A stretch of 64,000 bases of DNA, from the NCBI RefSeq assembly GCF_013426205.1, contig NC_089422.1, positions 4,898,001 through 4,962,000 on the forward strand, written 5' to 3'. The notes beneath the pieces were generated by a model that saw only the letters and a program-made list of their open reading frames with translations, did not search any database and was not told the DNA's origin. Source of the DNA: Metarhizium brunneum (lineage: Eukaryota; Ascomycota; Sordariomycetes; Hypocreales; Clavicipitaceae). Positions 1-64,000 of this stretch are shown one piece after another (positions within the stretch are counted from its first letter, which is position 1; every line of letters starts with the position of its first letter). The position numbers were made by a program, and so were the translations under genes.

Positions 1-492
1 GAGAAGAAGGGAGAAACAACAGGCACATGGGCAAATATATAAGTTGGGCGTCGGAGAGGAGTCTACCAGTCAACGAGCATATCAGCAAACGGGTCTACCT
101 GCAAACAAGTATACTAGCAAACGGGTTGACTTGCAAACGAGTACTCTAGTAACAAAAGGTCCATCCCAGGCGCCGGCTGAGGAAGCTGTGAGCCTGAAGC
201 TCATGCCATGTGGCATGCATGCACGTCGAGCCAAACGCTTCACCTCTCAAGAGTAAAATGAGAGTTCAGACACGTGGCGCTGTGAAAAAAAACTCGCAAG
301 TTAATGCCATGGCATCCCACTCACCCCACAAGACCATTCAGGTCGAATTGATTAAATGATTCGAATACTACATGTAAAAGGCCACCAAAAATGCCAAAAA
401 TGCTCATAAAATCACAACAAAATAGCCATAGCGATCTATTTTCAGATACCGAATATATTATTTTAGCATCCGGGTTTGCAACGGTAGTAAGA
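1..492. other. Gene-free left edge
   Basis: No convincing gene is seen. The only long reading frame (positions 44-256) is a low-complexity run of short direct repeats of the form GCAAACGGGT/GCAAACAAGT between about 85 and 145, with no recognisable protein family. The stretch leads directly into the tRNA gene at 493, so it may hold upstream sequence of that gene. Confidence 0.5.
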
Positions 493-565
493 GCCCCCGT
501 GGCCTAATGGCTAAGGCGTAAGACTTCTAATCTTAAGATTGCGGGTTCGAGTCCCGCCGGGGGTT
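493..565 (+). tRNA. tRNA-Arg (anticodon UCU)
   Basis: A full cloverleaf can be drawn. The acceptor stem pairs 493-499 with 558-564 (first pair a G-U wobble). The D arm is at 502-517. The anticodon stem pairs 519-523 with 531-535 around a seven-base loop with TCT at 526-528. The T arm is at 541-557 with the TTCGAGT loop. TCT reads AGA codons, hence arginine. There is no intron and no encoded CCA. A T run begins in the acceptor end and continues past it, with a second run at about 574-581, as expected for RNA polymerase III termination. The AT-rich repeat relic starts immediately downstream. Confidence 0.95.
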
Positions 566-800
566 TTTTTCGCCTTTTTTTTACCCGGTTCCACTATATT
601 TTACCTAATTTTCTGATAAATTCCTTTTTTTTTTTTGGCCTTTTAGGTCTATAATTGTAGTGTATTTTAAGGAAGTAAGCAGGTATTTTTGAAAGATTAA
701 TTATATATTATAGTATTCGCTATTTGTCTCAATCTAGAAAAATACTCTACTGTAATTTTAATATAACTCCCTAATTAGTGCCTATCTTAATAGGTGTATG

Positions 801-825
801 TATATATATATATATATATATATAT
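801..825. repeat. (TA)n microsatellite
   Basis: About twelve TA units in an uninterrupted run inside the AT-rich relic. Confidence 0.9.
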
Positions 826-1039
826 TTGGTTTCCGGTTAAAAGTATATTTATAAGGTAAATTACTAAATATATAATTACCTAGGTACTTCTAAATCTCTT
901 TATCAACTTAACTAATACTATTAAACTAGTAAAAATAATAATAAAAAGGCTAAATAATAATAAGGGCCTACTAGTAATATATTATAAGAGCCGTATTAGG
1001 CTTTAAAATAATAATAACAGTAAAAAAAGCACCAAGTAC

Positions 1040-1055
1040 ACGCATCGCGATGCGT
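1040..1055. repeat. 16-bp perfect palindrome
   Basis: ACGCATCGCGATGCGT is its own reverse complement and lies in a small GC-normal island inside the otherwise AT-rich relic. Function unknown. It could be a surviving piece of the original element or a binding site. Confidence 0.6.
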
Positions 1056-1440
1056 TAAACGCAGTAGCTCAGGTGACGCCTTAGTGGAGGTCAAGAAGAA
1101 CACTAAGGAGCTAGTTAAAAAGAAATAATATTAAAGAATACGTGTTTAGTCCCCCCTATATTATGACAAGCCTTACAATTCAGACCCTGAAAGTTTAGCC
1201 ATGTGTGACATTAGTTAGTAGGGCCAGCTGGCAGGTTATTTGCTAACAGCTGATAAAGTAAAGCCTTTTTTTTCCCTGATAAAAATTAAGAAGCCTTCCC
1301 AGGCTAATAAGGCGATATAAAACAGATAAAAGAGATATTAATTCTAGTAAAAAGTACTAATCCTTTTATAAAAATCCCATGGGTCTTTTAGTATCTTTTA
1401 CTCTACCTTAAGTACTTTAAATTTTCTGACAGACACCTCA

Positions 1441-2420
1441 TTAGGCCCTTGGCCCCTGCAAGCTCCATTGGAAGTCACTGGTGGCTAAACTTACAGGGGT
1501 TAGATTGTACGTTATCCGACAGAAAGTCGGGCAGGTAAGACACCCCCAGCTCTACTCTTTTATTCCTCGTAACAAAAGCTAATTACTAACCCCAACCCTA
1601 CACTACTATCAGGAGTATAAAAGTGTGAAAACATCATGTCTTCTAGGCCCTCATAAATCGCGCTGTCTGGAATTTGCGGCACAAAATGTCTGATTTCAAG
1701 CCAAGTCACGCAGAAGCTGTCCATGATACTGCACCGAATTGGATGGCCCGTACTAGCGACACCGCCAGTCATGACACACTTGCGACTGACAAGTCCACCA
1801 GACATTCCTCATGAGAAGTTCAACTGCCTCCGTCCATGTACCTTGCAACTTGCTAAAGACGCATCACGCTTCATCATTTATTGGAAAGTTAGACTTGACC
1901 CTTCGTGCGCGAGAACATGCCGACCGCAGTGGGTGTGGTGCATCTTGGTGACGTTGTTACCCGTCCAACATTCACTGATTGGCGTCAAGGCAGTGTCTCC
2001 ATTACGACTTATATTGGTGAATACAAAGTTCATACATACAATCCTATCATACCGCCAAATAAAACAAGTCGACTAATGAGATACCGGCGACGCCGCAAAC
2101 ATTCTCGAGGCTGCTAAATGCCTCGCATGGTCTGTCCCTACTGTGCTTCAATCACTCTCTACAGAACAACCAAAATAGCAAAAAGCTTTCCAAATGCAAA
2201 AAGAGGCCAATAGCCTTGAACAAACACTCAACGCACAAAGCACCTAAACTGTATATAACTCCAGGTTCCCGAACCTGTCGTGAGCCCGTCGTGAGACTTG
2301 GTGTGAGCCTGTGTCTTCGTTGCCTCATGCCATGCGTGTCCGTGAAACAAATTCCGTAAAGGAAAGAAGAAGGTATAAAGCAATAGGTGGTAAGTAAACA
2401 GGAAGCCGAGGGTTTTGGGT
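1441..2420. other. Gene-free stretch downstream of BUD4-like gene
   Basis: Composition returns to normal here. The frames at 1560-1805, 1723-2076 and 1905-2117 overlap one another on both strands, lack family similarity and have no convincing splice partners. The right end (about 2120-2420) is expected to be the 3' untranslated region of the gene at 2421-6917 on the minus strand. Confidence 0.5.
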
Positions 2421-5400
2421 CTATGAGACCGTGCTCTTTGACCGCGAGTGTACACGTCGGCCCTCTGCCTTGCGCCGAAGCTGCTCCTCCCGCCTAAGAA
2501 CAATCTCACACCACTTCGCTCGTGATCGAACACCGTTAATCTCGTCCATAGAACTATCTCGTCCAAGGATTTCTGACAAGACTCGCATCCACCCTTCCTT
2601 GTCCTCAGCAGCGTCGGCGTAAAAGTCGATTACTTCGCCATTATTGAACCGGATGCGGAAGCCTTCCTCAACAAACATGTAGCCTTCTTCGTCTTCTGCG
2701 AATGCAGATCGTCGGCGCCTACCGCCCTTTCCTGTCGTCTCCTTCTCCATTAATGCCCTTCGGTCATCAATCAGTCTCTTGGCATTCGAGAGATTAATGG
2801 TGGCTCGCGGTTGTCGAGTTGCCTCATGATAAGCAGTCAACTTGGTACCAACCAGCTTAAAATATCGTCGACGCCAGTACTAAAAATAACGCTGTCAGCC
2901 TCCGCCCTTTTTGATTGACTCTGGAATGATTGCATTTTAAACTTACGGGACAATCGCCTCCTTGTTGACTCAAATGGCCTTCCCAGTTGCGAGAAAGCCG
3001 TTCTTCAGCAGCCTTGAGTTCCCGAACACACGAGTTCATGCTCTTGGGCATGTCATCATCCGTTGAATTCTTGGGACGAGGTACGAAGAGCAACTGAAGT
3101 TCAAGCTTTCCAATTTTATACGGGGCGCGTCGAACAACCGCCGCCGCCGCGGTTCCACGCTTGCTCTTGACACTGCAAGCAAAGCTCTCTTCCTCGGTGG
3201 CCCATTCGTTGAAACAGGCAATCTCAGCCATGTATGGCCGGCCAAAGCATCGGTGCTCGTGTTCCTTCAAGCAAACGTATGATCGAGCAAAGCTACCATC
3301 CTCAGCGGTGAGAGGAGATAGGAGCTCATATCCTGATGGAGCGCAGTTCCGCTGGCGGGCGAGCGCCTCTCTTTGCTGGCGCTCTTCTTCCTTTTGTCGG
3401 AGCTCCATCTCTCTGCGCTTCTTCGGAGATGCAAACACACGGCTGAAAGTGGAAGTCTTGGTCTTGACAGGCTTGGTTGCTATCTGTGCATCCAGGTACG
3501 CGGGCTTCTCTAGCTTGACATTGAGCGTCAATTGGAACTCCAAGTCGTTTGGCACCACCAACTCAAACTCTTGTCCAATGGGGGCATTTCTGGCTAGTTC
3601 AAGCCAGGCTGTGGTGACACAGTGGACGCCGTTGTCCAAGGTGAGGCTGAACCAAGTTCTCTCATTCTTTGGCAAGGGAAGATCCAGGTCCTTGACTCCC
3701 ATGACCTTGACAAAAAGTCGGCCCCTCTCACCGCTGTCAATGGTAGCGACTTCGGACTGAAGGTCTTCCTCAAGCCCATGGTTGATAGTCGTGGCATTGC
3801 TATCCCTGCCAGGCAGCGGTGGGATGGCGTCGCTGGCGCCGGTGATGCGCTTGCGCATGCTGCGTGGGCGAGTCTCTCCGTTCCACGGCTCTACCACCCA
3901 AGTTTCTGGGCGGCCTTGCTTGACGGGAGAGCTTTGAGCAGATCTCGCCCTGCTGTGGTCGTCGCCGTCCTTGTCGCTGGCCGTAATGACCTTTGTATTT
4001 TGCCGCATGAGATAGCCTCGTTTTTGTGCCTCAATGACACGTTCAAAATCTTGATCGAGGCTCAGGCCCATGTCAAGATCCAGAGTAAGGCTGCGATTTT
4101 TGAAGCTTGGGTGACGTGCGATGAACTCGTCCTGCTCCAGCAGCCCCTCGGCTCCCATATCCCGTGACATGCGGTTGCGGTGTTTCTCAGGGATGGGTGG
4201 CACGTTGGGCACCTCACGACTCACCTGTCTGCGAGCTTCGCGCATGGCAGCAAGGTCTGAGGGGGTATTGGAGATTCGAGTCTTGAGCTTGGCACCAGAG
4301 GCTTTGATAGTGGCGATTCTCTCGGGAATGGCAGGAGGGGACTCGGTCCTTTCTTCCTCAACAGGGTGGTGAATGACTGAGCTAGGACTGCCGGGCTCGT
4401 CTGCAAATTCATCATCAGGCTCACCCCAGCCACTGCCATCGTACTCCGGTTTCGACATGCGTCGAGTAGGCGTTGCGGGTCGTTTGGGAGGCTCAAGAAT
4501 CTGTTGCTCACTGCTTCTTGTCTCATTCTCATGTATAGGTTGGTGCTTGACCGGCTCTTCAACCGCCTTGGGGGACGTGAACGGGTCATCTACCCCATCG
4601 AAGCCCAGTCCAGTTGTGAAAGGTTCTAATTTCAGATGTTGGTGGGGTGAATGGTCTTGCTTCTCAGCGGTTGCTGCAACCTCCTCAATTTGCTGCGTAA
4701 TCTGGGGCTGCTCAACGTATTCTTCCTCAGTCTGCGCTCCTTCTGCTACATCCTCATCAAGGGCCAGAGTTTCTTCCTCATAGTAGTCTAGGACATCCTC
4801 GTCCTCACCGTCTTCAGAATTTCTGGTGATGATGACACTAGCTTCCTGCTCATAGTCGGACTCTACCAAGGAGTCCTCCGTTGATGGGATAGGAACGTCC
4901 GGATCCAGATCCACAACGGACTCTTCTGCGTGCGGCAACAGACTCCTCTGGGGGCTGGCTGCGGGAGACGAGATGTGGTGTCCAGAGCGCTCGTCAACGG
5001 CGTTGTTACCGTTTACACGGCGCATAATGGATTCCCTGGAGATCTTGGGTGGTATTTGAAAGTCTATCCCCGAGATATCTCCAATAGTATCATCGACCTC
5101 AAAAGCCTCCAGCGCCGTCTCGGACTCTGCCTCGGAGTGCGGAGTTCCGCCTCTCTCACGGCCGGCTCCACGTCGCATTCTGCGCTCCCGCTGCTGCTCA
5201 GCGGCGGTCTTGCTGTCGCCATTATCGTCAGACAGCATCATAAGCTTCAGTCGCTCCTCCAGGGTCATCTTTTGACTACCAAAGCTCTGGATATCAGATT
5301 TGGATGCGAATGCGGGTGGAGGGACGGGCAGGCTCCGGTGTGAGCCGCCGAGCATTCTTTCGGCCGTCGCAGATAGTCCGGGAGAGGCCCCGTTGGAGCC

Positions 5401-6917
5401 TGAAGACTGGCTTCTAGAGTGGCCCGTGCCTGGCAGAGGAGGCAGTGGTCGATGGTCTCCGTTGGAGGTGGCAGAGTCAGAACGCTTGTTGTTGGTAGGG
5501 GTTGTTCGTCCGGTAGCCGCCATCATGGGGCCAGGCTCCGGTATTGGACTGCCTTCAAACTTGCTGGGGTCCAGAACGCGGTGAATCACGGGGCTGTCAC
5601 CGCGCCAGTCGTCCGGGCCAACAACAGGAGTCTTGTCAGTGTCTTCAAGGGACTCGTCAAAGCTTTCGTCCTGGACGTCGATATGCGCGGGGTCATAGAG
5701 GTCGTCGTCGTCGTCTTCGTCCTCAACCGAGTCGTAGCTGCCCTCTCGTGAATTTGTTCCGATAGATGAGAGGTCAGGTGTGGCCATTTCATACTCATTG
5801 ATCTGAGGCGGCGCGGCGTCAAAGGTGACACTCTTGTGATGCCGGCTCAGGTAGCGGCCGTCAGGAAGTTCCTTCTCGCTCAAAGACGAATGTCCGGACC
5901 AAGTACCGACGTCGGGGTCAAATGTGTTCTTGTTGAATTTGGTTGGTGAAAGAGAGGACTTGGTCGGGGAGGCTTGGTCTTTGCTTGGAGATCTCGCCGA
6001 CTTTTGGGTAATCTCAGGCAGCTTAGGTGAAATCTTGGACGGGCTCATCATGGACAGACTCGATCTGTTGTCGGGTTCTTGAAGATCTGAGTCTGAGGAG
6101 CGAAAGCCACCAGAGCTCGACGAAGACGTAAGGACGGTTCCTTGGACCTTTGCCAGGGGTCTCTCGATGTGCGGGATTCTGGTAGGGTCATATTCTTGCT
6201 TCTGCTCCAGCGCCAAGATGTTGCTGTTTCTCACACGAGACGCCCTCTGGAGGCGCTCAATGGAAGAACGGCGGTTTGGCGAGGGCGAACCAGAACAGGC
6301 GCCATGAAGCATGTTCTCAGAGTTGCGACTCTGCCAGAAGAGTCTTGGTGAAGTGGAAGACTCCTGCGGTGAGGACTGGAATGGTGAAGAGTCGTTGCCG
6401 GGCAGCGCAGACCTCTATATCACAAGTGTTAGAAATAAGAGATGAAGACGTGAGGAAGTTTATGGAGACGGGGGAGACTGTGCGGTGTGAAACCAAATGC
6501 ACGAAGCCGCGAGAACCGGTGGGGAGGGGGGGGGGGCATCAAGTGGTAGGACAGAAACAGAGGACATCATTCAGATGCCAGAGACGACCAGCCACAACAG
6601 GGCGCATGAACAATGATGGTAGTTGCAGTAATGGCAGGTGATCTGGGGGTTGGGGTTTTTGGGGGGGATGGCTATGGGCATGGGCATGCAACCAACCTTG
6701 GGAGAATACGGCTGCCAGCTTGGCGAATTTCGTCTCTTCTCCGTTGGTGATATCTCGCTCAACGGACGAGGAAGCGGGCTGGCCATCGTCTTCTTTGGCG
6801 AAGGTGTTGGCGTGTTCTTGGAGATGCGAAGAGGATGCACCTGAGACCCGAGCGTTAGTGTGATGCGGAGGAGCAGGTGCAAAAGGGTCAAGTTTGCCAT
6901 ACCGGCTCGGTGGCCAT
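2421..6917 (-). CDS. bud4: Bud4/anillin-like septation protein with C-terminal PH domain
   Basis: Four exons on the minus strand: 6903-6917, 6697-6840, 2947-6414 and 2421-2879, giving 1361 aa. The start ATG sits in a CACCATGG context. Exon 1 codes only MATEP, and splicing joins it to HPLRISK, a motif I associate with the N terminus of filamentous-fungal Bud4 proteins. About 900 residues of acidic, Ser/Pro-rich disordered sequence follow. Next comes an anillin-homology-like region from roughly residue 870 (RGRLFVKVMGVKDLDLPLPK) with a basic Lys/Arg/Glu segment, and then a PH domain spanning the last intron (YWRRRYFKLVG to GWMRVLSEILG, about 1205-1320). Family members bind septins and the membrane at division sites and help assemble the septal contractile ring. 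Intron 2 is unusually long (282 nt) and holds G runs. Identity is strong; the tiny first exon rests on splice logic. Confidence 0.9.
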
Positions 6918-7428
6918 GGTGACCACAGCTTGGTTTGTCCTGGTGTTGCAGGGTCAAACAGTTGAGGAATGTGTCGGCTCGCAGAACGGCAGCAGAGTGG
7001 TGCGATGTGGATGTCTGGAATGCTGTTGAGCGGCTTGGCCAAGTTGGTGTCTGAGGCAATACAAGCTGCCTTGGTGCCTTTCCACTGCGATCAATGAGGC
7101 CGGGCGAGGCGGCGCGAATCGACATGCACGATGCGACTCGTCACGATGCGTCGACAGCTGGCTGGGAAACGGCCAATCTACACAGCTTCTCGCAGTATCA
7201 TCCAAGAATGAATGACGCTGACGCTGACGATGAGGAGTCGGACTGACAAACGGAGAGTGGCAGCACTTAAGGAATGCAAGTGATTGATAGTAGACGACAT
7301 TGTCGAGGCGCATGATTGGCCTGGGCTGGATAAACAGTGCCGGGGAGATTCGAGGGGGGTTGCCCCGGCAACCGATGGTCCCAGCGCCGAGGCCGCCATG
7401 AACCCACCAGAGCCGCCATGCAACCCGC

Positions 7429-7497
7429 CTTGCACCCGTCTTGCACCCGCCTCGCACCCGCCTCGCACCCGCCATCGTGCCACCCTCTCGCACCCGC
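7429..7497. repeat. 11-bp minisatellite, CTYGCACCCGC
   Basis: Near-perfect head-to-tail copies run from about 7429 to 7472. A further copy at 7487-7497 follows a diverged spacer. Confidence 0.85.
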
Positions 7498-7620
7498 CTT
7501 GAACGGCCCCAGCACTCGAGGGCAACTGGTGGCAGCGAGCAGCCCCGTGACGCCCTAAAACGGACCAGTAGCACGGCGTCGCAGGGAACACGCCACACTG
7601 GCAAGAAACATGAAGCAGCA

Positions 7621-7650
7621 CTTGAGAACGCACCGCTTGAGAACGCACCG
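7621..7650. repeat. Perfect 15-bp tandem duplication
   Basis: CTTGAGAACGCACCG occurs twice, directly abutting. It is non-coding and sits 120 bp from the 11-bp minisatellite. Confidence 0.9.
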
Positions 7651-7867
7651 GGGGTCGACTGGCCCTTGTCAGGTCAACTGGTCCTTGTCAGCTCGAGCAA
7701 TCCGATGGCTCCAGTGCAGTCTGACCCCGCCGCAGCTGCATCTCGGGCGCAAGACGCCACTGCTGCGGCTCGAGACCTATTTATTCATCGCCCCATGATC
7801 CCACGACTCCATGGACTCCATGATGAGCGCCATCCTGGTCCGCTGCCATCGACTTCTTCCAGTCTGG

Positions 7868-7883
7868 TACGGAGTGCTCCGTA
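7868..7883. repeat. Inverted TACGGAG motif pair
   Basis: TACGGAGTGCTCCGTA is a near-perfect palindrome built from one TACGGAG and one CTCCGTA. It is a member of the dispersed motif family described under findings. Confidence 0.7.
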
Positions 7884-8948
7884 GAAGGATGAACAATACT
7901 GGAGTCACAGGAAATACCGTCATCGGAATCTTGATCTCCCCCATCCGCCCGTCCGCCCTGGTCAGCCATGCTCCCAATGGAGTCGTCGTGGCAGCGAAGC
8001 CCAGATAAGCCAGGGTCCAAAAAGACGACATGCGCAAAACAATGGAATGGAACCGCCCACTGCTGTCTGCGCACTGGTGGGGGGACATGATCAACTGACG
8101 GCCTGTACGAACCCATCCGTGATGGATAGCTTGTATGCAGCCTGCCTCCTCCTGCACGCTCTGCGCGTCCTGCACGTCATTGCTGACGGCTGCACATGTG
8201 CGATGGGGAGTCCGATGAAGAGATGATAGTACATAGTATTCCTGTCTGGATTCTGGAGAGCCATTACGGGGCAACCATATCTTAGTTTCACATGGTGCAT
8301 ATCGCATGTTGCATGTCGTAGACAAGAGCCAACTTTAGAATCAACGTCTCTCTGCGCAATGATGGGCGCTTTGTGTTCAACGTTGGCTTGTTTCAACTTT
8401 ACCGGGAACTGGGAGCAGTCAATGGCACAATACCTCGTATATGCTGTACAAATCGCCTCCTCCGCCTGTTCTCTCCACCCCGACCATTGATTCAAAGCCT
8501 TGTAACCTTGTCATTGTGCAGTGGTGCACAGAGATTGGCGATCGGAGCATGCTGATAACTCGGTATGTGTTGTTATTAGTGCCCTGTTCCTTGGCCAACG
8601 ACCCATGCAAGGAAACAAATGTGTAAACAATTGTTGCCGTTGTCGTGGATGCCTCAGCCACCACGACTTGGGACAAAAAAAAAAAAAGCGCGCAATTAAA
8701 TAGAACGACCTCGGACTCTGTATCAGAAGCGGCGATTAAAAAAAAAAGTCACCTGCATTTGTCCCCACCAAAAACAGCACTTGAGGTCTTGCACTCTTGG
8801 CCATTTATTTGTATGCATCAGTGCGGCGACTCCCGCGTCTATTAGACCGCTCATTGCTCTTTGGCTAAACTACCCTAGCTGCATTATGCTCTTGCGTTAT
8901 CTTCGGTCATGTTTGTTACATTCCTTTTCTTTCTATCGTAGCATTTAA

Positions 8949-9863
8949 TTACTCCTCCTGCCTTCTATTCCAAACCACGCAATCATCAAACTTGACCCCG
9001 TTCCCACCAAAACAGTCCAATGCACTACCAATAGTCAGGTCGACTTTGCCCCCGCTGAGCCGTTTGACGAGATCCAAGTCTTCCAGATACCGCCCTCCAC
9101 CGGCATAAGTGACGGGGATAGAGCACCACTCGGCCAGTCTCTCCACTAGCTTCTCGTCTATGCCCTTCTGCAGGCCCTCATTGTCTGCCGCATGAATCAA
9201 GAACTCGGAGCAATACGGCTCCAGGGCTTTGATAGATTCTGGTTCCACGGTCAGCCAAGCCGTCAACAAATTCCGTACCCTGGAGTCCCATTCCCGGCCA
9301 GCCACCTACCTTGATTGACCTCCATGTCCGTTACTGTTTGCCATTTGTCCATAGCCACAAACCATGAGGCCTCACCGCGCCGGCGACAACTCAGATCAAT
9401 GACCAGTCTGTTCTTGTCGCCGCCCAAAGCTCCGAGAACGGCGTCTAGTCTTGACTGGCTAAATTTCCCTCCCGGGAAGAGATATGATGTGATAATGACC
9501 TGGTAGTGTTCCCTTTAGCCTCCGATATTGCGAGCCGTCTTCTGCCGGGCTCGTGGAACCAACCTTGGAAGCCCCCGCGTCCACCCACTCCTTTGCGTTC
9601 TTGTCGTTGATCCCGCCACCTACTTGCAAGTGACCCGGCCACGCCTGCAACGCCTGCTTGGCAGGCTCCGTGTTTCCCGGCCCCAGCATGATGGCATGAG
9701 CGCCCTCGAGGGAATTGCTCCGGTACAACTCTGCAAAGTGAGACGGAGGGTGTTGTGACACATAATTCGTCTGCAGGGCCGACGAGGCGCTGTCGAGAGT
9801 CCCGCCGACAATCTGCTTAACCTGGCCGGCGTGTAGGTCTATACACGGTCGGAATCGTGTCAT
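8949..9863 (-). CDS. his6: ProFAR isomerase (histidine biosynthesis)
   Basis: Three exons: 9564-9863, 9310-9499 and 8949-9238, coding 259 aa, close to the usual fungal His6 length of about 260. It isomerises ProFAR to PRFAR, the fourth step of histidine synthesis, in the cytosol. The TIM barrel starts [17 protein letters not shown] with the first catalytic Asp at position 9. The second Asp lies in [11 protein letters not shown] (about 135). The phosphate-binding ends HLQVGGGI and VTYAGGG are both present. The ATG at 9863 is chosen because it matches the family N terminus; an in-frame ATG at 9893 would add ten residues. Introns are 64 and 71 nt, the latter with a CTGAC branch point. The MFS gene lies upstream on the same strand. 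Confidence 0.95.
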
Positions 9864-10341
9864 TATAGCGGTTGAGCCGCGCTCAAGGCTCAAATGATGT
9901 AGTCTTGCTTGAGTATGGATGAGTTTTCATGCTGCGATGTGGATGAGATGAGATGAAGTTGATGGTGGGTGGGGCTGGTCAAAAGTGACGCAACAGCAGT
10001 TTGTCTCGGGAAGGAACTGGACCACGCCTAACTACCTAGGTAGACACTTTCTCCTTCACTTTTTTTTTTTTTTACTTTGCCTCGCACGCCGCATTCCAGT
10101 TTCAGAATCAATTATACATGTATTGATTAAACACAGTCATGTAGCCTATGCTCGTTAAATAAGTACTTTTAGACTTTTAAATCTTTTGAAATCCTCGGCA
10201 TGACACTCTCCTTTTCCCGCCTAGTCCAGTCTGTCTATATTTTATCACGGCGGCCGTACTTTTTTAACCCACTCTAATCCAATTCTACAAAGCTGACAGA
10301 AAGAAGAAGAAAATCCTTTGAGCAATAACAGGTCATGAAAT
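9864..10341. other. Intergenic, HIS6 promoter side
   Basis: Contains a poly(T) run near 10060-10073 and AT-rich sequence to 10340. It should carry the HIS6 promoter and the 3' end of the MFS transporter gene. I looked for a general amino-acid-control site (TGACTCA) and did not find a clear one. Confidence 0.5.
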
Positions 10342-12573
10342 CTAAGCTGCCTCCTTCTTTTTCTTCTTCTCATCGTGAGCTTTTTGCGCCTCCTCCTTTA
10401 ACTTTTGGTCATCCGGTCGACTCAACTCTACCTGCGGCATGAGGAAAAATGCCAGGACAAATGCAAATGCGGCCAATGATGCACCGATAATGAAAATAAT
10501 ACGGAACCCTCGTTTATATGCCGGGAAAAGAATAGCTCTGACACGGTCGGCTTCTTCTGGAGACACTTCTCGGAGATATTCTTGTGGGTTGCTGAGTAGG
10601 ACTTTGGCTGCGTTTGCATCCAGGTTAAGGGATGAAAATGCTCCAGCCAGAATGTTGTTGCTGCACATTATCAGTACGTTGGTATAAAGTAGGAAAGGGG
10701 TCCATGTGTAGGTTTTGGCTCACATTACAGTCCCAGAGACTGCAAGTCCAAGGGTTGACCCGAGGTTTCGGACGAAACTGTTGCACGCTGTTAACATCTG
10801 CTGGCTTAGGGACGGGTTGTCCCAATCTCTTCTTTTCTTTCTGCACATACTTGCGAAATGAGGTAACGATTGCCATGTCGCGGCGCTCAACGCCGGCCTG
10901 TGTTGCAATCAATGCCCTGGGTGAGTTAGATGTGAAACTCCATATAAATATGTGCCAAGTGCGGCAGAATCAACTAACGGCTGTAGTGTGTTGCCAACTC
11001 CAACACCAATCAGTAAAGCGTAACCAATCTGTTTACCAAGTCCGGTGGTTTCGTCCAAAGTCGACATGAGACCAAGGCCAACGGCCCAGCATACCCAGCC
11101 AAATAAAATACATTCCCGGTACCTGCCGATCCAGTGTACAATCAAGCCGGAAAGAGTGCTGCTGATAGTTTGAAGGATGGTGATGGGAAGAAGAAGAGCT
11201 CCTGACTTTGTGGCAGAGTATCCATAGACGAGCTGGTAGAAGGACGGGACATAGTACACTTGCATGACAAAGTTCCATCCGTTAATGGCCATTGTTAGGC
11301 ATGCGCCGTTGACGATCTTGGACTTGAAAATATGGACTGAGGCATGTTAGCGGCCCATGAGGCGAAAATTGACAGGCAGAAGTGAGGCACTCACGAGGCA
11401 CAAGAGGATACTTTGGTCCTTTCCACTGCCACAAAACGAAGCCAATCGAGACAACCACACCAATCACCATGGTGGTGATGACTTGTACGGAATTCCACGA
11501 GTATTCGCGACCTCCCCAAGTCATGCCCAGAATAAAGATGGTCATGCCGGCAAATGCCAGGAAGATTCCGCCGAAATCGACAGCCTTTAATTTTCTGAAG
11601 ATGTGTTAAAAAATAGAGGAAAGCAAACAAAAAACCCCGGCTGGACTATCGCAGCACGACGAGACTTACAGTTTCCAATCTCCCTGGACCTTCTTTAACG
11701 GCATGAAAAAGATGACACAGCCCGTCGTTAGGGCAGTCAATGGAAGATTGAGACGGAAAATCCAGCGCCATGATTCAGAGGACTTGGACGAAAGAGCACC
11801 ACCGATAACGGGGCCAATACCGTTTGCAATGGCTACAACGGCACCCTTGACACCTTCATCAGCTTAGAAACAAAGAGCAGGTTTGGCCACAAGGTCCCTT
11901 ACCAGAATTCCTTGGTACTTTCCTCTCTCTCGCAAAGGCACGACGTCACTGACAATGAGTTGCGCGACAGTCATCAAGCCACCGCCTCCAATGCCAGTAA
12001 AAGCGCGGAAGACGGTCAGTTGTAGCACGGATTGAGCAAGAGACGATGCCAAAGATCCAATAAAGAATATGGCGAGCCCAGTTAGCAGGACTACTTTGCG
12101 GGACCAAATGTCGGAGAGTCGGCCGTATAGCAATTGTCCCACGGTAGACGTTCTATTCGTCGCATTAGCGAATGTCCTTCTTCTGGACGTTGTAGAGGTA
12201 CATGCATGAAATAACCACTAGCAATCCATGATACTTGGTCTGTTGATCCCAGAGCTCGTCCTATGATGTACAAACTTGTGGCGAGGGTGGTTTGGTCCAT
12301 CAAAGCTAACAGATCAACGCTGGCACAGGCGAGAAAGATCTGTGGCGGTCAGTATGAAGTCGACAGACAGCGTGAGCTATTGTCAGAGAAATGGGTGCGT
12401 ATTACCGTAATGATTGTTCTTTTGGGCACATAGTTCGTCTGCTCGTTGAACTGGTGTACCTTGGCGACTTCGCCGTCGCTATCAGACGATGCAGACGCAT
12501 CGGCAGATGGACTTGCTGGCACACCTACCACCACGGCGGGTTCCTGTGCCTGGCTTGACGACTCTTTCCCCAT
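10342..12573 (-). CDS. MFS transporter, DHA2-type (14 TM)
   Basis: Nine exons: 12406-12573, 12206-12339, 11903-12152, 11670-11845, 11395-11594, 10979-11336, 10851-10916, 10724-10777 and 10342-10660, giving 574 aa. The first ATG in frame is at 12573. A cytosolic Ser/Ala/Asp-rich N terminus of about 70 residues precedes hydrophobic segments consistent with 14 helices. Markers are the MFS motif A-like GRLSDIWSRK after TM2, FRAFTGIGGGG in TM4 and GAVVAIANGIGP in TM5, typical of the DHA2 drug:H+ antiporter group, which also holds vacuolar amino-acid transporters. The substrate cannot be told. The tail is Lys/Glu-rich and ends KKKKKEAA. Intron 2 appears to use a GC donor (12204-12205) with AG at 12153-12154, because no GT site restores the conserved GYFITST. 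Confidence 0.92.
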
Positions 12574-14623
12574 CTTTTCCGATTTGAGGTGGCAATATGC
12601 TGCTGGTTTGATCAAGTGGTCATCGACTCATGGCCTCTTCGAGCGAGGGACGGCAATTTGAACTTGGAGACCAAGTTGGGTTTGCGAGAGGGACAAAGCA
12701 AGAATGGACTCGAGCGTGGCCAGGAATGACTCGAGCGGGTTTTGCAAGCAGGTTGAAAAGCTTATCGATTACGACAAATAAACGACCGACAAACGACGTT
12801 TGCGAACCTGTATGACCAATAAATGCGAGGTATGAAACCAAATAATGTCAGGGTTTTGGTCGAGATCCCCTCGGCCCCTGTTCATCAACGACAAGGTTTG
12901 AGGGCCATTGAGCACGTACTTGGGTTGGGACGGTAATACTGACGTTGTATCAGAAGGGCGAGATCCGTCCATACGGCAAGGCAATTTGTGAACAATGCGA
13001 CCTACTGGCCCACGTCGCCAATCCCTGATAATGGTCTAGTCTCCCTTCTTTGGCAGGTCTTGCCGTTGAGCAGCCAGCGAAAAAGCAACCATCCACGGGC
13101 CTGTATAGTTGTGGCCAGAATAAGCTTAACGAGATGGCAAGCCAAGCAAGTCCGACGAGTGGAGAAGCATAACACTTGGCTCCAACCGCGAAAGCCTACT
13201 TTACTTGTTCGATTGTCCGAATGGCTTCGTGACAGGCGGTCACATTGCTTCCGGCCCTACTTTGACCGCTTTGCGGCCGTTGAAGACCCTCCGCGAGGTT
13301 GCCATGCCATGATATACAGCTCTATTCCGTGGCTACACGAACTCGCAGGTGAACTTTTACTGCATCCCTCACGGCGGTTTAGATTACCGCCGTAGAGCGG
13401 GGGATGATATGTGCAGCAACCTTGAGAGACTTTGAGCGTATTTGAGAAGCCAGCTTTCCTATTCTAGAAGGATGTGGTTGGTGGTTCCTGGTCTCAGGCA
13501 AAGAGATTAAGCTCAAACAGGGAGGAGATCGACGCCGTCTGTAAGGGTCGAAAGTCAAAGCCCATCTCCACCAGCGACCGCGATCTTGGCGATTGGAAGT
13601 GTTCTGGGGAGGGAGGTGAAACTATCAGGGTGTGCTCTCGACCCCGAGGACAAAAAAAAAAGAATCGTCAGGCCACGCTGCAAAGACTGCCTAAAGGTTG
13701 TGTGTGCTACTGGCCGGACGAACGAGGGACGTGTCGCATAAGCAGCACATCTTGCATCTCTACAATACCTTGGTGGTCTTATTACTACCCTGATGGACAG
13801 ACATGGGTGAGTTTTTTTTTTCTTCCATTTCTTTGTTGCTAGCTCTATGTATGTATGACAGACAGTTCGCTCAGGACAACAAGGTACTTGTTAAGCACTG
13901 TCAAATTATATCACAACGATTGGTATTTGAGTTATCCATCAGATAAGAAAACCCACACTTCGTCAACCCCAGGCGTTGGCCCAGCTCGATCCCAGCAAGA
14001 CATGTCGCTGTCTACCTATTTGCCAGTCTAGGCGTAGTATTACAACAAATTGCTGGCCCCTGGTTCTCTTGGCAGATGCAGCTGGTGACTGAAACCCAGT
14101 GGCGTGCTGTTCTAGACAAAGACATGCGAAGATCATGACAGCACGAAACCGCCGTTAGCGGACATGGGCTGTAGGACCGGCATGTAAGTCACGGCGAGCA
14201 GATGATCAGCAACCTCGTATCATTGGACGTAAGTAAGCATTACAAGCCACACAACGTTGCAGGAGCTAGAGGGGCTATTCAATAATGGAAGTGGATTTTG
14301 TAATGGCCGATGCGGGTTTTGCGTTGTTTTAGCTAGGTTTACGGCGCCCGCTCGTTCTCACGCAAGGTTCCCGGTGATAGTTGGTCGCAGGGATGTCGAC
14401 GACGACGACGACGACGGGATAAGTACCGTGGCTGCTCTTCCAAGTAGCTTATTTTATTTGACGCCTTGACTTGGAAAAAACAAAGGGTGGTAGTCCGAGC
14501 TGCAACGGCATATACATACATGCATGTATATATATCAAGCACAAACAAAACCTGACCCTGAAAGACCGGACGAAAATACCACCAAAACACATAGGCAAAT
14601 CAGAAGACGACTAGACGGCAGCC
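12574..14623. other. 2-kb divergent intergenic region
   Basis: Separates the minus-strand MFS gene from the plus-strand PLP/rhodanese gene, so both promoters should lie here. Small frames (for example 12988-13395 and 13474-13842) have no family resemblance. A (GAC)6 microsatellite lies at 14398-14415. Confidence 0.5.
14398..14415. repeat. (GAC)6 microsatellite
   Basis: Six GAC units, about 210 bp upstream of the PLP/rhodanese start codon. Confidence 0.9.
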
Positions 14624-16618
14624 ATGGGTAATGACAACTTCTTGAACGTCTACAAGGGGCCCGACTCGGTTCGGCAGTATTTCGATCCAGAGTCGTCGCC
14701 GCCAATGCCCCTGGTTGAGATACCGGACTGTCTCAACCCCTACCGCTCCGAGGGTATTCGCATCTACGCGAAGATGATGTCTATGCATCCCGCTAATAAT
14801 GTCAAGTCAATGCCAGGTATATGACGGCGGCCACAAACTATTCCACTCATGTCATGTCTGTCTAACTCTTGGGTGTCTTGTAGCCCTCAATCTTTTGCAG
14901 AATAGCATCGTCCCAGACAAGACCAAGACTGTTGTCGAATACAGCTCCGGCTCAACCGTTCTTTCCATGTCCCTGATTGCCCGGGCATTCTATGGCCTGC
15001 CAGATGTCCGGGCTTTTCTTAGCAATAAGACTAGTCTTGCCAAGATTCGCCTGATGCAGCTATTCGGAATCAACATGTACGTCATGACTTGGCTCTTGTT
15101 TATACCTTGACAACGGAGTACTCATATACATCCTAGCACGCTGTTTGGCGGTCCCTCACAACCCGAACCGCTTGATGAGCGTGGTGGTATTCGGGCTGCG
15201 CAGAGATTGGCACAGACGTCTGACTCGGCGACTATTAACCCTAATCAATATGAAAACGACAGCGTAAGTCAGGCCACGATTCACTTTGTATACTGTATGC
15301 TAATATAACCCTGTCGTGTAGAACTGGAAGTCTCATGTCAAGTGGACGGGGCCTCAAATCCTGAGGCAGCTACCTGAAATTAACATCATCTGTGCAGGCA
15401 TGGGCACTTCAGGTGAGCTCCCTGGCTCTTCATGTGTAAATGTAACATTGCTAACTTGTGACTGAAGGTACCATGACTGGTCTTGGCACGTACTTTAAGG
15501 AGGCAAAGCCTAGTGTCTTCAGACTCGGGTGAGTGTAGTCTTGAAGCATTCGCCGCTCGATCGGAATCGCTAACACAACAAAACAGAGTCTGCACTGCAG
15601 CCGGTGACCGCGTCCCAGGACCCCGGTCGTACGCCCTGCTGGCACCTGTTGAGTTCCCTTGGAAAGCTGCCGTTGACCACATCGAGGAAGTTGGGTCGCA
15701 CGACTCGTACTCTCTCTCCTTGGACATGATCCGAGAAGGTCTTGTTTGCGGACCCTCGTCCGGGTTTAACCTCAAAGGCCTCTTCCAGTTCATTGAGAAG
15801 CGCAAGGCAGAAGGCAATCTCTCCCAGTTGGCCGGGTCGGATGGCGAGATTCACTGTGCCTTCTTGTGCTGCGATTTGCCATACCAGTATGTAAGCGAGT
15901 ACTTTGACAAACTGGGCGAGTCGTTTTTCCCATCCATCAAAAACGAGGTATGTGCCTAAAAAGCAGCCAACTGTCGGTCACTTTCCGTCATTCATGACTA
16001 ATTTGAGATTAGGAACTCCTCGGCGTCGATGTCTACAGATATGACGAAGCCTGGGAACGAGACGCAGCCGACGCCCTCGCTGCCTTTTTTGGTGTCAGCA
16101 AAACTGTGAGCGGCGATGTGCTTTTGGAAAACAGCGCTGCTCGGCCCAAGTCTGAAACTACAATCATTGATCTTCGCCAGGCGGCAGACTTTGAAGAATT
16201 CCACGTCCCCGGATCTACCAATGTGCCGTTCGTCCAGGCGGACCAGCCCAGTCCCTTCTCTGATCCTAGCGCCCTCAAGGGGCTATGGACTGGGCTTGAA
16301 GAGACTTTCAAAGTCCCTCACCAAGACCTCCAGTCCCTGCTTCACGGCAAGCGTGTCTTGCTCCTGTGCTACGACGGCGACAGCTCCCGCGTGGCGAATA
16401 GTGTGCTCCGGGCCAAGGGGTACGAGACGGACAACATCAGGGGAGGATTCAAGGTCCTCCACCAGCTGAGAGACGAGGCGAAGCGCTCCCTTGCCAATGC
16501 GACGCAGCAGCAGGGCCAGATGTGGTTGAGACTAAGTAGTGAGACGGAGGGGATCACGCCGTCGCAGCCGAGCCAGATTTCGGTGTCTGTTCAACCATTG
16601 GGATCCGCTTCCGGCTAA
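14624..16618 (+). CDS. Cysteine-synthase-like PLP enzyme fused to a rhodanese domain
   Basis: Seven exons: 14624-14816, 14884-15076, 15137-15263, 15322-15412, 15468-15528, 15587-15947 and 16013-16618, coding 543 aa. Residues about 1-345 are a fold-type II PLP domain of the cysteine synthase/cystathionine beta-synthase group. The likely PLP lysine is K61 in HPANNVKSMPA. The substrate-loop position reads SSGSTVLS, and the phosphate loop is GMGTSGTMTG. Residues about 385-500 are a rhodanese domain (IIDLRQAADFEEFHVPGS) with its candidate persulfide Cys at 461 in LLLCYDGDSS. The two domains suggest that sulfur is made or moved by the PLP part and passed to the cysteine. This is inference: the substrate is unknown, and the Asn-Thr-Gly loop of true cysteine synthases is altered. 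Confidence 0.9.
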
Positions 16619-17320
16619 GCGCATTACTTGAAAAGAAAAGGGAAAAAAAAAGACGCGCGTTGAAATGTTGTAAGATTGACGTGTCATTGACAGTGCATGA
16701 AAGATGGCTTATTAAATGTTTATTGAGCAAAAGTTGAGAGAAATGATGAAAAGATGTCATGTGCTTTTTGTGAGATGGAAATGGTTCTCTACATACATAG
16801 ACGAAGGCTCAATGGTCTCACTGTGTCACATGAGTTTGAGCATGCTTCTCAAAACCGCTTATACGTTATGAGGATGATGAAGATGAAAGACGCCCAGCAC
16901 AAAACATCAGGGGAAATAGAGGTAGAGAGGTAGTTTAAAATCACACTCAGATTGACGGAAGAGCAGCGCTATAGAGTATCTCTCATCTCTCTGCCTTGAC
17001 CATTCACGCCTTCCTGGTCACATTGATTCAAATACAATCACCTTGGCCAACGTATTTTCTCGCCGAATGTCCCAGCAAACGGCCACAACGAATATCTTTC
17101 CACGATGACCCTCGAGTCAGGAGTTCAGAACAGTCAAATTCATCCAACATGCCCTATTTACCTGCGCCCATGGCCGACCGCGGCCCATAATTCTCCCCAT
17201 TCGGGCAAACCACCACGAATGACCTCACCCGCACTTATCAATCTCCAACACAACCCCTCCCTCTCGAGTCTCCAGAGTCCAACCTCTCGTTGTCCAGTCT
17301 GTGCGGCGTGAACCCAAAAA
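16619..17320. other. Intergenic, 3' of PLP/rhodanese gene and THI6 promoter
   Basis: No gene seen. I searched for thiamine-pyrophosphate riboswitch hallmarks ahead of the THI6 start and found none convincing. The stretch is pyrimidine-rich just before 17321, as is common upstream of fungal start codons. Confidence 0.5.
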
Positions 17321-19132
17321 ATGGCAGTAGATTACTCCGTCTACCTCGTCACCGACTCCACGCCCGCCATCCTGGGAGACAAAGACCTCATCAGCGTAGT
17401 CGAGGCCTCGCTGCGAGGCGGCGTAACCGTCGTCCAGTATCGCGACAAGCACAGCGCCAAAGAGGACGTCGTCGCCGTCGCCAAGAAGCTGCACCAGCTT
17501 ACCCAGAGCTATGGAGTGCCGCTCCTGATCAACGACCGCGTCGATGTCGCCGTCGAGATTGGCTGTGAGGGTGTGCACATTGGGCAGGATGACACGGGTG
17601 AGTATGCATCTGCTGCCCCCAATACAGTCGACGATGTCGATATACGCACATGTATACAAAACACGTCGGGGCCCAAAAGAGGGAGCAATTGGCTAATACT
17701 CCGCCTTGTATATTGAACAAAAGAAATCCAACAAGCAAGGAAACTCCTGGGTCCGAACAAAATCATCGGCGTGACAGCGAGTTCCAAGGAAGAAGCCATA
17801 AGTGCGTGCCAAGCAGGCGCAGACTATCTCGGCCTTGGAACCGTCTACTCTACAGCCACGTATGGCTTCTTGCATCCCCCCTTGGCTCATCACAATCCTA
17901 ACCAGCGAGCAGTAAAAAAGACACCAAATCCATCATTGGGCCCTCGGGCGTCGCAGACATCCTGGCCGCCCTCGACGCAGCAGGCCACTCGTCCATGCCC
18001 GCCGTGTGCATCGGCGGCGTCAACGCCTCCAACGCGTCCGCCGTCCTCGCGGGCTCCGCCTCGCCGCACAAGGCCCTCGACGGCCTCGCCGTCGTGAGCG
18101 CCATCATCGCCGCCGCCGACCCGGCCGCCGCGTCCAGAGACCTCCTGGGCAAGGTCATCACCGCCAAGATCCCCGACGTCGTCGCCGCCGTGGGCAGGAA
18201 AACCCCCCTGTCGCACAACATGACGAATCTGGTATATCCCCACTCCCCTCGAGCAGAAACGGACCTAACCAATGCCATGTACCTACATGTAGGTGGTGCA
18301 GAACTTTGCGGCCAACGTCGCCCTCTGCGTCGGCGCCAGCCCCATCATGTCCAACTACGCCGAGGAAGCCGCCGACCTGGCCAGGCTCGGCGGCGCGCTG
18401 GTCCTCAACATGGGCACCGTGACGCCAGACGGCCTGAACAACTACGCCCAGGCGTTGAAAGCGTACAACCAGGCCAGGCGGCCCGTTGTCCTCGATCCCG
18501 TCGGGTACGTACGCTCCCCCCCCTTCTCGTCTCTCAACGCGCAGCATCTAACGCCTCACGTTGTCTCCAGCGCCGGGGCAACCTCTGTCCGCCGCGAGGC
18601 CGTGCAGACGCTCCTCGCATCGGGCACCTTCGCCGTGATCAAGGGCAACCAATCCGAGATCCAGACCGTGCACGGCGCGAGCGTGACCCAGCGCGGCGTC
18701 GACTCCTCCTCGTCGCTCACCGTTCCACAGCGCGCCCGGCTCGTCCGCTCCCTCGCCCGTCAGCGGCGGTGCGTCGTCCTCCTCACCGGCCCGACGGACC
18801 TGATTAGCGACGGGAGGCGCACGCTGCGCGTCGACAACGGCCACGGCTACCTGGGCATGGTTACCGGCACGGGATGCACCCTCGGCACCACCGTCAGTGC
18901 CATGGCCGCCGCGTATGAGCAAGATGCCCTGGTCGCGACTGTTGCGGGAACCGTCATGTTTGGCCTGGCCGCCGAGATGGCCGCCCAGAGAGACCATGTC
19001 AGGGGGCCAGGATCCTTTGTGCCCGCGTTTTTGGACGAGTTGTTTGGGATTCGAAAGGCGACAATGGAAGGGGATTCGACGTGGCTTGCTCTGGCCAAGG
19101 TTGCGGCTGTTGATGTCGCCGACGACGAATGA
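17321..19132 (+). CDS. thi6: Bifunctional thiamine-phosphate synthase / hydroxyethylthiazole kinase
   Basis: Five exons: 17321-17597, 17724-17859, 17913-18231, 18293-18504 and 18571-19132, coding 501 aa. The N-terminal half is a ThiE-type TIM barrel (YLVTDS, VVQYRDK, LLINDRVDVA, GVHIGQDD, GADYLGLGTVY) that joins HMP pyrophosphate and thiazole phosphate. The C-terminal half is a ThiM-type kinase (LSHNMTNLVVQNFAAN, VLDPVGAGAT, GTGC with the catalytic Cys near 417). The kinase salvages hydroxyethylthiazole. Fusion of both activities in one chain is the normal fungal Thi6 arrangement. Exons 3-5 are strongly GC-biased at third positions compared with neighbouring genes. The first intron is 126 nt, the rest 53-66. 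Confidence 0.96.
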
Positions 19133-19627
19133 AGTAGTATATCCATTCCATCCAAAACTGCATGGGGGTCGGCTACGGGGCCAGAAAAGGTATATAGACA
19201 CTTCACATCAAGAATCGTAAAATAGTCATACGGTTCCACAATCTTACATTAGTCAGGGTAAAGTACAACTACATGTCCGCAGAAATGACTGTCCATTCCC
19301 TTCATATAAAAGCCGCTCATTCCGAATCGCTAATTCAAAATTGCAAACCAAACCCCTCCCCCCAAAAAGGGGGAAAATCACAAGGATATCTCATACGCTA
19401 TGCAGAGCTCCAGTCCCGCCAATGCCTCCATTCCATTTTGAACTCCACCCCACTGTCGCCGTTTCCCCAATCTCTTGATGTTCATCATGGCCGTGTGGCA
19501 GGTCCTAATTTACCGTGGCCACAGTGGTGTTTGATGACGCGTGGTTGTACAACCAAAGCTCACACGTGAACTCTAGTGGACGCCTTGGGCGCCTCCATTC
19601 TTTGCGTCGCAGCAGATGCAGTCTGGC
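19133..19627. other. Convergent intergenic region
   Basis: Lies between the 3' ends of THI6 (plus) and the Zn2Cys6 regulator (minus). No gene or repeat seen; expected to hold both 3' untranslated regions. Confidence 0.5.
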
Positions 19628-21746
19628 TCATGAAGCCAAGTCAATGAGTCCCTGGCTGTCCTCCATGCCCCAGGGTGCCTCGTTCATTATGTCTCGCCAT
19701 GCAACGGCTCCCATGTCGTCAACCATCTGTAGAGGTGACCCGCCATTTACGTGCATGCTCACAAGCTCTTGCGCCGTTCTCATTAACCGTACAAGGCGTT
19801 CCAGAGGGTCCTCGATTCCGCAGCGGTCTGGCGACAAAAGACCGCTTTTTCGCTTGGCCATAATCTCCATCAGATGGTCGATTTGCTTGCCAAAAATAAC
19901 CACCATATCCAGCTCCTTGGTGATGCTCGCCACATCCCACCCAGGCAATTGCAGGGTCAAAAGCTTGATGCCCGTAATGAGCGTGTAAGCCAAGTCGGAG
20001 GCAATGATACACAAGAAACGCGGCCTCTCGATCTCGGGCTCAGCGAATCGGATTTCGAAGAAGTCGCTGAGAGACTTAACGCAAGACCAAAGAAGTTGAA
20101 GGCGGTCAGAGACCTGCATATTATCGGGGCTGCAGCGCTGATCGGAGATGGCCATGTCTTTGAGGAGAATTTCGGCGACGTGAATATGGCAAAGGAGGGT
20201 TGCTAGAGATTTAGAAGTTAGTTAAACTGTGAGGGGTAAAAAGTAAAGGAACTGAAAACGTACGATTTTGTGCAAGACGTGGAGAAAGAGAGGCTCTAAA
20301 AGTGTCCAATTGGTCCTGGAATGACTGCACCACCATGACAAGAGGCAAAGACATGGGAGCCATGCCGTCAGAAGACACGGTGATTGAAATGGTCTGTGCA
20401 AGTTGCTGGATCTTGACCAGCTTGATGAGATACTCGTCAGAGGGGTACTCCATCGAGTTCTCGATGACCTTGCAGCAGTGGTCGAGTTGTGTAGTGCTCA
20501 TGAGCACATCGGTTTTCTTATTGGTGGTGAAGATGCTGATAAGTTGACCCACCGATTAGAGTCTGGTGGCACATCCACATTCATTCGGCAAGAGAACAAC
20601 TTACATGGTATTGAGATAGTAAGCACCGGCGTACGCCCTGAGGTGATCTAAAGGACCATACTTGGCATCCTCGCCCTGAGAGCCGTATGACATGGCAGTC
20701 AAGTTGACACACATGGACCTGGCCAAGAAAAGCAAGTTTGTGACCTGAGAACTCTTCAAAGCGAAATACCACCTAAAAACCCGGAAACAGTCAAACGTTA
20801 GTCACAATCATAACGTTTGTGTACGATGATGCTACACGACGATGCAGCTAACTTACCATCCAATCAACAGCTCAACAGCTTGAAGCATATCGAGACTTCT
20901 TGTCCCGTCGACGATAGATGCCTTGCCAATATCCGCCAGAAGCTCCTCCCCGAGCTTCACCTGTCTGGTGGCATCGAAAATGGTGGCGCTCACCATGACA
21001 GCCTTCCACAAGAATGGACGCTGCAGACGAAGGTCCGCCGACGACAGCTCCCGCGGGATGAGAACAAATGGGAAATATTCAGCAAACATCTCGCGGTAGA
21101 CCATGAGAAGCATCTCGCTCTCAGCGGGCAGCGGCCAAGGTGAATCAAACTCCTTCATGACCTCGGGGCTCCATGCCGTGGCCTCGTAGCCGTCGTCCCC
21201 GGTAGGGCTGGGAGACGGGAAGAGGTGTTCAAACGAGTACATGTCGGTCTTGTCAGAAGCCTTGGTGAACTGCTGTGGCGGCGACGCAGCCGAGACACTC
21301 TGGCCAGAGGCAGGCTGGGCGCCCTCAAACTGAGACGACAACTCATTGAGCCTCTTTTCGAGCTCAGCGACCCTCGATCTCTTGGGTCGCTTCTTGACCC
21401 GCGGCGGGGCAGGCGGGCGGGAGAAGCAATCTTTCTTGAGCCTATGGCATCTGTTGTGGTGAAGGAATCGAGTCAGCCAAGATGAACGGTTGAACGGTTT
21501 CAGATGCGCGAACAGGATGCTGATGAGCTACAGGAACAGCTCTCCAGCTCTCCAGCTCTCCAGCTCCGAACAGGCCGAATGCCAAATCCAGACGAAAGGA
21601 AGAAAGAAGAAGCATCAACTCGCAAACCAGCAAACTCATGTTGCTTACCTCTCGCACTTCTCCCCGCCATCGGCTCTGGGTATGCATCTGGCCTTTGCTT
21701 TGGCACAGGTGGTGCAGGCCTTGGGTCCCTTTTGCGTCGCTTGCAT
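19628..21746 (-). CDS. Zn2Cys6 transcription factor
   Basis: Five exons: 21649-21746, 20857-21450, 20605-20772, 20264-20535 and 19628-20202, giving 568 aa. The N terminus carries a fungal binuclear zinc cluster: ACTTCAKAKARC, then KCERCHRLKKDC, six cysteines with the usual spacing. A basic linker (RVKKRPKRSR) and a short leucine-repeat stretch (VAELEKRLNEL) that could dimerise follow. The rest resembles the middle-homology region of such regulators, mostly helical without distinctive motifs. The 198-nt first intron splits the zinc cluster between the fourth and fifth cysteines. The cluster sequence is of the kind seen in War1/Leu3-like regulators, but target genes cannot be inferred. Being a neighbour of ALA synthase does not by itself suggest heme control. 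Confidence 0.92.
21538..21567. repeat. 8-bp tandem repeat in intron 1 of the zinc-cluster gene
   Basis: AGCTCTCC is repeated three times plus a partial copy, within the 198-nt intron (21451-21648). Confidence 0.85.
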
Positions 21747-23254
21747 CTTGACCTTGCTGGACGGGAGCTGGTGATGAGAAAATCGGCAAGAGTTGCTGGA
21801 GGGAACGGGAACGATATCGACGTTGGTTCTTGATGTGTAAGTCGCAAGTCAGGCTGTGAGAGAGTGCGCTTGTCACCGCTGCATCCTGTCCTCGAACAAG
21901 ACTCAAAGTGATGCAGCAAACGATGCAGATCCAGAAGGGCAAGGGAGGAAGTCCAAGGGGTAATAATAACTCCAGACACCAGACGGCCCCCGCATCATCA
22001 ACAAGCACATGCACTTAGACACTCTAATTTGTGTTTGACGTCGAGGGCAGGAGGGCAAGGAGAGGGCAAGAGCCACTTGAGCAGCTTGGCCTGGCCATTC
22101 CCGGGGTCTAGATGAAGTCCCACGCCAGAGCCGGCCCCAAGCCACCGACAAATGCGACTGTCAATGCCACGCACTTGGACAGCTCAGATCCACGCTGGTT
22201 CCACGCATCTGATGTTGCAGTCTCCATGGCATGCCCACGCCCACGAGTCCCAAGCTGTCGCAGAAGTGCCAGTCGCAGAGTCCCAGGCCCGTTGCCCAAC
22301 CGCACGAGCCGTCAACGGGAGTCAATGCGACTGGTTGGGGGGGAGGAGCGGACACGGACCGCCACAATTGCACCGCGGGTCCGTTCCACCGCTGGCCACC
22401 GCTGGCCAGAGACGGTGGTCCCTGACTGACTCTCTCCCGCCCCTCCCATTGGCCCATTTCCCCGCCCGACACGTTCTTCCGCCCCGGAAATGGCACCGCC
22501 CTCGCAGCCATTGCCTCTTCTCTTCATCAGCCCCCCGATGGCTGGGCCGTTGGCTCATGGCTTTTCGCCCCAGCCGAGACATCTTGATCACCACACAAAT
22601 CATTAATACGTAACTCGCCGCGGCATGGCTCTGTACCTGTCGACCCCTTGGCCGGCCCAAACCACAACAGCCACGTCTATTACGCCATGTCAACCATAAT
22701 AGTAGCATCACGCAACACTTGGCCACTTTTTCTCCAGACCATTCTTCACATGCCAGCGCTAGCACCAAAGTCTAACATGAAAATCATCCTACAGATCTAG
22801 CCTAGCTTTCTTCCCCAACTCTTCCCCATGTTACGCTTGGGAAAGGGTTTCCGGGTTAGGTCTTCTGGTCATGGGGCTCAATATTGGCCCACACAACGGA
22901 GTCAATGTCACAATGTCATGGTTGGTAAAAGCTTGCTGGTCTTTTTGTCAAACAGATGACCTGCATGCGGCACGAGAGTTGCCTTATGCAGGCCACAATT
23001 CAATTGGTTTGCCTAGCCTGTGATTGCTCCATCGAGCATCTCCAGGGGTTACAAAATAAGTAATCGATTCAAAAATTTGTTGGGAGAGAATGGGAAAAGA
23101 GTTTGGCATGTGAAGGTGGGCAAGCCCTGCGACACCCCCAAACTTGCAACGAATCCTGATGCCTAAAACAAGTTCTGTGTCATCGCGACTTGACCTGAGA
23201 CCACGTATTACGATTCATCATTGAATACGCAACAATTGGTTCCCTGCGCTCACA
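21747..23254. other. 1.5-kb intergenic region
   Basis: Upstream of the zinc-cluster regulator and downstream of ALA synthase, both on the minus strand. Overlapping GC-rich frames at 21900-22770 on both strands show no family resemblance and look like compositional artefacts. No repeat array seen. Confidence 0.5.
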
Positions 23255-25150
23255 TCAGTGAGCTGCGACGCCAGCGGTACGCGCTGTATTGCTCATCTCT
23301 CGCTCAAGCAGGGCCTCGGTGAACCCCCCTCCATTGTTGCCGTGGCCCGTAGCCATCATCTCCTTTGCTGCCTGCTCAACACCCAACTGCTTGTTTGTCC
23401 AAAGAGGCTCCTCCACCTTGCCCTGCTCACCAACTCCGATGAAGCCCCCCGCTGCGGCCCATTCTGAGGTGCGCTTGATTCCAAGGCGGCCCCAGATCTG
23501 GTCAACGGCTTCGACAAGCTCGTCCCGATATTCCTTAGTATGACCGGGCGTGGGCGTTATGCGGAGCCGTTCCTGTCCAACAGGAACAGTGGGGTAGTTG
23601 ATCGACTGTACATAGATCTGATAGTCCTGGAGCAGCATATCGGAGGCTGCCTTGGCCAGCTCAGCATTACCCACCAGAATGGGAATAATGTGAGATGGGT
23701 TCGGGATGACTGGAATATCCCGATTGTTGAGCTCTTCCTTGACAGCACGCGTATGTAATTGCTGCAGCTTACGATCACCGGCGTACTCCATCTGATACTC
23801 GATGGATGTCTTGGCGCCAGCCATGGTGGCAGGTGGAAGCGAGGTGGTGAAAATGAAGCCTGGAGCCAGCGATCGGATCATGTCAACCAGCTTAGAGCTG
23901 CCGGCAATGTAGCCCCCAACGCAACCGTAAGCTTTGCCGAGAGTGCCCGTGATGATATCAACGCGATCCATGATGGTGCCTCGAGGCGATCCCTTCTGAT
24001 GGGCTTCCCAGTCCAGATGTTCAGCCACGCCAGCTCCATGAGGCCCATACATGCCAACGGCATGCACTTCGTCCAAAAATGTGATGGCGCCGTACTTGTC
24101 TGCCAAGTCGCAAATTTGCTCAATTGGTCCAATGGAGCCACACATACTGTACACGGATTCAAAAGCAATGATTTTTGGCACGTGAAGAGGCAGGGATGCA
24201 AGCTTAGCCTCGAGATCTGCAACGTCATTGTGCTTGAACACAATCTTCTTGGTGCCTGAATGACGGATGCCCTGAATAATGGACGCGTGGTTCAGACTAT
24301 CGGACAAGATGACACAATCAGGCATCTTGCTCCCAAGGGTCGCAAGTGTGGCATCATTGGCCACGTAGCAGGAGCTAAAGACCAAGGCAGACTCTTTGGC
24401 GTGAAGTTTGGAAAGGGTGCCCTCCAGTTCAACAGCGTGCCTGTTGTGGCCAGAAATGTTTCGAGTACCGCCAGCCCCAGCACCATACTCATCCAAAGTC
24501 TCCTTCATCTTGCTCAGCACTCGCTGGTTGCGGCCCATGCCAAGATAGTCATTGGCGCACCAAACCGTAACCCGGTCCTCCTTGTTGGCCATGTGGGCAC
24601 GGGGGAACTCCTTGGCAAGACGATTGATGTTGTTGAAGTATCTGTAAGACTTGTCCTTGTGCTTCTTGTCCAGCTCGGAAGTGTAGAACCCTTCATAGTT
24701 GAACTTGCCAGCCGATCCAGTGTGGCCGTGGGCCAGATAGCCTGTATGAACCGCGGGTCAGCAAATGGATACCGTAGAAATAACATGGGGACGAACTCGA
24801 GAATGGAGTGACAATTTGAGCGTACCATTTTCACGCTTCTCAAGAATCGGGGTGTCAACAGCGCGGGCCTCCTGGGTGCGGCTGGTATGGATACGAGCCT
24901 TGTTGACCTTGGCCTGGCCAGAGAAGGCACGAAGTCCAGCAGCGACAGCAACTCCGTTTCTGGCGGACTGGACGGCCATGGCCTTTCCCATGACGGGGCA
25001 GCGGTGAGCAAAGACCTGAAGCTTGGACATGGTGCCGCCGCATGGAGACGGCTTGGGGCGAGCCGAAGTAGACAAGGCCCGAAGAGTGGCGGGCGAGGCG
25101 GCCTTGAGGAAAGGGCACATGGCCTTGGACTGACGGAGAACGCTATCCAT
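23255..25150 (-). CDS. hem1: 5-aminolevulinate synthase, mitochondrial
   Basis: Two exons: 24826-25150 and 23255-24741, coding 603 aa. It condenses glycine with succinyl-CoA to 5-aminolevulinate, the first step of heme synthesis, in the mitochondrial matrix. The first ~100 residues are basic, Ser/Ala-rich and lack acidic residues, as in a matrix targeting sequence, and contain Cys-Pro pairs at 12-13 (MCPF) and 51-52 (HRCPVM) that look like heme-regulatory motifs. The catalytic core shows [13 protein letters not shown], the glycine-rich loop [21 protein letters not shown] and the PLP lysine near 378 in GTLGKAYG. The ATG at 25150 is preferred. The 84-nt intron falls just before the core (GYLAHGHTG). 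Confidence 0.97.
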
Positions 25151-26083
25151 GGCGTTGAGAATCAATCCGCAATTTCAGCGATCGTATTGTAGTCTTGGGG
25201 CGAGATGGTTCTGGACAGCAGCAGTGGTTTTCCTGCCGGGGGAGGATCCAAGCGCAATGCGGGCAAGCCGGGGACTCTGAGGTAGCAGACGGCTCTGCAA
25301 CAGTTGGAACGAGAGATTGACACCGTCGAGGGCGTCTACGCTCAATTGCAGAGTTCTGCCAAACAGCGTGGATAGCCAATACTCGGTGGTCAGGATGGTG
25401 AGGGTTTTTGGAAGAAGAAATTCGGGGGTTCATCGGCAAGTGTGAAGCAAAGCGTCTGGTCTGGTTTTGTCACAGGGTCGACCGGTACCACCGTCTTCCG
25501 CCGTAGGAAGTCTGGGTCTGGTAAGCCGCCTCCATCGGCCCAGGGCTCCACCCTGACCATGGCTTTGGCCATTCCGAGTCGTTCGACTGGCGCAATTCTA
25601 GTCTGCACCGGCCCTGCACCAATATTTCCATGCACTTTGCAGCCCAGGGAAAGCTCCAGAATCTCGGGATCCTGTCAAATACCTTGGTTCTCATTGGCCA
25701 TGCTCTGCCAGGCCTGCCCCCAAAAACCGCCATCGCAGCCAAGGACCAAGGACCGGCTTGGGCCATGTGCCGGTTGTCACTTCTCCGCGACGCCGCGGGG
25801 TTTGACCTCGCCTCCGAATCCCGGCTCATGTTTCCATCCAGCCCCTTCTCGTCTGCGACGTGTGTGCTTAATTATGCGATTATCTTTCAGGTGCGGTTTA
25901 CGACTCTGTTCATATAGGTAAACGAATAGCGATACTAGTACTGTGCTCTTTGGTCTTACAGAGGTATCACGGCGCAAAATGCAAAATGCCAAATAAAGAA
26001 CGCCTGCCAGGACACCGTGATGCATTGCCTCCCCCACCTTGCTTGCAACTTTCCAGTCCTACAATATTATGCACACCCACAAA
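25151..26083. other. Intergenic region between ALAS promoter and SNF2 3' end
   Basis: No gene found. Frames on both strands at 25390-25920 mirror each other and have no family resemblance. The first few hundred bases should be the ALA synthase promoter. Confidence 0.5.
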
Positions 26084-29000
26084 TCAATTTTTGGCCTCCT
26101 GTACCGCCGTCTGATTCTGAGCCGGAGCCGGAGCCGGAGCCGCAAAGTCTTTTGATGGTGCACTGCCCAACGTGCTGAGATAATTCTCCAATTCCCCAGC
26201 ATCAGTTAGCGCCAGATATGACGCCTCAAGTTGCCCAGACATGACACCCAAAACAAATCTGTCCTGTTCAACGAAATTGCCAAGCGCCCGCCAATGTTGA
26301 TTATCCGGCAGAAACCCAAACTTGTGGTCCCTGCGAATTGCATCTATCGAGTCAATCACCTTTTCCACAATTTCGATCCGCGGCGTATTCAGGTGCGCAA
26401 GAGATCCGTCTTGGATAGTCTCCAGTTTCTTGCACAACTTTTGCTTAAACTCTGCCTTACCCGGATTCTTAATCTGAGAAATGAAGGGGTTCATCCAGTG
26501 TTTTGCCGCCGAACCTGGTGATCCAGACACGGGTCTGGTCTGCCCAACTTCTTGTGTTTTTGCCTGCGGGGCTTGAGTTGTGTCCTTTCCAAAGTAGGTG
26601 TGAGCCCCAAGTATGGGGAGGAGAAACGGCGTGGACGCAGCGGTTCCCTACAGATATTGTTGTTAGTGGATGATCGTTGAACAGACTCGAAAACGTACCT
26701 CGGGAGCACTTGTAGACGGAGGCAATACCGTGCTTTCAATTATCGCTCCCGGTGGTGCTGGTGCTGGTGGCGGTGGCGGTTGGGGTTGGGTTTGAATGCT
26801 TGAGGTCACGCCCATCGGAATGTCGGTAGCACCATCCAAGGTTCGCCTGACCTCAGGGACAGTCCCATTATTCTTTGGGGATGAGGAACTCTGCTCCATA
26901 TATGAGGTGTGATGTCGTCGAAACTGCCTCTCTTCCATCTCTCGCTGCCTTCTCTTGTATTCTTCAGGATCTTTCATTCGAAGCCCGTTCAATGCAGCCA
27001 TATCGTTAGCCTCCTTTTGCTCCTCCGCTGACAACGGAGCCTTAGCATCCTCCTCCTCAAAAGTCTCAGTGGACATGATCTTGCGAATAGCATGATCTTG
27101 GGTACCATACGCAATTAATCTGTCAAGAATAGAGTCTCTTTTCAGAAACTGTGTCAAGTCCTCCTTCCCGACTTCTTTGATATCATGCTTGAGTTCTGTC
27201 ACTCTATTACCCCAGCTGATTGGGTTTTTCTTGTCAACAACACGAGTCGCCAGCTGTGTCTTGAAAATCGCTCTCCCATGAAGGTCTTGTTCAAACGTTC
27301 CTGCGGTAACAAAATAGTAGACACTGACAGGCTTGCTTTGGCCAATTCGATAGGAGCGTCCGATGGCTTGTTGCTCGTGTACCGGATTCCACTTGGAATC
27401 GAGGATCACCACTTTGTTAGCGCCTTGTATATTGAGACCTACGCCGCCGGCTCTTGTGGAGATAAGATAGACCTCTGTATGATTTGCGTTGAACTTCTTG
27501 ATCTCCTCTTGGCGTTTCGCTATAGGGGTTTTACCATCCAGGCGACTAAAGAGGCGCTTCTGTTCTTGAAATAGCCCAGACAAGTAATTCAACGTGGGTA
27601 TTGAGTGACTGAACACCAGCACTTTGTCTTTCGACCTTTTGGCATCATCCAATATTTGTATGAGAAGCTCAACTTTGGTGGATAAGGATGGACATCTGGT
27701 CTCAATTCTGGCAAACTCTGCTAACACGGCAGGTATGATGCTAGGAGGAAGGCCTGCCCTTTGCTTGGATTCTGCCTTGGGTGGATCCTGAGTCTCAATC
27801 GCCTTTTCGTAGAATGCATAAGGGTGATTGCAGAGCAACGTAAGATCGTTTGTGACTCGGAAGACTGCGCCTCTCAACTCCGCTTCGGCCTGTATATCAC
27901 CCACTGATTCCCCGCGAATGATTTGTGCAAAAAGATTATAGAGCTTGACCTGCAAAGGCTTGGGCTTAACGCAGATAACAAACTCCTGTTTCGGCGGCAA
28001 GTCTTTTTGCATGCAGCTGTTCACTGTGGCCCGGTGTACTTTTGGAGCCACGATCTGTTTTAGAGCCTCAAGCTTTTTCAATGCTTTGCGTTTATCGACG
28101 CCTGAGCTTCCTATATCCACGCCGTGCGATATAGGATTCGAATAGATTTCACGGAACTCTTCCACAGGACCGAGGAAATTTGGCGCTACCCAATTGATCA
28201 TGAAGTAATATTCTTCAATATTGTTGGCCAGGGGTGACCCGGTCATGGCGATCCGACTGGTTGTTCGAAAGCGGGAGCAAACCAGGTTAAGCCTCGACTT
28301 AGGATTCTTGAGCACGTGAGCTTCATCAGCAATAACAATGTTTGGCTCGTCAAAAATGGATAGCAAAGATCGTTCTTTGTCTAATTCATCCGACACTTTT
28401 CGCAGCATGGGATATCCGATAACCAAAACACCGCCCGTCTGGGACCACTCTTGAACGGCAGTAAGGCGTTCTTCAATAGAGAGCGTCGAATCAATCACAT
28501 GGAGATCTCCAAGAACTCGGTCATTATCCCAAATCAGAATTTCGTCCACCCAGTTATTCACCAGCCCGGCTGGGCATGTCACCAGGGTCTTTGACTGACG
28601 AAGGTCTTCTGGGATTTGCGAGACTATACTCTTGTCGGAAGACTTGCTTGATTCTTGAATCGCCACGAGCAGAGTGATGACTTGCATTGTCTTTCCGAGG
28701 CCCATACTATGCGACAAGAGGCATCCTTGGCGAAGTTCAGGATCCTGTATGATCTGATTCCACATGAATCGAACGCCATCTATTTGATGATCTTTGATTC
28801 TAGGGCCGATCTCGTTGTTAATATAAATAAATGATTGGTCGTCTTGCTTACTCTCATTTATGATCAATCGAGATTTGTCGGACGCAATCTGGCCATTTTC
28901 TCCTAAATTTGCACGAAGACGAAGCCTTCGAGTCTCCTGCTCCTCTTGTCGACGGATTTCACGCTCTCTGATGTCTACAGCCTCTTTATTGCGAATGATT

Positions 29001-31426
29001 TCCTTGGGTGCAGCCTTTCGAGGTGGTTTGGACTTGTGCGCTTGCCCAAGCAAAGAAGCCTCATCCTCACCAGCATCATCACCGAGTATTTCATCATCGT
29101 CAAGTTCTTCCTCCCTATAAATCCGGTTATCTTGGGGGAACAGTGGCGCCATTTTCTTGAGGAATGCATGAAAGATATTCCAAGAGCTATGGTTTTCTTT
29201 TGCCTTCAGCTTTGTAATTTGGGAAGGCTTTAGGTCTGCTAATCGAGTCTCTTTGAGGTTTTTTATTTTGAGAAAACACAAAAACAATCTGGAGACATCA
29301 AATGCCAGAGACTCCGGGCTTGTGAAACGCAGATGATCCAAGTTTTTGAGAGGATCAGATATGTGCTTCAGAATTGTGGCTTTGAAAGACTTATGTGCCT
29401 CACAGACTCGAACGTGTTCAAAAATTGCAGATCTTCGCAGGTGCCCTAACTTCCACAGCAGAGTAATTGTTAGAGCGAACCGTTCCTTTTCCTTGGTCCA
29501 GTGGCTGATCGGAAAGCTGATGATCTTCTCAACATCTCGATACTTTTCAGCCCACGATGAGGCTTGTGGCTGCTTAACTGACTCGTCTCCGCTGGGATCT
29601 TCTTTGATCATGGGAGTACTGTCGGGTCGCACTTTCGTAGGAGTATCCAAGTCCACCGAATCAACGACATTTGTAGACCACTTAACGGGAGACGAAGCTC
29701 GAGTAGATGCGGTCTGTGTAAGATCAATATACACTGGAGACTCGACCAGAATTGGGCTTGGTGTTCGATTGACTTTGCTGGGAATAGCATGCCGAGCCTC
29801 TTTGATTGGCGTGACTGGCGGAATTGGCTCGTCATCAACGATGAATGCGTCCTCATCTGAGCTAGTCAGGACTTCTCCATCCGACAGCTCCATATGTGTT
29901 CGTTTTGGACATGTAACCGAACGCCTGGGTAGCGAAACTGGTTTGGGCGGTGGGATTCGAGACTCCAGAGTGTCTGCTACCCAACACTGGTAAAGCTTGT
30001 CTTCGACATTTTGCTCCAGCAAACGTGCCTGAAATCGAACCTGCTTTTCTTTTTCCCACGTTTGCTTCAGAATACCTCTCTCCAACTTCTTAATTCTTTC
30101 GTCATAGAACTTGGCTTGTGCCCTAGCTTCCAAAATGCGGTGCGTCTTGGCGCCCCGTCTTGACGCATCAACCCACAAAGCGTTGGCTTTGCTTTGATAT
30201 TTAGGCTTCTTCTTCTCAGTCCAGTTGTTCGTCATTTCTAAAACCGATTCGTCCAGAAGCTGTCGTACTCGATCTTGTGATAGACTTTTCGAGGCGTTAG
30301 TCCCCTCAAGATTTTCAGACATTTGAGCTAATTCCGTCTTTTCAGCTTCCATCTCTCTTAAGGTTTCCTCATCGACTTCATCTGGGATATCATCCAGGTC
30401 CAGGACCTTATCACCTTCGCTAGATGATTGTCTCAAAGCGTCGAGGGTCACTCCAGCATCCGCCATGGCTATTTTCTTGCCGTTTTCCACCAAGACACGT
30501 CTCATAATCTTGTTGATAGCGAGCCGTCTACCAGGGGGGAATCGAGTGGGTGCTGGTGTGCAAAGGGCATCACCTTCACCCTGAATCTGGAGGGTTAAAG
30601 CATCTGAGTTTGATTTGACCTCCCTCTGAGAAATGGCCCCAGGTCCAAGATATGCAAACTCATCAGCGGTATCCCATGGGTACGAGTTCAGCGAATCGCT
30701 ACTTAATATATCGGCCTCGGTTGCAATCGGAGCTGGTACGATATTAAGAGGCTCTTCTTGTAATAATTCAGGAGCAACTCGTTTCCTTTTCAGTTGCTTA
30801 ACAGGACTGTTCGCGTCCACGACAGGTGACACTCCGCTGGGCAGAGACAACGATTCCGTCGTAGGAGCAGCGCCGACGTCCGCGTCATGGGCCCTTCCGC
30901 CATCAGTACCAAGCATGCTCAGCTCAGGTGTGTGCAAAGTACGTCCCGGATCCACAACCTGGAGTGGTAGAGGCGTAGAAGGAAATACTTTGCTGAACGA
31001 GGTCCTTGGCGTTGTCCATGGGAGAAGGAGATCAAACTGGGGGGTCCTCTGGGTTGAATACGAACCCTCCCAGTCACGGCTACGCACGTCGCGTTCTTCG
31101 TGGCCGCTGATTTCTAAGTTGTCCAGTTTCCACCGGCGGAAGGCTGGGCTCCTGGCACGCAGCTTCATGATGGCTTCCCCCAAGGCATTTTTGTGTCGGG
31201 CTAATTGAACATGAAGGAGCTGGAAAAGTTCGTTCCGCAAGTCGTGTGCGTTCGTGAGTCCAACGAGGTCATATGTCAAAAGCGTATGCCCATCGATTTC
31301 ATTCTCCTGGAGCTTTGCGGCTAATATCTCCGGATTGCGTGTACAAGGACGGCTGAGGTGACATAGCTCATTTGCGACCGCGCTCACATCCCATAAAAAG
31401 GGGTCTGTCGACTGAATTCCGTCCAT
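26084..31426 (-). CDS. Snf2-family ATPase (Rad54/ATRX-like) with N-terminal SAM-like domain
   Basis: Two exons, 26699-31426 and 26084-26647, separated by a 51-nt intron, code 1763 aa. Residues about 12-85 look like a SAM domain (WDVSAVANEL ... NEIDGHTLLTYDLVGL). Charged, Ser/Pro-rich sequence with coiled-coil stretches follows. The Snf2 motor spans roughly 870-1400: DHQIDGVRFMWNQI, Walker A SMGLGKT near 910, DEAH near 1032, TGSPLANNIEEYY, and helicase C motifs LDGKTPIAKRQEEI, STRAGGVGLNIQGAN and QAIGRSYRIGQ. Motif wording is closest to the Rad54-like branch (ATRX/ARIP4), so DNA translocation on chromatin is expected. The tail is Pro-rich, then a conserved-looking helical end encoded mainly by exon 2. 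No ADD, bromo or chromo domain is seen. The exact orthologue is not assigned. Confidence 0.92.
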
Positions 31427-32595
31427 TTGACGACATGAGAAGTCTATTAGTCAGCTTTGTCTAAAAATAATTGCGTTAGTATCAGTGACCTGGATGCGAA
31501 GCACATGCGGCAGGTTGTTAAAATTTTCATCTCATCCAAGGTCCAAAGACGTGCTCAAGACCGTCGATATAGCTATGCCACTACCCCCGCATACTTTCTA
31601 GACGCCGCAAATGAAAAATTAATTAAAAAACATCATATGAGGTGAGCATACCTGCAGTCTAAGCAGTCTAAAATGTACCTTGATATCCTGAAGACAAGAA
31701 GCAAGTCGGTGATGACCACGTCTCGGCCAAGGAGAACTCAAAACTACGTGAGACTGAAAAAAGAGTCGCTGTTCGTGTTGTTTGGGCCGATGATTGAAAA
31801 CATCATGACATCGCCTATAACGGATTTTCGCAACTGAGTGTTGCATGCCAAAGATGCTAAAGACAAACAGTTAACGCGTTGGCGGTGGCGAAGGAAACCC
31901 GGCTTGGCATACATCGTTTGCCAGCTGTGCCAGCTGCCCCACGAGCCCTCCTAAAGGTCTGATGGCTGTCGCTGGGTGGCTACGAGAACTGGCACGTGAC
32001 ACAAGCGAAGTCGGGGAGCGTGGCCATAGACGCGGCCATGGAGGCCATGAAGGTGTTCCTCACCCGGTCAATGGCCGCTTAATTTTTGCACACTTGACAA
32101 TTTCAGCTCCCAAAAGTCGTAGATGCCACGGCTGCTTGGGTCTAAATCCTTGTTGCGCTGCGACTGTGAGACTATGGCGTGTGGATGCCGATCCAGGTTG
32201 TGGCCGTTGCTCCAATAGGTGCTGCAATAGCGCGAGACACCATGCCTCATCCATCCTCACAATCCGCAAGTCAGACGGTTCGTGTGTAGGGAGTAGAGTC
32301 TTGTGAACCAAGGACATTTCACAGATCACTGCTGTAATTGTGTATACGCACAGTCTTGTATTTTTAAACGTTGCAAAGCCACCCGTGAGAAACACCACGT
32401 TCCCGCCCATGATACCCACTTCAGCATCCCAGAAAGCCATTACTAATAATCCATTCCCTCAACTACACGCCAACCCTCACCAGCCACTGCTTTCGACCCA
32501 AGTCTCGACTCGAGTTCCATGCCCTCTGGGTGTCCATCTATCCGTCATACTGTATTTTTGTCTCATCTTCCAGTCCCATCGTTTGCCCTGCAACC
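31427..32595. other. Divergent promoter region, SNF2 gene and glutathione synthetase
   Basis: Two divergently transcribed genes share this 1.2 kb. No coding potential stands out; frames at 31962-32440 overlap on both strands. A TTACTAA element lies at 32440-32446 on the glutathione synthetase side. Confidence 0.55.
32440..32446 (+). promoter_or_regulatory. Possible Yap1/AP-1 site upstream of GSH2
   Basis: TTACTAA, the Yap1 recognition element, lies about 150 bp before the glutathione synthetase ATG. Yeast GSH2 is a known Yap1 target, so position and gene fit, but a 7-mer arises by chance often enough that this is only suggestive. Confidence 0.35.
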
Positions 32596-34280
32596 ATGAC
32601 CTCGGGCCATGACGCTGAACCATCCCGGCAGTATCCGCCAGCAACAACTCCCGAAGAGCTCGACCACCTCGTCGAGGTCATCAAGGACTGGGCGATTGGC
32701 AATGGCCTCGCGGTTCGGACTCCGCCAGCGGTAATTTCTTCGGAAGCAGATCCAACCAGGATAACTGCTGTGCCCGCACCCGTGACACTGTTTCCGACGG
32801 CCTTTCCCCGCCAAGCCTTTCTGCAAGGTCAGAAGGCGCAGAACGCATACAACGAGTTGTATGCTGCCGTGAGCAGAGATGAGAATTTCTTGGCAGATGT
32901 CGTGAAGCAGCAAGTTCACCAAACTACACATCTCACGGGGGGGCACGCTGCTAACTCCTGTCGCCTAGGGTCATTGATGGCGACGACTTTGTCCGTGATC
33001 TGTGGGCGGTCCATGAGACTGTCAAGTCAGAAGGATACACCCAGGTAAGCGTCAACCAGCCGAAGAAAGAATTTGACTAGACTATCAGTCCTTCCTAACT
33101 GGACAAGCCGCTTTCATTGGGTCTCTTCAGATCTGATTACATGGTACACGAGCACAAATCTAGCGAGTCGCCCACGGCGCAAGCAAAACAGGTAGAGTTC
33201 AACACCATTGCTGCATCATTCGGCGGCCTGTCCGTACATGCCTCCAGGCTGCACAACTTTCTGGCAAAAACCGAATATCCTCTCCTCGGCCAGCCCCTGG
33301 CCCAAGGGACCCTGGATCTTCCCGCAAACAACACTATCGAGGGTTTGGCAGGCGGGATTGAGGCGGCTTATCACGCGTATGGCGATTCCGAACTGGGACA
33401 CGACAAATGCGTCATCTTTCTAGTCCAAGGTGGCGAGCGCAACGTCTTTGACCAGCGCCATCTGGAGTATCAAATTTCCAAGTCGTCGCCCACCATACCT
33501 GTCTTCCGGCTAGCCTTCACAGACATCATGAAGCACACTTCCATTGCCAAAAGCCCCAAGCGCCAGCTTCTCTATACGCTCCCCAGAAACGGGAACAGGG
33601 TCTTTGAGGTGGCCGTTGTGTATATGCGGGGCGGCTATGGCCCTGACGACTATCCGAATCAGCAAACGTGGGATGCTAGGTGTCATCTTGAACGCTCGCA
33701 TGCCATCAAGTGCCCCACGGTCCTAACACAGGTAGCCGGCATCAAGAAAGTGCAGCAGGTTCTTGCAACCCCTCGACCGTCGTCTGAGCCGTCGATCCTC
33801 AGTAAATTCATCAAGGATGACACGCCATCCGCCATTGCCCTATGGAACACATTCACCAACATTTACCCCATGGACACGTCGGATGTGGGCTTGGAGGCAC
33901 GGAAGAAGGCTCTCGATCCCGAACAGTGCGTCGATTATGTTTTGAAGCCGCAGAGGGAAGGGGGCGGAAACAACATCTACGGAAGCGCGATTCCTGGGTT
34001 CTTGAAGACGGTGCCAGAGGCTCACTGGAATTCGTACATTCTAATGGAGCTTATTAAAGCGCCGGCCGAAAACAACTTCATCCTGCGCAATGGAGCCATT
34101 GAAAAAGGTCGAGTGATTTCTGAGCTCGGGGTATATGGCACGTGTCTTTGGAACCAGGAGACGGGAGAAGTCATTCGAAATGAACAGGCGGGCTGGCTCC
34201 TCAGAACCAAGGGCGAAGAAAGCCAAGAGGGAGGCGTTGCTGCCGGATACGGTTGCATGGACAGCGTGTCGCTGACGTGA
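32596..34280 (+). CDS. gsh2: Glutathione synthetase
   Basis: Three exons: 32596-32909, 32969-33044 and 33108-34280, coding 520 aa. It ligates glycine to gamma-glutamylcysteine with ATP, the last step of glutathione synthesis. Family signatures are GLFRSDYMVHE (substrate binding), EFNTIAASFGGL, PIPVF-like TIPVFRLAF, KPQREGGGNNIYG (the glycine-rich ATP loop) and SELGVYGTCLW near the end. The start ATG gives the expected N terminus (TPEELDHLVEVIKDWAIGNGL). The first intron needs a GC donor: exon 1 ends at 32909 and GCAAGT follows. This is the only joint that restores the frame and the conserved VIDGDDFV segment. The 3' end converges on the mtSSB gene. Confidence 0.95.
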
Positions 34281-34627
34281 TGATGGCGCGTCACGGAGCC
34301 AAAGATGGAGGCAGAAGCTGGAGCGCAAGATGCTCGGGATTCTACTTGGAAACATAGACAGTTATTCATCCGCGGTGCGATGGATACGTTTCAAAATATA
34401 TTAAATGTTGTCATGGCACTACATAGCCTGGTATCGCCCATATTTGTACAAGAGGAGTCCTACAGGTCCAATCCTAGTCGGAAAACACATAAACGTCTGA
34501 CAAAATGAAATGGGGGAGATTATTCAGAGCGGAGAGGAGGAGTCTTGATGCGCAACGACCTTCATAAACCCGGTGTTGTATCCGCCGTGCTTGGTTGATG
34601 TTATCTTGTCATTCGAGTAGAATTTTT
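34281..34627. other. Convergent intergenic region
   Basis: Shared 3' flank of glutathione synthetase (plus) and mtSSB (minus). Moderately AT-rich, no gene seen. Confidence 0.5.
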
Positions 34628-35222
34628 TTACTCGCTCTGGCCGGCGTTCTGGGGTCGCTTGAGAACTTCAATGCTGCCTGTAGTCACGAGTCAAAAGGGG
34701 AGTCTTGCGAAAAGGGGAACACCGATACGCACGCTGAACAATATTCAGGCCACTGCGAGTCTGGCCATTGGGGTCCTGGTATGTGCTGATCGTAGCATCA
34801 CCCTCAACGTAAACCATGGCACTGTTTTGACATGGTTAGCAGGGCAAGTCCTCCGACATGGCTCGGTACAGTGGCCGATCGGGCAAAGGTTTTCACCACA
34901 GTGAAAACGGCAGGATTGGACAAGGAAGCGCAGGCAAGGCGACGTACCCCTTGGGCAGACTCAGCAAAAAGTCTTTTCGGGGACCCTCAGCAAAGCTGGT
35001 AACACGGAACCAGCTGGTCTGGCGGTTGTCCTTGGGGCCAGTGTTGCTGGCGACAGCGTACTTGAGGATCTCGCGACCGCTGCTGGTGGGCTGGATCTCG
35101 GGGGTATCGGCAAGATTGCCAATAATGGAGATGCGGGCAACGGATCGCGGCGAGGAGGTGCTGAAGGAGCGCGCGGCGCCAGCAGAGGCGACGGTGGCAC
35201 GACGGAGAAGGAAGGACGACAT
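34628..35222 (-). CDS. rim1: Mitochondrial single-stranded DNA-binding protein (Rim1-like)
   Basis: Three exons: 34948-35222, 34733-34821 and 34628-34677, coding 137 aa, the usual mtSSB size. The N terminus (MSSFLLRRATVASAGAARSFSTSS) is a mitochondrial presequence. The OB fold follows: RISIIGNLADTPEIQ, ILKYAVASN, TSWFRVTSF, LLSLPKGAMVYVEGDATIS, TRSGLNIVQRSIEVL. It coats single-stranded mtDNA during replication and repair. Exons 2 and 3 are short (89 and 50 nt). They were recovered by matching splice phase to the family sequence, and the model ends in NAGQSE and a TAA at 34628-34630. Confidence 0.94.
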
Positions 35223-36876
35223 TGTGATTAATCGGCTATTTGGAGAGAGGCTCGAATTGGCGTGGCAATGGGCGATGGCGATGGCGGGCGAAGAGACTAT
35301 TCGAGGGTGGGATGGGGTGTGTGTGAGTGCGAAAGGGAAGCGAGCTTGGGTCTGCAGATGCTTGATATCAATTGATCGGCTGCGATTTGATGTCTGGAAG
35401 ACATGAACGACCAAATGGCCCCTGCCCCTGCCCTGCCCTGCCCTCTCAGGGTGCTGCTGGTCATGCTCAAGTGGTGCGGCACTGCTGGTAACCAATCCGC
35501 AGCCGCCCTGGAGGAGGCAGAGCAGAAGCATGGACCACTTGAGGGTGGCGGTCGCGTCAGACCGCGTCAAGTCCAAGCTCCATTAATAAGGTATCTAACG
35601 GGTATCGCGACGAGCTTTGATTGGCCGCCTTCCTGGATGCATAAAGTCACGAAATGATGGTCAATCTGGACGAATCGTGGGGTCTGCCATCGGCCATCTG
35701 GGAGTCGGCCATTTATGCACTATGCGCTCGAACAAAGATATGCCGACGGTTATTCTATACTCCCGACCAAGAGGGAACAAACAGCGCTGTTGCCTGATCT
35801 GTACAACTAAGCCCCAGCATGAAGCCTTTCTCTCCTGCAGAACTCGGCATCAGGAACAAAAGGCCATCGAGCTGTCTCTCAGGCTTCCCCCGTCCCCCTT
35901 ATCCTATTTCCACATTCTATATTCGACCAAAGGGGTGGCCAAGATGCTCCCGTCCATTTAATCTCCAGGGCACCTACAAGGCGCCTCTGTTCTCGCCATT
36001 CCCGGCGCGACGGTAATAGCTTCCGCCATGCGCGAACAGATTCCAGCTCTGGCCCAATGGGATCCGCACCGCCCATCTGCCGAGACTACGTCGTAGTACG
36101 TACAACCAATCTCTTGCAGATGTTCTCTTCAAGCCGTGTTCTGCACAAACCAGACACCAGACATGTCAACGTGCGCGTTCCTGCTCGCCGCATCGCAGCC
36201 ACGGTGGGTCTCCCCGTCTCTTCCAGGGGACGTGGCTTCCCGATTTGGGTGTCAATAGACTCACGTCAATAGCCTCAGCTCTACTCGGCATGGCAGGCAA
36301 ACTTCGACAACAGCCATTGTAAGCTAGAGAATCTTACATCGGGTACTCCCGTTGTTGCGATGACAGCCACGGCCTTGAGGTATCTGAGGCAAATGTGCAG
36401 CTTGCTTCCTTTTTTTTATTTTTGGTGGTGAAACTCTTGCCGTGATATTTGTTTGTATCCTCGTCATGGCCCGGCTGTGTTACTCCATGTCACAATAAAG
36501 CCACTATGGGTTGAATCCTGTCTTGTCACTTGCAAAGGTGTATCTTTGTATTGGCTCAATAAGGAAGTTGAATCCTAGACATGCGTCCTACTGTCATCAT
36601 GTATTCAATACTCTTTTGTCTTTTTGTCTCCTCATTGCCAATTGTCGGGGCTCTATAAGACTCCCCCTTCCGCAGGCAGTGATACAATAAGTAGAATGTC
36701 TAACTTTTGTGTACGGCTAGTCACAGAAGGAGAGGGAGCTTGGTGAAAACACACAGTCAACTTCGGGCCTGCTTCCATCTCGTCCTTCTTGCGTTGGGAT
36801 AAGCCGTGAGCTGCTCTTCGTTGTATTCTTCTTCGTGATACCAAGCCCAATCGACCGCTTCTCAACAACCCCAGAC
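35223..36876. other. Divergent promoter region, mtSSB and STE3
   Basis: 1.65 kb between the mtSSB start (minus) and the receptor start (plus). No supported gene. Contains a CCCTG pentanucleotide run at about 35420-35446, AT-rich stretches near 36410-36430 and otherwise unremarkable sequence. Confidence 0.5.
35420..35446. repeat. (CCCTG)n short tandem repeat
   Basis: Four to five slightly varying CCCTG units, about 200 bp upstream of the mtSSB start codon. Confidence 0.75.
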
Positions 36877-38619
36877 ATGGAGACATCACCACTTCATCTT
36901 CTCCAGGCTCGCGGCCCAGTCACCGTCGTAGCAAGTGCTCCGACATTCCCTCCCTACACTTCTCCGGGCTTGACTGCCAACCTAGTTTGTCGAGTCTTGC
37001 TCGCCGTTGTGGCCAACTTGGTCTGCCTCGTTCCGCTTCGCCTGCTGTACCGCAACGGCGAGCTTGCCGCAGTAGTGTTTATCCTGAATACCCAGATTAA
37101 GAACCTCGAGACCATCATAAACGCACTCATCTGGCGCAACGACGACATCATGTCATGGTGGGCTGGCTATGGCTGGTGTGATTTCGACGCCTACATCCAC
37201 AACATCAGCATCGGGCTTTTTGTTACCTGTCTGCTGGCCATTATGCGCAACCTGGCGCAACAAGTTGGTTTGATGAGAGCCAATGCGCTTACAACGAGGG
37301 AGAGGCGTCGCCGCAACTTGATCCAGGCGCTCATCATCTTCCCCTTTCCCATCCTCCAGCTCGCATTGACTTGGCCACTTACAGCCCAGCGCTATTTGGT
37401 TGGCACGCTGATGGGTTGCAACTGGATACCGCATCCCTCTTGGCCATTTCTTATCTTCTTTGTTTTGCCGCCTCCAATCTTTGCCTTGATTACCACGGGA
37501 TATGCTGGTAAGTGCCGCGCCGAGTGCCTCGTGAAGACGTGGGCTGACATATACACCCTCTTCTCCTCACCCTTTCTAGTCCTTATTTACAAGAGATTTC
37601 GACAAGTTCACAAGACGACCGAAACGGCTCTCTGCGGCAACCGCATAGCACAGCAGAGGAGCCAGCGAACAAGAAGAAAGCTCTATCTCATGGTCATTTC
37701 GATTCTCGTTCCGTTTCTCCCCATAGTCATTGCACTGTCCGTACTCAACATTATGGACATGCATGGCATCAAGCCATACAGCTACGATCAAGTTCATAAC
37801 CATGCTTCCCCATTCCCATGGAACACAATCATTTTCTTTCCTTCAAGTGAGATCAGTTGGACCTACATGAACAACTGCTACATCCCAATTGCCACCGCCA
37901 TTCCTATTTTTGTCTTTTTCGGTCTCACCAAGGATGCCATCAACGACTACCGGCAGGTTCTCCTCTTCTTTGGCTTCGGTGCCATCTTTCCAGGTCTACA
38001 CAACGAGTATGATCCCGACAGAACCGTGACTACGAGCGGAGGCTCCTTTGGATCTGGCCGCCTTCAGCAAACGCTGACTAGGTAATATTCCCAGGCTTTT
38101 GTTTGTTTTCTCACCATGACCTCTCTGCTAACACCAACACCACACAGCATGCCATCAAAGGCCGAGATTCCCACCTCGTCCAATCCGTCCAGCCAGACCG
38201 TGTCCTTGGGAATCGAAGGTTCGTTGAGTCACGAATCGAGACAACCAGGTCCGCATTTCTCCATGGAGATTGAGCCAGCCACTCAACCTACCAGGCTCCC
38301 TGGTAATAATCCCTTCCTATTCCGTACTCGCCATACCACTACTGTACCGCCATCTCTACGACGATGGTTCCAGGTGAAGAAAAGCCAGCAAAATGCTGAG
38401 ATTGTATCACATCTGGGTCCAGTTCATTTAGGTTCGCCTTTGACGAAAGCCTGTCGTGAACCAGGTCTGTCCGAAGCTAATGTCCAGACGACAGTTTGGT
38501 GTGGGGATGGAGGCGAGTCCGGGCCATCTCAGTCTGTCCGAATTGTCAGGAAGGCAGCACCTAGGAGTGTCCACGTTCAAACAGCGGTGTCACGAAAGAC
38601 CGAAACTATCACAAACTAA
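36877..38619 (+). CDS. pre1: Ste3-type pheromone receptor (a-factor-like receptor)
   Basis: Three exons: 36877-37507, 37580-38081 and 38148-38619, coding 534 aa. It is a seven-helix G-protein-coupled receptor for a lipopeptide pheromone, active in mating and chemotropism. Helix 1 is near residues 30-55 after a short outer N terminus. Other markers are IWRNDDIMSWWAGYGWCDFD, RRRNLIQALIIFPFPILQLAL, LTWPLTAQRYLVGTLMGCNW, YKRFRQVHKTTE, LVPFLPIVIALSVLNI and the C-terminal helix 7 region FGLTKDAINDYRQ, all characteristic of Ste3/PRE-1 proteins. A Ser/Thr-rich cytosolic tail of about 160 residues follows. The first ATG is at 36877. The 72-nt first intron (37508-37579) is in frame with no stop. No mating-type genes are next to it. 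Confidence 0.93.
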
Positions 38620-39287
38620 CATGATGCGATTCATGCGACGGGTGTGTGGTCTTGCAAGACGGCGCGCGGTTGAAGGAGGATCTTGCTTTTGGGCTGTATT
38701 TTAGCTAGATGCCGCGAACCAAGACGAATGGCGAATACACAAATATTTTCATGTTGTAAAATTGGCCAAATACTTGAAAAAGTCAATTAATTGAGTACTA
38801 AGGAATTAACATTGTCATACATTATCAGATAAGACCCATCCACACGGGCCGCGAAGCAAACGGTGAAAAACTCCGGTTCTATGCCATGTACCCCCAATCA
38901 TACCACCTCTATGTAGTTACCGATTCACTGGACACGGCATGAGGATGTATAGTCCTTTTACATCATGTCTAGTTGTCACACTCCTGCACGCACTGGCTGT
39001 CCTGGCTCGTCCGTCTCAGAATCCCACCCATTACGCCATGGTATCAAACAATTTTGCAAATTCGTTCAAATCCATGACAACAAAAGATCAGAAAAAAAAC
39101 AATCAAAGAATCAAGAGCAACTTTTGATTAGTACTTGCGCGTTTTCGACACCCAAAAGGACTACTGTTTTGTTCTCCGTATGAAATCGTCAAAGTCAAGA
39201 CTGTCGTTGTGGTGTTTGGATAGAAAATGGAAGGAGTCAATGAGACACGCAGCCATTCCTGCCTTGTTTCCTGCATGTGACCACTGA
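38620..39287. other. Convergent intergenic region
   Basis: Shared 3' flank of STE3 (plus) and the TM-block protein (minus). AT-rich around 38700-38830 and 39050-39130. The short frame at 38939-39127 is not supported by anything. Confidence 0.5.
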
Positions 39288-42200
39288 CTAGCGAGCGCCT
39301 TTCTGCATTTTCCGCATGGCCTCTCTGTGAGCGTCAAGCATGTCTCCGTTTCGCATCCGCTCGTCAAATGCGCGGTCTGCATGTTCTCTTTCACGTTTCT
39401 GCGATTCTCTGCGCTGTGCTTCAGCCTCTTTCTGTCCCATGAGAACGCTCCGTTGCATTTCGATGTTGCGCTGCACTTCTGCCTCTCGGCCGCCGCCCAG
39501 TAAAGTCGAGGGCCCGAACGGGGTTTCACGTCCTGAAGGCGTTATAATTGGTGTTCCTGAACGGAGTTCCTGCTGCACGGATTGTCGGAAGCTGGCCAGC
39601 TGAGATTCTCGCACGGCCTGTGTGGGAAGAGTAGATACTCTCCTGGGTTGGTGAGAGTTGAATACGATGCTTTCAGAGCTCTCAAATCCAGATGTGGGCC
39701 GTGACGGCGCCTTTATGGATTGGGATGGCGAACGTGACAAGGACATCAAGCTGCTTTGGCGCATGATCTCCTTTCGCTGACTTAGAGGAACATCGTCAGG
39801 ATCGGCCACGTTGAAGGCAGCAGCATACGTGGGATAGTTGAAAAGCGAGCCGCCGTCGCTTCCAGGTCCCTGGTGAGCGAATATAGGCTCTGGCGTGCTT
39901 GACAACAGGCTTCCCTGAGACTTGCTTCGAAGGAACATTTCACGTTGTCCAATGAGGGTTTGGGGGCTCGAGTACGAAACTACACCTGACGTTGGATTTC
40001 GTCCCAGTACTGTCGCCGGGGAACCGTCTAGTATGATTGCTGACGAGTTGTTCGAAGCTGGCTGTTGCTTCTCAGATGCTTCATCCCGGACAATGGGCGA
40101 GTCTACCGCCTGAAGAGAGTTCTCCTCAGCGATTGGCATGAAGTTGGACGTCGAATGTCGAGGGCCAGAGGACTTTCGAAGAAGCGCTGCAGGCGCTATG
40201 ACAGGCGATAATGGCGTTCGCTGTTCGCCGGACGTTTCTAATCCTGTTGAAGATGAAGGCGTTACAAGACGTGTGGGTGGTGATAGGTCTTGTTTTGAGG
40301 AACGCTTGGCTAGGTGAGTATTGTTTCCCATGTCTGAAGCTTGAGATATTGATCGTCTCACGGCCGGCGCAGGAGTTCCATCCTTAGCTGTCTTCTGAAG
40401 CTCTGCAACATTGACCGGAGCAGCCTTCTCAGTACTGTTTTTTACCTCCTTCTTTGCTCTTCCAAGAGTAACTTGCAGTGCATCAGGTTCAGGACACTCT
40501 GCATTGCTCAAGTGCTTCGCCCACTCATTAGTTCTATAAGACATGGCGGCTTTCGAAAGCGGCCTAGGCAAGCGATCCTTGGTCAAGCTCGCGGGAGTAG
40601 AAGAGGCGGTTGCAACTGACTTGGCTCGTTCCGAGGCTTCGGGAGGAGTCAAGTCGGCGTATGGTTCACCACCCAGTTGCATAGCCTTGTCTTCTGACGT
40701 TGGCAATGTATCTCTAAGCTCAGTGGTGGTATCTTCATTTGGCTCACTGATGCCAACGACCGGGCCAGAGGTTGCTGTCGAAGTTGGGCTAGACTTTGTT
40801 TTTGGTTTCGTCGACTTGACACTATATCGTATTGTGTCGCCTTTTCCGCCAAGCTGGGCATCAATCTCAATGCTCCGTCTATTCGTTTCATCACCCTCGT
40901 GGATATTGCGCAGTTCATCATCACCGGTTATTGAATGAAGATTTCCTCCGCTGACGCTTTCATCGTCAATAGTAGCTGCCAAGGATCCTCCTTCATTCTC
41001 GGGTCTGCGAGTCTTCTCCAAAACAAGTTCCTCAGTGCTCTCACCCGCATCGGAGGCCACGTCGCCTCCTACACCTCCTGTACGGCCAGATCTGTGAGAA
41101 AAGCTTCGAAGGAGTGTCACAGATCCTTGAGATAGCCTCTTTACGAGCGACCTGTGCTTCAACGGCTCAGCAGCGGTCGCCTCCACGTCATCAGCAAAAG
41201 TGGCAATCGAAGATCGGTCTCCCTCGGACGCAGAATCAGCTGCTTCAGGGACAGTGAATGGCAATGGAATCACCTCAGGCACCTCCGTCATACTGTGAGC
41301 CTGAGGGCGGCGCTTGCCAGCCGTGGTTTCCTTTGAGTACCACTTCCCGTCTGTGAGCACATTTGCTTCCACACTTGAAGGCGCCTTTTCATCCAGCCGT
41401 TCTGCCTCAATATCCGTCGTCGACTCAGGGACGTCATCAGCAGCGACCCGAACAGTAATTTTTCCTTCGTCGGTGTCTTCATTGGCCATTAATCCGTCCA
41501 TTCCGTTTCTCGATGTGTCCGACTCCGACATGTCTGCCATTTCGATGACCTCGCCAGAAGTGCGTTGCTTAGATTCAACATAACTGGGCCGGAGTTTCTT
41601 TTCGCTTCCCACATCTCCATAGTCAGTTGCACGAGAGTCGGTGATGCTGTGGCTCATGCCATCACCGTATGCTCGCTCCCATTGACGCCGTTCCCGAGCA
41701 TTCAGGTCTTCAATATGGCGTCCGACATTTTCTTCCTCATTTTCCAAATTGCGTTGATCCTCAGCGCGCTCAGCGGCCCTCTTTTCTCTCTTCTCACGGA
41801 CAATTCTCCACAGTTTGATCTGCGAAATTATGCCAACTAAGAAAATGATTATCACAGCTGCTGTCTCAACCCGGATGCCCTTCGTCACAGGATAGGTATC
41901 CGCGCCAAGGGGGAACAGGTTGTCGTTAATGTCCCACACATAGGCCCAGAATTCTTTGAGGCCAGCCCGGCTGAAGCAATCGATACCTAAAATAGTGATT
42001 GTAGCACCTCCGAAGGATATCATGAAGATAAGGGCCCAGTCCCGTGTCCATCGGCTGAAGTAGAACGCAAACCCAGCGACTGTAAAGACTGCAATGAATA
42101 TGGCTTTGGAGGCAACTGCGTGCAACAGTCCACCGGGAACCAAACAAAGAAGCCACATACTAATGCAAAATCCACCCAAGGCACACCCAAATCCTTCGGT

Positions 42201-42883
42201 AAGTTCCTTGAAAAACATTGCTGCGGCGCCAATAGCGCAACCTGACATGACCACAGCAACAACGTACCCGCCTTGCAATGCGTTACTGACGGGAACATTC
42301 ATAACGTATACGATTAACACTGATACGCCAAGCGCCGTCATATACGCAGTGGAAAAGAAGGTGTGGATCCATCTGTTCTTTATTCCAACCAGTGTGTAAA
42401 TCACGCCGGTTACGAGCATAATGACTCCTGCGACTCCCCAGCCGGGAGTGAGTCGGGGTGGCAGTGGTAGCTGACCATTAGGTATCGTTGCTGGTTGGAA
42501 GAGTCAGCTTTCAGGGGAGAACTATCCAGTCATGCCACACGAATTCTCATACCGTTAAAGAATGTGGCATTGTCCAAGGGTCCGTCAGTGGCAATGGTGA
42601 GCGGCAGAGTACTCGTCGGACGGTGTGTCGAAGTTGGCGCGTCGGTGATGGTGCCACTCAATGTCGACGAAAGCGACTCTCCTCCTCTTTCTTTTGGGTC
42701 CTTCCCATCATTGTCTATTCGAGCAGAATTGGTCCCTTTCGGTGCCGATGAAGATGAGGTCGGTATAGTCGTAGGTGTCGGATTGTCGTCCCTCTTGACA
42801 ACATCAAAACTCTGCGAAACTGCACTCTGGACGATCAAAGCCAAACACAGCAAAGCCCACAGGCGCGCTGTTTTAGGGAGCAT
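39288..42883 (-). CDS. Large membrane protein with signal peptide, TM block (TM7S3/TMEM198-like) and disordered tail
   Basis: Two exons, 42553-42883 and 39288-42490, coding 1177 aa. A signal peptide (about residues 1-24, hydrophobic LWALLCLALIVQS) is followed by a Ser/Thr/Pro-rich outer region of about 100 residues that is likely O-glycosylated. Seven or eight hydrophobic helices lie between about 130 and 340 (GWGVAGVIMLVTGVIYTLVG, SVLIVYVMNVPV, GGYVVAVVMSGCAIGAAAMF, ISMWLLCLVPGGLLHAV, AIFIAVFTVAGFAFYF and others). This resembles the DUF4203/TMEM198 type of fold. A cytosolic tail of about 800 residues is acidic, Ser-rich and ends in an Arg/Glu coiled coil (EAEAQRRESQKRERE). Function is unknown. 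Layout suggests a cell-surface or vesicle membrane protein with a signalling or scaffold tail. Confidence 0.85.
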
Positions 42884-44028
42884 GGTTTAGTCGAGGTTAC
42901 CAAGATTGTCAGAGACCGAGACGGGATAGATTTTGCCGGGTAATGCTCAGAGCGGCTTATATGAGCCTGTGAAGCATGATCGAGAGTCCCGGGCACAATT
43001 GTGGAAAGGAGGGGGACAAGGAGTTGAGGTCCAAAGTGAAAAGAAAGCGAAGAAAACCTCGGCAAGTCCTTTGCTAAAGGAAAGAAGAAACGATTGGTTA
43101 CTACACCCTGAGGGTTGTATATGTTGCTAACAGGAAGACGATATGCTCTGCGAACAGCTGGTAGGAGGAAGAGACTGGTCCATGAAACAGTCGACGACGA
43201 CGAGCGAGAAGGCAAAATACGAATACTAGTGAAAACCTGTTGTTTAGGTGGAAGGGAAAAAGTAAAGAGCACTCGGCAATCTTGCAGCGAATAAGCAAAG
43301 GCAATGGGTGCATACACACGACCGATACGCCAAAGAAAGACAGAGGAGAGAACTGGATGTTGGCTAAGGCTGGGCGACCAGCTTTTCTCAGACCCATGGC
43401 CATCCCCAGAAGACAAATCAGTTGCTCTATTGCCGGATCTAGGACTGCATTGGCGTCATCCAAGCGTCAGGACGAACAACTGAAAGTGAAAACGACCCCG
43501 GTTCAAACGGGCGAGTGGTCAGAGACACAAGGCGATAGCATCCGGGCCGCAGGTTGTAGGGCCAATTTCCCAGCTGGGGTTCCAGTGGAGTTCACCATGT
43601 GGATGACGGGCATGAGCATAGACGGTGGTAGGACAAGCACTCGACAGAGCGGGCGGAGCATCTCATTTGTCCACATGCTAATGCTCCTCACTCGCAGGTT
43701 ACACAATGATGGAAAGCTCGCGGTGGTTCGTTCCCATATTGCGGGATTGGCATGATATTGAAAGACTTTGTTCGTTCGGTATGAGGGGGGAAGGCTCTCC
43801 CAAGAAACGCCTGCTTCTCTACGGAGCACCAAGCACTTCATCGCTCGTACCAGACGCTGGCTCTACACCCACGGCTTCTAAATCGATACTATACCCCAAC
43901 TAGCGACGTCGTCCACTTGCCAGGCCAGCCCCGATCGGCGGAGACAGGGGCAGTTCCTAAAAAGCAGCTGGCCCTGTACAATACATACAAACCATCAGTT
44001 GTATGTACATATATGTAAGTAGTATGTG

Positions 44029-44058
44029 CGGAGTAGTACGGAGTAGTACGGAGTACCG
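44029..44058. repeat. Tandem array of CGGAGTAGTA units
   Basis: Three 10-bp units: two identical CGGAGTAGTA, the last changed to CGGAGTACCG. Each contains the core of the dispersed TACGGAGTA motif. Confidence 0.9.
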
Positions 44059-44695
44059 TCAAGTCGGCAGAGGGTGGAGTCCTTTGGTATCCCCGTACAA
44101 TGGGCCATGTTGGCAGTCCGCCGGGCTGGACCGATGTGTGGTAGTATATCCATCTACGGCTTCAGCAGCAGGGATGCCAGGGAAGACACTACCAGAGGGC
44201 CGACATTCTTTTATGGACTGGTCCTGACCTGCCGGGCTGCCCACCACTCAACCACTTGAGCGCTCATGGTCGCTAGCTCAGGTACAAGCGTACGCGCCAA
44301 GTTGCGCCACGCATTTCTACCTTGCGGTCAGTGTGACATCCATTCCGGAAAGGAGGGTTTTATTAGCTGACTCGAAAGGCGACCAAGGACGCCTTGGTGG
44401 CGCGGTGTGACTGGACAATGGTTGCTGGTTTGGTCACAGCCTCGCAGCGAGCGATGCAATGAAGGCATCAACGGTTCCCGCAAGATGGGCATCAAACACA
44501 TGAACAAACACCTGGCCTGCTTCACGCATGTGTTGCAGAGTAACGATATGTCAGATGTGGTTGTTCCATGTCTGTCTCAGTTGGCAAATCCCCGCGACGC
44601 AGTCAGATCTTCTCGTTTCAATCAATCACAGTGTACGGAATAGTAGTGAAGCAGCAACGACAAACTCCCCTCCTGCTCCATTTATATGCACCAAG

Positions 44696-44732
44696 TACGG
44701 AGTACAATGCGGAGTACATGTACGGAGTGCGG
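44696..44732. repeat. Cluster of three TACGGAG-type motifs
   Basis: TACGGAGTA at 44696-44704, then GCGGAGTAC and TACGGAGTG within the next 28 bp. The spacing is irregular, unlike the array at 44029-44058. Confidence 0.8.
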
Positions 44733-47700
44733 CCTGGTTTTGGAGCATCATGCAACTGAGTTCTCTCGGACAAGCCGTTTGAGATCTCCGAGTCCGGGCT
44801 CATAGGCACTCAGTTGCCAGTTGGCTCGTGGCCAGCAAAACCAGATGTGACGGCACGTACTCCATTGCGCACAACTCGAAAAAGAAGCGTTACATTGGTC
44901 TACAGCTCAGAGCATCGAGAGCAGTATTCAGGACATGTTTGCTCAGAGGTTCGCTGTCAAGAAAAACAAATACATCACGAGTATGCTCTTACAATGATAC
45001 ATTTCTGGTCATGCAGAAGACTTACAACGGCAGAAACGGAAAAGCACTACTATCCATCCGAGTCGTGTCTATTGGTCTGAAGGCAGGGGTATGTTGCCGG
45101 CGTGGTGGTAGTACTAGTACTTTCTTTTATCATGACCCCTGTCAACATCCCTTTCATCAGGTAGCCAACAGCCCTCAATGATCCTTTGACGTTCTCGCCT
45201 CAGCCTCAACCCTGGCAATGTTATGCGTGTAGCAGATGGCCGCTCTGGCCGGATCACGGTCTGTCTACTCGCGGCAGTGTCCCCCTTAATTTGTCACCAG
45301 CTGTAGCTTTTGAGTTCCGGAACCAACAGTCTGGAGTCAGCTGCTCGCCAGTGGTTTGTTGCGGTTAGCCTCTCTATGGATTTGCGGCATGTGTGGCAAC
45401 AGACACATCCCAGCCAAGAAGGAGAAGAAGAAGGAGAAGAAACTAATACTAGAAATTGATGTGGACGGCTGCGTGAGATAACGCAGGCAACTAGCAGAAA
45501 GGTTCGTACAATTCAAAGCAGCTCTCCACTTACAACGAATACTAACTGTTGTATGTATATCTGCACGCCGTGCCACTCAGTCCATGCTCTTTACAATGCA
45601 ATTACGGAGCACTAATACAAGCGTAGCTGCTTACACTTTTGCCAGATTTGTACGCGACAAGACTGGCTCGAAGTTTGACAACTCATCAAACATGCACACC
45701 GCCGCCGCGTAAGCCGGACGCATTTTTGGGGCTGGCGTACGGAGTATTACACAGGTGAAGGCGCCCGCCTGTCCAACTCCGGCGCTTTGCATTGGAGAAA
45801 CAGGAAAATTTACACGTCCGCGAAATTAAAGAGGGAATTTTGGCTTTGTGGGATAGGAATAGCATTCTCTTGGCTCTGGGGTGCTTATGCCATCCATCCA
45901 TTGAGAGATGGCGACAGGCCACAGCTCGCGCGCCACATCCCTGTTCATAGAAGTTGGCAGTGATACGGAGTAGAACCATCCCAAGATACGACTACTACTG
46001 GTCCCGCCCGGCTTCCCGATCGAACTCATCAATCATGGCCCATGGGTGCGCATGACACACCGGAGGTCCCGCGCAACCAGGCTCAGGACGCCGTTAGTGG
46101 CTTCTCCACGGAACACCCATCAACGGCAACGCGTTGTTAAATTAAAACGACCCACCTGAGAATGCGCTACGAGACGATCCCACGCTAAATGTCCTTCAGC
46201 TGGCTTGGTCCCGATCGACGATGGTAGCCGACGACATGGGAGCCTACGGCCAGCGCATATCGTCTTGCATAATACTACTCTGTACGGAGACGGGATACAT
46301 GAACCTGCGAGGTTTCGATCCAAGGTGAAGATATCGCCTCGGCTTCACCGTGGCTGTGTACCTGGTATCGCTATTATCGTTGTCGGTACGGAGGATTGCG
46401 CTGACGGGTTGTCGTGCATGTGTGCTTTTGTCATACGCACGAAAACACCTTTTGGTCGCACAAGTAATCAAGTGATGCGGTATAGATGTGCCTCAGCAGC
46501 TAATGATTTCAGTGCCATGCTCTAGGCTACGATTGTGTTGCAAACCGCATGATAGAGTTTGAGCTACCTACTATGCTGATGGCTCGGAGGGACTTGAAAA
46601 AGGCACACGATGGTTGTCAGCATCCCGAATACCCCGAGTGAGGCTGGCCATAATCTCCAGCCCGTCGGGAGGTTCCATCTGAGTGAACTTTTGTTGCCAG
46701 CCAATGTGCTTGCGTAGCTGCCCATCACCATCCCAACTTCCAAGCCCTTGGTCATGCGAGCTGTCCAAGTCAGTTATTTGGAACCAAGGGGGCCACAGAG
46801 CTAGCCGAGAGAAATTTCTATCCGACCTTCAGACCCCCTTCCGCGCCTTGGGCGAGGAAAGAGAGAAATGATGAGAATCCTTGGTGCCCGAACCTCGTCC
46901 GGCCAACACATTGGCATCGCGTTCAAGACTCGTGCGCCCGCACTCGCTCTACCTGGGACGCCAGCCAGGCAAATCGCAAGGCCACGTTTTCTAGCAATAC
47001 TATGCAATGCGTGTCTCGGACAGCTGTCACGATCGTTGTCCTATGTACTCCGCATTTCCTGTTCTGGTTTTTCCTTTGGAATAAAATGGCTCCATATACA
47101 TGCTACCTAGGTAGTCATCAACCTGGGCGTCGTTGTTCCCGACCGGATGCACGAGCTTCACGTGCGCCATTGCACAAAGGTCAAGCCTGCGATCACGGCA
47201 GGCGTTCAATCGTCTTGCGAGTGGCGGTCTTGAGCGAAGGACCAAGTTACTAGCAGCCCGGAGCGACACTGTGATGATGCAAGTCTAGAACAGAACACAG
47301 AAGAGAACTCTGCATATGCCCGTGCTCCATACAATGCGATGCGTCCACCTGGCAGATTCCGCGCACAGCGTAGCCACGACATGTCACAAAGGACGTGGCG
47401 AGTCTCGGCGACCAAGTGTGCAGCACATACTATAGTTACTCTGTGGTCTCGGGCAAAAAATGGCTCTTTTTTTTTTCTTTTTTGGCCCGTCGTCAAGGAC
47501 ATACGCAGCAGTATGCGTTGATAATGGGCATAAGTACATATCATAGCATGACATATCATATGCAGGCGACGAAATGCAGGGGCCGACAATACATACATAC
47601 GCCACAACTATCAGGAACCACAGTCTGTGCTTCTTTAGGCGGCGCTCTCGACACGCGAGAGTCAGGGTAGCGTTCTTCAACTAGCGGGGCAATCTCAGTG

Positions 47701-48082
47701 GCCTTCTCAGTCATTAGCAATTCACTGATATACTACGGAGTAGGTAGGTCATGAATGGTTGGGCAATTTGCATGATTCCAATTCATCATTCATTCATTTG
47801 AACGGGCCGGTTCTCGAACCAAGAGAATGTCTTAGCCTTGGTGAAGACACGCGAGATTACGGATGTAGACGACGAATTAGAATGTGTATTTCCTGTCTAT
47901 CATATATTGCAGCCAAGCTGCCAATACGACACAAGACGTTGAAAAATTTCCTCATTCTCCCTGTGAGTAAAACACTCTGTCACTCCAATATCGTTTCCGG
48001 TGGTATCATGATTTGCTCTCCCAATAATGTCGCATGTGTCCCGTGGTCTGCCGGGATAACAGAATTCGCCAATAAAACAAAT

Positions 48083-48126
48083 AAGAAGAAAGAAAGAAGA
48101 AAGAAGAAAGAAGAAAGAAAAAAAAA
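48083..48126. repeat. Purine-rich GAAGAAA microsatellite
   Basis: Imperfect repeats of AAGAAAG/AAGAAGA ending in a poly(A) run, all purine on the plus strand for more than 40 bases. Confidence 0.85.
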
Positions 48127-48215
48127 CACATTAGAGACCCTCATCATGTGAGTAGGCGGGCATTATGCCATGTCATTTAGGCCCTGCCCAATGTGTGAAT
48201 GAAAGTGAGCACTTT

Positions 48216-49824
48216 TCATCTCTTCATGACACGAGGCGGTACTCTGTCGCCGTTATATCTGGGTGACGACTGTTTGGCGCTCCTCGTCGTGCGGCCCGGT
48301 TTCTCAGCAATGTGGGCCCTTTTGTTGAGATTAATCAAAGCAATGAGAGAACGAAGTGGTAGTGTGATGACCTGGAGAATGGTGTTGAAGGGAAACAGAA
48401 CGATGGCAACAAGCGAATCGATTGTTCGGGCCAGTGCATTCTTGGACCTGCTGTTCTTAGCTGCCACTGCGGCAAGGGCAATTGCATCGTCCACTCGTGA
48501 ATCGAGCGCCTGGAACCGAGAATCCGTCTGGTACTGAAGCATGGTCGCCTTCTTTTCATATCTACGGACTGCTCGGTTGAGCGCGTCGAGTTCCGGTTGG
48601 ATGGCATTGCGCACATCCCGCGCCATATTGGCCGTTTCTTCTGCCTGCACGGGGTCGAGTCCGTCGCTATGCTGTCGAACAAATTCGTCGGCCAGGGATC
48701 GTGCTTCCAGTCTGCTTAGTCGCTCAATCATGTCTTCGATCTGTGCACCTGCCTGTGTAGGCGAAGCAAAGGGATTCCCGTGAATGACTCTTTGCAGGTG
48801 AAGAGTTCTCGACTGTACGAGCTTGAGCGCATGCGAAAAGGCCCGCAGCTCAGAAATAAGGAGGAAGATGGTGAGGTTATAGTTTGAGACGAGTCCTTCA
48901 GATGGTCGGCTGAGTTGTGCCCTGATGTAGTGGAGTACATATGCGCTCAGAGGGGGTAATAGAAAGCACGAGATGAGGGCTAGCACCTCGTGCATATACA
49001 GTTCTCGAAGAGCTGCTTGCTGTTGCGGTGTCGTGCCGCCATCTTTCCCCCTTTTACTCTGCGCTGCCGTCGATGGCCCGTTTGGCTTTGGTGGTTCCTC
49101 TTCTTCAGGGACATTGTCCAGATTGGTAGTTTTGCTGGCAGCGTCGGCAGAAGCGTAATGGCGATCGTCATCTGCCTCGACAGCGGTTTGCGTATGCGCC
49201 TCTTGCTGTATGCGAACTTGTTGCGCTGCATGATACCAGGCCCTGACAAGAGAACAATATAGTCAGCACTCGCAATTGTGTCCAAGTTGAACCCCCGCCT
49301 TTCACCAATGGGCCCCTGTTTGTACTCATGACGTACCATGGCTGCGTCACGGACCAGTGAAGGAACACACCCGACAAGCCCAACAACAGGACGTCCGTGA
49401 TGACGGCGTGGCCATTTTTAAACAAGGCCCCCGCGATGGCTGGCAGCAAAGCAAAGGCCAGCGATAGCGACGCCAGCGACGACGATTCTGGACTGGGCAG
49501 TTCCTGACTGGTCTGAGCTCTGGGATTGAGTATATCGCGTGCCTCGCTGAGGCTGTAGTCGGAGAAGTTGGAGCTCCGACGGGGCAGGCCTGGGGACATG
49601 CCGTCGAAGGACGCCTCGGATCGACTCGTATGAGACTTTCGTCGTAACGACGGGCCGTCGTCCGTGGTCTTGGCACGGCGGATGACATGTCCGGGAGGGG
49701 CATTGCTGGCATTGATGCCCGTGGCGAACCCTGTCGACTTGGTGGTGTTGATGCCGTTGGAAGCGGCGGGGGGTCGTTTGGGCGGCTGCGGCGCCGGCGA
49801 CGTCGGCGGATTGTCGTCGGGCAT
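48216..49824 (-). CDS. Conserved-looking fungal membrane protein of unknown function
   Basis: Two exons, 49337-49824 and 48216-49242 (94-nt intron), coding 504 aa from the ATG at 49824. The first ~110 residues are Pro/Ser/Arg-rich and disordered. Two helices follow (LASLSLAFALLPAIAGALF and ITDVLLLGLSGVFLHWSV), then TQPWAWYHAAQQVR. After an acidic linker comes another hydrophobic pair (EVLALISCFLLPPLSAYVLHYI and LTIFLLISELRAFSHALKLVQ). A long helical stretch with heptad-like spacing spans about residues 340-430, and a last hydrophobic segment (LVAIVLFPFNTILQVITLPL) lies near the C terminus. I do not recognise a named family. The architecture suggests an ER or vacuolar membrane protein with a cytosolic coiled coil. 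Confidence 0.85.
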
Positions 49825-52188
49825 TGTCGCGCACGTCTCTGACTTGCTCGTGTAAAAGAAGGAGGAGGCGGTGGCAGGAACATGGGCCGGGGCGAAAAGC
49901 AAGAGACGCGAGGTCTCGACTATCCCAAATTCCCAAGGCTGAAGGAAGGGAGAGGGACCGGACGGATGTTGTGCAGTCAGTAGTCAGCCCGCGTCGGCGT
50001 CGGGGTTGACTTGGTCCAGCGGCTCGCACATGCAGGCGTCAGGCATGGACCAGTCAACCGTTGACGTCTTGAGCTGTCACGCCCACCAGTTGACACTACT
50101 TGTAGAGTCAAGTGCCAACCCGACCAAGTAGGCAAGGTCGACGGGTGCGTGTCCCAGAAGGGCAACCGGACTTGGCATCTACTTAGGCATCTGCTCCGTA
50201 CTACGTAGGCATCTGCACATGTGCACATCTACGTACGCATCCGGACCCAGCCAGACCCCGCCGCGCTCCAGTGCTCCAGTGCTCCATTGCTCCGCTTGCC
50301 TTTGAACAGCCAGCCACGGCCAGCCGAGCTCGCCTGCTGCGTGGACGCCTGCTTGCCGGCCTGCCGAGCGAGGGTTGTAGAATCTGGGGTAGATGCGTGG
50401 TCCCTTCCCTTTTCGTTACCTGTTGGGATGGCAGACGAAGCCACAGCATCGCCTCATCCGGAAGGAGGAGTTGCTACATTTGAGACGAGAGTTTGGCTGG
50501 GCGAGGCAGGGTGGACTCCGAACATGATGTAAAGTCTGGTGCCAATTCCCTTTGCCCAATGACCTGGTGATCCAACATGTAAAGCATCTGCTGCTGGTTC
50601 CGACTTCAGGTGGCCTAGGATTGGGACGGGAGAAGGGCATCTGGAACCAGCAGACAGACAGCTGCCAGGCAACTTTTGCGACGGCATGTTCCTCCCGGTC
50701 GGCGATCTTGAAGCTGGCGCATCTGCAAGTAATATTTCATGGTAGCACAACTGCTACCCTATAATTTGTGTGGATCAAGTTGGACATCCAGCTCCCTCCA
50801 GTACTGTTGATTCGGACTAATGGACTAATGGCGTCACTGCATGAATTACATCACACCGGGCTATAGCGTCGTTTCCCCCCCTACACCTTCCATTCGTCTG
50901 ATCGGATCAGTCCATACCAAGGGAGGCTGGCCGCGGTCAGACTTGTCGTGACGCGCGCAAAACCGTCATACTTGGAACGGAAACCGGGACGCTGTCAACC
51001 CGGTGCAGACCATGGTACTCCGTAGAGCACGGGGTAAAGAGACGGGGGAGAAAACAAGAAGAAGAAAACAAGAACACAGGTCACAGTTATGGTATTGCTG
51101 ATTTTGCCATTCATTGGACCGGTCCCTGTATGCTCGTGCCAGGAACCCCGGTCACGACGGCAGCAGAAACAAACTCGGACCACAATTTGCAAGATATGCT
51201 CCGTACTCGGTACACAGACGTCTCTTTTTTTGCCTCTGAAATTGGACTTGCTGGATTCGCCTTGTTCAATTGGCTCGGATCATGCGGATCACGGAGGTGG
51301 TTCAACTTCGAAGCAGCTGAATAGTACAACTCGTGTCGCCGACTGTCAAGGCTCGACGCAGACGATGGATCATGGATGACTGAACCAACCACCAACCGGC
51401 TCGGAGCCAGCCGACCCTGTTGGAAAAAATAGAACAATTTGCACCGGTGGCGATGTTGTTGCCAAAACGCCGCGACGGGGCCATTGGGGGCTTGGAACAT
51501 TGAAGGGGGTGCCGTGGTTGAAATGGCGGACAATGCCCATGATTCAAAATCTCCATGTCGCCCAACGCCCACTACTAGCTAGCGTGTTTGTTTTTATTTT
51601 TGCTGTTTCGACCGGCGACTTTTCTTCCCCTGCCATACTCGTGCTCTTTGTCGCCGGGCCGTTGCGCGTGGGAGGACGAGTTCGTCGAGCGAGCAATCCG
51701 ATGGTGGTTGTCCTCGTGGATGCAACCCAGCCATCAATTACTATTGACTAGTCCCGAGCCCATCCAAGCCCTGGCGCGTATTGAGCCATCACAGGCCTGG
51801 CATCTTTTGAACCGCCCTCGCATTGTCTCACCACACACACTCTGTCCATGACATTGCCCTCGGCTCTGCGCTGAGCTTTGGAACTGAGAATTGGCGCTGA
51901 TGCCGGCGTTGGCGCGCGGGGCCTGAAGCCTGAAGCCGAAAGCATCCAGAGCCAGCACTGAGCACTGCACAGGGCACATTGAAACCTGCGACGGGCGGCA
52001 TCGACGCTGTTGTCGCGCTGAGCGGACCGGACCACAGCGGTCGAGTCCACAGCAGTAGTGGGAGCGCCAGCGGTGGCCGCGGTGACGACAGCAGTCTGGT
52101 GGCCACTTGACGGTCAACTGGTGCATGTGGCCCGGCGCCGTCTGGCACGCCTCAAGCGCTCAAGTGCTGTCGACACTTCCTCCTCCGC
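49825..52188. other. Divergent 2.4-kb intergenic region
   Basis: Separates the unknown membrane protein (minus) from the Erf4-domain gene (plus). Overlapping frames on both strands (for example 51111-51572 and 51734-52148) carry no recognisable protein. Contains TACGGAG-family motifs at about 50194, 51016-51024 and 51199. Confidence 0.5.
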
Positions 52189-54023
52189 ATGTCCCCCGTC
52201 TTCTGGCCGTTCTGGCGGCGAAAACCTCGTTCCCAACTGCCGGACGAACACACCACCACCACCACCACCACCGCCGCCGCCAACCCCAATATCCCGATTG
52301 GCCCTCTCGACACGTCTGCCGCATCAACAACACATCCGCCTCGCGAGCTTGAGCTTCACGTGCGTGGAGACGCAGCCCAAGCACCACCGCCAGCACCGCC
52401 TTCTCGCTTTGCCGCAACCACCAGCGGCTCCAGGCCAGCGCCTTCCCTCATCACCCCTGAGCGCCCTGAGCACCCTGAGCACCGCCGTCCACGTCGCCGC
52501 CGTGCCGATCCAGACTCTCCCATCACGACGCCGAACCCATTCCCGCCATCTTCCTCCCCAACACAGACGCCCGCCCGAGACAAGCCGGCCAGCCGTCGCC
52601 TAAAGGCCCCTTCCCAGCAACCTGCCTATCCTCTGGCTTCACTCGACCGCGCCGCAGAGCCTGCTGCCGCAGCCGTGGCAGCCTTGAGCCCGCCGCAGCC
52701 CTCCGTGCATGGCCAGGTCTATAAGCCGAGCCTCGTACAGTCACCGTTTCGCCCTCGCACCAAGGCGACAACCGATCCTGCTCACCGACTTCGGCGGCTT
52801 CCCGCGGCGCGCCTCTGGAATCCAACCAACTCTACGCCCCGGCTTCCCCAGCCCCGAAAGCGCCGACCCTCGTCACCGCCCATTCCCGCATTGCCTCTGA
52901 AGCACCCTGCGCTCGACAGATCCCTGGATATACGTGACCCCGTCACCACCGGTGCTGGCGACTACCCGCTCCTGACCTTGCCTGAACAACGGCGGTCGAG
53001 GTATTCACAGTCTACACCGGTGAGTTTTCAACTTGAACTCGGCGAAACGAGCGATCACAGAATCAGTCTTCCGCGGTCCGTTCGAGCATCGTATGAGGGA
53101 AAACGTTCCGTGCACCGCACATCAACACACTTGGAAGCAACAGCGGAACAACAAGTCAACGACCAACACGCCCAAGAAGCTTCTGTTGCCTACCTCTCAG
53201 CAAAGAGTAAAGGCAAGCAGAAGGCAACCATGGCGCCAGAGAGTGAAGATGCTAGGAGGCCATATTCCAAGGATCTCGAGCGGGGTCCGGATGTCATGGA
53301 CCATCGAGCCTCCAATATTTCAGCCGGCGAAGGCATTGGATCTGCCCTCTCTTCGTCCAACTCCTCAATTATGGGAGACGATGTACAGCCAGACGCCGGT
53401 CAGGAATGGGGCCCCCAGCATCCATGCTTCCCTCATCTGAACCCGCATGTTCCTCTCGACTCGGTCGAGCATGCGACTACGCGAATAATTCGTGTCAAGA
53501 GAGATTGGCTTGTGGCTGGTGACCTGGCCCCGACGTTTTCCAACCTATACCCCGAAATCCTGGACCCAGCTGGCGTTTCCGAGCAAGAGTTTAGACGGGT
53601 TATTGAAAAGCTGAATGGAGAGCTGATACCTATATTCGACCCCTTCACGTTTCGAAACATGCTCGACAGCGTCCTGGGACTCGTGACTGGCTGGTTGTGG
53701 GATGACTTTGGTTTGACGGCTGCCAAATCACGGCTGCATAATCTCGAGAAGTGGATTGAGAAGTGGAATCAAGAGATGGAAAAGACCATGGCATCCGAGG
53801 AAGGCATTATTCCACCAAAGTTGATTTCGCTCCGACAGACAGGGTACATGACTGTGAGTGTGGTACATGCCGTCATCAGTCCCAGCTATTATTTTCTGAC
53901 AACTTGTTCCAGCTTGACATACAGATACCGGATCCTGAGATTGCTCCAGCACCAAGTACTATCGGCGCGGGCGAGTCGCAGACTGCCTTGCCGATGGAGC
54001 CAGCTCCTGCTATCACCGCTTGA
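52189..54023 (+). CDS. Erf4/golgin-A7-domain protein (Ras palmitoylation partner)
   Basis: Two exons, 52189-53853 and 53913-54023, coding 591 aa. Residues about 1-420 are low-complexity Pro/Ser/Arg-rich, including a poly-Thr run from a CAC-rich repeat near residue 22. The conserved part, about 425-545, matches the Erf4/Shr5 (golgin subfamily A7) domain: RIIRVKRDWLVAGDLAPTF, YPEILDPAGVSEQEFRRVIEKLN, LVTGWLWDDFGLT and RLHNLEKWIEKWN. In yeast Erf4 partners the DHHC enzyme Erf2 at the ER to palmitoylate Ras. The same role is inferred here. The final exon adds a short acidic/Pro-rich tail. The protein is much longer than yeast Erf4 because of the N-terminal extension, which might contain an extra start choice. 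Confidence 0.9.
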
Positions 54024-55014
54024 TGACCCGGGCTGTATACATAATTGACGTGAGCGCCACCGGAGAGACCAACACTAGCACACTGCCCGCCTTGCCTGTT
54101 TTATCAATACCAAACGAGGACAAGATGTTTGGGCCGCACAGCTGTGTGGATAAAAAAGAAGGGGTTATTTGAGTTTTTACCTGCCAATTGCGTATATTTT
54201 GTTTAATGTTTTTTTTAGAATATTGATACCACCCGCATGTACGAATATTAGCAAGGCGCTGCTGAGAGGGACCGGTGATGTTCAAATTTTTTATCTATGT
54301 ATATCTGTAGACGGTTGCCACATGGCATGGTTGGCCCCTAGCATCGTTTAGTGACGACGTTTGATACGTCGACAATTTTATGATTGGCCATGGAAGCCAA
54401 GCCTGTAAATCTCATTTTGAACGCAGGGGAAGCTTTTTTCCAAGAAGGCTGAAAAATGTGATGCCAAATAATACCATTCGTTTTAGCCCGGCAGCCTGGA
54501 CAAGTGAGTCCGACATTGAGCATGACAAGAAACGAGACACTCGGTCATCGTCCCGCTTCTGCGTCGGCGCCACGATCGACTCGCACAGCGACGTTACGCT
54601 GCATTGAGAAACGGACAAGTGGCGTACGGAGCTGTCAAAATACCACTTTGTGCAGCCTTATGATTGCTTTTCCCTGCAGGCTTCACTGTGTCTCTAGCAG
54701 GCGTCTGATTTGAGCAAGACGAATGGACATATAGTGGCAACACTACCTGCGGAAATGATGACCGGCGGTCATAACGTCTTCCCAAACAGGAAGTTGGAAT
54801 GTTGATGCTTAGACCCGCTCTTATATCCGTGCCTCTCAAACGACATCGGAGCCCGTGTTGCTCGCTAAACTAGTTGTACTGCTAGTTTGAGGGCATTATT
54901 TTCAATATATCGGCACGACGTGCCTCTTGCAATCTTGAACGGATGGCCCCAGCCGTGTTTTACGTTACTATCCCTACTCCCCATTGTCCTTCCCTTGACA
55001 GCGGAGAATGAATT
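54024..55014. other. Intergenic, 3' of Erf4-type gene and promoter of transporter gene
   Basis: No gene seen. One TACGGAG-type motif near 54625. AT-rich around 54170-54300. Confidence 0.5.
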
Positions 55015-56575
55015 ATGGTTGAAGTAGACGGAGGTCATGCCGTCGGCGAGGCCCCAGCACCGATAAAGGCCGTGAGGTGGGCGAAGAAGGCTGTTCGGCT
55101 CATCTTGGCGCAGTGGTTGCTGATCGGGTTCGGGGTGGCGTGTGTTGTTGGGTATTATTTTCCCGGTGAGCTCGCTCGGTTGAGGTGACGAGTAGGGACA
55201 GAAACTGATTGCGGTGTCGCGAGTAGGTGTTGCTGCTCCTGGGGGAGTCATCAAGTCCGAGTATAGTGTTTTGTATGGTGCCGTGGCCTTCATTTTCTTG
55301 GTGAGTGGGCTGCAGTTGCCGCCGTCCAAGTTGCAGGCCAATGCGACGAATTGGAGGTTGCATGCCCTTGTCCAGGGGATAAGTTTTGTTGTGATTCCTT
55401 GTATTGTGCTTGGTATGGGCATCTTCGTCTTGCTACACCCGCATCTATTCTGCCCGGGAGCCCTTGGCTGACACCGCGAAAAAGCCGTTATTCACATCTC
55501 TCTCGCAGCGGGGGCCCTTCAAAGTGGCACTCCGTCCATCCCCGTCATCGTCGGCATGCTTACCACCGCGTGTATCCCGACGACTATTGCCTCCAACGTT
55601 GTCATGACGCGCTCGGCGGGTGGTGATGAGACTGCCGCCGTTGTCGAGGTCGTCCTGGGCAATGTCGTTGGCTCGTTCCTATCGCCCATTCTAATTTATG
55701 GATTCATGCCCCGAGGAAAGGAATTCGCCTCTTGGGCACCAGCGAACCCTGCGTCTTTGGGGCGCATGTATGCCGACGTGGCGAAGCAACTGTGTTTGAG
55801 TGTGGTTTTGCCGCTGGTAGTTGGACAGGTGGTCCGGTGGTGGAAGGAGGATGGAACAAAGAAGGCGTTGGATGTCTTGAAGCTGGGCAAGATTTCAGGA
55901 CTTTGTCTCGTATTATTGGTCTGGTGAGCCATGTCGTTTTTTTGCCCTTTCTCATCTCACCAGATGCAAACAAGCAGCACTGGCTTACACTGAAGGCAGG
56001 ACGACATTCTCGGGAGCTTTCCAAACCGGCGCTTTATTTAAAATTTCCAAGCCATCCCTTCTATTCAACATATTTATGAATATAGCGCTTTACCTCATTT
56101 ACACGGCGATATGCTTCTTCTCCGCGCGGCCGCCTGCTTTCTTGGCGGACTGGATAAACCCGTTGCTTGCGGAGTCTAAAGTTGCAGGACGACTGCCGCG
56201 CATGCTTCGCCGCGCTCTTACGATTCGCAGAATGCCGCGGGAGCAGATGATTGCGGTATGTTTCTGTGGCGCGGCCAAGACGACCAGCTTGGGCATTCCA
56301 TTGGTAACGGCGATGTGGAATGCCTCGGATGACTTGACGAGGGCCTTCATTCAGATCCCTGTTTTGCTGTATACGATAGAGCAGGTATGGTGCTGGACCT
56401 TTTACTCTCTCTTTCCAATCACATCTCCTGGGTTTTATATGCAGGAAGGGTCTGAGGAGAGCCGGTTGCTAACATTTGCCAGGTTTTCATGGCGCAGATT
56501 CTTGTTTATATTTTCAAGTGGTATATGAGGCGTGAGGTGAAGAGAGAGAGTCAGAGTAGTGATGTAAATCATTAG
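55015..56575 (+). CDS. rch1: Rch1/SLC10A7-like transporter (bile acid:Na+ symporter superfamily)
   Basis: Five exons: 55015-55165, 55227-55412, 55485-55923, 56000-56384 and 56483-56575, coding 417 aa. About ten hydrophobic helices are visible, in the order and with the motifs of SLC10A7/Rch1: [79 protein letters not shown], the C-terminal [15 protein letters not shown] and YTIEQVFMAQ. Yeast Rch1 is a plasma-membrane protein that limits calcium influx, and human SLC10A7 also affects calcium and glycosylation, so a role in calcium balance is likely by homology. The last intron (98 nt) has a GCTAAC branch. The tail ends [14 protein letters not shown]. Confidence 0.94.
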
Positions 56576-57152
56576 TAAGTGAGGTTTCGTATGATTCTTA
56601 TGAAGTGACGACTGGCGATAGCATGTTGCACGTCACATGTTGCGGTATCTGCACATAATGTACTCCGTAGCGAGGAATTAATAGAATAGTATAGAACAGA
56701 ATATTATACTTCGTACATGCGCTGGGAAAAGCCCTCAAAGTGGTAGGGAAGGAGCATTTTTTGGTTGCCAGGGGCTATAAACATTATCGTGGTTTTGTAT
56801 TCATAACACTTGCCTCAGGATCGGATGAATTGTGTTTGTCGTACAGTATCAAATAATCCAGATAGGCTTTAGGGCACTGTACGTATCGGGTGCCGGCATT
56901 TATGTTAATCCGCCCACGGACCACCATGAGGGTAGCTCCTGCTAGTCACTCAGCCGCCAACAGGCTATCGTGGGTAGGCTGCAAGTCTGACGAAGCTCCC
57001 TCTGAACCTACTACATCCTCACTACGGTGGATGTCTTGCTACACTCAACACAACATCTTCTTTTAATCGGTCTTGCATCGATTTTTTGCATCTGAAATAC
57101 GGGCCGCATAGTCATTTTGCAAAAACGCGACAATTGACCCGACCTTGCAACG
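56576..57152. other. Intergenic, promoter of proteasome gene
   Basis: No gene seen. TACTCCGTA motif at 56660-56668. The last 90 bases before 57153 are the likely 5' leader of the proteasome gene. Confidence 0.5.
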
Positions 57153-58218
57153 ATGGCTTCCGGTTACGACAGAGCTCTATCTGGTATGTTTATTCACCGG
57201 CCATTGCCTCACCTGTTAACTCGGCTAACCCTCATCTCCGTTTCCAGTCTTCAGGTTCGAATCACTCACCAGCTGTACAAGCTATCATTGCCATCTAACA
57301 CTGCAATAGTCCGGACGGACACGTGTTCCAGGTCGAATATGCTGGTGAAGCTGTCAAGCGAGGTGTGTTAGGATGACAACGGGAGCAAGAGTCGCTCGTT
57401 CCAGGGTTCGCAGTAACTGATCTTTCGGAACAGGAACTTGTGCTGTTGGCGTCAAGGGAAAGGATGTAGTTGTCCTTGGATGCGAGAAGCGATCAGCTAT
57501 GAAGCTGCAAGATACTCGGATTACCCCTTCCAAGATCCAACTCTTGGACACCCACACTGCCCTGGCCTTTGCTGGCCTGAATGCTGATGCCCGAATCCTC
57601 GTTGACAAGGCTCGGTTAGAAGCCCAGTCCCACCGTCTGTCTGTGGAGGACCCCGTCACCATCGACTACATTACCAAGTATGTGGCGGGTGTGCAGCAGC
57701 GATACACTCAGGCTGGTGGTGTGCGGCCATTCGGCATCAGCACGCTCGTTGTTGGTTTTGACCCTGGCAGCAAGGTCCCCAGATTGTATCAGACTGAGCC
57801 ATCTGGTATTTACTCAGCATGGTACGCCCCCTGAATCCTGGCAACAATACCATGACCTGAATATGATTTTCTCACCATCCGACACAGGAAGGCGAATGCC
57901 ATCGGCCGATCGAGCAAGACGGTTCGTGAGTTTCTCGAACGCAACTACAAAGATGATATGGATCGGGAGGCTACCATTCGGTTGGCGATAAAATCTCTCC
58001 TTGAGGTGGTGCAGACTGGCGCAAAGAACATTGAAATTGCTCTCATGGCCCCTGGCGCTACCATGGAGATCTTGCCTACCGACGAGATCGAGGGCTACGT
58101 GAAGGAGATTGAGCAGGAGAAGCAAGAAGAGGCTGCTAAGAAGAAGACCGGACGGACACCTGGAACAGGCAGTGCCGCGATTCTTACAAGAGGACAGGAC
58201 GATTCTGCTGCTGAATAA
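57153..58218 (+). CDS. pre6: 20S proteasome subunit alpha-4 (alpha type 7)
   Basis: Five exons: 57153-57183, 57248-57254, 57310-57362, 57434-57821 and 57888-58218, coding 269 aa. It is a structural subunit of the outer ring of the 20S core. The alpha-subunit signature is complete only when all small exons are joined: [28 protein letters not shown] spans exons 1-3. [45 protein letters not shown] and the Lys/Glu-rich tail ([15 protein letters not shown]) follow. Exon 2 is only 7 nt, a true microexon bounded by 64- and 55-nt introns. The 3' end converges on the CHY zinc protein gene 258 bp away. Confidence 0.96.
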
Positions 58219-58476
58219 TGACAAACGTATGAAGACATCTAAACATGTGTAGAAGAAAGAGCTATCTGCTAGCGGCATTGCTATAGTTGACGCAACGCCA
58301 TTGTATTAACATCTGCCCCGTCTGATATGATTGCCCTCCATCATCGTCTAGGTTTGTCCATGGGCAAAAATATATGTGAAACAACCCAACCCAACCAACG
58401 CCGGAACTTTTGTTCGCCGCTTAAAACCCATATCATGTCACTTGTAAAAGATAAAAGACCTCCCAATCCGTCTAGC

Positions 58477-59009
58477 CTAGCCCAGCTTATCCGCATCATC
58501 ATCAGGGTCGAACATGGTACGGTAATCATTTTGTCTGACGCGCTCGTCCCTGAGCATCTTGTTGTTGACTCTTACGTCTTCGCTCTCCACGGATAGTGCT
58601 GCCTTTGGGGTTTTGGCGTCGATGACAAAGTGATTATCGCAATGCGGGCAGTACTCATCGCTCTCTTCGAACTCCTGCGTGTCCTTGCGGAAGCACTTCT
58701 TGCACTTCTTGCAGGCGAAGACCATTTCGAAACTCTGGAGGAGGGGGTGTTTTTCTTGCTCGCGGTGGCATTCGGCGCAGTCAAACCACTTGCGGCCTAG
58801 GCGTTACGTGAGTCAGCCGGCTTGTCTTTGGAATTTGCAGGGAACCGGCTCGGAAGATACACCCAGGGAAAAAGAGACGTACAGCATGGCGATCGGATCG
58901 AGACTTGTGCGTTGAGGACGTGTTTACTGGCTGGGGTTAGTGGACAGACTGAACTGGACTGGACTGGACTGGACTGGACGGGGGGGATGGCTTGCGCTGC
59001 TAACCACAT
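58477..59009 (-). CDS. hot13: CHY-type zinc-finger protein, Hot13-like
   Basis: Three exons: 59005-59009 (5 nt: ATG plus TG), 58883-58926 and 58477-58796, coding 122 aa. Joining them gives MCKHVLNAQVSIRSPCC, then RKWFDCAECHREQEKHPL, VFACKKCKKCFRKD and DEYCPHCDNHFV, the Cys/His ladder of CHY zinc fingers. Yeast Hot13, of about this size, helps load small Tim proteins in the mitochondrial intermembrane space. Other small CHY proteins are of unknown role, so the name is by size and domain. The 5-nt first exon is inferred: the CHY fold needs MCKH, TG and T complete the Cys codon, the donor is GTTAGC, and a CTAAC branch precedes the CCAG acceptor. Expression is likely divergent from the XPB gene at 59570. 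Confidence 0.88.
58955..58979. repeat. (GGACT)n tandem repeat in intron
   Basis: Five near-perfect GGACT units inside the 78-nt first intron of the CHY zinc protein gene, just before its branch point when read on the minus strand. Confidence 0.85.
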
Positions 59010-59569
59010 GATTATTGGCCGTGTATGCCTTGCCTTTGGAGGAGTATAAAATACTATGTATTGAGCTGTTATGCTTGTGAGACTGGGAGGTTGAGGTGGG
59101 ATGGTTGCTGAATAAAAGGCCTATGTAAATTTTGGCGGGGTTCGTTGGCGGATGATACGAAGTACAAGTGGGTGCTTGTGCGTACCCGAAATCACCAGTA
59201 GTTTGATGATGTGTATGCTTACAAATGTGTCGATACAATATAAGAATAGATACTGACATTTATCATTGTATTTCTACTTGTTTACGTACCGGCTATTTGA
59301 GAAGAATCGATTTTCTCGCGATGAAACAGGTCGGGTTGGAATGAGCCTAGGCGCAGCCCGAGCAGACCAGACCTGAATGAATGACAAGCTGCACCCCTAG
59401 AACCTTCCGCCTTCCGAGTTGGGGTGGCGCATCGGTACGTACCTCCAACAACCAACCACGGGTCATCATACATTGATCTTTGTACATTTAGTCACGACCG
59501 GCAAACTTCTCTCTTGCCATTCACCGACACTCGCCCCCTCCCACGAGCTGTCGCGGCAATCCATCCAGT
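59010..59569. other. Divergent promoter region, CHY protein and XPB
   Basis: 560 bp shared by two divergent genes. No repeat array or coding frame of note. Confidence 0.55.
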
Positions 59570-62053
59570 ATGCCACCAAAGAGAAAGGCAGAGACAGCCG
59601 TGCAGGGCGGGTCGAAGGCAGGGAGGTCTTCGCGCGTGTCGACGCCTGGTGCAGCTACGCCTCGTAGCCTCGAGAGTACTGATGATGTGGAGGAAGATGA
59701 CGGGCCCGTCGACGAGGTTCTCGAGCGTGACATCGACAAAAACATCGATTTGTTCTCCCTAGATCGCTTTCAGAAAAGACATGCCGTTCGGGAGCCGCTC
59801 CCGCACATTTTTGGTGACCGTGACTTCTCGTACCTGGACCTCAAGAAGGATCACCAGAACCGCCCGCTTTGGATCGATCCGCAAAAGGGCAGGATCATTC
59901 TGGAGAGCTTCAATCCCTTGGCGGAACAAGCGCAGGACTTTCTAATTACCATTGCCGAACCGCTCTCTCGACCGACATTTATGCACGAGTACGCCCTCAC
60001 GACACATAGTTTGTACGCCGCCGTCTCCGTCGGCCTCTCTCCCACCGACATCATTAATACCCTGGAGCGTTTCCTGAAGACGCCTCTTCCTGATGAAATT
60101 CGATCATTTATTACGAGTTGCACACAGAGTTATGGAAAAGTCAAGCTTGTGTTGAAGAATACCAAGTACTACGTGGAAAGTCCAGACCCAGAGATGCTGC
60201 AAATGCTGCTCAAAAATCCTGTCATAGGACCGCTTCGCGTCCAGGGCACAGAAGAGATTACTACCTCGGCCGCTCCCAAGATTGGTGGTTTGGTTATTCC
60301 TGGTACCAAAAACGCTGCTGGTGTTAAGCAGGCAAATGGTTTGTCCCAGGGTGCTGAACAGCAGAACGAGCAGGCCGTCAACGAAGGCGACGTCTTGGCC
60401 ACCCTCAACGAAGAGGACGATGATGATCAAGAGGTTACGCACTCCTTCGAGATTGCTGACAAGGACGTAGAAACTGTCCAGAAGGAGTGTCTGAACCTTG
60501 GATACCCCGTGTTAGAGGAGTACGATTTTCGTAGAGATGAGGTCAACTCAAACCTGGAGATTGACCTGAAGCCCGGCACCCAAATTCGGCCGTACCAAGA
60601 AAAGAGTCTCAGTAAGATGTTTGGCAATGGTCGAGCCAAGAGTGGGTTGATTGTCTTGCCTTGTGGTGCCGGTAAAACGCTCGTGGGCATCACGGCTGCT
60701 TGTACGATCAAGAAGGGCATTATTGTGCTTTGCACCAGTTCCATGTCGGTCGTACAATGGAGAAACGAATTTCTGAAGTGGTCAAACATCAATCCAGACG
60801 ACATTGTTGCTTTTACATCAGACTCCAAAGGATCCGTCTTCACCGGCAGCACTGGCATCATTGTTACAACCTACTCCATGGTGACACAATCGCGAGCTCG
60901 CTCATACGACGCCGATAAGATGATGAAGTTCCTCACAGGGCGAGAATGGGGTCTAATGCTTTTGGACGAAGTGCACGTTGTGCCAGCCAACATCTTCCGA
61001 AAGGTCACGTCCTCCATCAAGACTCATTCCAAGCTCGGCCTCACGGCGACTCTTCTCCGAGAAGACGATAAGATTTCCGACTTAAACTTCTTAATCGGAC
61101 CAAAGCTCTTTGAGGCAAACTGGATGGAGTTATCCAAGCAAGGGCACATCGCGAGGGTACAATGTGCGGAAGTATGGTGTTCTATGCCCACCGAGTTTTA
61201 CGACGAATACTTGAGGGCGCCATCCAGGAAAAAGAACTTGCTGTACATCATGAACCCTCGCAAGTTCCAGGCCTGCCAATACCTGATCAATTATCATGAG
61301 ACTAGAGGAGACAAGATTATTGTCTTTTCAGACAATGTGTACGCCTTGAAAGCCTACGCCTTAAAGCTTGGCAAGGCGTTCATCTACGGCGGTACTGGAC
61401 AACCCGAGCGCTTGAAAGTTCTTGAGAACTTCCAGCACAACCCTCTGGTGAACACTTTGTTTCTTTCAAAAATTGGCGACACCTCGCTCGACTTGCCAGA
61501 AGCTACGTGTCTCATACAGATTTCATCTCACTACGGCTCTCGACGTCAGGAAGCTCAGCGTCTGGGCCGTATCTTGCGAGCTAAGCGTCGAAATGACGAA
61601 GGCTTCAACGCCTTTTTCTATTCTTTAGTTTCCAAAGACACCCAAGAGATGTACTTTTCATCCAAACGACAAGCCTTCCTGGTTGATCAAGGTTACGCCT
61701 TCAAGGTGATTACTCAACTGGCCAATATCGAAAAGACGCCTGGGCTGGCATTTGCCACTGCCGGTGAACGACGAGAGTTGCTGCAAAAGGTTTTGGTGGA
61801 GAACGATTCCATGGAAGACGAAGATATCACGGACGACCTCTTCCATAGCGGTAGCATGGGGCGCAAGAAGAAGAAGGGTCCGCGCAGGACTGCGGGCACG
61901 CTAGGCGAGCTGAGCGGTGGCCAAGACATGGCGTATATCGAGCAGAACAAGAGAGTGAACCAGGGACTCAAGAAGGGCAAGGGCAAGAAGGACAGCAATG
62001 CATTTTTCAAGAAGATTGGACGAGAGAATGCTAGACGGGCTGCGGCTCAGTAA
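59570..62053 (+). CDS. ssl2: TFIIH helicase XPB/Ssl2 (Rad25)
   Basis: A single exon codes 827 aa, in contrast to its intron-rich neighbours. The 3'-5' translocase of TFIIH opens promoters for RNA polymerase II and acts in nucleotide excision repair. The N-terminal region shows [22 protein letters not shown], the damage-recognition-like part of XPB. Motor motifs are [19 protein letters not shown] (Q-like), Walker A LPCGAGKT near 364, DEVH near 465, [12 protein letters not shown], an RED-type motif, and helicase [23 protein letters not shown] and [15 protein letters not shown]. The C-terminal [12 protein letters not shown] and [13 protein letters not shown] are basic nuclear-type segments. The ATG at 59570 gives the expected MPPKRKAE start. 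Confidence 0.97.
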
Positions 62054-62914
62054 CTTGTGCTTGGACTTGCATAATGGTTCAACAGCCGAAGCTTATTTGA
62101 TTTGGAAACACTAATGGGTCGTGAGTTGGTTGGGCAACAATGGGAGGGAGTAATGGCGTTTTGGGGCTTCGGGGCGGGTTATTTGGAATTGGGCGTTGTT
62201 ACCGCCGCCGCAGTAGCATTTGGGAGCATAGATTATTGCACACGGAGAGCATTGATGCAAACAAAAGATTGGAACGGGCTACTAAAACTTCAGACGTGGA
62301 CTTTGATGTAAGTTCCTGGCTTGGTGTGCTGCAGCTGAGCCGTGGTCAACACATTCAAGTGAGCCACTGGCTGAATTGGCCTTGGTACGTGCCGAGGTTG
62401 ATCTTGAGGAAAGGAGGGCAAAAATACATGAGGGATAATTTGCACACTACCGGCAATGGCATGCAGGAAATTCAAACGCGCGTGAAGCGCACCATTGTAT
62501 ATTGATTGACGGCCGAAGTGAACGAGCCACATCATGGTTTCGACTGATGTGACATCATGCAAAACCACCAGTTGCCTCCACCAAGAGATCCAGCGACATG
62601 AACGCCATTGTATGTAATTTACATACCAGGGTAGTTGGGAGGCCTGAGGGCTGACGAGCTGCAACATGATCCGCACGCAGAGACACATGGCAGCTGGGGA
62701 TGCGTCCTACTCAATGGGCAAAATGCGGGTTTGGACGACGGCCGACCATGTGAGGAGCGAAATTTGGACATGGCCGTGGACGATCAATGCGCCATCAAAC
62801 TTTCAAAGTTGGCCAACTTTGGGCTTCGAATGAGCTGCGCAGGTTTCGTATCATGATGGCGTGCTCCGTCTGGCACCTGTACCAGAATGCACACGTCGAT
62901 ATGTATGTATGTAC

Positions 62915-62930
62915 TACTCCGTACTCCGTA
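62915..62930. repeat. Tandem TACTCCGTA motif
   Basis: TACTCCGTACTCCGTA, two overlapping copies of the inverse-oriented dispersed motif. Confidence 0.85.
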
Positions 62931-63146
62931 TGCACAATGAGTGCATGGCGCCGGCATTTTGGGCAGAACCACCGAGACAGGGAGCTGCATGCATCCTGGG
63001 CTTGGTCCGAGAGTCAATCGACTGGCAGACGTTGGTTACACGGCAGGGCACGTTATCAATTGATGTTATTCCTTTGGGCCACGGGACGTCGAATGGGGAC
63101 AAGTTTGTTTCGTCTGCGCACGCTATGGGAGATGCGGAAAGCCATC

Positions 63147-63163
63147 ACGGAGTACGGAGTACA
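63147..63163. repeat. Tandem ACGGAGT motif
   Basis: CACGGAGTACGGAGTAC contains two overlapping forward copies of the dispersed motif. Confidence 0.85.
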
Positions 63164-63331
63164 TGAGGGTGGACAAGAGGTGAATAGGCTTTTGAATGTG
63201 GGAGCTGGGTTACTCTGCCCGAGGCGAGGGATTTTAATGCCAAGAAAAAAGAAATGGCCATAAAAAACTGACACAGGGGACGAGGAGAGAGCGGGCATTT
63301 CATTTGCTGGGCCTTGTACAGGGACAGGCTC

Positions 63332-63348
63332 CTCCGGAGTACTCCGTG
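63332..63348. repeat. Palindromic CTCCGGAGTACTCCGTG
   Basis: Forward and inverted half-motifs joined, making an imperfect palindrome centred on AGTACT. Confidence 0.8.
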
Positions 63349-64000
63349 CCTGGAGCTTCTGGACCTGCGAGCCGGCCACATGAAAGCTTTATGTACAATT
63401 AGCGTTGTTCCTGAGCTGCTGAGACCGGGTCGGTATCGGCGATCCCTGTGCAGGGGGTTTAAATGTTATTTTTAATTTTTAATTTTTTTATCGCTCGAGT
63501 TGCAAGCAGCTGCTCACGTACAGGGCGCTTCTACTGAGCAGCCAGGTATTGAGGTACGACCAAGTACATACTACCTGCCCACCGAGGTACCAAGATAGCA
63601 GTACCTTGTAGGCAGGAGATACGTGGTAGCTCGGCTATTAGTACTACTAGTACACAATTCCAGTCGTGAAACAAAAGATCAACTCCATCAATCGACATCG
63701 GATGCTTTGCACCAGCATTGCGGCTGTGTTCAATGTTGCGCAGACTGCCGAGGCAGCATTGCACATGAGCAATATAACGAGCTGGCTCAGCCTGGCTTGG
63801 CCTATTCACCGTCTCTACAAGATTGCATCAAATATGGAGTTGCTCCTTGGCATGGTGATGTGCCGTCAACAGCCGGCATTAGCTGGCCCCAAGTTCTGCG
63901 AGTTGCCCCATGAACTTGAATCCATTGATGATGCATCCTGTTCAATCTTCGGCATCCACTGGCCACATGCCAGGCTCCAAACAGCCCACTGCACACGTTG

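Follow-up and report, generated by a model that had tools for sequence, protein, structure and literature searches.

The observation of a dispersed 9-bp word, TACGGAGTA, in the 64-kb stretch of DNA analysed here (the window) from the insect-infecting fungus Metarhizium brunneum holds; the motif is genuine, although for the most part it belongs to a kind already described. On the best reading, it is a dispersed transcription-factor site, possibly of the SomA type, rather than a transposon footprint. With a probability of about 0.5, TACGGAGTA would be the core of an 11-bp site read by a sequence-specific transcription factor, namely GTACGGAGTAC, the exact reverse complement of the published SomA site GTACTCCGTAC. 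The best candidate for the reader would be a SomA/Flo8-type LisH regulator, known at this site in Aspergillus fumigatus. The sites sampled lie outside called coding DNA, clustered and in either orientation. As each starts and ends with TA (often as palindromic GTAC), neighbours can share an end and so form direct or inverted arrays with a 7-bp step.

Abundance and location of the word

The window harbors 11 exact copies of TACGGAGTA on the two strands, compared with a mean of 0.16 and a maximum of 2 in 100 dinucleotide shuffles, which bears out the expectation of the sequence-only reading that an exact 9-mer should occur by chance well under once in 64 kb. When one mismatch is allowed, 36 sites are found versus 6.05 ± 2.51 expected. 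In the 37.8-Mb genome, the exact word occurs 5,151 times (2,556 + 2,595) versus 327 times (170 + 157) for the reversed word. The genome-wide count in both orientations is thus far above the control. The one-mismatch forms, at 8,846, are barely above the 8,557 of the reversed word, a control that has no CpG and differs in composition from TACGGAGTA. The 11-mer GTACGGAGTAC, which extends TACGGAGTA, has 1,662 genomic copies versus 19 for its control, and G...C flanks accompany 32% of the 9-mers versus ~6% by chance (1/16, by simple arithmetic). Copies are clustered: among the first 100 11-mers listed, all on a single contig (C1), 25 of the 99 successive distances are below 1 kb, where ~3.5 are expected.

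All 34 exact copies in a 264-kb sample of the genome lie outside called coding sequence, and a rough coding model, which under-calls genes and still misses some, places none of the 36 window sites with at most one mismatch in a coding segment. The bare cores do occur in called coding DNA of the sample (CGGAGTA in 9 of 58 cases, TACGGAG in 5 of 69), and in the window a CGGAGTA at 4442 falls within the 2857-6414 reading frame. Judged by this rough model, restriction to non-coding DNA holds for the exact 9-mer and, in the window, for its one-mismatch forms, but not for the bare core. Over the 114 kb called as coding, composition predicts fewer than one exact TACGGAGTA; thus, its absence there reflects a lack of enrichment rather than active exclusion. 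No promoter-side bias was seen in the 264-kb sample, in which divergent (promoter-rich) gaps carry 4 sites in 26.5 kb and convergent gaps 3 in 19.7 kb, small numbers that depend on rough gene calls.

Sites and arrays

A tandem array of three sites in 10-bp steps spans 44027..44055 on the forward strand, with TGCGGAGTA, TACGGAGTA, and TACGGAGTA at 44027, 44037, and 44047. It is followed on the same strand by TACGGAGTA with near-sites at 44708 and 44721 (44696..44729). Single exact copies lie at 45738..45746, 45964..45972, and 47734..47742 (forward) and at 51016..51024 and 56661..56669 (reverse). Single near-sites are TACGGAGCA at 45603..45611 (forward), which is the most frequent one-mismatch form of the 264-kb sample, TACGGAGGA at 46387..46395 (forward), and TGCGGAGTA at 47046..47054 (reverse). 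At 46276..46289, the near-site TACAGAGTA (reverse, 46276-46284) overlaps a core TACGGAG (forward, 46283-46289), and at 54625..54631 (forward) the core TACGGAG stands alone, more than one mismatch from the 9-mer.

Steps of 7 bp are seen in two overlapping near-site pairs on the reverse strand (50192..50207 and 51197..51212), in CACGGAGTA followed by TACGGAGTA on the forward strand (63146/63153; 63146..63161), and in two exact reverse-strand sites in tandem that have a TA in common (62915/62922; 62915..62930). Palindromes of two oppositely oriented near-sites occupy 7868..7883 and 63333..63348. Both orientations, the 10-bp and 7-bp tandems, and the palindromes described earlier are thus all present in the window. 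A further near-site, AACGGAGTA (15112..15120, forward), lies between two stretches matching the Pfam family PALP, the second of them below the curated cut-off; the intron in which it had been placed (as 15113) is probable, as judged by eye.

The list of some 20 places given by the sequence-only reading is correct to within a few bases, and all carry sites, though not all of them the 9-mer. Several are one-mismatch forms (7868, 7875, 15112, 45603, 46387, 47046, 50192/50199, 51197/51204, and 63333/63340), and in searches with both 7-mer cores two proved to be TACGGAG only (46283 and 54625, the latter given as 54626). Sites with at most one mismatch that the list lacks include those at 17333, 32287, 38318, 39172, 43820, 56707, and 59156.

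Arrays with a 7-bp step arise largely because adjacent sites have TA or GTAC ends in common. Tandem arrays of the 62915..62930 type number 221 genome-wide (109 + 112, this one included), versus 47-95 predicted from shared ends. For the inverted 7-bp pairs, 64 and 37 are observed versus 18-37 and 15-31 predicted from the shared TA and the C/G flank preference (1.7-3.6 and 1.2-2.5 fold); little in the way of a special array-building mechanism is needed for them. The excess over shared ends is greatest for the tandem arrays, at ~2 to 5 fold. At gaps of 0-30, inverted pairs number 37 and 31, roughly one per gap. At one locus of the sample (L022, near 1863), a TAC/GTA word is fused to the motif through a common GTAC.

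Sequence constraint and rival explanations

The one-mismatch forms in the 264-kb sample are distributed over positions 1-9 as 6, 6, 6, 6, 8, 0, 3, 16, and 6 (chi-square 23.4, simulated p 0.003, with clustered sites counted as independent and a background of ~2.8 per position left in), such that position 6 is invariant in all 57 and position 8 is the most variable. It is because of these uneven substitutions, together with an 11-bp extension identical to the SomA site, that a transcription-factor site is favored. Of the three candidates offered earlier (a transposon footprint, a replication or boundary protein site, and a self-spreading short repeat), a protein site is hence the best supported, but as a transcription-factor site and not in a replication or boundary role; self-spreading is possible, and the transposon footprint is not supported.

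It is rather unlikely that the word is a neutral or mutation-driven member of a TAC...GTA family, growing in intergenic DNA by slippage and shared ends with little function. Other TAC...GTA words are as over-represented as TACGGAGTA in the 264-kb sample (ACCTAGGTA, 29 vs 0.45 expected; TACCTAGGTA, 14 vs 0.04; TACATACATA, 10 vs 0.18), and such an origin would also fit the fusion through GTAC, the tandem excess, and the missing promoter-side bias. One-mismatch forms exceed those of shuffled words (57 vs 25) by about the number of exact copies (34). Transitions account for 32 of the 57. Against it stands a sharp consensus: among 90 TAC-N3-GTA sites the spacer is GGA/TCC in 34, with the next commonest at 7, which also rejects pure low complexity as the sole cause. 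In addition, position 6 is fixed while position 8 changes most readily, inverted arrays exceed the gap baseline although slippage does not make inverted arrays, and an identical 11-mer was recovered by ChIP and bound in gel shifts in a fungus of another class, according to the accessible text (PMC7667024). A mutational self-spreading component is possible, above all for the tandem arrays.

A transposon footprint or target-site duplication, either of the Starship Tardis type or of the TA-duplicating Tc1/mariner kind, is highly improbable. In the portions available of its description, the direct repeat of Tardis measures 9-11 bp and its predicted target, TACGGAGTAG, consists of TACGGAGTA and one further base; CTACGGAGTA is an over-represented k-mer of Af293, ranking beyond the 99.99th percentile in that genome (PMC12153272). 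The units also read TA-CGGAG-TA in both orientations. However, no exact TACGGAGTA occurs within ~1.5 kb on each side of 12 of the 17 DUF3435 recombinase matches, which are putative captains (45 kb with overlaps), and a one-mismatch form is present at 5 of the 12. As to an inverted-repeat element (MITE or Tc1/mariner), no repeat family of at least 20 bp covers the window copies, inverted pairs amount to roughly one for each gap length, and the sequences enclosed by pairs up to 30 bp apart genome-wide look unrelated by eye, unaligned. That a few recombinases made 5,151 copies also seems unlikely.

A protein site whose main reader is not SomA, be it a C6 zinc-cluster protein, a C2H2 protein, or several factors meeting at an open-chromatin site, is a minority prospect. 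CGG is a typical zinc-cluster half-site, and Ustilaginoidea virens is clavicipitaceous, of the same family as Metarhizium. According to the text available, the word overlaps predicted Aspergillus nidulans C6 zinc-cluster motifs (JASPAR UN0291.2; PMC12153272), and TACGGAGTA is among six MEME motifs in the ChIP peaks of the U. virens C2H2 factor UvCGBP1, for which, however, the gel shift is reported for AGGGG and not for TACGGAGTA (PMC8344781). A Metarhizium factor already known to read the word was also considered and rejected, since the RNS1 and COH2 papers, in the parts available, give other motifs (ACCAGAC and BM1; TGA[C/G]T[C/A][G/A]). CGGAG is absent from the main text of the Beauveria OsrR paper, the AtrR and F. 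verticillioides Con7 papers contain CGGAGTA once each, in a primer, and the SntB paper contains TACTCCGTA once, likewise in a primer.

SomA, in contrast, has gel-shift evidence with a mutated probe. In the accessible sections of the A. fumigatus study, its ChIP-seq motif GTACTCCGTAC is found in 119 of 476 peaks, SomA bound promoter fragments carrying GTACTCCGTAC, and it no longer bound the agd3 fragment once the motif there, GTACTCCGTAT, was mutated (PMC7667024). The SomA motif of the meaB promoter is reported, in the text available, to be bound as well. By analogy, a SomA orthologue would be present in Metarhizium and bind the motif, and a fair part of the copies would regulate genes. A LisH-domain search of the genome returned four loci, presumably GID8-, RanBPM-, TAF5-, and FYV10-like, none of which was judged by eye to be a SomA orthologue; the 27-position model can miss domains split by introns. 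Also against the SomA reading, the copies far outnumber the 476 shared A. fumigatus peaks, only 119 of which have the motif in the portion of the report available. The lack of a promoter-side bias in the sample, the equal over-representation of other TAC...GTA words, and the genome-wide count of one-mismatch forms, barely above that of the reversed word, count against it too.

Comparison with known systems

A broader proposal, on the whole improbable, is that filamentous ascomycetes have conserved the word between their genes in thousands of copies, as an element with several unrelated readers, a landing pad for at least one Starship, and a general chromatin-opening or architectural role, sharing ends within a TAC...GTA family and not serving as the switch of one regulon. 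The Tardis authors, in the accessible text, named the function of the word as open (PMC12153272). Among the texts consulted, which may have missed an earlier mention in Metarhizium, none links the word found here with the repeat of Tardis, the site of SomA, and the peak motif of U. virens. Joining the four makes it testable whether one regulator serves thousands of copies and whether its sites are the targets of giant transposons. The comparison carries a warning as well: as the same MEME motif was obtained for two unrelated factors, motif finders applied to ChIP peaks in these fungi may simply return a common intergenic word.

The Tardis target has its core word in common with the Metarhizium motif, yet it marks insertion sites there, whereas here no exact copy was seen within ~1.5 kb of the 12 DUF3435 matches. 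The U. virens motif is the identical 9-mer, although there it is only one of six. The likeness to the A. fumigatus SomA site covers the full 11-bp consensus GTACTCCGTAC and not just the 9-mer core. That site is reported upstream of genes in the text available (PMC7667024), whereas the predicted Metarhizium site is present as 1,662 11-mers and 5,151 9-mers and showed no promoter-side bias in the small sample.

Abundance and location of TACGGAGTA

The 9-mer TACGGAGTA is a real, genome-wide, and sharply defined word. The 64-kb window harbors 11 exact copies on both strands versus 0.16 expected, in agreement with the claim of the sequence-only reading that chance should give well under one, and 36 copies with at most one mismatch versus 6.05 expected. 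The coordinates and layouts of that reading (10-bp and 7-bp tandems, palindromes) are right to within a few bases; several of its listed places are one-mismatch forms, and those at 46283 and 54625 have only the 7-mer core. The genome-wide count that it proposed (37.77 Mb, seven contigs) yields 2,556 + 2,595 exact copies versus 170 + 157 for the reversed word, i.e., the same letters in backward order. Allowing at most one mismatch gives 6,913 + 7,084 versus 4,459 + 4,425, and the one-mismatch forms alone, with exact copies subtracted, are near-equal (8,846 versus 8,557), a comparison limited by the reversed word having no CpG and differing from TACGGAGTA in composition.

A 264-kb sample was assembled from the window and 20 stretches of 10 kb at 200-kb spacing, all from a single contig (C1). 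A home-made coding model called 43% of this sample coding and missed some genes; at two plus-strand matches to PALP (Pfam; 14778-15107 and 15477-15956, the second below the curated cut-off), the first is uncalled and the second is partly called on the wrong strand. In the non-coding part, exact TACGGAGTA is found 34 times and one-mismatch forms 57 times, versus means of 0.92 (maximum 4) and 25 (maximum 44), respectively, for 60 letter-shuffled words, each keeping a CG. All 34 exact copies fall in the 149.6 kb called non-coding; the 114.4 kb called coding have none of them and six one-mismatch forms. The 7-mer cores are present in called coding DNA, which harbors 9 of 58 CGGAGTA and 5 of 69 TACGGAG. 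The lack of exact copies there does not prove exclusion of TACGGAGTA from coding DNA, since by chance a coding stretch of this length would contain fewer than one. Divergent and convergent intervals both have 1.5 sites per 10 kb, same-strand intervals 2.3, and edge intervals 3.2, such that no promoter bias is seen across interval types at these small numbers and with rough gene calls; the intron-like gaps (4.8 kb of the sample) contain no site.

A 5.3-kb stretch of the window (42886-48221), which is free of called coding segments and precedes a TM7S3/TM198-like gene on its upstream side, contains 6 of the window's 11 exact copies. The sole Rfam match of the window, a tRNA, is outside this interval. 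The best named match of an Erf4-like protein (52111-54048) is a Metarhizium robertsii protein that is 95% identical across 87% of the query, and an M. acridum protein has 86% identity; the source is accordingly very probably a Metarhizium, which is a sordariomycete, and not an Aspergillus.

Extension, arrays, and substitutions

The 11-mer GTACGGAGTAC occurs in 1,662 genome copies versus 19 for the control, and these are clustered: for the 100 copies that head the list, every one of them on C1, 25 of 99 successive distances are below 1 kb versus ~3.5 expected. Genome-wide, tandem TACGGAGTA pairs with a common TA number 109 + 112, and the inverted arrays TACGGAGTACTCCGTA and TACTCCGTACGGAGTA number 64 and 37. 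Non-overlapping pairs at gaps of 0-30 amount to 95 tandem and 37 and 31 inverted (~3.1, 1.2, and 1.0 per gap). Sharing of TA alone raises the chance of a pair 15.5-fold, and a common C/G flank, which is present in 17 and 18 of 34 cases, raises it up to twofold more. The predicted TA-sharing arrays are therefore 47-95 tandem (221 observed) and 18-37 and 15-31 inverted (64 and 37 observed), which leaves an excess of ~1.2-3.6-fold for the inverted arrays and 2-5-fold for the tandem ones; slippage of the heptamer or cooperative binding could account for it. A 14-bp step (gap 5) is found in 11 of the 95 tandem pairs, 4 of which have a perfect middle unit. Mismatches are unevenly distributed over the nine positions (6, 6, 6, 6, 8, 0, 3, 16, and 6; n = 57, p 0.003); the commonest form is TACGGAGCA (n = 11), and 32 of the 57 are transitions.

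Other words and competing explanations

TACGGAGTA is not alone in its excess. In the 264-kb sample, ACCTAGGTA outscores it among 9-mers (29 versus 0.45 expected, compared with 34 versus 0.88), and an excess is also seen for TACATACATA, TACTAGTA, and others like them. Called non-coding DNA contains 29 of 29 ACCTAGGTA and 10 of 10 TACATACATA copies, and words of these types can share GTAC with TACGGAGTA. Because similar words are in excess, non-coding, and GTAC-sharing, TACGGAGTA may instead have arisen by a mutational process. A transposon footprint, as put forward in the sequence-only reading, is supported neither by the recombinase loci examined nor by the repeats of the window. The DUF3435 recombinase family has 17 matches in the genome (contigs C2, C3, C4, C6, and C7), and the 12 loci examined (L033-L044; 45 kb with overlaps) contain no exact TACGGAGTA, where ~6 would be expected from the genome average, or fewer once the overlaps and the share of coding DNA are considered. 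A single one-mismatch form is present at each of five loci, two of these forms apparently being the identical site. Internal stop codons in 6 of the 12 matches and one AT-rich locus (GC 0.31) are as expected for decayed mobile elements. Within the window, no repeat family of at least 20 bp covers the TACGGAGTA sites.

A second dispersed palindromic word, TACCTAGGTA (14 versus 0.04 expected in 264 kb), is found at window positions 877, 10033, and 47104 and in loci L016, L021, and L022, among others. It is several times chained with other TAC...GTA words and, near 1863 of L022, is fused to the TACGGAGTA motif. AACATTGAA (28 copies in 264 kb versus 2.7 expected, 23 of them outside called coding DNA) is found at window positions 51496, 58027, and 63729 and in L010, L023, and L026, among others, twice as a 7-bp-step tandem sharing AA (L023 7349/7356 and L026 446/453), a layout as in TACGGAGTA; we know of no reader of this word. 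The RNS1 site BM2 published for M. robertsii, ACCAGAC, occurs 77 times in the 264-kb sample versus 43 expected, with 63 copies in called non-coding DNA. A 12-bp tandem repeat of AACCAGAACGGA-like units in called coding sequence (L026 1976-2141) is probably a low-complexity protein segment.

Comparison with published sites

A LisH-domain search did not locate a SomA orthologue in the genome, and the available portions of the reports on SomA, Tardis, and UvCGBP1 contain no cross-link among the three. UvCGBP1 peaks in U. virens have motifs that include TACGGAGTA (PMC8344781). Tardis (Starship transposon) elements have direct repeats of 9-11 bp with the predicted target TACGGAGTAG, and CTACGGAGTA was found to rank beyond the 99.99th percentile of Af293 k-mers; the authors suggested a transcription-factor site and left the function open (PMC12153272). 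In Aspergillus fumigatus, 119 of the 476 ChIP-seq peaks of the regulator SomA contained GTACTCCGTAC, and gel shifts that included a mutated probe accompanied this result (PMC7667024); the meaB promoter is bound via this motif, which is restated in a review. Of the kinds of explanation in the sequence-only reading, a protein-binding site in general is favored: in sequence, TACGGAGTA is the SomA-type site, and it is probably a protein-binding site, with SomA as its candidate reader in Metarhizium.
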